From the NCBI GenBank assembly GCA_009192285.1, contig CM018605.1, positions 458,767 through 522,766 on the forward strand: DNA of 64,000 nucleotides, read 5' to 3'. Shown in pieces: positions 1 through 64,000 of this stretch. The stretch comes from Morchella semilibera (Eukaryota; Ascomycota; Pezizomycetes; Pezizales; Morchellaceae). A model generated the notes under the pieces. It had not been told where the DNA came from. It ran no database searches and saw only the letters and a list, made by a program, of their open reading frames with translations. Position 1 is the stretch's first letter; every line of letters starts with the position of its first letter. A program made the translations under genes and the position numbers.

Positions 1-1573
1 TTTACAGCGTTCTGTTACAGCAGGGTCCTTATCTCCTACATCAGGTTCTGTCTTGGCTTTTGGAGTAGCATTCGCGTAATTTTTAAGCTGGGCGACTTTT
101 TTCTGCTCTTCTGACAATGACGGGAGGTATGATGTGAGGTTATTTATGACAGTTAAGCCGCCGAACATTACTGTTGGTTTGCTGGTAGTTTCCTTTATTG
201 TTTCTAAGAGATTCTTGACGAACGACTTGTCCTTGCAGAGAGATTGCTTAACTGATGCTTTGAGTGTGGCATATGCCAGGCCTTCTACTGATGAATGCCG
301 TAAGTCAGTATCCTCCTGCAGTATCATACTTCTAAACACCATTGCCAGCTCGTCAATTCCTTTTGGCAATGTTCCTGGCTCTCCGACGCCAAACCGTACT
401 TTTGCGAGAATTGTGGAAGCGATGGCCTTTCCCGTGCCCTCTTTACTTTTTGATACCGCCTCTAAGTAATCCTCGCATTGTCCCGCAACAGCAGCCCTGC
501 AGTTTTTATCCACGCAAGCTGCATTCATCATTTCCAGCGCTGCCTTTTCAACGTCCCACTGGCGGCCTTGCAGGCTTGGAACAATTCCTTCAACAAATCC
601 ATCGGTCATGAACAATTGCGCAGCTACAGTTGGTACAAGAGGAAATATCGCCGCCGCAGCCGAGAACGCAATCCGAAGGTCGTCATCTGAGTCTTCGGCT
701 AACCGAGAAATCATGAACTTCCCCAACATACTTTCCGCAACTGCCTCATCGGCCTCCACAAACTTTGCCGTTGCAAGTGTGGCATGAGATCGCAAATCCT
801 CTGCTGAATTTATATCCAACATCTCCAGTAATCTCCCTAATGCATCTTGTCCTACGAGAGAATGCAGCTCGTCGGCATGTGCTGCGAGTAATCTTGCAAC
901 GGATCTGCCGGCCGCTAATTGTCTATCCTTCTCCCGAAGCTTTAGGCTTTCGAGGAAGGCTTTAAAACACTCTCTCAGGCATTTATTCTTTTTTTCTACC
1001 GCCTTCCAAGCCGCAGGGTCTAGTAGTACCACTACAAGCCCATCTACGGCAGCTCCTCCAAGCCCCATAAATGTGTTAAACACCTGGCTAACATCCCTCT
1101 CTAGTAAACTGGCCAAATATTCCCTCCCACTTCTGCTAGCTTTCAGGATGCCGCCTACCACTTCACCCCCCTCGGGATACGGGATAGTATTGGCATGTGC
1201 GAAAAGCAATTCAAGACATTCTATAACTATCGAAGGCTGCAGGCTAAGACTTGGATCCTTCAACGCTTGCACCAGTTCTCTACCCGCACCAGACGATGAT
1301 TCAACCACAAGGCTCTGGCAAAGTCTGGATACTGGAGGGACATTCTGGTCTTTCTGAAAAGTGTGGAACGCGCGTAGTACTGTTTCGTTGCGAGGTGCTA
1401 AGGAGAGGGCTTCACGCAGGGAACGAATTGCGTCCTAGGGCTAATAGTTAGATGTTTTTTCCGTGCTTTGTGCGGATGGGAATGCTTGCATCGTGGCTGC
1501 CGGCCCTGAGATATTCGAGTGACTTTATAGCAAGCGATGAGGCTCGGTCCTCGTGTTCAGAGGTTGCCGACAT
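1..1573 (-). CDS. SHE4: UNC-45/Cro1/She4-type myosin chaperone, partial
   Basis: Armadillo-repeat co-chaperone that in fungi folds and stabilises myosin motors and so supports actin-based transport, endocytosis and hyphal growth (family knowledge). Two exons are seen, 1573-1490 and 1434 to the left edge, and the frame is still open at position 1, so the C-terminal part lies outside the window. Near the edge the translation contains SSVEGLAYATLKASVKQ, the hallmark of the UNC-45/Cro1/She4 central domain, after a long all-helical region rich in Leu and Ala. The start at 1573 gives MSATSEHEDRASSLAIKSLE, which is followed after the intron by a TPR-like stretch (DAIRSLREALSLAPRNE). The intron (1435-1489) appears to start with GC rather than GT: it has GCAAGC at the donor, CTAAC as branch point and CTAG as acceptor. 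Without it the first exon runs into a stop. Downstream neighbour 2140-6036 is unrelated and on the same strand. Confidence 0.85.
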
Positions 1574-2139
1574 TGCACTCGGAGGTTGTGTAGAAGGTTT
1601 GGTTTAGTTGAGGCTCCAGAGGCTTCCCCACCTTACATAATGCTCATGCGAGAAATGGGGAGCCCGTCAACTTGTCGCCAGACGGAGTGAGGGTTAGCTG
1701 CCAGCTCCCGGTACTTACATGTATGTACTAAGTATTTACTTATTTACAAAATTTGAGTAAATTCATGAGACTTTTTTTATAGTGATTTATATCTACATCC
1801 CATTAGCCCAGTCTTGGGCTTAGATACACTTTTCAGCAGATAGTGATGACAAATCATTTTGGAAATGATCGAAACTGCATGTACTCAAGTACATGTAGTA
1901 ATGAAATCTTCAACCCTGGAGTAATATACAATCCCCCGTACCTGGAAAAAATACTCCATGCGCCAACAGCTATAAATACATGAACGAAATTAAAAGTAAA
2001 GAAAACGCCGCCCAACGCCAAAAACAAAAACCAAAAACAACCAAAATATTACAACGATGAATAGAAAAAAAAAAAAATAGGAAATAAAATATAAACTAGC
2101 AAAATTAGAAGATTAAAATGATGAACGCGACACGAAAAT
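1574..2139. other. Intergenic, no gene seen
   Basis: Promoter side of the She4-like gene and 3' flank of the ankyrin kinase gene. AT-rich towards 2000-2110 with A-runs. It holds two TACATGTA palindromes at 1726 and 1890. No ORF of interest. Confidence 0.7.
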
Positions 2140-5100
2140 TCAGTTAGGCAAAAGCCAGTCAGACTTGTGCCCAGTGGCCCCCCAAACTGTAAACCGGCTG
2201 ATATCCATTTTCCGCCTCAGTATATCCACGATGTCCTTGTTACCATTCTCGATAGCTATATCAAGAACTGTCCGGCCTTTTCTGTCCTTTATTTTCCATT
2301 CAGCTCCATATGATATGAGCAACAAGATGATATCCTTTCGCTTCAATTGAACCGCAAGATGTAAAGGGGTGTATCCCCCATGGCGAAGCCGCGTACGAGT
2401 TCTTGCTGTTAAAGCTGCTCCATCCTCCTCTGCCGTCTCTTTTTGACCCATGAATACCGCCGCAGGGAGTGGCGTCCGTCGATCTGAAGTCTTTACTGAG
2501 ACTCTTGCCCCATACCTCAGTAGTAATTCTACGACAGCTTTGTGTCCTCGTCCCACAGCTTCATGAAGTGGCGTCCATCCAGCTGAGTTCCTCGCTTCAA
2601 TTTCCGCTCCGCTGCTCAGTAGTAATTTCACTACTCCTTTTTGCCCCTGGAAAGCCGCCTCGTGAAGTGCTGTCCATCCATCTGAAGTCTTTGCGGCGGT
2701 ACTTGCTCTTTTATCAAGCAGCAACTTCACAACACCTTGGTGTCCTGATGAGCTGCTTCATGGAGTGGTGTCCAGTTATAATTATCTGAAGTCTTTACTG
2801 CTGCTTTGGCTCCCTTTTCTAACAGCAGGGCCACTACCTTTTCGTCACCCCCGTAGGCTGCCAGGTGCAATGGTGCGTCCCCATTGTTATTCTTCTCGTC
2901 GACCTTAGCTCCATAGAACATTAACAACTCCACAATATCGGGGCGACCTTTTGTGGTAGCTAGATGCAGGGCTGTCTTCCCGTCTTTATCCTTCGCCGTT
3001 GCTTGAACCCCGCATTCCAGTAGCAAACTCACAATAGGCCTTTTACCCTGACCTGCAGCCATGTGCAGTTCTACCCAGCCTTCTGCTCTATTGTCTAGTA
3101 GAAATCGCACCATACTTTTGCGACCTTCATGGGCAGCTAGGTAAAGCGCCGTTACTCCCTTATTCGTCCTTGCTAAAATATCTGCGCCACTAGAGAGAAG
3201 CAACTTGCCATGCCAATATATCCCTGATGTGCAGCACAGTGTAAAGCTGTCCGTCCTCCATCCGTCTTTTCCGAAACCTTTACCCCATTTTTCAATAGTA
3301 ACTTGGCCATATCAGTGAGCCCCTGGTTGGCTGCTTCGTGTAAGGTTGTCCATCCTCCAGCCGATCTTGCTAAAAGATCCGCCCCGTTATTCAACAACAA
3401 TTTTACCGTAAAATCATGCCCCTTGTGAGCTGCGGCATGCAAAGATGTCCAATTCCCTTTTGATTTCGTGGATGTTTTCGCTCCGTTCTTCAAAAGTAGT
3501 GTGACCATTTCATTGTGACCTCGACGGGCTGCGTCGTGCAATGGCGTCCACCCCTTACCGGATCGTGCTGCAATATCTGCTCCATTTCTTAACAGTAGCT
3601 TCACCATATCATCGTGTCCTTGGCGTGCAGCAATATATATTGGCGTCCATCCTAAGCCAGATTTGGCTTCGATATTTGCCTGTTTTTCCAGAAGTAATTT
3701 TGCCATTCCAATATCGCCTTTCTTAGCGACAAGATACAGAGCTGTAGTTTTTTCTTCCGTCTTTGCCTCAATATTTACCCCACTTTCAAGAAGTAGCTTT
3801 ACCATGGAGGTATAGCCATGGTAAGCCGCGCTGTGCAAAGGTGTCCATCCTTCATCTGACCTCGACTCTATATCCGACCCTTTATTCTTTAACAACAATC
3901 TCACCATCTCTACATGTTCTGTTTAGCAGCGAGGTATATAGCTGTATGAGCATTTTCCGTCTTTACGCCAACGTCCGCCCCGCGATTGACAAGTAGGCGT
4001 GCGACGACAATGTGCCCCCGGTGAGCTGCGTAGTGCAATGCCGTCCATTCTTGATTCGATTTAACTGCGACATCTGCGCCATTATCAAGGAGCAGCCTTG
4101 CTGTTTCTCTAAGGCCTTTCTGCGCCGCAAAATGCAATGCGGTCAGCCCCAGAGTTGTTTTGGCCGAGACTCTTGCCCCACTCTTCAGTAAAAGCTTCAC
4201 TGTCTCAGTATGGCCTTCCAGTGAGGCTATGTGAAGTGCAGTCCTCCCGTCCTTTGTCTTTAATGCAATATTTGCTCCTTTCTGTAAAAGCACTTTCATG
4301 ATATCGGTATCCCCCTGCTGGGCCGTGGCGTGCAATACGGTTAAACCTTCATCGGATTTTGCTATAATATCTGCTCCCTTCTCGATAAGCAGCTTTAGCA
4401 TTTTGATGTGCCCATTTTGGGCTGCATAATATAGTGGCGTCCTTCCCGAGTATCCAGACGCAATATCTGCCCCCTTACCCAGCAAGAGCTTCGCCATACC
4501 AATGTGACCCTCTTGGGCGGCCAGACACAAAGCGGTTGTTCTGTCCTTTGCCCTTAGCTCACAGTCCGCTCCGCTCTTGATCAGCAAATCAGCTATGTCG
4601 ATATGACCACCATACGCCGCCATATGTAGCGGTGTTTTTCCATCCCCCGTAAGGCTATAAGAGACGTCCGCTCCTTTGGCTAGGAGTAACTTTGACATAT
4701 CCACTCCACCCATAATCGCCGCCACATGCAGTGCTGTGTAGCCATCTTTCTCTTTTGCCATGACGTTTACCCCATGATCCAAAAGCAACTTCGCCCAGCT
4801 CAAATTGCCCTTCTCGACCACCAGGCGGAGAGCTCTCGCAGACTCTGCCTCTGACCTTGTGAGCACCCCCTTTCTCAGCGCTAATCGAACGGATTCTTCC
4901 GCCCCCGATAGGATTGCTGTAACTAATGGCATACCATTTTTGTCCGATAGTTCCGTGGAAGAACTATTCAGAGTCATTGGTACGAAGAATGACCTCCGTT
5001 GCAGACCATACAGAATTTTCATCCAGAAGGTAGCGTCTTTGTGCCTTAGCCAAGGCTCCTTGAGAGCTTCTTGAGCGGTAGTCCGGTTCTCTGGTAGTGG

Positions 5101-6036
5101 AGCTAGCAATTTGATAATAAAGTCGGTTGCTTCGGCGGATACCTCCCTCGCGATAAGCTTTGCAGTTGGAAGGCCAATCTTACCCCGGGCGTAATCATTC
5201 AACTCCGGAGTATTAAATGGTGTGTCTCCAGTAAGCATGGTATGCACTAGACATCCAAGTGACCATATATCAACGGAATTATCGTATACTGATGTTCCTC
5301 TATCCAAATAATCGTCCAAGATTTCTGGCGCAGAGTATTTCGGGGTCCCTACGGTGGTGCGTAATTGGGTGCCATTCCGCTCCTGTTTGGAAATACCAAA
5401 ATCCCCGATTTTGACGATCAAAGGTTCCTTTTTATCAATAAGGATGTTCTATATAAACTGTCAGTCCCATAAAACCTTGGAGACCCAGTTCATGAAGACT
5501 AACCTCTGGTTTGAGATCTCGGTGGCAAAAGTTATTTGAATGCATGATCTTCAATCCTTCAAGGAGTTGCAATGTGACCGACTTCGCGACATTTTCGGAC
5601 ATTACTCCCTTTTCCGTAATGAAACTTGAGAGGTTTCCGCATTGGACATATTCCATGGCGAGGTAAATGCTTTCTTCTTTCTCAAACCACCCGAAAAATT
5701 CCACAAAGTGCTGAGGATACTATACAAGAGTCATTACTTTTTAATTCTCTTTCGAGATATTCCAAACCAAGGCATAATACATACCGCTTTTAACTCCGTC
5801 AGAGCAAGTAATTCCTGTGAACATCCTAATATACTACGTCCCCTGTATATTTTTTTCACGGCCCTAACCTCGCCTTTTTCTCCTTTTTCTAGCCATACTA
5901 TCCCACCACTACCACTCCCCAGATCTTTATCTTTGATCCATTTTTGTGTAGTTGAATTGGTGGTGTGTTTGCAATAACCCTCGAAAAACTCAGTGTCATA
6001 TTTGTATGTTTCGAATCGCTCCAAAAAGCCCGACAT
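2140..6036 (-). CDS. Ser/Thr protein kinase fused to about 28 ankyrin repeats (apparent frameshifts)
   Basis: Exons 6036-5785, 5719-5504 and 5448-2140. The N-terminal protein kinase domain looks catalytically complete. It has a glycine loop GSGSGGIV near residue 41, AVKK lysine near 61, HRDLKPEN with D152 and N157, DFG at D172 and an activation-loop end YSAPEIL. Residue N157 is supplied by the acceptor TATATAG at 5449; a later AG would lose it. From about residue 290 to the end run roughly 28 ankyrin repeats with the usual TPLHxAAxxGH and VxLLLxxGA cores. The ankyrin region is broken by three apparent single-base losses near 3917, 3204 and 2743. Each lies where one restored base would continue a repeat exactly, and two repeats (around 3095 and 2420) are internally shortened. 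A kinase with this tail is probably a signalling or interaction scaffold, but substrate and role are unknown. It could be a recent pseudogene or an intact gene with sequencing errors. Confidence 0.8.
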
Positions 6037-6237
6037 TTTATTCGCAATGATTAGAGGAGATCGTAGCGAAGGATTTCATGTCCAATAAGTACTATCTATG
6101 CAAGGCTTTATATAATTACCCGTTGCCTGCCTAGCCAGCACCCAAGCCCCCATAAGGCAGCACAAGGGTGTGTCACTACATAGCCCAGGACTTCTGCAGT
6201 ACCCGAAGAGCCTACACTGATGTCACCGTTCGCGCGC

Positions 6238-6309
6238 GGGGTTTTAACGAACACGGGGTTTTGGCGCCTAAACTGTCTGTTCGCCAAAACCCCGTGTTCA
6301 CCAAAACCC
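6238..6309. repeat. Hairpin-forming inverted repeat
   Basis: Left arm 6238-6266 and right arm 6282-6309 are near-perfect reverse complements sharing the core GAACACGGGGTTTTGGCG, with a 15-base spacer. The arms differ only by small changes around 6246-6248. It resembles a degenerate MITE or foldback insertion; no clear target duplication is visible. Confidence 0.75.
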
Positions 6310-6347
6310 TGCTGTACCCGTACTACCAGTATCCAGGATTAAGGCTT

Positions 6348-6605
6348 AGCATAGTAGAGAGTATTTAACAAGTGCCAAAACCGACAATTTACACTTCGCC
6401 ACATTGCCGAAACCGTCAATTTTCTACATATCCTGCCAGGGTATTTCACAGAAAGCGTGAAGTACTGTTTACCTGCGGAGTTTCTACTATCATGCCTTCC
6501 ATGTGTGGTTAATTAGGTGACTGAGAGGGACAGTCCCGCAACCGTCACTTTCAAAGTGTCAATTATCGGATTTGACACTTAATAAATACTCTCTAGTGCG
6601 ATGCT
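6348..6605. mobile_element. Degenerate foldback/MITE-like element, about 258 bp
   Basis: Left arm 6348-6394 (starting AGCATAGTAGAGAGTATTT) is the diverged reverse complement of the right arm 6556-6605 (ending AAATACTCTCTAGTGCGATGCT when read through). Roughly four fifths of positions pair. The interior holds a second partial copy of the AACCGxCAATTT motif near 6405. No coding capacity. Likely a decayed non-autonomous DNA transposon. Confidence 0.6.
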
Positions 6606-6630
6606 GCAAACTACATGTAGTTACAGTTAA

Positions 6631-6840
6631 GTAGACCGTGTGCACCTGTGGCGAGCATCCTATCTGACCTCTAAGGATCTACTACGGGTGTAGGGGTAAG
6701 TCTGGCGACAGTAAGAACTGTTGCAACGACAGGCTGAGGCTCCAGTGTCGCCAGACTTACCCCTACACCCGTAGTACTACAAACGAGGGCCTTTATTATG
6801 CGGCACAGGTACATGCTCGCCACAGGTGCACACGGTCTAC
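6631..6840. mobile_element. Foldback element with 28-bp perfect inverted ends, host of a nested MITE
   Basis: Ends 6631-6658 and 6813-6840 are a perfect 28-bp inverted repeat starting GTAGACCGTGTGCACCTG. The interior contains the complete smaller element at 6682-6774, so the outer element was there first. No ORF and no convincing target duplication outside the ends. Classed as a non-autonomous DNA element of unknown superfamily. Confidence 0.65.
6682..6774. mobile_element. 93-bp MITE, Tc1/mariner-like, TA target duplication
   Basis: Perfect 29-bp terminal inverted repeats (6682-6710 and 6746-6774) start CTACGGGTGTAGGGG and are flanked on both sides by TA (6680-6681, 6775-6776), as expected for Tc1/mariner/pogo insertion. 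The core contains CTGTTGCAACGAC, which recurs in the related copy at 51689-51784. It is nested inside the element at 6631-6840. It is too small to code and would need a transposase in trans. Confidence 0.8.
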
Positions 6841-7076
6841 AGCCACTCTTCAGAAGTGTCCGTGATTCATATAAGAGGGTCAGTGCCCAATTTGAGTTGT
6901 AGTACCAAAGAACTCAAATGTATCTATAGAATTATAGAAACCTGATAACAGAGAATAAAAACACCATGAACACCTAATACTGATTTTAGCCTCCATTAAG
7001 TACTAGTGGCTTGAGATTTTAAACATTTCGAATTCAATCCACAGTTTGATAACTGACTTGAGCCGGACATGTCGAA

Positions 7077-7310
7077 TCACGAACACTTTTGATGAGTGGC
7101 TGTACATGTAAATAACAAAAAAAACCCATGCCATGAAAAGTACATTATATCCCCAGCATAATTAAAGTCCAGTTTGGTAAAGTAATTAGCCCGCGCTAGA
7201 TTGGCCATGGTCTCCGGTGTGAGGGGAAGAGGGTATCTATCCTTAACTGTTATGGCGTTCTGCAACTTCCGACTAGAAATGGAGGATCAGCCATGAGGTA
7301 TACCCGTCTT
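7077..7310 (-). mobile_element. Fossil of a Ty3/gypsy-type LTR retrotransposon (reverse transcriptase part)
   Basis: A short stretch resembles the start of the reverse transcriptase palm of Ty3/gypsy elements (motifs [13 protein letters not shown] and YFTKLD). It is a small, broken and isolated fragment. I see no LTRs, gag, protease or integrase around it. It looks old. Confidence 0.7.
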
Positions 7311-7765
7311 TAGATCTACCGCCCCCGAGTTCACAACGTACCATCTATACGTACACAGCAAGTTAACGAACTAATTTGGCTACATTAATTGCGAGCCCTA
7401 TAAAGTTCACTGTGCAACATGAAGGATTACTCACGCGGCGGCTTCTCCCCCGAATCAAGCGCCCTTAGAGCTTGTAGATATCTCATTATCCTATGATCAT
7501 CTTGTAGCACAAAATGTGGGGAACCGGATGGCTGGCTGATTAAGCGCTCAAGACTCCCACGAATCCTACAATACTGCCAAAGCCGAGAAAAAAGGGCTCC
7601 AACGCACTTTGAATTCGAAGAATACATATATCTCGAACCCTAGTGTGGCTAGATCAATTGATCATTTAACTCTTTGTTCTATAAAGGCATATTCATACGC
7701 CGGTCAGGGTTAAAGGAATTCGTCACCGTTAGAAATAATTGCCTCTCTAGCTACAATAGGGCGTA

Positions 7766-7860
7766 TTGGCCAAGAACTTCTGAGTAAATATTTAGTTCTT
7801 GGCGACTGGTTTTTGGTGTGGATAACCCACCAAGAGCTCGAAATTTGAACTCAAAATTTG
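7766..7860 (+). repeat. Dispersed repeat, copy 1 (copy 2 at 51825-51909)
   Basis: Starts TTGGCCAAGAACTTCTGAG and continues through TAAATATTTAGTTCTTGGCG and a CCCACCAAGA block. The same order of blocks is present at 51825-51909 with scattered substitutions. It contains an internal inverted repeat CCAAGAACT/AGTTCTTGG. Probably a terminal piece or short derivative of a DNA transposon; the full element is not visible. Confidence 0.65.
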
Positions 7861-8570
7861 AAAATATGAGTGTGGCCAACACGCTCTAATTACACAGCCC
7901 CGTGCATTGACTTGAGTACCGCCATTAAAATTGGCTATGCATATGAAATCAAAATTGCTATAAGCAGACTGATCTACCCCTTCAACCAATCGTGAAGCAG
8001 GTAATCCCTGGCCGGAGATAGCCCATTTTTCGAGTTTTTGCGGTATATCCTCCCAACGTAGAAGTAGTGCGCACTCAAAGACAAGTGTGCGAAGCAATGA
8101 TCATAATTCGATGGTATCACCACATCCTTTGGTAGCATTCAGCTAACCCTCAGCCCATTCCCACCAGTCATACCCGTCTAAGGTCGCAACCTGAGTCCTA
8201 CGCAAGGTACCTCATAGAAATACCCCAGTCTTATTTAGGCCTTCTATTTTTTTCAGCTGGAGAGTGTGTGATATCTGGTGAATCTCATCCATGTGATGGC
8301 ATTTCTAAAAGCCCAAACTCCCAATACAGTGCAGACCATGGACCAGATATCCGTGTCTTGGTTTTTTTTGTTAAAAAAAAAAAGCAAAAAAAAGCAAAAA
8401 AACAAACAAAAACAGCCCACAAACCCCTCCAGCTAAATCTACCTCTTCTAAGTCTGCCTCACCATCCCAGTGTACGAGCACGAAGTTTATACACAGCCAT
8501 TTATGATCACATCGTTGCAACATGGCAAACGCTCGAGCTGGGCTTGGGCTTCACCTCACGGGAAACATTA

Positions 8571-8726
8571 TCCCTTAGTCTGTCAATGCTGACCCCCCTA
8601 TAATAGAGGAATTAAATTTGTATGGAGGATCTATTATTTGATAAGGGAGATAACGGGATCTATTAGTAAAGCCACACAAAATTTGCTTCTTCTTGGGGGT
8701 CAGCATTTTACTGACAGACTAAGGGA
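8571..8726. mobile_element. 156-bp MITE, Tc1/mariner-like, TA target duplication
   Basis: Terminal inverted repeats begin TCCCTTAGTCTGTCA (8571-8585 and, reversed, 8712-8726) and continue as ATGCTGACCCCC, with a five-base insertion in the right arm. TA dinucleotides flank both ends (8569-8570, 8727-8728). Non-coding interior. A diverged relative lies at 54277-54395 and shares GAGGAATTA and TTAGTAAAGCCA. Confidence 0.8.
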
Positions 8727-9689
8727 TACAGTCGGGGTACAGAAGTTTTGGTAGTTTTTGATGGCCGTTGCAACGCAAAATTTGTATGGGAACACCATAC
8801 AAAATCAGAAATCCTTGAAAGACCATCTTGAAAAACACATCACACACACCTGGAAAGTGGGCTCAAAATTCTAGAATCTGAGCTCCATCTTGAGATAATT
8901 TCTAATGTCTTCTTAAGTGATAGAATTTTTTGTCCAACACTGAGTGGTTGGTTTAGATCGCTAAACACGGCTACTTTGGCTGTAAAAGGTGTAATCTACC
9001 AAAATTTATGTCCTAGTACTATATATATGCGATGATTCTCTGGCCTTTAATAGATACTAAAAAATATATATACCTCAAGCATATTCAATGCGCCTCAATA
9101 CCCATACATTACCCTCCGATATATCATGTGCCTGGGTGGGCGCTTGATATAGAAAGATACATGTACTACATGCAGTGTTCAAACCCTGGGACCAAGAGCC
9201 AAACACAGTGGAACATAGGAGATTCGCATCCAATTAGAAGTCTCCCTATGGTATTTTACGTACGTTATATTTGTTTCGTATATATAATTAGGGCTTCTAT
9301 AGTCTAATGTAAGTCATGACTTTCTTTTATTTATACTCGTACGTGCGAGTGTATCGTAGGTTTTCTGTTAACGAGTGATACTCTGTGGTTAAGAAACTAC
9401 ATGTGCGTATACATCACAAAAAACCCTAGTTTGATATTTCCTCATGGGAATCAGATGCTTAGTCAGAAATACTGAGATAACTAAATTCGATTTTATGGTT
9501 TCCACTCCCAATGCCCCGTAGCATAAAAATTTTAAGCGTTAAACATTTACTCCATATGCCCGCCCATAAATACCCATAAATAAACACCTATCCCTTAGTA
9601 ACCTGCAGAAAGAAATTATATATACAAAAAAAATCCTACTCTTCGAATGAATCGATATAATCGGTATTTAACCGTCGCGCCCAAGCTAT

Positions 9690-11132
9690 TCAAACATCAC
9701 CTGTCTCCCTCGCAACCTCAGAGTTTGCAGCCTCGTTAATTTCTTTGACAAGCTCCCTCTCACTATTAGGCATTAATATAATCATTGTCGGAACCTCCAA
9801 AATTTCCTTCTCTTTCTTGATCTGTGTCGGAGTCTGGCTCCCAACAGATGTAGAAGTTGACTCTCTGATGGCTGGAGAACTTCTAGTGACAGGTGCCGAT
9901 GCTATTTCATGCGGTAACGACTGTGGTGGCTCAAAATATGCTTGTTGAGATAAAATTGGTGCGGGTAGCGTTGGCGGTTCGATGTAATCCCGTTGTTCGA
10001 CCAGCGAGGGGGCTCTAGTAGACGGTAAAGTCTCCGGGAGTGGCACAGCCGACGGATTGACCTCTTGTTGAGAGGATAGCGATAAACCCTAAGTGAATTT
10101 AGCAATTTTTCAGGCTAAGGTACAAAGTAGGGAACTAACTGCATAGTCTTCAGTACTTAGTCCCCGCTGCACAGCCAGCCGTTTTGCTGCTTCACGTTTC
10201 TTTTCCAACTCTTCTTCTTCGAGTATCCTGGCCTCCTCTTCCTCTCTTCTTAGCACCTCATCATCAACTGGTCCCAGACGCCCAGGTCCAACGGTTTCAA
10301 CGGATCCTACTTCTTCCTCCTCTTCTTTCTTCAGCATTTCTGTTACTCCGTTCTCTTCGTGCTAACACGAGAAATCCGTCCTCTTCTCCGTCAGAACCTC
10401 TCAGGAAGACATCATCACCAATTGGAATTGCATCGTCATCGTCTTCACTAGGCCATAGGTCCCCCCTACTCCGCATACTCCCCCCTACGGAGTCACCGGA
10501 GCTACCTGTAGCGCTGCGTTTTCGCCTCATTCCTGTAACCCTGCCACCATGGTCATCTTCCGTCTCTTCCTCTTGAACAGCAGAGAGCCCATTCCCACGA
10601 TGTGGGTGTTCTTGAAGATTTGCGGCAGATGGTTTGTAGCGAAGGCCTTTCCCCCTGAAAGGTGCCCACCTCGTCAAGAATCCAAACATAGATGTCTGTG
10701 GTATAACAGTTGGATCTTGATCATGCCCCGGGACTGCTTTCCGCTTGCCAGCGGACCCGCTTCCAGCTATTGTGCCACTTGATGAAGAAGCACCATAGGT
10801 CATTCTGTTCGAACTTCCCCATAACCTCCTCCGGATCCTCCGCCAGCAAGGAGCCGGTCCAGTTCGTCGTTGCCCCATCCAAGGAAGCCGCCGGTGGACG
10901 AACCCCCATGTTCATCGTCGTCATAGTCGTAAAATCCAAATGGATATTCACGACGGTCTCGACGGTGATTACGATCATTGTTGATAATGCAGCAGGTAGA
11001 CAGAGAGATTAGGCATGGGTCTAGATAAGACTTTGAGAATGTGAAGCATGAGGTGAGGGCGTTGTCCGAGGCAGATTCTATGGAAGTGGAAATTCGGTTG
11101 AGCGATTGACGGATGCGAGGGTCGGTACGCAT
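9690..11132 (-). CDS. Conserved filamentous-fungal protein of unknown function (two apparent frameshifts)
   Basis: Recognisable as a conserved ascomycete hypothetical protein. It has an N-terminal part around FTFSKSYLDPC, then an acidic/glycine segment with GWGNDELDRLLAG. This is followed by DPTVIPQTSMFGFLTRW and GKGLRYKPSAANLQEHP, a Ser/Asp/Arg-rich low-complexity region, a Glu-rich coiled-coil-like helix and a disordered Pro/Thr tail. I know no function for the family. A clear intron is at 10089-10139 (donor GTTAGT, acceptor CACTTAG). The conserved segments lie in two frames: the frame changes near 10802-10815 and changes back near 10337-10355. No GT-AG intron fits either point, so these are a one-base loss and a one-base gain, either real or sequencing errors. 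The start at 11132 gives MRTDPRIRQSLNRISTSIES. Confidence 0.7.
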
Positions 11133-14100
11133 GATTATTCTGTTTGTTGCGTGGGGAAAGGAAATCTATCTGACTGTCTGACTGTCTGTCTGTCTGTCCA
11201 GGGATGTATCTAGGGTGTATCTGCGAGATAGTTGCAGTTGATATCTGGTGTGTATGTGGTTGAAGGTACGTACGTCTTTGATGCGTTAGGTAGGCCAAGG
11301 TAAAATAGTGCGTAAGTACTTTTTGGTTAGCTATGTTACGGCTACGGCGCGGGCCGTCTCTAGATCTGCTTGCCGGTTGCTAGTGTGTGTCTCTATCTGC
11401 TCTGCGCGAATTCACCATATATCTTATTTTTCCTCTGCTCCTCTCCCCTCGTTTTTCTTTATCTCCAGGATGAACCAGCCCAGATGAGAACGGCCGAAGA
11501 GAAAGAGATGCTGATTAGATGATATGATTGAAAAAATTTACACACTCGATTGGGCTGTGAGGTGAGGCTGACCGAGGCTGACCGAAGTTGCGACTCAATC
11601 AACAACAATCGGAAGGGCAGACTATAGTTGGAAATAAAATGGGGTTGTCGCTTTCACGACGAGCTTTGTTGAGACGACAACAACGGGCCAGGCCAGGGTT
11701 GCAGCTTCAATTGAAGTGCAGTTGGATGCAGTTACCCGGAGTTTCTTAAACTTAGAAACACACCTATCTTGACATAACCTGCTATGTAGCTAGAGTAGCT
11801 TCTAAACTGAAAATTTCCCCGCAATCTATGCGGATCCCCCGTTCATTGAGAAAGAACGAGATGTGCGTCATATTCACCCACCATACTTCCTGTATTTTAA
11901 CGCTTTTTGATAATTCATAATCGAGGCCTGCAGCAAAAAAAATGTTGGTTTATCTAGATATAGGCTGCAGTGTTACCCTATTCTAGAGCACTGTATGTAG
12001 CATGATGTGCTGTGATGTGCTGTGATGCGCGCTTTCTTCAAGCTGCAGTTTCGTCTCGTTACCAGGTCCAGAATAGTTCCCCCCTTCCCCGTGAGCGAGA
12101 TCCTACCAATCTTGACCCGCCATACTGATAGATAATGTAGGTACTGTACCTATGTACATACAGTATGTACCTACACCCCACACTCTAAATGCCCGACAGC
12201 ACCTGTGACCCGACCCATGTTCTCCTACGTGTATGGAAGGCTAATTTATCTTCCCCGAAACCCCATGGACCATACCGTAACCATCTTACAGAGAATTAAA
12301 AACCGAAGATGGCCATTTTCTAATCCGATCTCGATAAAAATCTCAGGGTTTGAAGGTATCTCTGTGCTAACGCTAAAAGAGAAGGAGGAGATGAGTGATT
12401 ATCCACGCTTTCCGGCAACCGGAACCTCTGTATGTGAGCCTTTTATATAATTCGCCAGGTATTGACAACCCTGGTCCCTGGAGGAGGAGGCATGTAGATA
12501 AGGATCACGTAGTGTCACTCGCGTAAGTGCGCTGCAACCGGTGGGGTGAACAATCGGTAGTTGCAACCGTCCGGTGGATGGGATACCTAAGCAAAGCTGC
12601 TGATGGGAGTGCGATCCATGTCGTAGGGATTCATTCATTCCTCCTTCATATGGTAGAAAACTCCAAAGTACATGTATGTATGTAGGTAAGTACATTTGCT
12701 CCCAAGCGAGGAGCTTGGAGTTACGTGTATATTGCTTGACCACGTTTCCGTCCAGATCGATAGGGTACCTGTACCGTGTTGAATTTGCCCCGTGGCAGTT
12801 TCTGTAAACGCTCTCTCGCGCGGCTATATTAGTTAATTACATCGTTAATAAGCGCTTACTCGAGCTCGTGGCCATACGAGTGCAGAAAATTGCACTTCAA
12901 ATCATTTCCCGCCCTTATCAGTCCCATCACCAATTCTCACTCAACTCAATGACGATCACCAATCAGCTCATACCTCCCCCTCCCCGCCTAGCCCCCATCC
13001 AGAACCAGACTGGATAGAGTGCTCTGATGTAAACGAATGCCAAACAAATCTCTTCAAAACCAGGTTGACTGTTTTTCTGGTAAAAGCCACGCAGCCATGG
13101 GGTAACTTCCCAGAGCCGCACGAAAAAGAACGTTTTTGTGGCGTGAGGTGTACCGGGCAGAAAAGTTGATCCTTTCTAGAACTTACCACAGATCTCCCCG
13201 CTTCAAGAACGTAAGCTTAGGCCAAAACTCACTCTCGTGCCCGAACCCCTCAGGGTATATAATAGTGGTTGGAAATTAGGAGGGGAATATCTCCGTTCCA
13301 AAAACGATTGGTCTTCGTATCGGATCTTTCTTTTGTTCGAATTTTGCAGTTCTAGAGAGTAGGGGTTTCGTTGTCCTCCTGAGTAGGCCGTGCGAGCACT
13401 CGTGATACTTCACGTTTCCCCACAACGCAGCAGCGCGCATATGACCGCCTTTCCCCGCGGTGGCGGCCTTTGCGTACGTCCAATACAATCGGGACAACAA
13501 AGAAAACGAAACAACACACACATTTCACCGCAACGGCTTAAGGAAAAAAAAGAAAATACTACAGCCCCCCAGCTAACCGCCAGAAACCACAGCCAAACCG
13601 TCGGGATCAGCCCAGGCCCGTTTTCTATCAACCCCCACCCCCCCCCCCCCCTCTCCTCCCGAAGGCTCCCCCGGCTGGAGATGCGACAAAACTCGACCTG
13701 TCAAAAAAGCAACTCCCCCACGACCTAAGCTGCAAGCTGGGAATTGGAGGGGAGGGGAAAAAAGGGTGGTGCCCAGGGTAGCGAAAAATCCTTTACTCTA
13801 GGATATTCTAGGTACAGTAGCTACTGTACATGCAGTAAAAAAGTAATTCTTTTTACGTACAGCCAGCCCAAACACATCCTCCCAAACACTTGCTACCACA
13901 CCTACTCTACCGGGGGAGGCGTCCCCGGGCCGAAAGTAATGGGAAGAATGGTTGGTTCTAAAATGGAAATCTTATGGGAAAAAAAGCTTTTCTGCAGCAG
14001 TAATTTTTTTTTTTCATCCTTTTTCTATGCAGGTAAAAAAAGCAAATAAATATTCCAAGACCCGAACCTGCAGCTAGAATGGGACAAACCAATAAACGCC

Positions 14101-14908
14101 AAGATGAATCCATGAATGGGATGAAAATAAAAAAAAAAAAAAAAAAAGAACTCGACGGCATACCAACCCAAAGAAGTAGTTAAGGCACCGGGTTATGTGC
14201 CTTCTGGTTATATATAGACCTTATGCCGCCCACTTTAAAACGACGTCTGTCTTGCTCCAGTGTATCCGGCTGTGAAGCCAATAAAAACAATAGAGCCACA
14301 AGGACGCCACAGAGTCCGCCCGTATAAGACAAAAGCTCGTATTAATTTAATTCTCTTATTTATATACTACTTTCACTCTACATTACAAGCACACAAATTC
14401 AAGGTCTTGGTATAGCTACGTTTTTTCCGGTTTTGGGTTCTCCATTCATTAACTAGGTTTATATAAAACTCTGTGAAACGTCCCGAACAGTAACAGATAA
14501 CGGGGACCTGATCAATGACCGCCAGTGAGAGAGCAAGGAGAAAGAGATGAAGATAGCCCCAGGAGAAAAAGAACCATGATGAAAGGTAATCAAACAAATG
14601 CGAGAATGGGAGGTATGACACGTACAGATAAAAGCGGGCTAGGGTGAATGTGGGGAGGGGTAGGGGTTTGTAGGGATAGGGCAAGGAAAAGTGAAATGCC
14701 CATAAATGTCACCGTTAGAGACGTAAAAAACATGATATTTAAGATGAGGATACATTAAACATCGCGTATGAATTGATTCAGTTAATCCTCGGATAGTAAC
14801 TTATGGAGGTGGGAGGGGTTATGCAAGCTTTAGAGGGATGACTTGCAACCAGCGTAAATCATGAATTCGAGACTAATAGGCTACAGGTCGACGGCCAATC
14901 GTTCTCGA
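11133..14908. other. Long intergenic region, no gene seen
   Basis: About 3.8 kb without a supported gene. Short ORFs at 12205-12743 and 13276-13728 lack recognisable features. The region contains a CTGT microsatellite (11170-11199), a C-run (13638-13651), A-runs near 14128-14148 and one TACATGTA (12669). The right end is the 3' flank of CK2 alpha. A non-coding RNA could hide here unseen. Confidence 0.5.
11170..11199. repeat. CTGT/CTGA microsatellite
   Basis: Imperfect tetranucleotide tract of CTGACTGT then CTGT units, just upstream of the conserved fungal gene that starts at 11132. Confidence 0.8.
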
Positions 14909-16458
14909 TCATGAGTGTGAAGCCGAGGCATGATTCTGCTGTTGGGCGGCCCTTCGGACAGGCTCGAAGTATGGGTGGGCCATAGCTTCTTTGGCCGTCA
15001 GTCGCTCCTGCAAAACCACGAAGTCAGTTCACCGTCACTAAAACTTGGGATGGGAATGTATCACACACCTGGTGGTCATATCTTAGAAGCTTGTCCAAGA
15101 AGTCCAATGCATCATTACTGACGAATCTCTGATTCTCTGCGTTGACAAACTGGTGCCAGTTCTTTCTTGGAAACCGCCCAAGGATATCATCATACTGTGC
15201 ATCAAGCTCGATATCGTACTTGTCAAGGTAATCGAATAGCTCCTCGGTTCCCAAAACCTTGGCGATCTTAACGAGCTGATCCGAGTTGGAGTTTCCATGA
15301 AAAAATGGCTCTTTCCGGAAAATCATTGATGCAAACATAGCACCGAGTGACCAAAGATCAAGTGAGTAATCGTATTCTTGATAGTCGACGAGTAGCTCCG
15401 GTCCTTTGAAGTAGCGGGATGCAACACGGACGTTGTATTCAGTTCCAGCATGATAAAACTCAGCTAGACCCCAGTCGATTAATCGTAGCTGTACGAAGGT
15501 TAGTCCGATCTGGATCCCATGACTAGGGTAGAAGATCGATGAAGCTCACCTTTCGCTTCTCGTGATCGATCATGACGTTGTGTGGCTTGACATCTCTATG
15601 CATGATACCCTTGCTGTGACAGAAATCCAACGCCTACCAATCAACAGTCAGAAAACTAAGACCCTTTTATTATTCCGAGCGGGCACCAACCTTCAACAAC
15701 TCAAAAATGTAGTAGCGCACATCGTAGTCTTGAAATTTAGGGTAAAGGCTGCGGAAGTCGGTATTGTTGACATACTCGAAGATCAAAGATGGTGTTTTAC
15801 TCTATTCGTTGGATTTTCAGGTTAGGAATTGCCGCTGGTCTCCCCGAGAAGCACGCCTTGGGATGAGCAGTAATAACAAACCTGAGGATCCCGAACAACA
15901 TCTAGCAATGCGACGATATTTGGCCCACCGGAGAGATTTTGAAGAATTTTGATCTCTCGCTTAATCTTCTTCTTCTTAACCGGTTTCAAAACTTTGATAA
16001 CGCACTTTTGATAATTTGTGATGTTGATCCCCTCGAAAACCTCAGAGTATTTACCACGCCCTATTCATATTTTGTCAGAAAACCCGCTCCCAATCATATA
16101 TGTAGGTAATGCCGACATAGGAGGCGAATGGGCATATTTTTCTCCTCGGTGAAAACGAACCTATTTTGCGGACAACCTCATAATTCTCGAGAACGCCCCA
16201 CTGAATATTTACTGAGTCGTAATCCCAGTATGATCTGGGCATGTGCTGGTTGACCTGGCGGCGCCAAAAATTCTCGCATTAGTATATGCCTGGGTTGGGA
16301 TGGGAGGAGATTTTCCCCGCAGCCCTAATATAGAACAAAACACAAAACCATCCAAAACTTTTGAGTTGGTGAAATCAAGAGAATTGAGAGGTTCACGTGG
16401 GAAGGGGGGGGGGGGGGGAGGGAACAAGGGAAAGTACATCTGCGTACACACGAGCCAT
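14909..16458 (-). CDS. CKA1: Casein kinase II catalytic subunit alpha
   Basis: Constitutive acidophilic Ser/Thr kinase of the CK2 holoenzyme, nucleus and cytoplasm. Seven exons: 16458-16438, 16254-16161, 16060-15882, 15801-15691, 15633-15550, 15488-15069 and 15007-14909, giving 335 residues, the usual CK2 alpha length. Seen in order: [19 protein letters not shown] at the N-terminus, glycine loop [27 protein letters not shown] with the CK2 basic cluster, [26 protein letters not shown] catalytic loop, DWGLAEFYH (DWG instead of DFG, a CK2 trait), [21 protein letters not shown] and the C-terminal [17 protein letters not shown]. The first exon is only 21 bases, and the first intron (16255-16437) is the longest and carries a 15-base homopolymer near its donor. 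The DWG and lysine-rich cluster make the assignment secure. Confidence 0.97.
16404..16418. repeat. 15-base G homopolymer inside CK2 alpha intron 1
   Basis: Run of G on the plus strand (C on the transcript), about 20 bases inside the donor of intron 1. It forms a pyrimidine tract in the pre-mRNA. Confidence 0.9.
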
Positions 16459-18841
16459 TGTTCTGTTCTCAATAGGCTTTGCGCTCTGGCCGTCACGAAC
16501 GATGATGGGATAGAAGGTAAGGTTGATGAGGAGGAAGAAAGTAAGGCGCTTTAGGCAAGCGATAGTAGCGTTTGTTGTGATGATGGTGATGATGATGGGA
16601 GGATAGTTGGGAGAATGTGGGTAAGAGAGGGAGAGTGTTAAGTAAGAGTTAGACGGTAGATAGAGATAGACGTATGTACGTATGCAAGTGGTTGGGTTTG
16701 TGCTGACAAGGCTGCTGCCGGTGATGGCGCTGCTTGCTTCTGCTTCTGGAGCGTGCTGGTGGTGACTTTGCGTGCTGCAGCGCAGTGAGTTGCAGTGCTC
16801 TTTAGGCCCTAGGCTCCTCTTACTAGAATGCTGTCGACTTGGCCTCAGGAGGGGTGAGGGGGGGTTGTGAGTGGGGTGGGGGTAAGAAGGAGGGGAGTGG
16901 ACAAACCCGTGGTTGGTTACAGGCAAGGAACGCGATGTGCACCCAACGAACGGACACTGTATAATAGTGAGAGTCACAGATGATTATGGGACCGGCAGGC
17001 AGGCGTGGGAGATGGGAGTGGGAGGCGCCAGACAGTGGGCAGATAGGTGGGGTGGCAGTTGGCTGGAACAACAACGAGTCGGATTAGATGCTTTCTGCTC
17101 GCCTTTGCTCGCTCTTTTCTCCACTACGCTTTGTGCAGTTCGTTTCCAAACAATACTCGACACGCCCCTAATTCCCGCTATCGCTCTGGTTTTCTTCGCC
17201 GCCGCCCTTTCTCATTCGTTCGCTCCGAAACTAGAGTCGATAGGTAAATTACGCACTTTTGTTGGAAAAGAGGAAGAAGATATAGAAGTTTGCGTCAGTA
17301 ACAGCTCATATTCCGAGATATCAGAATACGCTCTTCTTGGGAGACTGTCCCTTAACAATCCCGTTGTCTTACTGCTTCACAGTTTCCGAAACTCTCACTC
17401 TGCGGGCTGCCGCTGGGCGGACAGCGATAAACACTCCACAAGCTTCTTCAGTCACACCTAAATCTTTGCCCAATGTGCGCGGTCCTGTGGTCAAGACTTG
17501 CCCGCAGCTTGGGCCGGACCCGCGGGGAAGGCACGGCATCATACAGTACCCTTGCAATTGACGCAAGAACAACGAGATATTTGGCCCAATTTTCAAGTTC
17601 AAGGAGCCTCACGTAGATATAACAGCCAGCGGCAACCGGGAAGTGTTACTTGGGACGGATTTTTGACCATCTCTGTCGACTGCTTGAGATTACCACTCTA
17701 CCTTTGTTGATCTAGCCACGACACAGAAAATACGAAATTCGAAGTCATAATGAATTCGGTCTTCGAAGGTCTCTTTGTCATTCCTTTTCAGCCCCAACTC
17801 AAATTCACATGCCCCCAAGATGTGGCTGCAGTAGAAAAAAATATGCCGCAAGGGATTTTGACTCATTGGTCCTTTGACCGACTGAGCCCGTGGACTTAAA
17901 ACCAGTCCCCTCCGAGTTAGTCGCACTAATGTGGTAATGATTAATTTGGCATATTTTGTAAAACCGGTTTTACATATGACGTCCACCGAAATTTTCCTTC
18001 TTCTTTGCGCGCTTGGAGGATGGTAAAGAAAACCCCATCAAAATCCCATTTAAAGCTCGATTTGTTAAAGAACTGGCAGTCTCAAAACTTCAGACTGGCT
18101 AATCATCTTTGGTTCGCCGCGATTATTATTGGGGCTTGCAACCACCACCATATGTAGTGCGCCGAAATCTGAGATTAAGGCTGCTTTCCGTTTCGGAACT
18201 CCTGCATGTTACTTCGTGATTTGTAGGTCCTCCTAGTTAGTTCCCATGGGACTTATTTGACGATTGATTTCGAAGTGGCTTCCATAGGTATGTATGCATA
18301 TATATGCATCTTTCCCTCTGTCAAAAGGAACCATTATTGATTGTTCAACTTTCTCTTGCAAACGAGCCGGTGGGTATCGAAGCGATAGGCCAGCTTGAAG
18401 GGAGGGAAAATGAAAAGTCTCGCCAATCTGGGTGAGAATTATATAGTGTTTGTGGGGGCATGTCTGAAGCATCGCATGAGGGTTGAGGCACTTATTTGGG
18501 GATTAGTCTAGTTCGTTTCTGAATTATTGTACATATTGGAGAATGACCCGATTGACTGAAGAAATGTTGTGAGGCTGGTCAGTAAGAACACTACCAGGTG
18601 GAGTGTATTCAGGCGGGTGTTTGATTGCCGTAATGGTTAGCTAGGGGAAAGAGTTGAACTTGGAAACTACGGTACTGTAAGTACAATTAGTGGGGCATGA
18701 TAAGCTTTCTCTTGGCAACCGTCTGAAAACCTCAAACCTTGTGGCCTGTGAAGTTAGAACAACCACACGTACCATATCATCTATCGTAGCTTGTTCCCAA
18801 GATTCAGGCGTCAAGTCTGGTATTTGAATTGATACGCTGGC
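16459..18841. other. Divergent intergenic region between CK2 alpha and RPP1
   Basis: About 2.4 kb of promoter-like sequence. The 182-codon ORF at 16913-17461 (+) looks like chance reading of a G-rich region: it has no domain and unusual composition. No repeats or RNA genes recognised. Confidence 0.5.
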
Positions 18842-19924
18842 ATGTTTCACGACCTCAATATCCCCTGGGCACCAACATCGCCAGATCTGCCGAGGACGAT
18901 AGCTTTCCTAGATGAGTGCAAGTCTCTTTTCAACCTCGACTCTCGGAGGTCAGCGCTGACAGACATCTAAAGTAGGATACAGCGTTATCGCTCTCAACCA
19001 CACAATCTCTGGCAAGCTTTCACAGAGTCACGTAATAATTCGTACTCTCTGGACAGTGAAAGATAGTCGATCTACTAACCAATACATTACAGACAAATCC
19101 CATTCCACCCGATCCTTTCCCACAGCACCCGAAGCTGAAGATTCTCCGTCGCGTAACTGTTGTTCTCGAGGACTCAGCACAATGTCACCATCTCACACCC
19201 TTAATCAATCATTATGACCTCGTTGCGCTACGTCCTACGAATGATAAGCTGCTTTTACAGGCATGCTCTTCGCTCGAGTGCGATCTCATCTCCATAGATC
19301 TTTCTCAAAGGCTTTCGTACAATCTCAAGCATAAAATTGTTGGTACAGCGATTCAACGTGGAATTTTCCTAGAGATATGCTATTCTTCAAGTATTCATGA
19401 CCTTACTGCTCGAAGAAACTTAATACAGAATGCGGCATCTCTCGTAAGAGCGACAAGGGGAAGGGGTGTAATTATAAGCAGTGAAGCCAGAAAAGCTGTG
19501 GGGGTTAGAGCACCTTTTGACGTTATGAATTTGGCAACTTTATGGGGGCTGAGCCAGGAAAAGGGGAGGGAGGCGGTAAGTGGCCTCAGCAGGACTGTAG
19601 TTGTATTTCCCCACTCGCACTCCTCATATCCGGGTTTTTTCTGTGCAGACTTTAACATAATGGTAGGTACAAGCGGGGATGAAGAGGCGGTCGTTTAGAG
19701 GAGTTATAGATATTGTCGATAATGGAGCACCTCCTGAAACAGCCCAACAGAAGAATAAGAGGAAAGCAGAGGACGAAAGTATGGATGGTAAAGGGAAGGG
19801 TAAGCCAGCTAAAGGCCAACATAATCAACCCCAGATACACAATGAAAAGCAAGGGGGGCAACAACTCTCTAAAAAGGCGAAAAAGGCTGCAGCCCGTGCT
19901 GCTGCCACTACCGGGGCTTCTTGA
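18842..19924 (+). CDS. RPP1: Ribonuclease P/MRP protein subunit RPP1 (p30 family)
   Basis: Protein subunit shared by nuclear RNase P and RNase MRP, needed for tRNA 5' maturation and rRNA processing. Exons 18842-18921, 18983-19031, 19093-19602 and 19667-19924 give 298 residues. Seen: MFHDLNIPW start, VIALNHTISGK after intron 1, ILRRVTVV, HYDLVALRPTNDKLLLQAC, CDLISIDLSQRLSYNLKHK, RGIFLEICYSSSIHD, RRNLIQNAASLVRATRGRG, PFDVMNLATLWGLSQEKG and KRRSFRGVIDIVD, then a Lys/Ala-rich basic tail. The donor of intron 1 is ambiguous (GTCTCT at 18922, or a 34-base intron from 18949); the first gives the better family match. Intron 3 uses the acceptor at 19666 so that TVVVQAGMKRRSFRG joins in frame. Confidence 0.93.
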
Positions 19925-20819
19925 CGAATGAAAATTTTGGGATGTCGTTTGAATAGTCCATTTTCGATTTCGCATGTACCCTAGAGTACTCTGATTAATG
20001 TTTCCACGCATACTGTTAGGCGTGCATTGTGTCCAGCCAGGATGTGCTTGAGGCTAGAGTACGGGTGTAGGTAGGTACTCCAGATGATTACATGTATGTA
20101 TACAGGATTGGTCCATGCACTACATGTAGTAAAAATCGCCCGTTCTTTCTCGCCGGTCACGGAGTATTCCTCCAATGGAACCAAGACCAGGCTTTAGCCA
20201 CATCTGCATCCATCTAATTGCAGGCCCTGCCTGACCTCTGTACCTGACGCTTGTGTCCAGCGCCTTGGCTGGAGGTACCGTGGTTCTCGGAATGTGACAT
20301 CATGACGCAATGACCTTTGTTTTTAGAGGAAGAGGGTTGGTATTCACACATGCACCATACTTTAAATCAACATGGTGTCCTTCCAAGCGGGGAAATGTGA
20401 CAGGCTTGGCCGGGATATTTTGCGCAATGCGTTCGCTTAATTGCTTAGCTATGTTAATTTAAGCCTCAACGACTCACGATGCGTCGCTGCAGGTGCTTCG
20501 TGAAGTGGTTGATCACGGATGACCTCCCTTCGACCTGCATTTATGGGGAAATTGCTTATTTCTGACCCTTCCCCATAATTTGTCTTCTGTCCTCAGCCTG
20601 TCTGTCCTCTTATTCCCCGACCCCTCCCTCCCTCCCTTCCATCTCCATCCTATCCTTTCACCTTTATCCGTCTTATCTTTCTCCTCTACCTCTCACTTTC
20701 TCCTTGCTTGCATCTTATACCTGTAACCACTCCCAGTCCTTAAAATCCGCCGATACTTCCTATTCTTTGGCCCCACTTCTTCTGCATCCCTGTTTCCTTG
20801 TGCAGCATAGATAGCCGAA
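19925..20819. other. Intergenic, no gene seen
   Basis: Between two plus-strand genes. Two TACATGTA palindromes (20089, 20121). A strongly CT-rich tract at about 20580-20700 precedes the taspase start and looks like a fungal promoter/leader pyrimidine element. Confidence 0.6.
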
Positions 20820-22370
20820 ATGGACGGTGGATTGGAGACAAGACCTGGCCAGCCAAGGACTGATGAGGACTGGTCTGCCATCTTTGTACATGCTGGTGCA
20901 GGTTTCCATTCGGTCCAAAACGAGCCCAGTCATCTTGAGGCCTGCTCCGCGTCAGTACACTTTCTATTAATATTATGCTATTTACTCTAACTTCATTATC
21001 CATTCAGTGCCTGTAGAGCTGCCATGGTATTCCTGCGTAATGGTGGATCTGCTGTTGACGGCGTTGAGATGGCTTTGAGGAGTCTAGAGGATAATGAAAT
21101 CACCAACTCCGGTTATGGTAGTAATTTATCCTTGGATGGGACGGTAGAATGTGATGCTTCCATAATGGAGGATACTGGGAGGTCTGGTGCTGTAGGAGCC
21201 GTCGACCGTAAGTTTTTATGCTTCCGTTCCGTTTACGTGCATATCAAGATCCAGCCCATGGTATTAATTACATTCTATGTGTATTCCAGGTTTTAAAAAC
21301 CCTTCGGCCCTCGCCCGACTTGTTCTCGACAATACTCGTCGGCCAATGTCCCTAAAGCGTGTGCCGCCTGTCATGTTGGTCGGGCCAGGTGCACAGTCTT
21401 ATGCAAAAGAACATCGATTTCCGCTGGTTGACAATGAGGCACTTATCAGCCGAAATGCCCATGCCCGCTGGGTTAAATGGAAACGTGAGCTTGATGCCTA
21501 TGGAATTCGTCATAAAGAGCACAAAAAGGCACCACGTTCTAAAGTTACTGGGGTCACCTTAACGGCAGCAGCGCTAACAGCTAAATCCGAATTGGATGCT
21601 GAAATTGAGAAGACAGGCCAGCGTGATACTACAGAAGATGTGGTTACCGATACAGTAGGTGCTATTTGCGTTGACCGTTGGGGAAGAGTTGCAGCTGGAA
21701 GTAGTTCCGGTGGTATCGGAATGAAGCATCGTGGCAGAATTGGCCCCGCAGCATTGATTGGTATTGGAACCTGGATAAGGGTAGAGGATGGGGTTGTTGT
21801 TGCAGCAACATGTTCTGGTACTTCTCCTCTTTACTATTCTCAATGCTCGGGGTTTTCTTACCCTTCTGTGTTTAGGAACTGGAGAACAAATGGCACATAC
21901 ATTGATTGCATCTAAAGCTGTTGATCGCATGTTTCATAGTGATGATGAATCACAAGGCCTGAAGACAAGCATTGAAAAGGACTTTATGGGTTTGATAAAC
22001 CCCACAAACCCACTACTGCTAGGTATCATTTAACTTGACTTCTATAGGATCAAAAATTGTTCAAGAGTCCACTATGTCCTCTGCTGTTGGCATCATGGCT
22101 ATTAAGATCGACAAAAATTCCGAGGGTAAACGGATATATTTCACGTATGGGCACACTACTGATAGCATGGTAATGACTTCTAATGGCCTCCTTGAATAAA
22201 GGACAGACTTCCACTATCGAGTCGTAACTCGTATCAAATTGGGGTTTCTGACTGTGAACTAGGCTATGGCACATATGACGGCTTCAATGATTGAGCCAGA
22301 AACGGTCATGTCACGTAATGCACGAAATCCCAAGACCTGTCTTGGTGGGAAGGTCGTTAGGCTCCCTTGA
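20820..22370 (+). CDS. Threonine aspartase (taspase 1-like, asparaginase-2 family)
   Basis: N-terminal-nucleophile hydrolase that cleaves itself to expose a catalytic threonine. Animal taspase 1 cuts MLL/TFIIA-type proteins; the fungal substrate is not established. Six exons: 20820-20950, 21008-21207, 21290-21817, 21876-21989, 22048-22169 and 22263-22370, giving 400 residues. Seen: IFVHAGAGFHS near the start, NGGSAVDGVEMALRSLEDNE, NSGYGSNLSLDGTVECDASIMED, GAVGAVDRFKNPSALARLVL, then the autoprocessing site with T232 in DTVGAICVDRWGRVAAGSSSGG, followed by CSGTGEQM. T232 sits close to the human nucleophile position (T234). The chain keeps the insertion before the nucleophile expected of taspases rather than plain asparaginases. 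3' ends of this gene and TFB4 converge with about 270 bases between them. Confidence 0.92.
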
Positions 22371-22642
22371 AGTCGAGTAGTATCGTCAAAGGGCAAGTAT
22401 ACCGATAGCCCTATTATTAGAATGGGCAGTGTGAACGGTATGAGCCGCCCTGATACAGCAGAATGAGAAAGGTTCTAAAGTACATATTAATCAGATGAAT
22501 CAGAGCCAGAGCATTACCATAAGTAACTTCCCACGAGGACCCTATCTCGTCTAAATTTATATCAGCGTCTTTCTGGATGCACCGCGCCGATTACCCATTA
22601 TTCCTAGGCACTCTGTTCCTGATGTAGGGAATTGGTTGGATG

Positions 22643-24365
22643 CTAAGTGGCAGGTGTCCCAGGTGTGCTTGCAGGCGCAGAAACATCGTTAGAAAAGGAG
22701 GAAGCTGTTTTTGATTGTTTGGGCCTTTTTGTCTTTTTCTTCTTGGCCAACACGACGGCGGGCCGTCCGCCAAAGTTACCGAGATCGGAGGCATCGAGTT
22801 TTGTACTGCAAGTAGTGCATACAGCGCCTTCGGGTGGAGAACAGAATACTATAAGAAGCCACCAAAAGCCATTGAAAAAATAGGAGTCAGTAACCTATTT
22901 ACGCCAATGCTAAGATTATGTGCATTAAACCACATGAGAAAAAAAATGTATGCGACGCTTCGCACTTAATGTGGTCTGTTTTATGGATGATGCATAAAGA
23001 TCACTCCGGGCTGTCCACCTCCTATAATTGGTTAACAGGATTCAGCTGCCCACCCTCAAGCCACCAGTCAACAAGAAGAGTGACATCAGAATTAGCGTCT
23101 TCGGTCAAGCCCTCTGAAGACTCTAAAAGGATTTCGCCACAATCCCTTGTTAGACTTTGGTGTGACATCCACTCCGTACGTTCAGAGCGTTGAGCTAGCT
23201 CCAAAAATTTACTCCGTCCGTGCATCCGTGTGTTTTCTGTGCCATTTTTGAGAAAAGAAGAAATAGGGCACTGACTTGACAAGCAAATACTGCACACAAA
23301 CCCAATGTCCACAATACGCTTATGACAGAAACAAGCGGCACGGAAGTCGACATTGATTTGCGTAGGTGGGACCAAGTGTTTGCGTGTAGAGTTATCAGGG
23401 ATAAAACACATCTATAATAGTTAGGACTCTAGTACTGGTTTCTTGAAAGATGGTAGATAGTATGATATAATAATACCATTAAGTATTGCAAGAGGCTTTC
23501 GGGATGTTGAAGTTGCATATAGATTCCTCTTGTGGCGTCTGATGCCTGTTGAAGGAAGACGGTTTCACCAGCGATTTTACATATGTCGATAGGGATTTTC
23601 TAATATCGATGGTCAGCGCCCTACCAAGAAACATAGGTTTCCTAAGATTCAATTTTATAGAAACAGATAAGAGGAAAAATTGATAAATACCTTCCTCTGG
23701 GCTGCAAACATCGAATTCATCATTGATACGTATTGCGTAGACAAATCGCCAGATACGCTTAACACCAAGACTCTTGCATTCATAGTGGCCATGTCCGCAT
23801 CCCGCGTCCCATTCGCTGTCCTGTTCCCTCCAGTATGTCCTCCTTGATCGTCTTCCGATGACATACACAGCCGATTAATATATGTCAACGCTAATGACAA
23901 TGCCCCTGCCATCATCGTCTCGTTCGTACCCGCCAAACTCTCGGCAGTGGTTTCCGCCATAAGTTTGCGGAACGAGGCCTGCACCTCATCTTCAACAATG
24001 CGGAACTGGCGGTATTTGTTGGCATCACGCGCGGGATCATTGTCGGTCGAGGATACGGGGGTGGTGCTCGGGTAGAGAAACACAGCTTCTTTTGTGTGAG
24101 AGGCGATTACAGCAACGCGATTCGCGTGAGAGAAAGCTAGGTGAGCATTAAGGAAGAGAAGAATTGATGCAAGGGCGCGGGGGAGAGGAAGAACCGAGTG
24201 CAGCTGCGACCAGGCGTATGGATTCGTGTCGAGGATTAGGACAAGAAGGGAGGGTTTGTCGTCTGGAGGCTTGTGTTAGCATTCGCTGTCAGCTATCCAG
24301 AGGAGGCGATTGTCTATACCGTCTGGGCCTTGGGTGTAGTGAGCACTTGCATCCAGTCCGTCCAT
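22643..24365 (-). CDS. TFB4: TFIIH core subunit Tfb4 (p34/GTF2H3)
   Basis: Subunit of the TFIIH core used in RNA polymerase II initiation and nucleotide excision repair. Exons 24365-24320, 24262-23691, 23599-23477, 23411-23276 and 22848-22643 give 360 residues. Seen: DDKPSLLVLILDTNPYAW opening the vWA-like domain, FLNAHLAFSHANRVAVIASH, ALSLALTYINR, ARVLVLSVSGDLSTQY, IPIDICKIAGETVFLQQASD and QHPESLLQYLMMCFIPD. The C-terminal zinc-binding part has the cysteines of ACFCHKRIVDIGFVCSICLS and IFCSPPEGAVCTTC, followed by a basic tail. The last intron (22849-23275) is 427 bases, far longer than the others, but is required because the second half of the zinc module lies at 22848-22780. The C-terminal zinc ligands are complete after splicing. 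Confidence 0.93.
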
Positions 24366-25701
24366 GTTTGCCGAGAAATGAGCCTTTGTGATGTGCCGAT
24401 AAATGATTGAATGAGCGGGTTGGAAAGTAGAGCTCACTGAGCTATGAAGTGGGAAGCAGAGACGTTGGTTGCTAAGCGCTGTATGTAGGTAGATCTGCCG
24501 CTACACAACGCACGAGCGGAACAGTAGGAACCTACATGTATCACCTCACCTTGGCTTTTAACGCGGAAGAAGCGTGGTTTAGGGTTTTGACTTGAGCCCT
24601 CAAAATCTATTGCCCCCTCAAGACCATTTTGCGGGTACAGAAAACAAGGTTAACCCCAGTAACTAGAACCTCCATTTCACTACATGTAACTAACGTGGAT
24701 GGCTGGGGCACTGTTTGGCCCTTAACAAAATGCAGATCCCAACATCTCCACATTTCACGCCCTTGTAAATTCTTTCCAATTTAAAACGGGATAGCACGCG
24801 ATTATTAATTGCCCCCGAAATTTTCGGCACACAATTCTCCGCCTGGTTAAGTACCCTTGCTGAAGAATACGAATTTTGCCAAAGACCCACATGTTTACCT
24901 GGAAGGTGGTTGCTTCCAAAGTTGCACTTGCACTTTGACGTGTCAAGCTACCGAGTGATACGATATGATGGCGAAGAACCCGAGTAAGTACTGCGAACAG
25001 CTTCGGCAAGAAAACTAAGCCTTGGTAAATTCCTCGCGATTGCACACTCTTGGCCTCTTTCGGTTGAACGAGGAGTGTGTAAACTAAAGTTTGATACCCG
25101 ATCCCCCGTTTCTGTACCTCTAGTAGATCTGTAGATGTTAGGGGATCCTAGTCGGTATGGGTCTAGCTCAGGACTACAAGTAGCAACGAGGGTTCTTGGG
25201 CCGGACGTGCGCGTTTGTGCCAAAAAGGAAAACTACAATAACCCTGAGTGGTGACAGGTGAAGGCGAAGATAATTGAGCGTAAAGGGGACGGAACAAAGT
25301 GGGCTCGAGTCGATCCTTAGGTCCTCTCAAGTATTGCAGTGATAGCCCGAGTCGGTGCTCTATTGGGTCAGATAAGGTTATGTTTAAAGACACCAGATGC
25401 TTAACTTGATATTTATCCATAAAAGTATAAGTACAGGTAAGTTAATCTTTGGCGAAAGATAAGGAAGAAAAATGCTATGCTTTAAAAATCAACTTGCATC
25501 GAATCCCCAAATAACCTCATCAATACTCATCCATTAAGAAAGAAGAAAAAATATAAGCCTCACAGTTCATCATGAAATAAAAGATGATTTACTGCTGTTT
25601 TGAACAGGCCCTTACAGTACAGCCCGGTTTCATGTTCCCCCATAACCATTATTCCGGCCCGATCATTACTTTACGTCAGTACTCCCCTCTCCACGAATTA
25701 C
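24366..25701. other. Intergenic, no gene seen
   Basis: Promoter side of TFB4 and 3' side of the DUF7707 gene. Two TACATGTA palindromes (24533, 24681). Several short ORFs without recognisable features. Confidence 0.55.
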
Positions 25702-26432
25702 CTAGATTCCAACAATTGCGAATCCAGCAGCTAGACCTGCAACAAGGACACCCATCCCGTAAATACTACCAGCCTCAAGCAATGTAGAAGCACTGCTCGA
25801 TGAATCTGAGTCGCTAGATGCGGTAGACGTTCCAGTAATGGCGAAGCCGTTAGCGTCTGTTTGGGTGCCCGACGATTGGCTAGTAGCGGAAGATCTGGTA
25901 GTCGAGCTAGAGGTAGTGGTAGCGTTCACTCGAGTAGGGTCAGTGGCACCGCACTGCTTGCCTGAGGCGCAAAGACTAATGCATGAGGCATCCCCACGAC
26001 AGGCGGTCTGGCAGTCCTCAACCTCGAGACGGCAGATGAAGAATGGAATAGTTTGAGAGTACCTGTTGACAGCTATTAGAAGCCATCATAGATAAAACTT
26101 GCTTGGGGGGATCTTACTCAGTTGCGTTAGGAGCCAAGCCGTTGGAGCAAGTACACTGATAGTAGAGATTGTCGGGGTAGCACTCATTGGCGGAAACCTT
26201 CAGTTCTTGGTTCTGGCACAAAAGTTTGCAAGAAGAGGTTTGCGAGGTACACCACTGGGTCCTGACATTGATATCACTGTTTGGCAGATTATTAGCATTA
26301 TGGCTCCTCGGAGGACTGAAGTAGTCGATATACTTACACGTCGGTAATGTTAGGGTAAGTGTAGACTTGAGCATATGCAGTAGAGAAGACAGCGCTGGAA
26401 GCCAAAAGAGTAGAAATGAGGAAGGACTGCAT
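25702..26432 (-). CDS. DUF7707-type secreted, GPI-anchored cell-surface protein
   Basis: Exons 26432-26338, 26276-26118 and 26062-25702 give 204 residues. An N-terminal signal peptide (MQSFLISTLLASSAVFSTAYA, cut probably after AYA-Q) is followed by a cysteine-rich domain with about ten cysteines (RTQWCTSQTSSCKLLCQ, YYQCTCSNG, FICRLEVEDCQTACRGDASC, SLCASGKQCG). A Ser/Thr-rich, probably O-glycosylated linker follows, and a hydrophobic C-terminus (GMGVLVAGLAAGFAIVGI) fits GPI-anchor addition. This pattern matches the fungal DUF7707 family of wall or membrane proteins, whose function is unknown. A CFEM domain was considered but the cysteine spacing does not fit. Introns (26277-26337, 26063-26117) have standard sites. 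Confidence 0.85.
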
Positions 26433-26642
26433 GTTGAACAGTAATTAAAGGTATGGTATACGACTTCAAGACAAGCGATAAAGTCAGTAAGGGTCCCTTG
26501 TTTGTTGACCTTGAGTATATTTTCGGGGGGGGATGGCACATACAGGACTAGGGGGGTATTAAGGGGGTGAACTAGCAACAAACGAATGTGCGCGAAGGGT
26601 CGAGCGAGTGTTGATGGATAGGTGGAAGGAGAGAGGAGGAGG

Positions 26643-26662
26643 GAGAGAGAGAGAGAGAGAGA
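26643..26662. repeat. GA microsatellite
   Basis: About nine to ten GA dinucleotide units within a purine-rich stretch upstream of the DUF7707 gene. Confidence 0.9.
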
Positions 26663-27001
26663 AGGAGGTGATTATAAAAGAAAGGAAACAACCAAAACAA
26701 CAGAGAATTAAGCGGCTGGTAAGGGAAAAGGAAGGAGGGAAAGTTGGTAAATACCAAACAAAAAACTACCCAAAGAGGGCCCTGACTGGCTACATCCAGG
26801 CCTAATTAGGTATTGTCCCGGCTTGTACCATTGTTGTCCCACACTAAAATAAATACGGAGCCGCATACTAGCCACATTACATGTATATATAGGTCCCCCG
26901 ACATGGTTAGTTCGGTTGCACAGCTAAGAATATGGTGGGTGATATTGAGAACATATGGCTCCGGAAGCCTTAGACCGGTCCTCCGCGGGAGGATCGCTGT
27001 T

Positions 27002-27028
27002 TTGAAAAATAGGGTTTCTATTTTTCAA
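27002..27028. repeat. Short perfect hairpin
   Basis: Arms TTGAAAAATAG (27002-27012) and CTATTTTTCAA (27018-27028) separated by five bases. Pairing extends imperfectly outward (GCTG/TAGC). Confidence 0.8.
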
Positions 27029-27846
27029 TAGCGGCGTATTCGACATGAGGAGAATAAAGTGGTGTGAGTCGTGGTGATTAATATCATGATAGGTATCTAC
27101 ATCATGTAGTTTTACTGCAGGCTGTCCGAGCACCCGGACCTAGCATATCTTGCAACCGAACAGGCCCTAATCCTCATGTACCTACACGGCGGATGAAATA
27201 GGACAAGGTCTAACGCTAACGCCTCAATGCCAGGGCCGTTAAAAGTCAACTCTAGACACTTGGCCGGGGTAACAATCTGTAAGAAGAAAATGTCACTAAG
27301 GCTACCTTTAAGCAACCGGTGCGTTTGTACGGCACATTGGGTGACGAGTTTCCCAGAGGAACTCAGTCCTCAAGTGCCACGAGCTTCATAATATTATATG
27401 TATTTACTGTTTTGGTTAGGTGATATGTCACCTTGTCGCTACTTTTTCTAGCTAGGATGGATTGTTTATATGTCGTGAAGTTGTTTATATTAAAAGTTTT
27501 AAACTCAAGAACCCAGTCTTGAATAACAGGTGGTTTTCTCGATGGGGTGTAGACTTGAATCTCCCTGACCAGAACTGTTCGAGCAGATTTTGGACCTACT
27601 TGGCACCCGACAGCGAATACTATTCACACTTTCCAGTGTGCTCTATTGGTACATGTACTTGTAGGTACACCGTACACACATCAAACATGTCAATTACGTA
27701 TGTCCACCGCCACACTTATGCGGCCACATTCAATATTACGCCACATCAGCAGCTCCTTTGCCATTTCTACATCGATCGTAAAGGCAACAAAAACAACCCA
27801 AGGCTACATGATAGGTGCCTCCCACTCAATAAACCACAAACACAAT

Positions 27847-28587
27847 ATGAATGACGATGACGAAGGAGGATTCCATCCTCTCACCATTAGGCTTATCGAC
27901 CACACAATCATTCCGAGTGAGAATAGTCCTGGAATATGGGCAAGAAGTGCAAAGGTGGTAGATTATTTGATTGTTTCTGGTAGTAGGACGAGGGCAGGAG
28001 CCTATGTTGCCTGGAATTGCTCGATCGAGACATTCGAGGTTAGTTGGTATCTGTTTGGGGATTCATTATGAGTTATTGAGGCTCATGCGTTGCTTTCGTC
28101 ATACATAGGGAGCTCAGTTCACAGTTCGAAAACGGTGCGCGATTGATTTCACTCCGCTACGACCATTTGGTAGCAAGAGGTTTCTGACTGAGTAAAATAG
28201 GTATTCCGAATTTGTCGAGCTGCGGGATATGCTTATAGAGACGTTCCCAAGGTCAGGGGTGTCTATACCAGCTTTACCGCCAAAGAGCGTTGTTTGTATG
28301 TGTTTCATCTGTCGTTGACATCCGGAGAATTTGAGTCTCCCCGCAGTTAGAAACATGTTAACACCTGGCCTGTAGCCAAGTTCCGTCCAAAATTTCTTGA
28401 GGCTCGCCGTCAGGGCTTGTCATACTTCCTCTCGTAAGTTTGTATCGCTTGGGTGTTGGTTCAATAGGTTTTACGTACCGCGAGGAAGACACTGACTTGA
28501 CCTTCCACTGGTCATAGATGCATTCTCTTAAACCCCGAATTTGCTGGTTCACCTCTGGTAAAGCAATTTCTGATGCGCATTGATTGA
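27847..28587 (+). CDS. PX-domain protein, Ypt35-like
   Basis: Small phosphoinositide-binding PX protein. In yeast, Ypt35 recruits Vps13 to endosome/vacuole-mitochondrion contacts. Exons 27847-28038, 28109-28134, 28201-28295, 28376-28433 and 28518-28587 give 146 residues. Seen in order: TIRLIDHTIIPS, GAYVAWNCSIETFE, FTVRKRYSEFVELRDMLIETF (the R-Y motif that binds PI3P), IPALPPKSVVSKFRPKFLEARR (the PPxK loop and following helix), GLSYFLSCILLNPEFAGSP and VKQFLM. Each intron was placed so that these blocks join in frame; all use GT-AG with acceptors TAG. The start at 27847 is the conserved-looking one, but the frame is open upstream to 27811 and 27646, so the N-terminus may be longer. Ypt35 has a longer N-terminal tail. 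Confidence 0.87.
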
Positions 28588-29276
28588 AAGCCTCTAACTT
28601 AGGCTACGGCTCCATTTTTCTATATGATTTTATGCTTGTTTTCTTTCCCTCTTTGATTAGAGGACCTATACCAATTTCCTTTATTTTTCCCTCCATGACT
28701 AGCATATGTAGGTATCTACGGTAGACTTTTGTGACTTTTTTTTCTTTAGAATTGGCCTGGGTATGGGATTGGGTTGGGTTAATACACAGCAGGTACTGTA
28801 ATGAACTGAAGCATCAGAAGTTGTCTATAATCGCATTCAAGAGATGAAGCTCGAGAATGCGCCCTAGCGAAATCTACCTTGCAGCGCAATATCGATCTGC
28901 AAGTGAGTTCAGATGCTGGTGCACATACACCTCGACCGTGTTATCGAGTTTGGTAGGGTGTTCCACGCTGCCTGGTTGCTTCCTCTGCATGGCGTGAGGA
29001 AAGGAGAGAGAGACCCCTCTGTGCAAACCTTTGAACTCGAACCCCAAAACCCCAGGTCTGTCAGTAATTTTTTGTTCGCGAAGGCACTGCTACGGTGTAT
29101 GTACTCCTGCGCAACCAGTCAGCCAGGCAGCCGACGTCGGTCCCAGCAATTTTGAACGAAGAGACCTTGAAAAAGAAGCCCCCCCATTACCATTACTTCC
29201 CGCTGTCACGCCCCTCCCCGCCCCCTTCCTCTCCCCCACTAGCCATAGAAGTGAAGAATGAAAACGTCTTTACATC
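28588..29276. other. Intergenic, no gene seen
   Basis: Between two plus-strand genes. Short ORFs at 28913-29280 look like upstream reading of the promoter/leader of the next gene; CT-rich leader just before 29277. Confidence 0.55.
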
Positions 29277-30962
29277 ATGAAACGAAAGGTTCATATAATT
29301 CTGCGCTTCAGCAAACAAGTCAATCCTCCTGCTGTTACTGCTACCTCTGCCTCATCTGAATTCTCTTCGTCTGAGAACTCAACACCTCCAGCTACATCAT
29401 TTACGTCCTTGACCGAGTCTCCCGACTCTCCTCAGGCTGGGCCTATGGCGCGACTATCTCCCGATAACGAGGGCGTAGAAGCGCGAGGCGACAAACGCAA
29501 GAGAAAAGTTCATAATAAGTACAAAAATCCCCAAGGAGCCGACACAGCATCTCTACCAACACCGCCGTTACCATCAGCAGATGCACCCGCTCTCGTTTCT
29601 CAGACGTCGCAATTGATCAGGAAGCGAAAGCGTTCCATTCCCAAGAGCATCGGTGGTGGAAAAGGGGATCTGCAGCCTCCACCCAAGAAAGCCCGGAGGT
29701 TTACAGAGCAACAGCCTACCCATACCCGCGCGACAACAACAGCAACCGCAACAACAAATCCCCCAAATGAAGCTGATAAAAAAGAAGGCGACAAGAGAAT
29801 TACTCGGAGTCAAGACACCCAACAAAAGAGCGAACTGGCAGAGTGGTTTGAAGACCGAGAGGATGAGGATGGTAAATCATCTCTCCCACTAGTTGCATCC
29901 AACTGGAAAACTAATTTAAAAGTAGATTTTGTTGTTGATATTGATCACCCTATGAGAATTGTGGAGAACGACACTACTCCCAGAAATGCAAAAGGTGCCA
30001 GCATCAGCAGAGCTAATGGCATTACTGCCAACGGAAATATTGAAATAAACGGTATCGAGGCAGCCCGGCCCCTAGGAGCTGTTACTGCCGCAATAGCATC
30101 TATGACTGAGCCACAGCGATCTATTCCCACAACACGCCAAGTGGTTATAGAGACTATTAACCTCGAAGAAGAAGCACGTGCTAGTAGTTCTCGACTTACC
30201 AGGTTTACTTCAGATCCGCTATCAGAAGATATCTACCTTAGACCGCACACTTCCATGGGAAGGGAAGAAAAGCGCCTGCGCAATGTTGAACGTGATAGGG
30301 CAGCCCATGATAAGCAGAGATACGAAGACAGGCTAGAAAGGTTGCGGGGGCCTGACTGGATCAAGACATTTAATCTTGGTACGGTTGCCCAGAAACTTGG
30401 ACTAGTCGAAATGGAGAAGAGAAAAGCAGGGGTGATTAGATGGCATGAGTCATTATTAAGGAAGTTTAAGGCCTGGAAGGAGGAGGAAAGAAGAAAAAAG
30501 CTTGCTGCAGCTGGGAGAACAAGTAGGAGCTTGACAAATAGCCAGGAGCGAGACCTAGAAGAACCCGAACATCTTAACGGACAGGCTTTATATGAACAAG
30601 ATGTAGGCGGTGGGGATGGAAAGGCGGAAAAGGATATATATGCTATCACAGATGACTCCGACGACGGCGATCATCTTCATCACTCGAAGCAACATCGTCA
30701 CACATCAAAATCATCTAAGTCATCCTATCGGCTCACCGCCGAGAGCCCCAAAAAGAAGCCAGTGTACAAACCATTCGTTTCTTTCTATAATAACCCCCAC
30801 ATGCGTCAAGCTGTACTCAACAATTCCCGAAAAAGCTCACGAAATCTAAAGCCATTTGGGGTATCTCTCCCGGAGCTTGAACCAAAGGAGTTTGAGCTTC
30901 CTGAAGAATTCCACCAAAAGACTGCAAGGCATCTTAGGGCTCGCAGGAGGATTTCAAAGTGA
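29277..30962 (+). CDS. SAS4-domain (something about silencing 4) chromatin protein
   Basis: Single-exon ORF of 561 residues. The first ~290 residues are disordered and rich in Ser, Pro, Lys and Arg with several nuclear-localisation-like basic clusters (GDKRKRKVHNKYK, IRKRKRSIPKS, PPKKARR). The conserved block around residues 335-410 (RLRNVERDRAAHDKQRYEDR, GPDWIKTFNLG, LLRKFKAWKEEERRKK) matches the SAS4 domain. In yeast this domain belongs to the SAS histone-acetyltransferase complex with a MYST enzyme. A second conserved patch (FVSFYNNPHMRQA, FGVSLPELEPKEFELPEEF) closes the protein. It probably acts as a scaffold of a MYST-type acetyltransferase complex. It lies two genes upstream of the ESA1 MYST enzyme. 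Confidence 0.78.
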   Translation: MKRKVHIILRFSKQVNPPAVTATSASSEFSSSENSTPPATSFTSLTESPDSPQAGPMARLSPDNEGVEARGDKRKRKVHNKYKNPQGADTASLPTPPLPSADAPALVSQTSQLIRKRKRSIPKSIGGGKGDLQPPPKKARRFTEQQPTHTRATTTATATTNPPNEADKKEGDKRITRSQDTQQKSELAEWFEDREDEDGKSSLPLVASNWKTNLKVDFVVDIDHPMRIVENDTTPRNAKGASISRANGITANGNIEINGIEAARPLGAVTAAIASMTEPQRSIPTTRQVVIETINLEEEARASSSRLTRFTSDPLSEDIYLRPHTSMGREEKRLRNVERDRAAHDKQRYEDRLERLRGPDWIKTFNLGTVAQKLGLVEMEKRKAGVIRWHESLLRKFKAWKEEERRKKLAAAGRTSRSLTNSQERDLEEPEHLNGQALYEQDVGGGDGKAEKDIYAITDDSDDGDHLHHSKQHRHTSKSSKSSYRLTAESPKKKPVYKPFVSFYNNPHMRQAVLNNSRKSSRNLKPFGVSLPELEPKEFELPEEFHQKTARHLRARRRISK

Positions 30963-32434
30963 TGGATCGTGTTGAGGGTTCCTATTTACGGAGTGTTAGG
31001 GAAAGTACATAATATCACATGGTGTTAATTTTTTTCCTTTTTCCTCATATTGCTGGTTTCCGGAAGACGGTGTATTACGGTATTTTTCTCTCTTGGGTCT
31101 TTTTTTCTCCCTATTTTATATTTTTTCCTTTTTATATTCTTCCCAGTGAGCTCTTGTGAAATTCATGGTCCGTATCATTTCTTGTTTTTATTGTATTTTG
31201 ATCTGTTCATTGGGATCGTCGTGGGTATGGGGTTTTCTTGTTTACTCTCTTCTCTCTAGCCCCTATGTATCTCTGGCACTCACAGATATATAAGTTTCTG
31301 GCGTGTCGTGTCATGTAGTGTATTTTTAACATCGGCTTCCGCTGTACTTTCTCAATGCTGTATATTATGTATCTCAGGATACTATTCTCGGGAATGAAGT
31401 AGTAGCGGGTTCATAGTAATCTATGGTGCTTCAACGAAGACAATCTGCACGCAAAGGTCTATTTACTTCTGCGCATGTTCTGGGGAGGAATTGCTCAGGT
31501 ACGTACATGTACCGACATATCTACATAGGACAAGTACTACTGTTGCGCATAGGGTTAGGATCCCACGTGTTTTTTTTTTTTTAAAGAGCGATGCGTTATT
31601 GGTAGGAGTAAATACATGTAGGTGCTAATATGTTAGGGAGAGCATTGTCCTGCAGCTGGAATTACTTAAGTATGTAAGATGTGCCAAGGCCTGAAAGCCA
31701 CATGCGGCTAGAGCAGCTACACTAGCCGACTTCACGCCTTTCTGTCTCGACGCCTGTGCAGCCCCCATAGATAATGACGCTCAATCATCGCTGACTCCGA
31801 CAACAACCCACCGTTAGTTACCAGGCACCACAAGCCTCAGTCTGCCGTTCACTGAGATATATTCTGACAGAACACGTCTTCGCATTCGGTACTTCGCCCC
31901 TGTATTCCTGCGTTAGACCCCTTTATTCCGCCGCGTCGCTCGTGCCATCACCACTACCGGGGACTCGACCAGCGTTTCGAACCGTGATTGCTTGGGCATT
32001 TAAACAGCATAAAAACGAAAAACAGGAGTAGCTACCACGGCAACTCAAACACAAGTGCGCAAACTATTATCAGAGGAGCTTTTGGTTCACTTGGAAAGCT
32101 CGGGAGGCTCAAGATCGCTGGTGGAGGGGTTCATAGGAACAGGTCGCGGAATCCACAGGAGGGACCTTTAGGGTCAAGAAGGGAGGTTTTTTTTCTTTTG
32201 AAGGAGGGGACCCTAGCTTGTTCAGTGATAGCATTTTTGGGGAGGGGAGCCAAAATAGGATGAAGACCGTGCTCTTGCTGGCATAGAAGGGACGACACAA
32301 AACGACGCCGGAATTTTCTACGTTTTTTGCGTGTCTCGATCGCACAACCCCATTGAAATACTCCCCACTACGCCGCCTCTACCTAAACATCTTTAACAAG
32401 CTTTATCCATCCCTTATTCAAATAATTTGGCAAG
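30963..32434. other. Intergenic, no gene seen
   Basis: T-rich 3' flank of the SAS4 gene, then promoter region of TAF2. TACATGTA at 31504 and 31613. No convincing ORF. Confidence 0.6.
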
Positions 32435-35400
32435 ATGCCGGCAGCTACGGAGGTGCCGATATTCGCGCAGTCATCTCAACACTATTCGCAATCATCGCAA
32501 CATAACCAATCCCAACCACAGGCACAGGCGCAACCTCCACCACAGGTAGTCTATAATCGCGGGTTTAATATATAAGTTTCCTGGTTACGTTCTCTTTCTT
32601 AAAGTTATCTGGCTGACAGTTTTTTCACAGGTCACCAAAAAGTTGGATTGGACATCAATTTCGTGAACAAAAGCCTGAAGGTATGAAACCTCTGCACCTA
32701 GACCTCCACGGGGATGCCTGTGCTGACATACACGCGTTAATAGGGCTGGACTGAAATTACCATTAATCCGACAGAGGCCACTTTAAAGCAACTCCGACTG
32801 AACTGCAGACAATGCAGTACGTATTATCTCGACAGCAAGTGACTTCCGCAGCGGTCAACTAATCTTATTGTAAAATTATAGAAATTACAAAATGTCTTGT
32901 TAATGGGAAATCGCCGTCGTTAACCTACAAAGAACCCTATAGCAGCTTCCGAATCCATGATACCGCTACAGTCCATCAACATCATCAGCTTATGAAAAAA
33001 TTGGATCCAGCGCTCAGTGATCCCCCGGAGCACGAATTGGTTATCCACTTGCCTCCGAAGGTTAAGATAGAATCTGTGGTGAGTATTCTCTGCCTTCTTA
33101 AGGGCTTCATTGGATTAAAAGTACTCGATCTGTTTACAAGCTCGAATTCAGGATCCTCTTAGCGTTAGTGCTCAAAGCCTCCCTCCGGGGCGGAGTAATC
33201 CTGGGGTCAAACGGGAATCTCCAGATATTGCTGCAAATGGTGCTGCGACCCCTGCATTGGCTCGATCAGATACTTCTTTTATATTCAGTCCATTGAAAGT
33301 AAGAATCGAATATGTAATTGAACATGTTCGCGATGGGTTCGCCTTTGTGGGCTGTGATGCCGGCGATCTGCGATACCCTCATGCCTACACTACCCACACC
33401 CCTCTACCCGGGTCTGCGTGTTGTCTTTTTCCAACACTCGATGGAATTCACGAGAGATGGACATGGGAAATTGAGGTGACAGTACCTAAAACCATCGGGG
33501 ATATAGAAAAAACATCATCTTCCTTGCCATCACCACAGGTGAACGGAAATGGCCCCACTAACGCTATTAGCGGCGTTAGTGGAACCCATGAGTCCCCAAA
33601 CAAAATCGGTGTCGAGGACGTAGTAGATGAAGACGGGGATCTTGATATGACAGTTGTTTGCAGCGGTAACTATAAAGATGAGGTTTGTTGGAAATTCGAT
33701 AAACCTACTTGATAATTCTACTAACAGCACGAAGGAAACCCACCCTACAGAACCGTGGAAAAAAACTCTGAAGTTTGAGCAGCTTCAAGCAGTGGCACCG
33801 CAACATATCTCCATTGCAGCTGGCCCCTTTGAGTGTGTGAATCTTTCGGAGTATCGAGATGTAGAAACTGAAGAGGCTATGGGAACTATGAGTGTCGATG
33901 TACTCGGATACTGTCTTCCTGGGAGAGAGCCAGATCTCAGGAATACCTGCATGTTTATCCCAAAGGTATTTGAGGATTATGCCTCATTCTTTTCCTTTTC
34001 CTTTTCATTTTTGCTAACGTATATAGGCTCTTGATTATATATTTAAAGAATTTGGACAATATGTCTTCCAGGCGTTCAAGGTTTGTTTTGTTGATGATTT
34101 AGCAATGGATACTACAGAATCAGCTTCTTTGGTTATATGCAGTAACCGCCTGCTTTTCCCGGAATATGTAATCGATCCGATCTGGCCAGTCACCCGAAAA
34201 CTTACGTATGCCCTGGCGACACAATGGTCTGGAGTGCAGGTGGTACCGAAGGATTGGCAGGATACATGGGTTATTATTGGGATTGCGTACTGGATGACTG
34301 GATGCTTTCTTAAAACCTTGATGGGCAACAATGAATACCGCTTCAGACTCAAAAAAGACGCGGAAAAGATTTGTGAACTGGATATTGGGCGCCCTTCGCT
34401 TTACGCTGCAGGATTTGCTGTCCCAATTGATCAGGGATGTTTGGATTTCATCAAGCTTAAAGCTCCCGTAGTTTTGACGATCCTTGAAAAGAGATTGTGG
34501 AAAGTCAGTTCTTCCATGGTTTTACACCGTGTGGTCCGGAAGACGTTCTTAGGAGCGGTGGCAGGCGAGCTGAAGAATGGACTTATGAGTACCAAGCACT
34601 TTATTCGGGTGTGTGAGAAGAGCAGCCACACTAAACTTGACCCATTTTTTCAGCAGTGGGTTTATGGGTCAGGGTATCCACGGTTTGAAGTTTCACAAAG
34701 GTTTAATAAAAAAAGAATGATCGTGGAAATGGGGATCCGGCAGGTTCAAGCAGCAGAAACTCCAACGCATCACAAAGTAACTGCGGAGAGCTTTTTCAAT
34801 GATGCCCAAGAGCATGTACGGCATATTGCGGTGGGGCCTCCACTGCCCCTATTCACTGGCCCAATGACTATTCGAATCCATGAGGCGGATGGCACGCCCT
34901 ATGAACATGTTGTCGATATCAAAGACACATACACAAAGCTTGATATCCCTTACAACACAAAGTATAAGAGGCTAAAACGTTCTCGGCGACAAAAAGAAAG
35001 GGCTGCTGCTGGTGCTGGTGTTGATATCAGTATTGATGCACAAAACGATGATGTGTTACTCTATTGTTTGGGAGATGTTTTGCAGAGTGAAGAGGAGGTT
35101 GATGATTGGAGGTTGGAAGATTGGTCAAAGGAAGACGAGGATAAGATGGCACAGGAATCATTCGAGTGGATTCGTATGGATGCTGATTTTGAGTGGATCT
35201 GTACGCTCAAAGTTGGGCAGCCGGATTATATGTTTCTTTCCCAGCTTCAACAGGACAGGGACGTTATTGCTCAATATGAGGTATACTTCCTAAAAGCGTT
35301 GAATAAGCACGAGATTAACACATTTACACAGGCATTACAACATCTTGCAAGTATAAAAGAATCCGCTTTAATTTCCTCAATTTTAGTAAGAACATTGATG

Positions 35401-37130
35401 GATCGGCGATACTATCATGGTATAAGAACAGAGGCAGCGCTTGCGTTATCCAAGGTATGTTTACCGTAGCGAGTTTGAGTTCCAAATCTGATGCAAGACA
35501 GTGCGCCACTGCCGACTTAGCATGGGTGGGGCAGTTTCACCTTATGAAGGCATTTCAGGAATTTTTCTGTTTCCCAGGATCCGCGATACCCAGAAGTAAT
35601 GATTTCACGGATTTCACTTCGTACTACGTACAGAAAGCAATACCGACATCAATGTCGCGCATCAGGAATCTTTCGGGGGCTTGCCCAACAAGTGCGCAAA
35701 AATGGCTGCTGGATGTGCTTAGGTACAACGACAATTCAAACAATAACGTAAGTCTCACCACTATATGATAAGAAGGATTTTAACGTACTGATTATGAAAA
35801 GTTTGATGATTGCCATTATGTGGCCAATCTCATGAAGGCGTTGGCCAATACCCTCACACTGGCAAAAAACTCTGGGGGTGAATTTGGCCAACAATATGAG
35901 TTTGAGGACGACGAGGCTGCGGCCACGCAGGAGGCTGCCATTAGAGAAATTTTAAGGTACCAACGTATGGATCAGTGGCAACCAACCTATCAGAACATTG
36001 TTTCAGAGGTCTCCCTAGAGGTAAGGTCAGAGTTTGCAGACACAAGGCTCATGATAGTTAACGACGATTGCAGATTCAAAGAGACTTAACTTTATCAGGC
36101 GTGAAGGGCGCCGGTATGGAGTTTTTCATGACTTACACTAGAGAAGGAACACTGGAAACCCTTCGAGCAAGGGCTTTCGACTGTATGATTGATCTTGGCG
36201 CTCTCCGGAGCCCTACACTAGTCGAGTATATTTGCAAGGTCATTGGGTCGGATCCCTCAGCCTACATTCGGAAGCGTGTTTATAGCGCCCTGGTGAAAGG
36301 ATTAGGAATGATAGCCACTGGTGATGATAAATCAAAAGTGAAGGACGAACCGGATATAGAGTCGGGTGAGATGATGATAATTGACGATGTGGGAGACTCT
36401 TCGAACTCGCGTAAGGACGAACTTGCTCGAGAGACAATTTCTGGCGCAATTGCGTCTTTAAAGAAGGAAGTCGGGGAAGACAAAGTTTTGAAAGAGAATC
36501 TTTGGAAAGCTTGCACGTTAGTGAACTCTTATCGAGAATTTTTGAGTATGAGCTGACCATTTACGTGCTGTTTAGATCTCAGGATATTGGGTTGCTTGAG
36601 TTACGTGACTTAACTGATATTTGCAGACTTCTTTATTCTACCAAAGATTCGCTCATCGTTGTGATGAAACGTCCACGCCATCTTAGGTGTGAACATATTG
36701 GAAAGGTTTGCTTATCAGTGGTTATAATCAACGATGGACACCGTTTGTTAACACATCTTACTAGGCTGTGTTGAAATTTAAGTGGTCATATGATATTGGA
36801 GTAAAGCCGCCGCCACCACCGCCGCCGCCTATGCAGTTAAAACCACTTAAACTCATCACAACACCGAAACCGAGGGCCAATGGTACTCCAACTGGAAGAA
36901 AGGCCAAGGATTCGAGGTCCAATATCGACAAGACGCCTTCAGCCCCTAAATCAGTTCCAAAATCTACCACAAAATCTGCTCCGAAACCATCAGCCGTTCC
37001 AAGACCGTCTGCTACCCCTAAGCCATCATCTTCGAACAATTCCACCCCTCGACAACCTCATAATAAACCTCCTAAAATTGTTTTAAAGCTCAAAAATCCC
37101 CTTGCAAACGGAACCCCAAGGACTTCTTGA
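32435..37130 (+). CDS. TAF2: TFIID subunit TAF2
   Basis: Largest gene of the plus-strand trio; subunit of TFIID that contacts the initiator region. Twelve exons: 32435-32562, 32620-32680, 32744-32816, 32882-33078, 33152-33682, 33735-33965, 34027-35454, 35502-35747, 35802-36020, 36074-36516, 36576-36705 and 36765-37130, about 1350 residues. Seen: HQKVGLDINFVNKSLKGWTEI, RLNCRQCKITKCLVNG, the M1-aminopeptidase-like fold (without zinc-peptidase catalytic motif), CFVDDLAMDTTESASL, LFPEYVIDPIWPVTRKLTYA, GIAYWMTGCFLKTLMGNNEYR and FQQWVYGSGYPRF. HEAT-like repeats follow and then a Pro/Lys/Ser-rich basic tail containing eight consecutive prolines. The first intron is the least certain. The donor at 32563 with acceptor at 32619 keeps the conserved GF-HQKV block. 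Intron 33683-33734 uses GCACGAAG as acceptor after a CTAAC branch point. Confidence 0.95.
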
Positions 37131-38113
37131 TTAGCATCGATATATGGGGTTTACTTTTTGAAATCCAAGTTTTTCATTAATGCTCTCAATTTGAACCTTC
37201 AATCTCTCACAACATATTTCTCTTCTTTGATGTCTAGCCTTTTTGGTAAGTCTACGGATTTTTAGTTAGTTTTCCTACAGATGTATCATTACAGAGGTCT
37301 TTTTTGTACATTGTTACTTCGTTTCACTTCCTGTCTGGGCGCGGGTTGTTTACTAGGGGGATGGTTTTCTTTTTTTCTTTTTTCTTTTTTTTTTCTTTTC
37401 CTTTTGTTTTGCAAGGGCATAGCATGAATCGGAAGCGGCGTTGAATCTTTTTTCTTTTCTTTTCCTATTCCCTTTCGTGTTTCTAGTTTTCCCCTACCTC
37501 CTATATCCCTATTTACTTAAATCAGGTATTATTCCTTCCCCCCTTCTTTATATTTGTTATTAAAAATGCAGGCTGCGAGTCACTAGCACGGTAATATGTT
37601 ATCGGCTACTTTGATAGAGGTATTCTGATGAAAATGAGCTAGTCATGGAAGATGGTTATATTCATATCAACGGCGATAACAGAGCAACGGATATGATGGA
37701 GATGTATGATTGGAGTAATTCCAGCCACCTTTCTACTTGATGGATCAGATAGAATTGGCTGTTGCGTATGAAAGAAAAAATAGAAATTGATACATGTAAA
37801 CAATGACTGCAGGTCTCCAGCCGATGGCTTATAATCTAACAATTATAAATGTTTTATATATAGCTACTGTAGATGCAAATTGAAGACCCTATCCACCGTG
37901 TGAATCTCGAATGTCTCGGCACCAGTTGTCGATAATGACCGCCGCTTGTGTAACAATGTAGCCACATTCGAGTTAGCGTGTAGCTTACGTATCTAAGCCT
38001 TTAACGTCACCTCATCTTTCTAAGGTTCATCCCCCAACTATCAAGAGGATTTACACCACAGAAGTAGCCTATAATTGTCTACAAATACTATATTACTATT
38101 GTCATAGAAGTAC
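37131..38113. other. Intergenic, no gene seen
   Basis: 3' flank of TAF2 with long T/C-rich stretches (37360-37480) and the ESA1 promoter. One TACATGTA at 37791. Confidence 0.6.
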
Positions 38114-39776
<1,663 letters not shown>

Positions 39777-40844
39777 AAGCGACACGCGCTTTGGTTTATC
39801 AATCTTATAAAATAGCATAGTAATGTTTAGGCATTTGAGGTGTGGTATTTATTGCTTTTTGCTGCTTTTTACTTGGATGGGTCTTTGAATTCTTGGAGTT
39901 TTAGGGGCTTATGTTTGATTCTGTTTTGACACCAAATGTATCGTTTTCTAAGCACTGTATCGAATTGATGGATGGTATGGAGTTTGTAGAAGGGTACCCT
40001 TGAAGCTGGCACGACATCAAATACTGTGCCCATATTTAAATCTAGGCAATCTACAGGAGATTCCCCCATGTTGGTAACTGGAGATAAGATGGAACGGCAA
40101 ATTTCACAAGAGCCGGTGGTCTTGCTCATGCTACTCTACCCATAAGCTATAGTTTTTGGACCTAAATCATCGTCTTCGCGTAAAAGCACAGTTTACCCAG
40201 TTCTCAATTCTTTTTACCAAGCCATAATTGAAAGCTATACTATCAAAGACCATATTCCAAGATACAGCGGATTTTACCGGGACCCCATTCACAAATAGCA
40301 AAATGCTTTCCACCCTCTAAATTCGTTTTTTGGTATTTTTTTCTTAGTGACGGTGATATATGCCCAGACACTGTACATGTATGTTGAGTACATGTATGAG
40401 AATAGTGGGTGAACAAGTAAACTATATTGGGTTAGGTCAAGGAGCAATCATGGTTTGTCACTCGTCCTGGCTCCCAACGCTGAACGGAGCAGAACTACGT
40501 ATTTATTTATACCCCATACAAGCATGTAACAGCGGAGCAGAGCTGGTGCCCGGAAAGAACTCTTTGGGCCTATTTTTGAGGCGGGCTTAAAGGGCAGGCC
40601 TAGGCCAATAATTTGTTGGGGCGTTTACTATAACATGCATATGACTATAAGGGTTATATATATAGCGCTAGACGTAACTTAAATACCTAATACTTATAAT
40701 TAACAGGTATATATGCGATATCTAGGATGGGTTTCATGGAATCACTGCTGCTATTACAGCACTTGATACCACACTTTACATTAAAATCCCCGATCCTATA
40801 TTAACAGCCCACAACCCTTGTTGACCGCATATCTACTGGTATAT
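39777..40844. other. Intergenic between convergent genes, no gene seen
   Basis: 3' flanks of ESA1 and the DUF2306 gene. Two TACATGTA palindromes 15 bases apart (40374, 40389). A short minus ORF at 39869-40129 has no recognisable feature. Confidence 0.55.
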
Positions 40845-42205
40845 TTAAAGCGGTACAGACTCCGCATCTGAACCCTTCTTTGGTGCCCAAACAGCATCTC
40901 CCCAAACATCTGTTGTAAGCCCTGCACTCCCTGCAGGGCTCAATCCTGCCTTTAGCTGCTTCTCATATGCTACTTCTCTCAACCTCTCGGATTCGGCAGG
41001 AGTCAATCGAATCTTCATTGATGTCAGTACAGATGTATTTCTCAATATACCCAACTGAACAAGGGAGACCTACATATATCTCCACACCAATAACATGGAC
41101 CAAGATAGCAACCCACATTCCCATCCCAAACGTCAACTGGAACGCAGCGCCAATTTTCTCGGGTGAAGAACCCGACTTATACGCCGCTTGAACAGCAACG
41201 AAGCCGTAATTGGCACCAGTCAAGCAGGTAGGGTAGGATTCTGCAAACTGGGTAGCATTGTCCATGATAAAGGCGACTTCATCGCAACGCATGAGCTAAG
41301 GTTGATTATCAGTTTAAATTGACACTAATTTTTGTTGATGATCTCTATGCACACGACTCACTCTGTAGTATGACCTAATATTAGTGATGACTTTCGCACC
41401 AATGGCCATCACGAGGCGAAGCGTTATGATACTCGACATCTATTTCACACATATAGTCAGCTCAGCTCAGCTAAACCACAACTGTTCCAGGTTTACTAAC
41501 ATAAACCATGGCTCTCAGCATCCAGTTCCTATGCTGGTCAATTTGTAGTCTTTTGATATTATAATATGCCATCGACGAAGCCGTAAGTGTTATAAATGAT
41601 AGGAAATAGGTCCCAGCTTGTGTGACAGGGTCTCCACCGAAAGCCCGGCGGGCTATCATGAGTGCACCCGCCGTAGCAATCCATAAAAGAACGAGGATGA
41701 TGTACCCGTCGATACGATGTACTATCATGGCTTTCTGTTTATACGAGTTAGGATTCAGGACAGGATATGGGAGACGGGTGAGAAAGGTGAGGATAACTAA
41801 CATGGCGTATAATGGGAACGAATTGGAATACTGATAGAATGCCGCAGGGTAAAATTGCTGCCAGGTGTATCAAGATACCGACTAACAACATATTAGCTTT
41901 GCAATGATTTCGATGTAAGAGACCAAGTAACAACTTCTACCAACTCCCTGTCGGTACCAAAACCATTCCCCGGGGCTAGCCTCCTTCGAAAAATTCCCGT
42001 CTAGGTTTAGGAATCCAAGTCTAGAAAGGGAGGAGCCGAGTAAAGCTCCGCCAAATACGAACCCTGGTTGTGTTAGATTTGAACCTGCGTAAGACCATTG
42101 GGATGAAGACATACATAGAGGAAAATTATAGCCTCTGTAAAAACCCAGGGTTTTGTAGGTTGCTCTGTAGCAACGAAGAAAAGCGTTTTCGTTTGTATCA
42201 GACAT
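40845..42205 (-). CDS. DUF2306 family multi-pass membrane protein
   Basis: Exons 42205-41941, 41881-41802, 41734-41501, 41439-41362, 41295-41074 and 41012-40845 give 348 residues. Seen: PGEWFWYRQGV, first membrane helix ILIHLAAILPCGILSVFQFV, then the DUF2306 core IIRHKAMIVHRIDGYIILVL, AGALMIARRAFGGDP, a further helix, IDQHRNWMLRAMVY and MAIGAKVITNIRSYYR. A longer region with C-terminal GMGMWVAILVHVIGVEIY helix precedes the cytosolic tail IRLTPAESERLREVAYEKQL. The conserved histidines in VHR and DQHRNW suggest a cytochrome- or reductase-like membrane fold, but this is inference; the family has no assigned function. All five introns are 59-67 bases with standard sites. Confidence 0.85.
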
Positions 42206-42386
42206 TTTAGGGTGTAGAGAAAAGAAGCGTAATTATATGAGAATAGGTATGAGGAAAAAATAGAATAGCTTGATAGTGTGTATGTGCTGGTTAAATAGCA
42301 GTGATTGTGTTTGGAACAACTGAACAACTAGGAGCTCTACATTATTATATATATCACGATTGCAAGACCTTCAGCCTCGACTCCTC

Positions 42387-42640
42387 TTCGTCTACACGGT
42401 CAGATAATGCCCCGCAAGAAGAATAAAAACTGGGAATATTGATCACTGCCAGCTTTAAAGCTTTAAGTAAAGTGACCTCTTAGGAACCGTGCTGTGGCTG
42501 TGGTTTATAAAAAAAACTATTGGCATTTTGAACAACTTCGTCTATTCGGCAAAATATTGCCCCGTAAAAAGTAAAAACTAGCCCTGTTGACAACAACCAC
42601 TAAGAAGATAAATCTCCACCTTTAAAGACTATTATAGCTT
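42387..42640 (+). repeat. Two degenerate tandem copies of a ~110-base unit
   Basis: Copy 1 begins TTCGTCTACACGG at about 42387 and copy 2 TTCGTCTATTCGG at about 42528. Both continue with ATTGCCCCG or ATGCCCCG, a run of AAAAACT and a CTTTAAAG block in the same order. Confidence 0.6.
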
Positions 42641-43462
42641 ATCTTATAGGTTATAGTTACGGGTTTACGTGGACAGCTGTTTCATGCCTATTCATGGAGG
42701 TACTCTACTCTAGCTATCTTCGAGATATGGTATAAATTTTTCTGTAGATAAAAGTTGCAGGGGTCCCATATCCTCTTCTAGTTTTCAGGCTCAGTTGGTA
42801 AAATATACATATATAATTCGAACCTAAAAAGGAAAATATCGTCACTCGATAAGATAAGCCCCTGCCTGGATCCCTGGAGACCAATGCCGCAACGCGTCTC
42901 TTAATTAAGGCTATGCTACTCCCAGGCTCTCGCCTACGGGCGGCTTTAATATTGGTCCGAAAATATTGATCGTAGGCTTTGATGACATTATATGGCTGGC
43001 TCTTTGAATATCTTTTTTTATCTCCACCGTTATCTTCATATTAGACCACCCATTAGGTATCTATAAAGCTGAGTAGTGTTTCCATGCACTTTGTTCTGGG
43101 TTCAACATAGGATCACTGCCCAGGAAAAAGAAAATGACTTTATTGTTCGTGATTAATCCTCTTCCATATTATCCGCTCCATCCTTGCCCAGCGCATCTCC
43201 AAAGACCTTTTCCCCAGTAGCGACAACCTCCTTCTGCAGGCGCTGCATATCCCCATCCCCCTTTGTCAGTGCTATCGTCTTGAGTAACGAATCGTTTCTT
43301 CAAGGCCAGAATGTCAGTCAAAACAAGACAAAAAAAGAGCAAAGGGGGGGCTGATGGCTTTTTTACAATTGGTTTACTGTCATTAAGATCTTCTGAAGTT
43401 CTGTTAGGATCTCGCGTTGAGTGGTCGTCAAGGAGCTATTGCAACACAAGCGCGTCAATCTA

Positions 43463-43489
43463 ACGACCACGACGACCACGACGACCACA
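43463..43489 (+). repeat. ACGACC/ACG microsatellite
   Basis: Nine-base ACGACCACG unit repeated nearly three times, in the CDC26 upstream region. Confidence 0.85.
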
Positions 43490-43740
43490 CACCCTCCCGT
43501 TCCCTTCACCCACACTACCCTTGACTCTCGCTAAGGTTCATTGCTTGCTCACCTCTCATCGTTGGGCATCTTATCTTCTGGGTACTGCTAGTAGGAGTGC
43601 AAATTCGCATATATCGGGGAGTGTCTGGCCTGGTAGGTGTGGTGTTGCGTCCGTTTTGTCCAGCGTATCCAACTCATTCCAGTGGTAACTAGCTGCACAT
43701 CAACCATATAAACACCTCCCTTGCAAAAATAAACAACAAA

Positions 43741-43935
43741 ATGCTCCGTCGCAAGCCAACCCCGATCAAGCTCACAACCGACGATCTAATCCTCTACGAC
43801 GAGTTCAAAAAGGCCCAGGATGCCAAAAGCGAGGCTAGCAACAGCTTCCAGGAGAGCTTGCAGAAGGTTCCAGTTTCGGCGGACCAGAAGGCGAGGCAGA
43901 AGACAAGGGAGGAGCGGATGGGGGTTAGGCAGTAG
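43741..43935 (+). CDS. CDC26: Anaphase-promoting complex subunit Cdc26 (Apc12)
   Basis: Small single-exon ORF, 64 residues. The N-terminus MLRRKPTPIKLTTDDLILYD is the diagnostic Cdc26 motif, which threads into the TPR groove of the APC/C subunit Apc6/Cdc16 and stabilises it. The remainder is a charged helix ending KTREERMGVRQ, also typical of the family, whose members are 60-130 residues. The leader is AT/CA-rich and the ATG is directly preceded by AACAACAAA, a good fungal start context. Easily missed because of its size. Confidence 0.93.
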   Translation: MLRRKPTPIKLTTDDLILYDEFKKAQDAKSEASNSFQESLQKVPVSADQKARQKTREERMGVRQ

Positions 43936-44352
43936 TCGTTGGTTGAGGAAAGAGTATTAAAATATACCCGTTTTCTTGTCAATTTACGAGTATTTCTGTA
44001 CCTCGTCTAAAAAACCTCACATGAGTATTAAACTTTCTAGCATATTCTCCCCTAAACCACCTGGCTATCTCATCCACAACTGCTACATATATAACTTTTT
44101 GTGACCCAGCTCTAAAAGAGCACCTTCTCGGCTGGAGTCAACCTAAATTGAACCAGGTACTAGCTAAATATTACATTGCTCACACAAAAAAAAAACCTAC
44201 CTAAATTAATACAAGGCGAAAGGAATACGCAAGTGAAAACATAAGACTTTTCCTCTCCCTAGAAAACCCACACTGCTCCAATAAGTTGTTTTAAAAGAAA
44301 TAACTCTATGGATAAAATAAAAATAAAATGAAACTGGAAGAGAAATGTCCTT
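43936..44352. other. Short intergenic between convergent genes
   Basis: 3' flanks of CDC26 and SEC7, AT-rich with an A-run near 44187-44195. No gene or repeat seen. Confidence 0.7.
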
Positions 44353-47300
44353 CTAAGGCGTCCTCCGTACATTCATCCCACTCATATCACTCATTCTCCG
44401 GTCTCTTATACGACCACGCCCCATAATACCCATTCTCTTTACCTCCCCTACTCTCCTCAAGAGGTTCTGCAATGCAATCCTCACATCTGGTCCAGGTTCC
44501 CTGTTCAACATTTCGACGGCAAGTGGATAGAAAGTGTCAATATGTTTGTCAAAGTCTCTTTCTGGGAAATTTGTGTACCCCTCCATCACATCTACTACCA
44601 CGGGCCTCCAGGCGATAACATTTCGCTGCTGGGTCTCTTCGTCTAGGATGGTGTAACTACGAAGGATGTCCACGCAAAGTCTGTATAAAATTGTTAGTAG
44701 TTTTCCTGCAATACTTGTGAAAGTTTGAGGGATTAAACATACGGAATTAACGCCGACTCAATGGCAGCCCGGCTCTCTCTTCTTTCTCTCTGATCGTCAT
44801 GATACATCCTCAAGAGGATACTGACATAAGTTGAAGCACTCCCACTCTCCTGCTTCAGCAAATTTGGCGGCTGCTTCATGAATCCTTCCCTCCATAACTT
44901 CATGCGCAACTCTTTGTCACTGTTAAACCTTCTCGCAAACGTAAAACTCTTCTTCAATACTCCCATCAACCTCAAGAGCTCAGTACTCGGGATCTCACTG
45001 TACACGGCATCGTTCGAAAATAGCTCCGAGACAGTCTCGATCATAAGCAGCTGAAGAACACATTTCGTGATTATTTTGTTGAAAAATCTCCTTCTTGCAG
45101 CTGTAACTACAGGTTGTTGGCTGAGTTGTTGAGGGCGGTAATCCTCGAGGTCGACGTTTTGAGTGTTCCGGCCTTCGGGCGAAGTATCAGAACTATCATC
45201 ACCCAGCATAGGTGTCGATAATCCATTGATCTTCAGTGCATTCTCCCCGTCCGCGCCCTCCTCCATGACCGCATCATTGAAGGCCCCCTTGGGTTCATTT
45301 GGCGGACTCTGTTGCGTGCTAGCTCCACTCACTGGCCTGGCGCTGCCACCTTGTGTCGCTGCAGAGAAAAGCTGATCCGCGGTGGTTATTTCAAAGAGCT
45401 GAACAAACGCGGATACGATCTTTGTCCAATGCTCGGGTCTCAGCTTCTTTACACTCTGCAAAATCAGCTGTTGCAGACAGCTGCTACCTATCCTTGCAAT
45501 AGTATCGTTTTCTTGACAAATACAAGTCACTAAAAGGTCCAAAAATCCATCAAGCATCCTCTCTAGCAAGTCGAAATAATGGGTGAAGAGGGCGATCAGG
45601 TTTCGTAATGCCTGGATCATGGTTGTGCTTAGCCACATCCCTACTGCTTCCTGTGTGCTAAAATGTGCCATCTCGCTCCGACTCTTTAGCACCATGAAGA
45701 TTGGGAATAAAAGCTCATGACATATCGTATCCCAAAAATCCGTTGCAAAGTCCCCTCCGTACTTGACAAGTATATCAAAAAGATAACTTAGGGCTCTTGT
45801 CCTCGCCTCTAAGTCTTCGCCCGTCATGAGGATGTCGTGGAAAGAAAACAAGACCGGGAACCAGAACTTGATCATTGGATCTTCCTTCACAGTCCTTTGT
45901 ATTACTGGGTTGAGGTCATCGCCGAGCGCAGAAGGCCTCTTGGTCTGTGAAAGTGGGCATTCAGGACTTGAAAGCATATCCGGAACTGTACCCTTCAAAG
46001 TTTCGATCGCCTGTAGTGAGATTTTCTGGAAGCGTTGGTTTTTGGCAAATTCGGTGAGACAAACGATCATGTCGGTAAATCCACCCTGGGAGACAATAAC
46101 ACCAAATCTAGTGCTGTAAATCTTTCTTACACTATCGAAGGCCAAATTCACAATTTGATCTGTGAAACCACCATCACTTTTAGCTTGTCCAATATCAACA
46201 CTTAAAAATTCTCTGAGCGAAAACATACCATAGTTCTCCTTCGCTGCGTATGTAAATGTCCCAAACATGGTCCTCCAACCACTCTTGATCTTGTCACCCC
46301 TGGCCTGTAGCATCTGGCTGAGACATCTGAGAACCATATCCTTTACTGGTACAACGGCATTATTCGCCATGACATGTTGAAAAGGCTTTAAAAAATCCTT
46401 TTGAAACTTGAAGTGTGGAAGCTCCTCGATCTCCAGGAACCGCATGGAAAGCTGACGCAATGAATCCAATGCGAAAAACACTACAGAAGTATTTGAATGG
46501 CATCCGACCTATGCTCTCTATTAGTCCCAATCTCAACAGCGCGCAATCCCTTTCGGGTGATAAGATAGGAGGTAAAGACCTGATTGAAATGCTCTCCTAG
46601 GATATTCCACAGGTTACTCCATTCAACCCTGATTCTTCCCATGTTGTAATAACTGATTTCCACCAGCTTTTGCAAACTGAACATTCTAGGATGTTCACTT
46701 TGACCGGAGCTCTGGATCTCTTGCCAAGACACCTCACTTAATGCCCTTACAAAATCCACGATAGCCTCCCCAGTTAATTTACTGGTATTTGCAAATATCT
46801 TGTCGACAGCTATAATAACCTCTCGGCTTCTACTCTCCTCTGCTACCTCGGCAACATAGAGTGTATTTGTCTGTGTTCTAGGCCGAGAACGCATAGGCCG
46901 CTGGGATTGCATGCTAGAGCGAGATCTTGCGTCGCTGTTAGTATCAGGGTGGATGATGCGGCCCTTCGTGACATCTGGGACTGAACCCTCGTCAACACCA
47001 GATGAAATGAGTTGAAACCGTTCGAGTTGGGAAATACAAGTCAGCACATCTCTCCATGAGGTTTTGAGGAGGTTTCCTTCTGTCTGTGCAACATCGAGGA
47101 GGACCTTGAGAGCCTCTACATTCTTGCTCTTCATCTCGCTGAGGTTGTTGAGATGTGTAAACTTTGCGAGCGCAGTGACAAACGCGATCCTTGGTGTCTC
47201 AAGATCAAAAAAGCAAGCTACTCGGATAGCAAGCTTGAATCCCTCCATGCATAATTTTATCATCTCAGTCTCGTTGCTGTCCTGCGCCGCTCCCGAAAGC

Positions 47301-50300
47301 CCAGACAATATCGACATCCAGGTTACTTCAAACATTGGCCCCACATGCTTTGACGAAGAAGCCGCAATATACTTTGACAACTGTGGCCTACTTCCGTTCC
47401 TTCTTTGCGCCTTGAGTAATGTTTTGAACAATTGCTCTGTCTTGTTTGCCATTTCCTCACTCGCATGAACGTATGCCTCTCTTTCTAGATCTCTCCCGGC
47501 GTTTGCTAGAACTCTTCCGATACCCTCAACAATTCCGCCACCACTCTCAATAAGTGCTGCACCCCTTGCGGCCTCTCTCTCCTTCTCGCCCTCGAGCACA
47601 ATCTCATTATTCCGGATCTCCTCGTAAATTGCGAGTAAGTACTCCGGTGGTAAATCGGCATTGTCATTGATACCACGGTTGTTTTTCACAAACTCATCCG
47701 GTGTCATACGTGCTCGGCCCTTTAGCTTAGCACTGTGTTGATCCGTGTTCAATAGGATGACCGAATATGCTAACACATACGCAGTGTCCGCATTTGCAAA
47801 TGCATTTGGGTTCCCGCTGATGTAACGCTCTGCAAATTTTAACATGAAACGATCGATTTTCTGGGCTTCTCCGGGAAGACGGAAGGACTGGAGGAAGCGG
47901 CGGAGGGCATCGACGAAGCGCATACGAACAAAGTCCATTTGGTCCACGAATGCGTGCATTGCTGCAATATTTTCAGGGTCTCCCTCTCCGAGATACTCAC
48001 CAATCATCTTTTTGTCCAGGCTGTTATTGTTCTTTAGTAAGAACTCTGCAATGTTTTCCGGTGCTTCGGACTCGATAAATCCGCCTTCTACTAATGCTTT
48101 AATTCCTCTTTTGGGCTTAAAATTGAACTTCTTAATAGCCTCGTTGAGTGCAGTTTTCCTTTGTTTAGCCTTCTCGAGTTGGCTCGGGTCATCCACTATC
48201 TCATTCACATCCACCGCTGAGATAGATCTCTCAAGCTCTGGGTATGGTGTTCCTATGGTTGGGGTGCCGACAGTGGACAAACGTGGTGAAATGAAGGTGT
48301 TATCCAAGCTATCTCGCCCATCTTGACTCTCCCTTCCTGCGTTCTCCTGTAAAACATCTACAAATCCCTTTTGCGACCAAGTAACTAAACTCTGCAACAC
48401 GGCTATCAAACACTCCAAGCTTTGCCTTTTCAGTGTATACTCAACTGGAAAGGTTGGGTCCAAAATAGTTGGGGGTGTGGCCGCAATGTTTGCTGTAGAT
48501 AAACTTGGCGGAAGTGAGAACCCGTGATGTTTATTGCTCTCGTTTTTCCTTCTTTCTTCTCCGTATTGTTGCTGCTGCTGTTCCGTGATTGAGACTTGTG
48601 TTGTAGTGATGCGTGAAAGATGCTCAATAAGGCGTTGGAACATATTATCAAGTGCTGTACGATCACAATCGTAGTTGAGATAGATTTCTACAAGTGCCCT
48701 TGGATCTGAGCAAATTCTTTCTAGAACACTGAGAAGATATTGCTTCTGCTGAACACTACTGTGGCGATTGTCAAGGATATTAAGGTAGATCTCTTTGAAA
48801 AATACCTCAATTTCTTTCTGTTATCCGTACCTCGAATTAGGATGCTTTTTGAAAAGAGGAAATATTCTACTTGAGACTCAACATACCTTCAACATAACCC
48901 TCATGCTTCCTACTAATAACCAAAATATCTCACAGCAGACCTCAAATACTAATCCGACCGCACTCGCTGCATTCCTTGAGAGCGAAAGGCAGAGATATTG
49001 CTTGATGGCATGTACAAACCCCGTCGCCTCCGCACTGCTGCTTGAACGTATTGTGCTTAAAGGACTCACGAATACGATCATATGGCTTTTAAGTATTGTA
49101 TGTAGTAGATGTAGACTGAGTAGCTTGCTTCTCATCCCATGACTCTTCAAGTCGGCAACCTGCTCTGCGGGCAAGGTTTTAATGGAGAGTTTACACATGG
49201 CCCTGAAAACTAAAAACGCATCCTTTACGAAAACCTCGTCTTCATCTTCTTCTGTGGTAACAGAACCAGATGGCTGAGAGTTTCGGTGAGAAGATGAACG
49301 CGTGACGGTGGTCGGAGCATTATCTGCAATTCGCTCATCGTCGAAGGATTTTCTGTTCTCGAAACTTTGCAGAGTAATTTTTTCCGGAACCTTTTCTACT
49401 CCGGCTGAAGACGGTACTTCCGAACCTCCGCCAACACTATCCCCGTCCACGCTTGAGGGTCTATTAAGTGCAGCTGGAGACTCGTTGCCGCTACTAGCAG
49501 ACGCCGCAAGATTTGCTTCCTTCATTGCGATCCGGATCTTGACACGTTCGAAAACTGTGTGAACCATCTGTGTCAATGTTCCTTGGGCTGTCATCTGGTT
49601 TGGACTATTCCGTGAGAGAAGGAAAATATTGTATGTTTGCCGAACAGCCTTTAATAGGCCTGCGCCGTGCACAATTACCTTATCGTTCAGGACTGCTGCT
49701 AGCAACGCTTTTATGATCTGGAGCTGTACCATATCTGGGGTTGTATCTCCCTGGAAACAATCGCAGATAGTTTCAATTGCTTTCTCAATGAGTGGTATTT
49801 CTGGTGCAGTCATCTTCTCGTTTGCTCTTTCGGGCTCCGCCGGTGCCGGCGGCAGTACTGAAAAGTACGAATAACTGATAAGTTTACCGATACAATCAAG
49901 GGCAGTGGTGACTACGGCTGTGTTTTGGACAGTACATGCTATCTGAAGTGGCTCAAATACAACGGCTGGATCTGGAGGTAGTTGAGGAGCTGCATCTCTA
50001 ATAGCTGTAAGGGCCCGCTGTACGCTTTCCCCTAGAGACTTTCTCCGCTTTGCGTCTTTTGAAGCGCCGATAGATTCAAGTGCCTGGACTACGAAAACCA
50101 TCGAGGATAACGACGGCTGCCCTGCACTATTACTCGTAGTTAATGATGCGGAGGTGACTCGCGCAGAGCTCGTAGTAGTAGGTGCGTTTTTTGAGGATTC
50201 ACGCATGGGTGTGGGAGGAGCGGTCCGTGATTCAGACTGAACGGGGCGCTCTGTGGAGATTGGAAGCGGGATTCCAGCTTTCGGGGTGAGTGGTGGATTC

Positions 50301-50857
50301 GGAAGAGGTGGCAGCTCTCGGTCCCGCATGTCCGTGAGGGATACTGTTGGAGGTGGGGGCTTTCCCGGGGATGGATTAGGTGCTTCCTGCGATAGTTGCG
50401 GTGCGGCTGATGTAGCTTCGATAGGGCTGTTCTTCTCTGGTGCGTCCGGAGGTGATTCCGCTTCTTCAACCTTTTCTGAAGACCCCCCGGCAGGAGAAGT
50501 TGGTACAGGCGTGGACTCTGCAGGGCTGCTCCCCTCCGGAAGTTCGTTATTGTTTTCCTTTATCTCCTCTGTAGGTTCCAAAACAATGGGGATATCAGCT
50601 ATTGGTGTAAGCTTGGGCCCAAGAGCTTCGGCTTCCTGCTCCTTTTCTTCGTCTTCTTCGTGTACATCCGAGATCTTGACTTCAGTAAAGCTCTCCTCGT
50701 CGTCAGAAGCATCTCCGTTGACATTCACAGGTATTGAACCTGTGACCATCTCAGTATGCTTGGTCTCCGCTGTCTCCTTTGTAGACGCCGAAACAGATGG
50801 AGACCCAGCACTAGCACTAACTTCGACGTCAGCACGATGATCCTTCTCGTCGGACAT
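44353..50857 (-). CDS. SEC7: Sec7/BIG-type Arf guanine nucleotide exchange factor
   Basis: Large trans-Golgi Arf1 activator. Exons 50857-48887, 48818-46580, 46508-44743 and 44680-44353, about 2100 residues. The first ~230 residues are acidic, Pro/Ser-rich and disordered, followed by the DCB and HUS regions (HUS block ALVEIYLNYDCDRTALDNM). The Sec7 domain lies at about residues 870-1060 with the catalytic glutamate finger in IGEYLGEGDPEN and the loop FLQSFRLPGEAQKIDRFM. C-terminal HDS-type helical repeats follow (VGCHSNTSVVFFALDSLRQLS, FKFQKDFLKPF, DMVLRCLSQML). Exon 2 as written has one extra base in a run of three A at 48780-48782. Upstream of it the translation KEIEVFFKEIYL, and downstream NILDNRHSSVQQKQ, are both conserved but in different frames. 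SEC7 is essential in yeast, so an assembly error is the best explanation. Confidence 0.95.
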
Positions 50858-51688
50858 GATTGCTGTCTGTCGCGGTCAGAGTGACCGGTACTCGATTCCT
50901 TGTTTAATTCGCGCTTCTGTTATGATTCGAGGGCTCTTTTGTGTGGGCGCGGTAGGCAGGAGATGGGCACACGTTAGATGTTCTTGAGTGGGTGATGAGG
51001 TGATGGGAGTTCGTCGTATTTCTCCCACATCTACAGGCGGCCCAAGGATAGGTCCGGGGGTTGCTGTGTTCGGCTTACTTTATGCAGCCCACTTGGGAAA
51101 TTTATTAAAATAGCTCCAGAGGCGTTTTTCTCCTTACTCACCCGTCCAATCATAAAACAATTGTTGCACTTTCGCAATGCGATAGGTACTTCAGCTTTCC
51201 GAATGGCGGTCGACTTAGATACACTGCAGGGCCCGACAATTGGCAGCGGCTTGTTTGTCTATCCCGAACACATGGCTTCTTCTTTCTCTTCTTCTCTGCA
51301 TTTCCCGGATTTGAATAGTTTCTCTGTCACGTGAAATCCCATCCAGAGTACCTACATGTATGTATACGGATGTGATAACACCGTTCTTCCGGGGGCTTCA
51401 ATAGAGAAAATACAATACTTACATACATGTAAGTACATGTATCCCAATCCTTGACGCGTGGCCCATCGAGATAACAATCTGCAAAAACTTGCCCTTGAAA
51501 CACAATGAATTCCATTTTGCATGCTATTATGAAACTTGACCGCGATGGCCGTGCATCCGGGACCGTAGTATAATAATTCTGTACAATTCTGGCTTGGTTT
51601 GAGGCACATATGGGTTCTGGGGTAGAAGGGTTCAACGGCGGGGAAGATTACGTAGGGAACACTCGAGCGATTTAGCCAAATACATGTA

Positions 51689-51784
51689 CTACGGGTGTAG
51701 GGGTAAGTCTATAGACACCTACATGTAGGTACTCCTGTTGCAACCACGACCACTGTAGACTACAGACTTACCCCCAACCCGTAG
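51689..51784. mobile_element. 96-bp MITE, same family as 6682-6774
   Basis: Left end CTACGGGTGTAGGGG (51689 on) and right end 51764-51784 are inverted repeats of about 21 bases with two differences. TA flanks both sides (51687-51688, 51785-51786). The core shares CCTGTTGCAAC-ACGAC with the copy at 6682. The core also contains a TACATGTA palindrome. Non-autonomous Tc1/mariner-like. Confidence 0.78.
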
Positions 51785-51824
51785 TACCTACAGCTGTACA
51801 AGGCCTATCATTTATTAGAGTGAT

Positions 51825-51909
51825 TTGGCCAACAACCTCAGAATCTAAATATTTAGTTCCTGGCGATAGTTTTTGGTGTGAAAATCCCACCAAGAACTCA
51901 AAATTTGAG
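51825..51909 (+). repeat. Dispersed repeat, copy 2 (copy 1 at 7766-7860)
   Basis: Starts TTGGCCAACAACCTCAGAAT and continues TAAATATTTAGTTCCTGGCG and CCCACCAAGAACTC, aligned over its length with 7766-7860. It begins only 40 bases after the MITE. Confidence 0.65.
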
Positions 51910-52394
51910 CTATTGTCACCCAACAATTTTCGGGATTTACATAGTTCCATTCCTGGGTAGTACAGATGCAGCAATCAAGGTGGGCATATCTTCATATTAC
52001 CCACCTATCCAATATCCAAGTACCACCTGCAATACTATAGGGCCGCCAATTTACCTCAATACGAGTTAATGTCGTGGGAAGCCCTGAATACTATACTTGC
52101 CATCACCCTCATCAGATGATTAAACGGGGCCTGGTCTGGAATTACGCTGGTCCAGGTAGGGTTTATCAAATTCTGGGTTCTCCACATCCACACTACTCTA
52201 AACACAATCAATAAGTATAAGAAAATTTGAAATCCGACTTTTATACAATTGTGCTCACTAAATACTAATTATAAAACCCGAGAGGTGTTTGCGGCCCAAC
52301 AAAGTAAACAGGAAAGCAAAAAAAACGCCAATCTACATGATATTTTCCCCAAGCCCAAGAAAAGAAAGACGTTTACTGTTCTAATAAGTGTCCG

Positions 52395-53895
52395 CTATAC
52401 AACCACTGAGGTCTGCTCTGGAATAGCCACGGGGGCAGTCTCAGCAGCTGCCTTGATATTGGCAACAGACCCGACCCCTCGCTCCGCCAACTTCCTTCCC
52501 TCTTTTCGCGGAGCGACAACACCCCCCGCAGCCTTCGCAGTTGCACTCGCACTCTTTGCTTTCTCGACGGCCTTTGTAACGGCCTTCTCCTCCACTAAGG
52601 TCTCTTCCACGGTAGTAGAAGGAAGGGGCTCATACTTGATTCCAAGAATGCCGCAGATCTGCTCGTGTGTCTTTGCTTGGTGCACCTTTTGGTAGATTGC
52701 ATCCTTGCCGGGTATGATTCTACCCAATACAAACTTTGTGTTCGTAAAGTGGCTTTCGATCTTTACGGCAGTTCTCACAAACTCGTCCGCTATTTCTTTC
52801 CATGGCAGCGGATTTTCGGGAAGAAATACACTCATGTTAACTTCTGCTGCACGGGCGATCATACATCCGTCAACGCCATATTCTTCACAGAGCTGGAGCG
52901 CGTGAGCCCGGCTTAGGACATCGCCGTTAGCAATACACTCCACGCCTGCTGCACGGCAGATGTTTGCGACATCTGCGAGGACATCGCGGACCGCAGGATC
53001 GCGGGGGCGCTGTGGGATGGTACGGCAGTGTAGGGTAAGCCGGTGAATGCCGGTTGTGCAGAGGCGTTCCACTAGCTTTAGGGTCTCGGTGTGGGGCTCG
53101 AGCAGGCGGATCTTGACGGAGATGGGGAGGGAGTGGGGGGTTCCTATTTGGGTGACGAGGGAGGTGAGGATGGCGACAAGGTTGTCGGGGTTTTTGAGCA
53201 GGCCGGCACCCATTCCAGCATGAATACTGAAGTGCTATAGCAAATATAAGTATATGGGCAAATGAGGGTATGGGACAGTGGATGAGTAGAGTGGGGGTGG
53301 AGAAGAGGGTGCTTCTATTGGATGTTGACTATATATAAAGACACCACAAGTGCAGAGTGTTCCTTCTCAGAGATATTTCATCCTAGGCATCCACTGAAAT
53401 TTAACAAATTTTGCATTCACGTACCTTTGGACATCCTGAATTGACATCCACCCCCGCCACTACCGTCCCACCTTCTCTCTCCCCGTCTTCTCCCCTCGAG
53501 ACTAAGACCTTTGCTGCCTCCACCGCCAATTCCGCATTCGCCGTCCCCATTTGGAATACGACCTTGCCACCCTCGATCTCTGGGTGAGTCCTAAAAACTA
53601 CCTTTTCTTCTCCCCTCGCGCCGCCGGAGGGCTTGACAAAGTCGATAGTTCCAGTACGCTTGTTGATGACGCGCTTACAACCTATAATCGCTTTGTCGAC
53701 TATCTCGGGGCCCCAGACCATATCGGCACCATATTTGAGTGACAGGAGTCGGGTTGGAAGTTCCCCGGTACGGACCATAGGTGCCAGGATCACCTTTTTG
53801 GCGGCGGCGGACATGATGTGTGTTAGAGGTGCGTTTGTGACAGTTGCAAATAGGCGCTTGGTGGTGGCTGTAGGGGCCTTGAACATCCCCCACAT
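52395..53895 (-). CDS. DUS2: tRNA-dihydrouridine(20) synthase Dus2
   Basis: FMN-dependent reductase that makes dihydrouridine at position 20 of the tRNA D-loop. Exons 53895-53425 and 53234-52395 give 436 residues. Seen: VILAPMVRTGELPTRLLSLKYGAD, GGKVVFQMGTANAELAVEAA, the catalytic cysteine C155 in DVNSGCPK, then HFSIHAGMGAGLL (the GMGA/GLL block is Dus2-specific), ISVKIRLL, LTLHCRTIPQRP, ECIANGDVLSRAHAL and DGCMIARAA. The C-terminus is an Ala/Lys-rich low-complexity tail with no double-stranded RNA-binding domain, as in other fungi. The first ~28 residues (MWGMFKAPTATTKRLFATVT) look like a mitochondrial presequence, and an internal Met at MSAAAKK (53811-53813) could give a second, cytosolic/nuclear form. 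The intron is 190 bases, longer than average. Confidence 0.94.
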
Positions 53896-55010
53896 AACAC
53901 AGGCAGGTTGAGATCTCGAACAGCAGCTCAGGGAGTGTGTGGGGGGTGTTTTTTTTTTTTGCGATCATGGGTTCTGATCTTATCTTATCAGAATTGGCTT
54001 GGCTCTGTTAATCATTGTGGGGATTACTACTCCTCGATAGTAACGCATACATGTATGCCCCCAGGCATGAGAATAGTCCCCGTTTTAGGGACTTGAAACG
54101 AAGCGTAGGTTTCAAACTCCAGGCGCCATAAGACTACACCAGCACAACTTTTAAGCTTCTGAGGTGCTACGCCTAAGGCAGGTTGACTACATGTAAATGC
54201 GTGCTGCCACCCCCGAGGGGCGGTAGAAAAAATAACGTTAATTAGGGAATCTACTCTAGCCATTGTGTCTAGGGGATCCCAAGTCTAGCAATGCTAATCC
54301 CCCCGACAATAGAGGAATTAGATTGGTTTATATTGTGTTTGTTAGTAAAGCCATATGAATTTTTGCTCTTTTGCTTTTTGGGGGCGGGGGGGCAATTCTT
54401 GCGCAACTACGTATCGGAACCAATTCTTTTATAGAGGAGGCGGTTGAGCTGCGTCTTCACACGTCCGATGCCGGTGTGTTTATGGGCTTTTGAGCCGTAC
54501 ACAGATGCGCAGGCTGACATTATACCAAAGACACATTACCATATACTTAATCATAGCCTAGAATCATTTCCCTAGTTTGGTCAATTTCTAGCCAAAATGA
54601 TTGTATTCTTATACAACTTATCCATAGGCATGAACAACAAGTTCAATGTTGTGTAAACAAGACTACAAAATACTTAAGTACATACAGCGCGCGCGCGTGA
54701 GTCAAACAAAAACTTTTCAGAAACCATAACCCGAGATTCCTGTTCCTTCCCATGCCACCTTTTTTTAAAAAAAAAATTTCCCTAATTTGGGTATTGATAC
54801 GAAACGAAATAAAGATTTCTCCTTTTTTCTTTTCCTGAATAACATGAATATCAAAAACTACTTCAATGTATTCCATTCGCGGCGGCCTGTTCCAGGCCAT
54901 TGATGTTAACCTTTACCTCTGAGGAAAGGCCAGATCTCGGTGCTTCGAGGTGCTCCTTCCGCTGGATTGGTAGTGGTGTACCGGGACGAGACGATACGAG
55001 CTTTACATCC
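53896..55010. other. Intergenic with transposon remnant
   Basis: DUS2 promoter and LEU4 3' flank. TACATGTA at 54048 and 54188, a remnant of the 8571-type MITE (54277-54395), a GC dinucleotide tract near 54688-54697. No gene seen. Confidence 0.6.
54277..54395 (+). mobile_element. Diverged relative of the MITE at 8571-8726
   Basis: Left end ATCCCAAGTCTAGCAATGCT then AATCCCCC parallels the left end of the 8571 element. GAGGAATTA and GTTAGTAAAGCCA follow at the same spacing, then a TTTTGGGGGCGGGGGG stretch in place of the right arm. The right terminus is degenerate, so the border is approximate. Confidence 0.6.
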
Positions 55011-56908
55011 TTAGTTAGTCTCACCTTCAGAGTTAAGGGGAGTGGAATCACTGGAACTTGCCTTACTAGCCGCACCTAAAACGGCAATCAAACTGGCCTG
55101 AGCCGCATCTTCATGAATACCCACGCCCCATACTGTCTCTTTCCCGCCTTCCTGTGTCCTGATTAAACACTCAATGAAACATGCTGCCTTCACCTCCCTT
55201 CCTTGTCCAATAGCGTGCTCCTTGTAATCTCTAACATCTAAATCAACACCTACTGACTTCAAGGCATCAGCTAAGGAAGAGATAGGACCGTTCCCGACAC
55301 CCTTAATAGAGTGCTCACGCCCATCCATTGAGACGATACCAGCGAAGTTACGGCGGGGAGTAACATTCTGTTTCCCAAGCCCTGGAGACGGCGATGTTGA
55401 GCGATCGGTTGAGAACTCGTAGTCGATTAAACTGATTCTTGAGGGGGTGTTGAGATGATACTCCGTCTCGAACAAGTGCTGAATCTCGTGTGGCTTCAAT
55501 TCGCGGGAGAGGGCGTCTGCCTGTTTTTGCACGACTCTAGAGAAAGCAATCTGGAGACCACGAGGCAGGTCCAGGTCGAGAGCACGTTGGATAACCCATG
55601 CCACACCGCCCTTTCCAGACTGTGAGTTGACACGGATAACAGCCTCATATGTACGGCCGATATCAGCGGGGTCAAGAGGGAGGTAAGGAAGTTGCCATGG
55701 GCCATCGTCGCCAACACCTGCGTCGGCGCGAACTTTGAAGCCCTTCTTGATAGCGTCCTGATGTGAACCAGAGAAGGCACAGACAACGAGCTGACCCCCG
55801 TAAGGCGCGCGGGGGTGAACAGGGATCTTGGTACAGTCTTCGACAGTGTCGATGACTTTAGTGATCTCAGAAAAATCTACATTAGGGCTGACACCCTGGG
55901 TGTAGAGGTTTAGTGCGAGAGTTACCAGATCGACATTGCCGGTACGCTCACCGTGGCCAAAGAGACAACCTTCGACTCGGTCGGCGCCAGCCATCTGTGC
56001 GAGTTCCGCAGCAGCAATCGCACATCCACGGTCATTGTGTGGGTGTAGAGAAATGCAAATCTTTTCACGCTCGGTAATCCCGCGACAGAAATACTCAATC
56101 TGGTCAGCATAAACATTAGGAGTAGACATCTCCACAGTTGCGGGGAGGTTGAAAATGATTGGGTTGGATTCTGTGGGCTCCCAGGCGGCTTTAACGGCTT
56201 CACAAATACGGATAGCAAAGTCGAGGCGAGTGTCACTGAAGGTCTCAGGGGAGAACTCGTAACCCCATTCAGTTCCCTGGGCATCCGGGTTGTCTTTCGT
56301 CAAACTTCGGACAAGTTTTGTGCATTTGACGGCAAGCTCCAAAGACTGGTCTTCGGTCATGCCAAACACAATACGACGGAAACACTCTGAAGTTGCGAGG
56401 TAAAGATGGATGATCGCTTTTTTGGCGCCCTTCATGGACTCAATTGTGGGGCGAATAAAATCCTCACGACAAGGAGAAAGGACTTGGAGCCAGACATCGT
56501 CGGGTACAGCCCCCGGTGTCTCGACAAGGCGGCGGGTGAAATCAAAGTCGGTCTGCGATGCAGAAGGGAAAGAGACTTCGATTTCCTTGTAGCCGATCTC
56601 TGTAAGCATCTTGAACATACGCCATTTTTGGTCACCGTCCTATGTTACGAAGAGAGAAGTGGAATTAGCACCCTAAACGCCTATTCAACTTTTATGCAAA
56701 GGTTCTAAAGTACCATAGGGTCAACCAATGACTGATTACCGTCTCGCAAGTCCGTAGAGAGCCATCTGGGAGCCTTTGTGATAGTTTTATTTGGCCATTG
56801 GCGATCAGGCAAACTGACAGGCGGGAACGGCCTGTATTTCTTTACTGGATTTTTGAGCCTAAAATTTCTCTCAGTCAGTTTGTTGGACAAATCCAGAGCT
56901 ATTTGCAT
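55011..56908 (-). CDS. LEU4: 2-isopropylmalate synthase
   Basis: First committed step of leucine synthesis: acetyl-CoA plus 2-ketoisovalerate to 2-isopropylmalate. Exons 56908-56714 and 56639-55011 give 607 residues. The catalytic TIM barrel shows [15 protein letters not shown] (metal and substrate binding), the [19 protein letters not shown] block, and the HxH metal ligands in [30 protein letters not shown] and [11 protein letters not shown] follow. The C-terminal LeuA dimer/allosteric domain begins near [19 protein letters not shown] and ends with AALS-like helices, so leucine feedback control is expected. An in-frame stop just upstream of 56908 fixes the start; no clear mitochondrial presequence is seen, though one could be encoded in an unseen upstream exon. 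Two TGACTCA-type sites in the promoter suggest control by the Gcn4/CPC1 amino-acid-starvation factor. Confidence 0.96.
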
Positions 56909-56949
56909 GAACTAGCAGCTTACATAGGCATTTTGTGATAGTTGAGCTT

Positions 56950-56956
56950 TGAGTCA
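56950..56956. promoter_or_regulatory. Putative Gcn4/CPC1 site upstream of LEU4
   Basis: Perfect TGAGTCA (reverse TGACTCA), 42 bases upstream of the LEU4 ATG. This is the consensus of the bZIP general amino-acid control factor. Confidence 0.5.
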
Positions 56957-57165
56957 CTCGAGAAAGTTATCCGTTTTCTTCTGTCTTGGGTTCAATGATT
57001 GATTCTGGGTGGGACCCTTTTTATAGCGAATGAAAGAACTGGGCTTTCCTGTTTGGTGGCGTTATGTTTGAAATTTGTGTGGAAGGGAAAGTTCCGATCC
57101 CTTCGAATTCTGACGTCTCACTGGAAGGAAATGCGAGCTGCCCCCGCCTTTATCCTGCACATACA

Positions 57166-57172
57166 TGACTCA
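57166..57172. promoter_or_regulatory. Second putative Gcn4/CPC1 site upstream of LEU4
   Basis: Perfect TGACTCA about 260 bases upstream of the LEU4 ATG. Having two copies in one short promoter strengthens the case for the first. Confidence 0.45.
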
Positions 57173-57229
57173 TCATGTAGTGATGTACGCCTTCATCCCC
57201 ACTCACTCGTCCCGATGACTACATGTACA

Positions 57230-57334
57230 TGTAGGATGTTTGGATAGAACCCTACTACATGTAGTATGTATATATACATGTGCCATATGCATTCCTTTCT
57301 GTGTTAACCTACTACATACATGTAACTACATGTA
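57230..57334. repeat. Cluster of five TACATGTA palindromes
   Basis: Copies at 57230, 57236 (overlapping), 57256, 57317 and 57327 within 105 bases, plus related ACATGTG and ACATAC words between them. Confidence 0.9.
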
Positions 57335-58070
57335 ACCACTACCACAGAGGGACTATACATCTATACCTGCGATGAAAGCCCAAACTCTCGTTAAACTCGT
57401 ACATATGTCTTGGCGAAGCCCAAATACACTTGTTATGCCATTGTGGTGTAGTCTCGTTCCCAGCCCGTACGGTGATGTTGGTGGTGGTGGTTGTGACCGG
57501 TTAGGTTCATATATCACAGTAGGGTCTAGAGCAATAACTTTTCGGAAAAAAGCCGAGTTTCTAAATAACCCCGCCGGACTTTTTTGGAGTTTTATATAAG
57601 GTACCTAGGGTAGGGTAGGTCTATGCGAGATCGGGAGAGCGTTTAAAAGCCGGTACAGTACCAAATCGGGAAGTATGCTGGTAACCTTAGTTGAGCCGCA
57701 GCCTTGGCAATACGAAACAGGAGAGAGCTCATCTAGCCATCTAGCCCACCCCTATTGAGTGAATTTCTCGCTGCGTTGCGAGAGGTTCTATGTACATGTA
57801 GTGCTTAAATATGAGGCTCAATCTTTCAGGCACTTTCCCCGATATGGCCCCGGCCGGAAATCGCCATTTCGGCACAAATTTCATCAGTAATAGATAAAGT
57901 TGCAGTATGCAATTGGCTACATGTAGTTGGAAATAACAATTTAGCAATTTGATAGAGGTCTAACAATTAAATTGTGAAATGGCATATGCCAGTGGCAGGG
58001 GCTCCCTGCCCGAAAGGGTCCTCAGATTGCACCATTCTTGTCCAAGCTAAAAAGAGGGACAGTCAGATAA

Positions 58071-58102
58071 TTTTTTTCCCTTTCCCCTTTTCTTCTCTTC
58101 TA
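58071..58102 (+). promoter_or_regulatory. Pyrimidine-rich promoter tract of SAM synthetase
   Basis: T/C-only stretch about 70-100 bases before the ATG, followed by a CA-rich leader (AACACAACAACAACACC). This is the usual promoter layout of strongly expressed fungal genes. Confidence 0.55.
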
Positions 58103-58169
58103 TCAACACAACAACAACACCACAACCGAACTCAACAAAACAATAAAAAGTAAAAATACCAAATTCAAG

Positions 58170-59578
58170 ATGGTTGCTACTGGAACTTTCCTTTTCACTT
58201 CAGAGTCAGTTGGTGAGGGTCACCCTGACAAGATCGCGTAAGTTACCACAATTCATAGAACCAATGCTACCCCGCTTTCCAATTGTGTGAGGTTCATCCA
58301 TGTTAGTTCCCGTACTTACAGTTTTACAGCGATCAGGTCTCCGACGCTGTTCTCGATGCCTGCTTGGCCGAGGACCGCCTCTCCAAGGTCGCTTGTGAGA
58401 CTGCGACCAAGACTGGTATGATCATGGTTTTTGGTGAAATTACCACCAGCGCCCGTCTTGACTACCAAAAGATTATCCGTGATACCATCAGGGACATTGG
58501 ATACGATGACTCAAGGAAGGGTTTTGACTACAACACCTGTAACGTTTTGGTTGCCATTGAGCAGCAATCTAAGGATATTGCTCAGGGTCTCCATTATGAG
58601 AAGGCTCTCGAAGAGTTGGGCGCTGGTGATCAGGGAATCATGTTCGGATATGCTACCGATGAGACCCCTCAGCTCCTCCCCTTGACTGTTGTTCTTGCCC
58701 ACAAGTTGAACGCCGATATGGCCGCCGCCCGTCGTGATGGCTCTCTCCCATGGCTCCGACCTGATACCAAGACCCAAGTCACCGTTGAGTACGCTCATGA
58801 CAACGGTGCCGTCATTCCTAAGCGCGTTGACACTGTCGTTGTTTCTGCCCAGCACTCTGAGGACATTACCACCGAAGAGTTGAGGAAGGAGATTTTGGAG
58901 AAGATTGTCAAGAAGTCAATCCCTGCCCAGTACCTCGATGAGAAGACCATTTACCACGTAAGAAAAGCTTTCTATTTAGCCTCTCAATTATGAAGTTACT
59001 AACAGGATAAAGATCCAACCCTCTGGTCAATTTATTATTGGTGGACCCCAGGGTGATGCCGGTTTGACCGGACGTAAGATCATCGTCGACACCTACGGTG
59101 GATGGGGTGCTCACGGTGGTGGTGCTTTCTCTGGAAAGGACTTCTCCAAGGTTGACCGCTCTGCTGCCTACGTTGCCCGTTGGATCGCCAAGTCTTTGGT
59201 CGCTGCTGGCCTTGCCCGCCGTGCCCTCGTTCAGCTCTCATACGCCATTGGTGTTGCTGAGCCTCTTTCTATCTTCGTATGTAGCCTCTCATAGAACTCG
59301 CCTATATACGACGTACTGATAATTTATTAGGTCGACACATATGGTACCTCCGACAAGAGTAGTGACGAGTTGGTTGCTATCATCCGCAAGAACTTTGACC
59401 TTAGGCCTGGTGTCATTGTCAAGGATTTGGATCTTGCCAGACCCATCTACCTTCAGACCGCCAAGAACGGTATGTTAATATGCTTCAGTGTATGGTTCGT
59501 TTTTCTAATAGTTGAGTTATAGGACACTTCACCAACCAGGAGTTCTCCTGGGAGAAGCCCAAGAAGCTCGAGCTCTAG
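58170..59578 (+). CDS. SAM2: S-adenosylmethionine synthetase
   Basis: Makes S-adenosylmethionine from methionine and ATP; cytosolic homotetramer. Exons 58170-58237, 58330-58957, 59013-59276, 59331-59469 and 59523-59578 give 384 residues, the normal length. Seen: [20 protein letters not shown] (ATP/methionine site), [31 protein letters not shown] (the active-site signature), [40 protein letters not shown] and SWEKPK near the end. Codon use is strongly biased to GGT, GCC, AAG and CTC/TTG, unlike neighbours, and together with the pyrimidine tract indicates high expression. All introns are GT-AG and 53-92 bases. Confidence 0.98.
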
Positions 59579-60414
59579 ATCACTTGGTCTGACTCAGCTT
59601 TTCAATAATTCCTTTCTTTTGTTCTATTACCTTTCTTTCCTTTTCTCTTTCATAAATCAAGTCTTGGGTAGCCGCCTTCAACTTCGACTACTCACTTAAA
59701 AGGCTTTGGGGTATATTATTATGACAATTTCGGTAGAATGTATGAGGTGGGGATTGGTAAAGGCGTTTTTCAACAAGATAAAATCTGGGTATAGGATAGG
59801 CGTGTCATTCAACATTTAAAAAGTTGGTTTTGGGATCATCTTTATCGGCGCAGCACGGGTAATTTCAACCTTCTCGTGTCTGTTTTTGTTTCTGATTTTA
59901 GCTAGTTAGTAGGCTTTTGTGTGTAGGGTGCTGTTTCTCAAACGATCCATATAGACAAATATAATCAATTTACTAGCAAAAATACCACAGGAACACCCAA
60001 GATGTAATATTCTTAATCGAGTTTTATCTGCCTTAATACTTAGCTTATTATGTCAAAGGGCCTCAAGGCTCCAGCCCATCCCAGTACTAACGTTTACATG
60101 TTGTAGGAGATCTAACAAAATATAAATAATTGGGGGGGATTTGGATAGTAATATGGTTGCCTCCGAATTGATCTCGCGGCTAATGACGGTCACCCATGAT
60201 CGGGAACGTCATGAATGGATGGCCCATATAGCGAATCAAGAAAATCACACATTATCACTCGCTTAAGATCTGACAGGGTTACTACATACACATTGTACGC
60301 CTGTACGGGTACACTAGGACAGACTATAAAACCACACCACCTCCCATAGCAGACATATCGCCCCTTACAACTACCACACACATTTCAATCTCTCATCTAC
60401 ATCACAATTCTACA
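59579..60414. other. Intergenic, no gene seen
   Basis: 3' flank of SAM synthetase and promoter of the Pro/Ala protein gene. No TACATGTA here. Confidence 0.6.
60325..60330 (+). promoter_or_regulatory. TATA box of the Pro/Ala-rich gene
   Basis: TATAAA 90 bases upstream of the ATG at 60415, followed by a CA/CT-rich leader; consistent with a transcribed plus-strand gene. Confidence 0.55.
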
Positions 60415-60921
60415 ATGGCTGACGGGCCACGCCTATTCTATCATGCTATGGGTGGCTATTGGGCTGCCGCTCCTCCAGCTGCCCCGGCTCCTCCAGCTGC
60501 CCCGGCTCCTGCCCCGGCTGCTGCACCAGCTCCGCCCCCAGGCTTTCATGGCTACGCCGTTACTTTTCAATACCATCAGCCTCCTGCAGCTCCTGCAGTA
60601 GCTCCTGCGGCACCTCCTGCAGCTCCTGCCGCTGCACCTTTGATCTGGACTTACGCCAGGCATCTCGTGCCCCCTCCAGCTCCTCCGGCACAGGCCCCAG
60701 CTCCTGCTCAAGCTCCGATCATTTGGCATAGCGAATACGGTTTCGCTACTGCTCAGCCAGCAGCACCAGGCCCAGCCCCTGCTGCAGCCGCCCCGGCTCC
60801 AGCTCCAGCTCCGGCTCCTGCTCCTGCTCCAGCTCCTGCCCCGGCTCCAGCTCCAGCCCCGGCCCCGGGACCTCCCCCCTATTTCTACAACAATTTTAAC
60901 TACAATGTTGTCATGCGCTAG
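60415..60921 (+). CDS. Proline/alanine-rich orphan protein
   Basis: Single exon, 168 residues, about two thirds Pro and Ala. No signal peptide and no membrane segment. Pro-Ala linkers separate five short aromatic modules: PRLFYHAMGGYW, GFHGYAVTFQYHQ, PLIWTYARHLVP, PIIWHSEYGFATAQ and a C-terminal YFYNNFNYNVVMR. The AP dipeptide run near residues 126-152 is almost uninterrupted. I do not recognise the family. The opposite strand is also open for 189 codons because the repeat is compositionally simple. The plus ORF is preferred because of its TATA box, leader and the non-random aromatic modules. It could be a scaffold, a phase-separating or wall-associated protein, or a young gene born from repeat expansion. 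Confidence 0.65.
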   Translation: MADGPRLFYHAMGGYWAAAPPAAPAPPAAPAPAPAAAPAPPPGFHGYAVTFQYHQPPAAPAVAPAAPPAAPAAAPLIWTYARHLVPPPAPPAQAPAPAQAPIIWHSEYGFATAQPAAPGPAPAAAAPAPAPAPAPAPAPAPAPAPAPAPAPGPPPYFYNNFNYNVVMR

Positions 60922-61608
60922 TCGTAGACAAGATTGTAAATCGATAGAATAGGTTGGAATCAGCAAGAAGGTGTGTACATTCTCCACTATTCTCCAAAGC
61001 AACGTGTTGAAGAGTGCCTAATGAGTTAAACAGAATTTCCCTTTCGTTCTTTCCGAGTAAAGGTACGAAATGGTGGTGGAGCATGGAAGGTATCCTATCG
61101 GGTATCAAACCCTTAAAACTGGGCATGGATGGATATTAGGATGTCCCAGAAGAGGAATAGTTTCATTTCCTTCTTGTTTCTCGGGAAGGAATTTCTTTTA
61201 GCATTTTATAAAACCTAAAATTTTCTCTTCTTCAAACTACGTACTTATTCGTTGGTCAGGCCCTGTGACGTGTATCATTTGCTCTTTTAACATTAGGAGG
61301 TTCTATCTGTGACGATTTGACGGAAAGCTAGCAAACCCAAATTAAAGTATCCAATGATTTGTGCAGAAATATGTTTCACCTTTTGTCAGCTAAACTATAT
61401 ATTGTGAACCGTGTAGACCGAGTCACTTTCTGTGAAGAACCCTGATCTTATCTTATCTATAATCTCTGGAGCGTGTGGCTTGGCAACGTACCAGACCTCG
61501 AAAAATAAACCCCCGCAGCTCCCCTCCAGTATTACCAAAACTGTCCGGATTTAACACCATCAAAATACAACCAGACCACCCCCTAATATCAAACCTACCA
61601 AAACAAGA
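60922..61608. other. Intergenic, no gene seen
   Basis: 3' flank of the Pro/Ala gene and promoter of CCT4. Nothing recognised. Confidence 0.6.
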
Positions 61609-63610
61609 ATGGCGACACAAGCAGGCTCCAATAGGGCGACCTCAAGTTTGAAGGAGAAGCCGATGGCGGTACGGACAGCAAATATCATTGCTGCCAGAGG
61701 TAAGGAACCTGTATCAAATCTAGATGAGGCTTTGACCAACTGACTGGTGGAATTCCATAACTACAGCTGTTGCCGATGCCATCAGGGTATGATAGTTCGA
61801 TTCTGGGATGGTATTCCAATGCTTACAGTTGCGGGCGAGATAGACTTCACTGGGACCTAGAGGAATGGACAAGATGATTCAGAATGGAAAGGGTCATACA
61901 CTGATTACAAACGATGGCCACACAATCCTGAAAGATATGGCAGTAATGCACCCGGCCGCGAAGATGGTATGAGTACAAGCTTTGGAGGGGTTCCGGTTTA
62001 AATTATCGTTGCTGATGGCTACGGTTGGGTGTCTAGTTGGTAGATCTGTCAGCTGCGCAGGATGTCGAGGCTGGTGATGGTACTACTTCGGTAGTAGTTA
62101 TCGCCGGAAGTCTTTTGGGTGCCGCACAGAAGCTGCTTGGGAAAGGTAATAAAGAAAATTGAGATACTCTGCACGTTACTGTCCGCCTAACACAGGGATA
62201 TGATAGGTATCCATCCTACAATTATCGCCGAATCCTTCCAGAGGGCGGCAGCAAAGGCCGTTGAAATCTTAACAGAGATGTCCACCCCTGTGGCTCTAAC
62301 CGATCGTCAATCCCTCCTCCAGGCCGCTAGTACATCATTGTCCAGTAAGATCGTCTCTCAATACTCCTCGCTCCTCGGCCCAATGGCTGTTGATGCCGTG
62401 TTGAAGGTCATCAACCCTGCCATTGCTGAGAATGTCGATCTCAATAATATTCGTATTGTAAAGAAAGTTGGAGGAACTATTGATGATACGGAGCTTGTGG
62501 ACGGGTTGGTTTTGACCCAGAATGTTATCAAGGCCTCAGGAGGACCATCAAGGATGGAGAAGGCCAAGATCGGTTTCATTCAGTTCCAGTTGTCACCACC
62601 GAAGCCTGATGTGGGTAACACCCCTTTCACTCGATGAATCTTGATACTGATGTGTTCGGTACCGTAGATGGAGAACCAAATTGTCGTCAATGACTACCGT
62701 CAAATGGATAAGATTTTGAAGGAGGAGCGAACATACCTACTCAATATGTGCAAGAAAATCAAGAAAGCCAAGTGCAATGTCTTGTTCATTCAGAAGTCAA
62801 TTCTTAGAGATGCTGTCAACGACCTTTCGTTGCATTTCCTTGCGAAGCTTAACATTCTGGCTATTAAGGATATTGAACGTGACGAAGTGGAGTTTATTTG
62901 CAAGGTTAGTTGCCATTATTTCTTCCACGTTCAACGCTAATACTTTTGTAAATAGAGTACCGGATGCAAACCTATCGCCGACATTGACTCATTCACAGAA
63001 GATAAGCTCGGTTCAGCAGATCTTGTTGAGGAGGTTCAATCTGCTGGAGCTCGTATCGTCAAGGTTACTGGTGTAAAGGCGGCTGGTCAAACTGTCTCCG
63101 TTCTTTGCAGAGGCGCCAACTCTATGATTTTGGATGAGGCTGAGCGTTCTCTGCATGATGCCCTTTGTGTTATTAGGTGTCTTGTCAAGAAGAAGTATGA
63201 GCTACCCCTACATACCTCAATTAAATCCCAAACTAACTTGTTGCAGAGCTCTCATTGCCGGTGGTGGCGCACCTGAAATTGAGGTCTCTCGCGCGTTGAT
63301 GAAAGCTGCCCAGACCATTGGAGGCACTGAGTCTGTGTGTTGGTCTGCTTTTGCGGAAGCTCTCGAAGTGATACCGACAACTCTCGCCGAGAACGCTGGT
63401 CTCAACAGTATTCGTGTTGTGACAGAATTGAGGAACAGGCATGAGAAAGGGGAGAAGAGTGCGGGTGTCAGTGTCAGGAGAGGTGCAGTTACCAACATCA
63501 TTGACGAGAATGTTTTGCAGCCTTTGTTAGTTTCCACTAGTGCCATTGAGCTGGCTGCGGAAACTTGTAAGATGATTTTGAGGATAGATGATATTGCGCT
63601 CTCCCGTTAG
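61609..63610 (+). CDS. CCT4: TRiC/CCT chaperonin subunit delta
   Basis: One of eight subunits of the cytosolic chaperonin that folds actin and tubulin. Exons 61609-61699, 61767-61786, 61844-61966, 62037-62145, 62207-62610, 62668-62904, 62956-63194 and 63247-63610 give 528 residues. Seen: [30 protein letters not shown], the ATP-site signature GDGTTSVVV, then the apical domain with [20 protein letters not shown], and [17 protein letters not shown] in the equatorial return. [21 protein letters not shown] and [23 protein letters not shown] end the chain. The [14 protein letters not shown] and [13 protein letters not shown] blocks are delta-specific. Exon 2 is only 20 bases. Key ATPase residues (D in GDGTT, the G-rich loop) are present. 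Confidence 0.97.
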
Positions 63611-64000
63611 AGCGTTATTTGGGTTTGGGTTTCTAGTTTTTTTTAACCAAGAAATGTAGAGCTAGAATAATGCAATCTCAAAAGTTTACTGGCCCCCCCT
63701 TCGGAAATAAGTATATAACTATGGATTTTGGCTAGGCGTCGTACTTTTAATAACACAATCCGTACAACCGCTTGTTCTGTGCTATGTAATGCGTGTTCGG
63801 ATTACCTGAGACCTTAACACCCTGTAGACGGAGAGCTGTGGAATTTATTAGAGTTTTAAGATTTACCATGAAGAGATATGTTTAATTACAAGTAGGAAGT
63901 AACTAACTTTGTTATTTCCGGCAGCTCCCCCAGTTGTTTTAACGTGATATTAGACCGCCAAGTGAATGACCTTAATGAGCTCTCATTGCCGACTGAGTAT
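63611..64000. other. 3' flank of CCT4 to window end
   Basis: AT-rich non-coding sequence; nothing recognised. Confidence 0.6.

Follow-up and report, generated by a model that had tools for sequence, protein, structure and literature searches.

Why is one eight-base palindrome, TACATGTA, strewn through the intergenic DNA of a 64 kb stretch of a fungal genome (the window, meaning the whole stretch that was analysed), and what keeps it there? A preliminary description had claimed at least 31 exact copies where about one was expected by chance, and the recount gave exactly 31. In 100 dinucleotide shuffles the word occurred 0.78 times on average and three times at most, a second-order Markov model with the sites masked predicted 0.91 copies in the non-coding DNA, and an order-4 model whose training sequence contained the sites gave a mean of 5.2 and a maximum of 13 in 120 simulations. 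TACATGTA had the top z-score among non-coding 8-mers and was the commonest of the 256 palindromes in the window, the runner-up being TATATATA with 12 copies. Within the window, comparison with shuffles and with the other palindromes thus bore out the claimed over-representation, at a frequency of ~30 times chance and a density of ~0.5 per kb.

Placement and clustering

The positions given earlier were exact for 27 of the 31 copies; the other four (1726, 9168, 57230 and 57236) were ten bases off and are corrected to 1716, 9158, 57220 and 57226. The sites are listed below without a strand (.), except for one open frame.

1716..1897: two TACATGTA (1716, 1890); 5' of the UNC45-like gene, 3' of the ankyrin-repeat gene
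6612..7110: two TACATGTA (6612, 7103); flank abutting TA-flanked MITEs
9158..9165: one TACATGTA; HMM non-coding, overlapped by a 96-codon open frame
12669..12676: one TACATGTA running into TGTATGTA; HMM non-coding
12402-12836, minus strand: 145-codon open frame over the 12669 copy, without a Pfam match
20089..20128: two TACATGTA (20089, 20121); RNase P p30 / asparaginase intergenic region
24533..24688: two TACATGTA (24533, 24681); upstream region of the Tfb4 gene
26878..27657: two TACATGTA (26878, 27650); upstream region of the DUF7707 gene
31504..31620: two TACATGTA (31504, 31613); SAS4 / TAF2 intergenic region
37791..37798: one TACATGTA; upstream region of ESA1
40374..40396: two TACATGTA (40374, 40389); convergent ESA1 / DUF2306 intergenic region
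51353..51727: five TACATGTA (51353, 51424, 51434, 51681, 51720); upstream region of SEC7
54048..54195: two TACATGTA (54048, 54188); upstream region of the dihydrouridine synthase gene
57220..57334: five TACATGTA (57220 and 57226 overlapping, 57256, 57317, 57327); upstream of a gene read as LEU4
57793..57925: two TACATGTA (57793, 57918); upstream region of the S-adenosylmethionine synthetase gene, its start codon read at 58171

Coding DNA was called with a codon-usage HMM, which assigned 38% of the window to this class. No copy fell in HMM-called coding DNA or in the hand-set gene spans (0/31 for each), in agreement with the earlier statement that exons lack the word. Stop-to-stop frames of at least 85 codons overlapped nine of the 31 copies; the HMM called none of these nine places coding, and the two such frames that were searched (27559-28068 and 12402-12836) had no Pfam match. 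Because the chance expectation in coding DNA was just 0.1–0.2 copies, the absence is supportive but not decisive.

Many copies had also been said to sit in promoters. The count behind this claim stands, as 26 of 31 copies precede an approximate gene start by 1 kb or less, but they favoured such places only weakly over the rest of the intergenic DNA: after the copies were collapsed to 24 places, 20 lay within that distance as against 66% in simulations (P 0.056). On the other side, 16 copies followed an approximate stop at a distance of up to 1 kb, or 12 of the 24 collapsed places as against 55% simulated. Six of the 18 intergenic gaps in the gene table of the window held no copy, two copies sat between convergent genes, and the GC content of the flanks did not differ from that of other intergenic DNA. 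A search of the window for tRNAs and for Rfam families at their gathering scores found neither.

The close pairing that had been described was confirmed, gaps of 50 bp or less separating neighbouring copies in 7 of 30 cases against a simulated mean of 1.1 (P 0.0002). Most copies had unrelated flanks, several ran on into TGTA units, and 13 of the 62 flanks carried an outward GT beside the word, where 4.6 would be expected. TA occupied the outward +3/+4 positions in 20 of 62 flanks, as against 19% after ordinary TGTA; an extended motif including this TA was rejected, much of the excess being a general trait of TGTA in the DNA of the window. Copies were nearer to TGTATGTA/TACATACA than by chance (P 0.017), and their nearness to poly-A/T, TATATATA, GTAGGTA, CTACACCC, TGACTCA or CCAAT was not significant.

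Exactness of the word

The enrichment ends at the exact word, and this is the novel point. The 24 single-base variants of TACATGTA occupied 24 places where 19.9 were expected, and two-mismatch words numbered 404 against 389 expected (double-strand counts). When the near-miss test was run on TACATGTA and nine other words, seven of the nine, simple-repeat or slippage words with poly-A among them, had haloes of near-misses, as seen for TATATATA (50 against 30 expected), TACATACA (75 against 47), TACCTACA (68 against 36) and AAAAAAAA (251 against 127); two small enriched words, GTTGCAAC (12 against 12.9) and CTACACCC (21 against 28.5), had none. Half-sites outside the masked copies were not enriched (CATGTA 22 against 23.3, ACATGT 10 against 11.3, ACATGTA 4 against 6.4). 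TACA was followed by TGTA 31 times at zero spacing and 0–8 times at each spacing from 1 to 11, with ~1.2 expected, and six of the eight cases at spacing 4 contained exact TACATGTA. A neutral word at decay steady state would be accompanied by ~35 relics above background (~55 places in total), whereas the excess around TACATGTA was ~4 (P 1.8e-6); at the 5% level the data were compatible with up to ~14 relics per 31 intact copies. The exactness of TACATGTA would allow a conserved palindrome to be told sharply from a toggling transposon scar.

On balance, we lean towards TACATGTA being an intergenic palindrome of this fungus that a protein binds with strict sequence requirements and that is kept by selection. 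Because only the exact palindrome is enriched and no halo surrounds it, this is the best supported of the interpretations offered in the preliminary description, among which a binding site gained ground and spread by small transposons lost it. A putative homodimeric DNA-binding protein would recognise the exact eight bases, its two subunits each contacting a TGTA, one per strand, and might act near many ordinary housekeeping genes in the manner of the general regulatory factors of budding yeast, while purifying selection would hold every site exact. Sites of the Reb1, Abf1 and Rap1 type resemble TACATGTA in being short, strict, abundant, intergenic and close to unrelated housekeeping genes, but they are, to our knowledge, not perfect eight-base palindromes, and their words differ from TACATGTA.

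Several points count against the binding-site reading. The sites of transcription factors are as a rule somewhat degenerate, and total exactness is unusual for one. The weak promoter bias, the two copies between convergent genes and the empty intergenic gaps also tell against it, and transposon scars from a young burst would look equally exact.

Transposon scars and other origins

Such a recent burst, of Tc1-type transposon or MITE excision scars in non-essential DNA, is the main rival, and we consider it unlikely. If an element with CA...TG ends inserts at TA and is cut out again, leaving two of its end bases behind at either edge, the TA becomes TACATGTA. The word has the letters of taCATGta, the footprint that Tc1 excision leaves in C. 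elegans according to PMC3520976; the footprint is called rare there, whereas the word is dense here and shows no surplus of decayed forms. The window does contain a TA-flanked MITE with CA...TG ends (6838-7104), the overlapping TACATGTACATGTA at 57220 would be expected from a second scar within a scar, and alternative scar forms were mildly raised outside the sites (TATGTA/TACATA 43 against 29.3, TACAGTA/TACTGTA 11 against 5.8). The absence from coding DNA fits scars equally well. A halo of mutated scars is nevertheless missing at the relic numbers given above, and among the other 15 words of the form TA-XY-Y'X'-TA, only TATATATA (12 copies, a simple repeat) was clearly enriched, despite the CT, GA and TC ends that also occur among MITEs of the window.

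The MITEs themselves bear on this question in both directions. The MITE scan returned 12 rows, from which five elements were taken, and a mirror control returned two; the rows dropped were those that repeated one of these elements in a shifted frame, two pairs that TACATGTA itself had generated and one that arose from A-rich DNA, and a sixth MITE was added separately. Two of the six lie at a TA of TACATGTA, which favours scars (P 0.007, noticed post hoc): the MITE at 6838-7104 has the first TA of the 7103 copy as its target duplication, and the MITE at 51687-51787 has the last TA of the 51681 copy. Both copies predate the MITEs inserted at their TA and both are still exact, which speaks against scars.

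We regard a structural, replication, meiotic or DNA-modification signal, as opposed to a transcriptional one, as rather improbable. Modification and structural systems typically use strict palindromes, and extragenic placement with a weak promoter bias would suit such a signal, but the GC content of the flanks is ordinary, the window gave no positive evidence for it, and the papers listed by the literature searches included nothing of this sort. For nucleosome positioning, also offered in the preliminary description, the observation was the same ordinary flanking GC.

An RNA-level signal appears very unlikely. UGUA is a known element of Pumilio-type and cleavage/polyadenylation factors, so that UACAUGUA in untranslated regions might be bound by either, and about half of the copies do lie shortly downstream of a stop. 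Single-strand recognition would need no palindrome, yet outside the sites neither TGTA (368 against 394.6) nor CATGTA was raised, and the collapsed places showed no downstream preference.

Slippage of (TACA)n/(TGTA)n microsatellites is more doubtful still: it would account for the nearby TGTATGTA/TACATACA, the copies that extend into TGTA units and the raised count at spacing 4, but most flanks are unrelated, the excess of TA at +3/+4 is modest, and the slippage-type words tested had the near-miss haloes that TACATGTA lacks. Carriage of the word by MITEs, also proposed earlier, is rejected: the copy said to lie inside a MITE (51720) is indeed within 51687-51787, but it is the only one of 31 in a recognised MITE, the sister MITE copy at 6680-6776 lacks the word, and two copies were in place before the MITEs beside them inserted.

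The same word in other organisms

TACATGTA has already been published as an abundant promoter palindrome of Phytophthora. According to the available parts of two studies (PMC3520976, PMC3597505), it is the consensus of Phytophthora motif-1 (PMC3520976) or M93 (PMC3597505), occurs 4150 times in P. infestans promoters and upstream of 12,070 Phytophthora genes, and is the inferred site of a homodimeric factor. The identical eight-base palindrome is far above chance here too; for the upstream concentration that marks this motif type, the window gave the borderline preference described above (P 0.056). Phytophthora also over-represents a sister palindrome, TACCGGTA (M94), in the parts of the source available, but here it had no non-coding copy (~0.5 expected). 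Phytophthora is moreover an oomycete, whereas the window comes from the nuclear genome of a fungus resembling ascomycetes: its Esa1 segment is 72% identical to yeast Esa1 and scored 503 bits against 328 to the best animal chain, and a SAS4 domain is present. Since the word is identical and the available parts of the Phytophthora papers name no proven reader either, shared or convergent recognition becomes testable.

Two animal systems also involve the word. It is given as the preferred site of Irx homeodomains (Iroquois, TALE, KN-type) in the available part of PMC3520976, but Iroquois factors are animal proteins and the copies described here are fungal. The human NACC1 BEN domain was crystallised on a duplex containing TACATGTA and is said, in the accessible portion of PMC11472053, to read a CAT/CATG core; in the word described here, the outer bases are no less strict than the central ones.

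Judged by title and the start of the abstract, none of the matches listed for open papers using this spelling was a fungal paper treating TACATGTA as a motif. The string CATG is absent from the main text, as far as available, of accessible-chromatin papers on Aspergillus niger and Neurospora (PMC8419926, PMC8214302), where motifs given only in figures would escape such a search. Searches with Esa1 or Sec7 found no relatives in the prokaryote and viral collections, and the MITE end sequence had no match in the viral collection. The pair pattern TACATGTANNTACATGTA occurred in 15 viral contigs with 2–6 copies per locus, none of them a useful comparison.

Tentatively, TACATGTA might be the exact-match site of a putative, as yet undescribed protein with a general regulatory or architectural role in filamentous ascomycetes, with copies of the order of ten thousand per genome, and the same word may have arisen independently as an abundant oomycete promoter element, for which Tc1-type excision scars may have supplied some of the first copies. 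The copy number extrapolates the density of the window, ~0.5 per kb, to a genome of typical size, some tens of megabases; if that density holds genome-wide, TACATGTA would rank as a dominant cis-signal in a filamentous fungus.

Copy number and exactness of the palindrome

The over-representation of TACATGTA, an 8-base palindrome with the halves TACA and TGTA, is real and stronger than the preliminary description had stated. At least 31 exact copies had been reported there against about one expected by chance, and an exact-word count of the 64-kb window gave 31 in total versus a mean of 0.78 (maximum 3 in 100) in dinucleotide-preserving shuffles. Twenty-seven of the reported starts were exact and four were ten bases too high, the correct ones being 1716, 9158, 57220 and 57226. 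For non-coding DNA, a second-order Markov model predicted 1.15 copies with the sites included and 0.91 with the sites masked. Even when a fourth-order model was trained without masking, its 120 runs yielded a mean of 5.2 and a maximum of 13. The word ranked first among the 256 8-base palindromes in the window, followed by TATATATA with 12 copies, and had the top z-score of all non-coding 8-mers.

The main new result is the exactness of this enrichment. The 24 single-base variants occupied 24 places (19.9 expected), two-mismatch words matched expectation (404 versus 389, double-strand counts), and with the sites masked the half-site words CATGTA (22 versus 23.3), ACATGT (10 versus 11.3) and ACATGTA (4 versus 6.4) were not enriched. 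TACA was followed by TGTA 31 times at zero gap and 0–8 times at each gap of 1 to 11, where about 1.2 were expected each; six of the eight cases at gap 4 contained an exact TACATGTA. In the same near-miss calculation for nine control words, a halo of single-mismatch forms was present for all seven words that are simple repeats or of slippage type (AAAAAAAA, CCCCCCCC, TATATATA, TACATACA, TACCTACA, TCTTCTTC and CTCCTCCT) and absent for the other two, GTTGCAAC (5 copies) and CTACACCC (8 copies). By our own neutral steady-state estimate, about 8/7 relics (mutated former copies) per intact copy, or about 35 above background, would be expected; these were missing (P = 1.8e-6), and a neutral word at steady state was rejected. 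At the 5% level the data would allow as many as about 14 relics, so the copies could still stem from a recent burst.

The palindrome GTTGCAAC was found at 6720, 8514, 8767, 12560 and 51737 (0.5 expected in non-coding DNA), two copies lying within two related MITEs (small transposons). TACCTACA/TGTAGGTA had 12 non-coding copies (12136–51785) versus 1.7 expected, with the near-miss halo typical of slippage-type words.

Placement and clustering

As previously claimed for exons, none of the 31 copies lay in coding DNA called by a codon-usage HMM (38% of the window) or in hand-set gene spans; nine overlapped open frames of at least 85 codons at places not called coding by the HMM. Chance expectation in coding DNA is merely 0.1–0.2 copies, so their absence there alone is no proof of avoidance. 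The statement that many copies sit in promoters held in that 26 of 31 were found no more than 1 kb upstream of a gene start, the starts being approximate, but a preference over other intergenic DNA is only suggested, since after close copies were merged 20 of 24 places were so located versus 66% of random intergenic places (P = 0.056). In our gene table, whose gene ends are approximate, 12 of 18 intergenic gaps had at least one copy and six had none; two copies were enclosed by convergent genes.

The close pairs noted earlier are likewise more frequent than chance: of the 30 gaps, 7 measured at most 50 bp (1.1 expected, P = 0.0002) and 14 at most 200 bp (4.1 expected). A 115-bp stretch upstream of the putative LEU4 gene held five copies, and a 375-bp stretch upstream of SEC7 held another five. 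Flanks were largely unrelated to each other, with a mild extension towards ACTACATGTAGT (outward GT in 13 of 62 flanks, 4.6 expected), and TGTATGTA occurred nearer to the sites than expected by chance (P = 0.017), showing a TGTA-rich context for some copies.

Proposed binding site or possible excision scar

Six MITEs with TA target duplications were recognised in the window.

MITEs with TA duplications
6355–6595: MITE
6632–6839: MITE hosting a nested MITE
6680–6776: MITE nested in 6632–6839
6838–7104: MITE with CA...TG ends, using the first TA of TACATGTA site 7103
8569–8728: MITE with terminal repeat TCCCTTAGTCTGTCA
51687–51787: MITE using the last TA of TACATGTA site 51681

The four in 6355–7104 adjoin or are nested and have four different terminal repeats. 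An 85-bp repeat had two copies (7766–7848 and 51825–51908, 84% identity), each within about 1 kb of a CTACGGGTGTAG-family MITE.

We somewhat favour TACATGTA as a putative palindromic binding site that is read strictly and maintained by selection, a mechanism that we infer beyond the sequence itself. Excision scars are the main alternative and a serious rival, if an improbable one, because Tc1-type excision of an element with CA...TG ends, like MITE 6838–7104, would spell TACATGTA. Mild excesses of TATGTA/TACATA and of TACAGTA/TACTGTA, together with the overlapping pair at 57220, are consistent with scars, whereas the missing relics and the near absence of scar words of other MITE ends present here (TACTAGTA 0, TAGATCTA 1, TATCGATA 0) argue against them. 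Sites 51681 and 7103 are older than the MITEs using their TAs and are still exact; with decay of about 5% per lineage, our rough estimate from terminal-repeat mismatches, their survival is only mild evidence for constraint. That two of six MITEs sit at a TACATGTA TA (P = 0.007, noticed after the fact) may reflect target preference.

Passages of PMC3520976 and PMC3597505 describe TACATGTA as an abundant promoter palindrome in Phytophthora, the former also mentioning a Tc1 scar and an Irx homeodomain preference, and part of PMC11472053 shows a human BEN domain on a duplex containing the word. These precedents are all non-fungal, and a literature search gave no fungal report of TACATGTA among the matches listed.

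Genes and nature of the DNA

The window is nuclear DNA from an ascomycete-like fungus. A Pfam profile search of 30 selected open frames detected UNC45-like, ankyrin, kinase, RNase P p30, asparaginase, Tfb4, DUF7707, SAS4, TAF2, MYST acetyltransferase (ESA1), DUF2306, dihydrouridine synthase, SAM synthetase and chaperonin domains; 13 of the 30 gave no match. The SEC7 assignment was backed by a matching SEC7-domain protein in the PDB, and the last chaperonin best matched CCT-delta. Two assignments are putative and come from our reading of the ORFs, namely LEU4 and the kinase portion of the ankyrin gene. Yeast Esa1 was 72% identical to the Esa1 segment and outscored every animal chain among the matches listed. 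An open frame at 60274–60918, with proline/alanine-rich tandem repeats in units of 6, 18 and 24 bp, had no Pfam match, and a C-tract (13632–13663) and a G-tract (16392–16422) were separated by about 2.7 kb.
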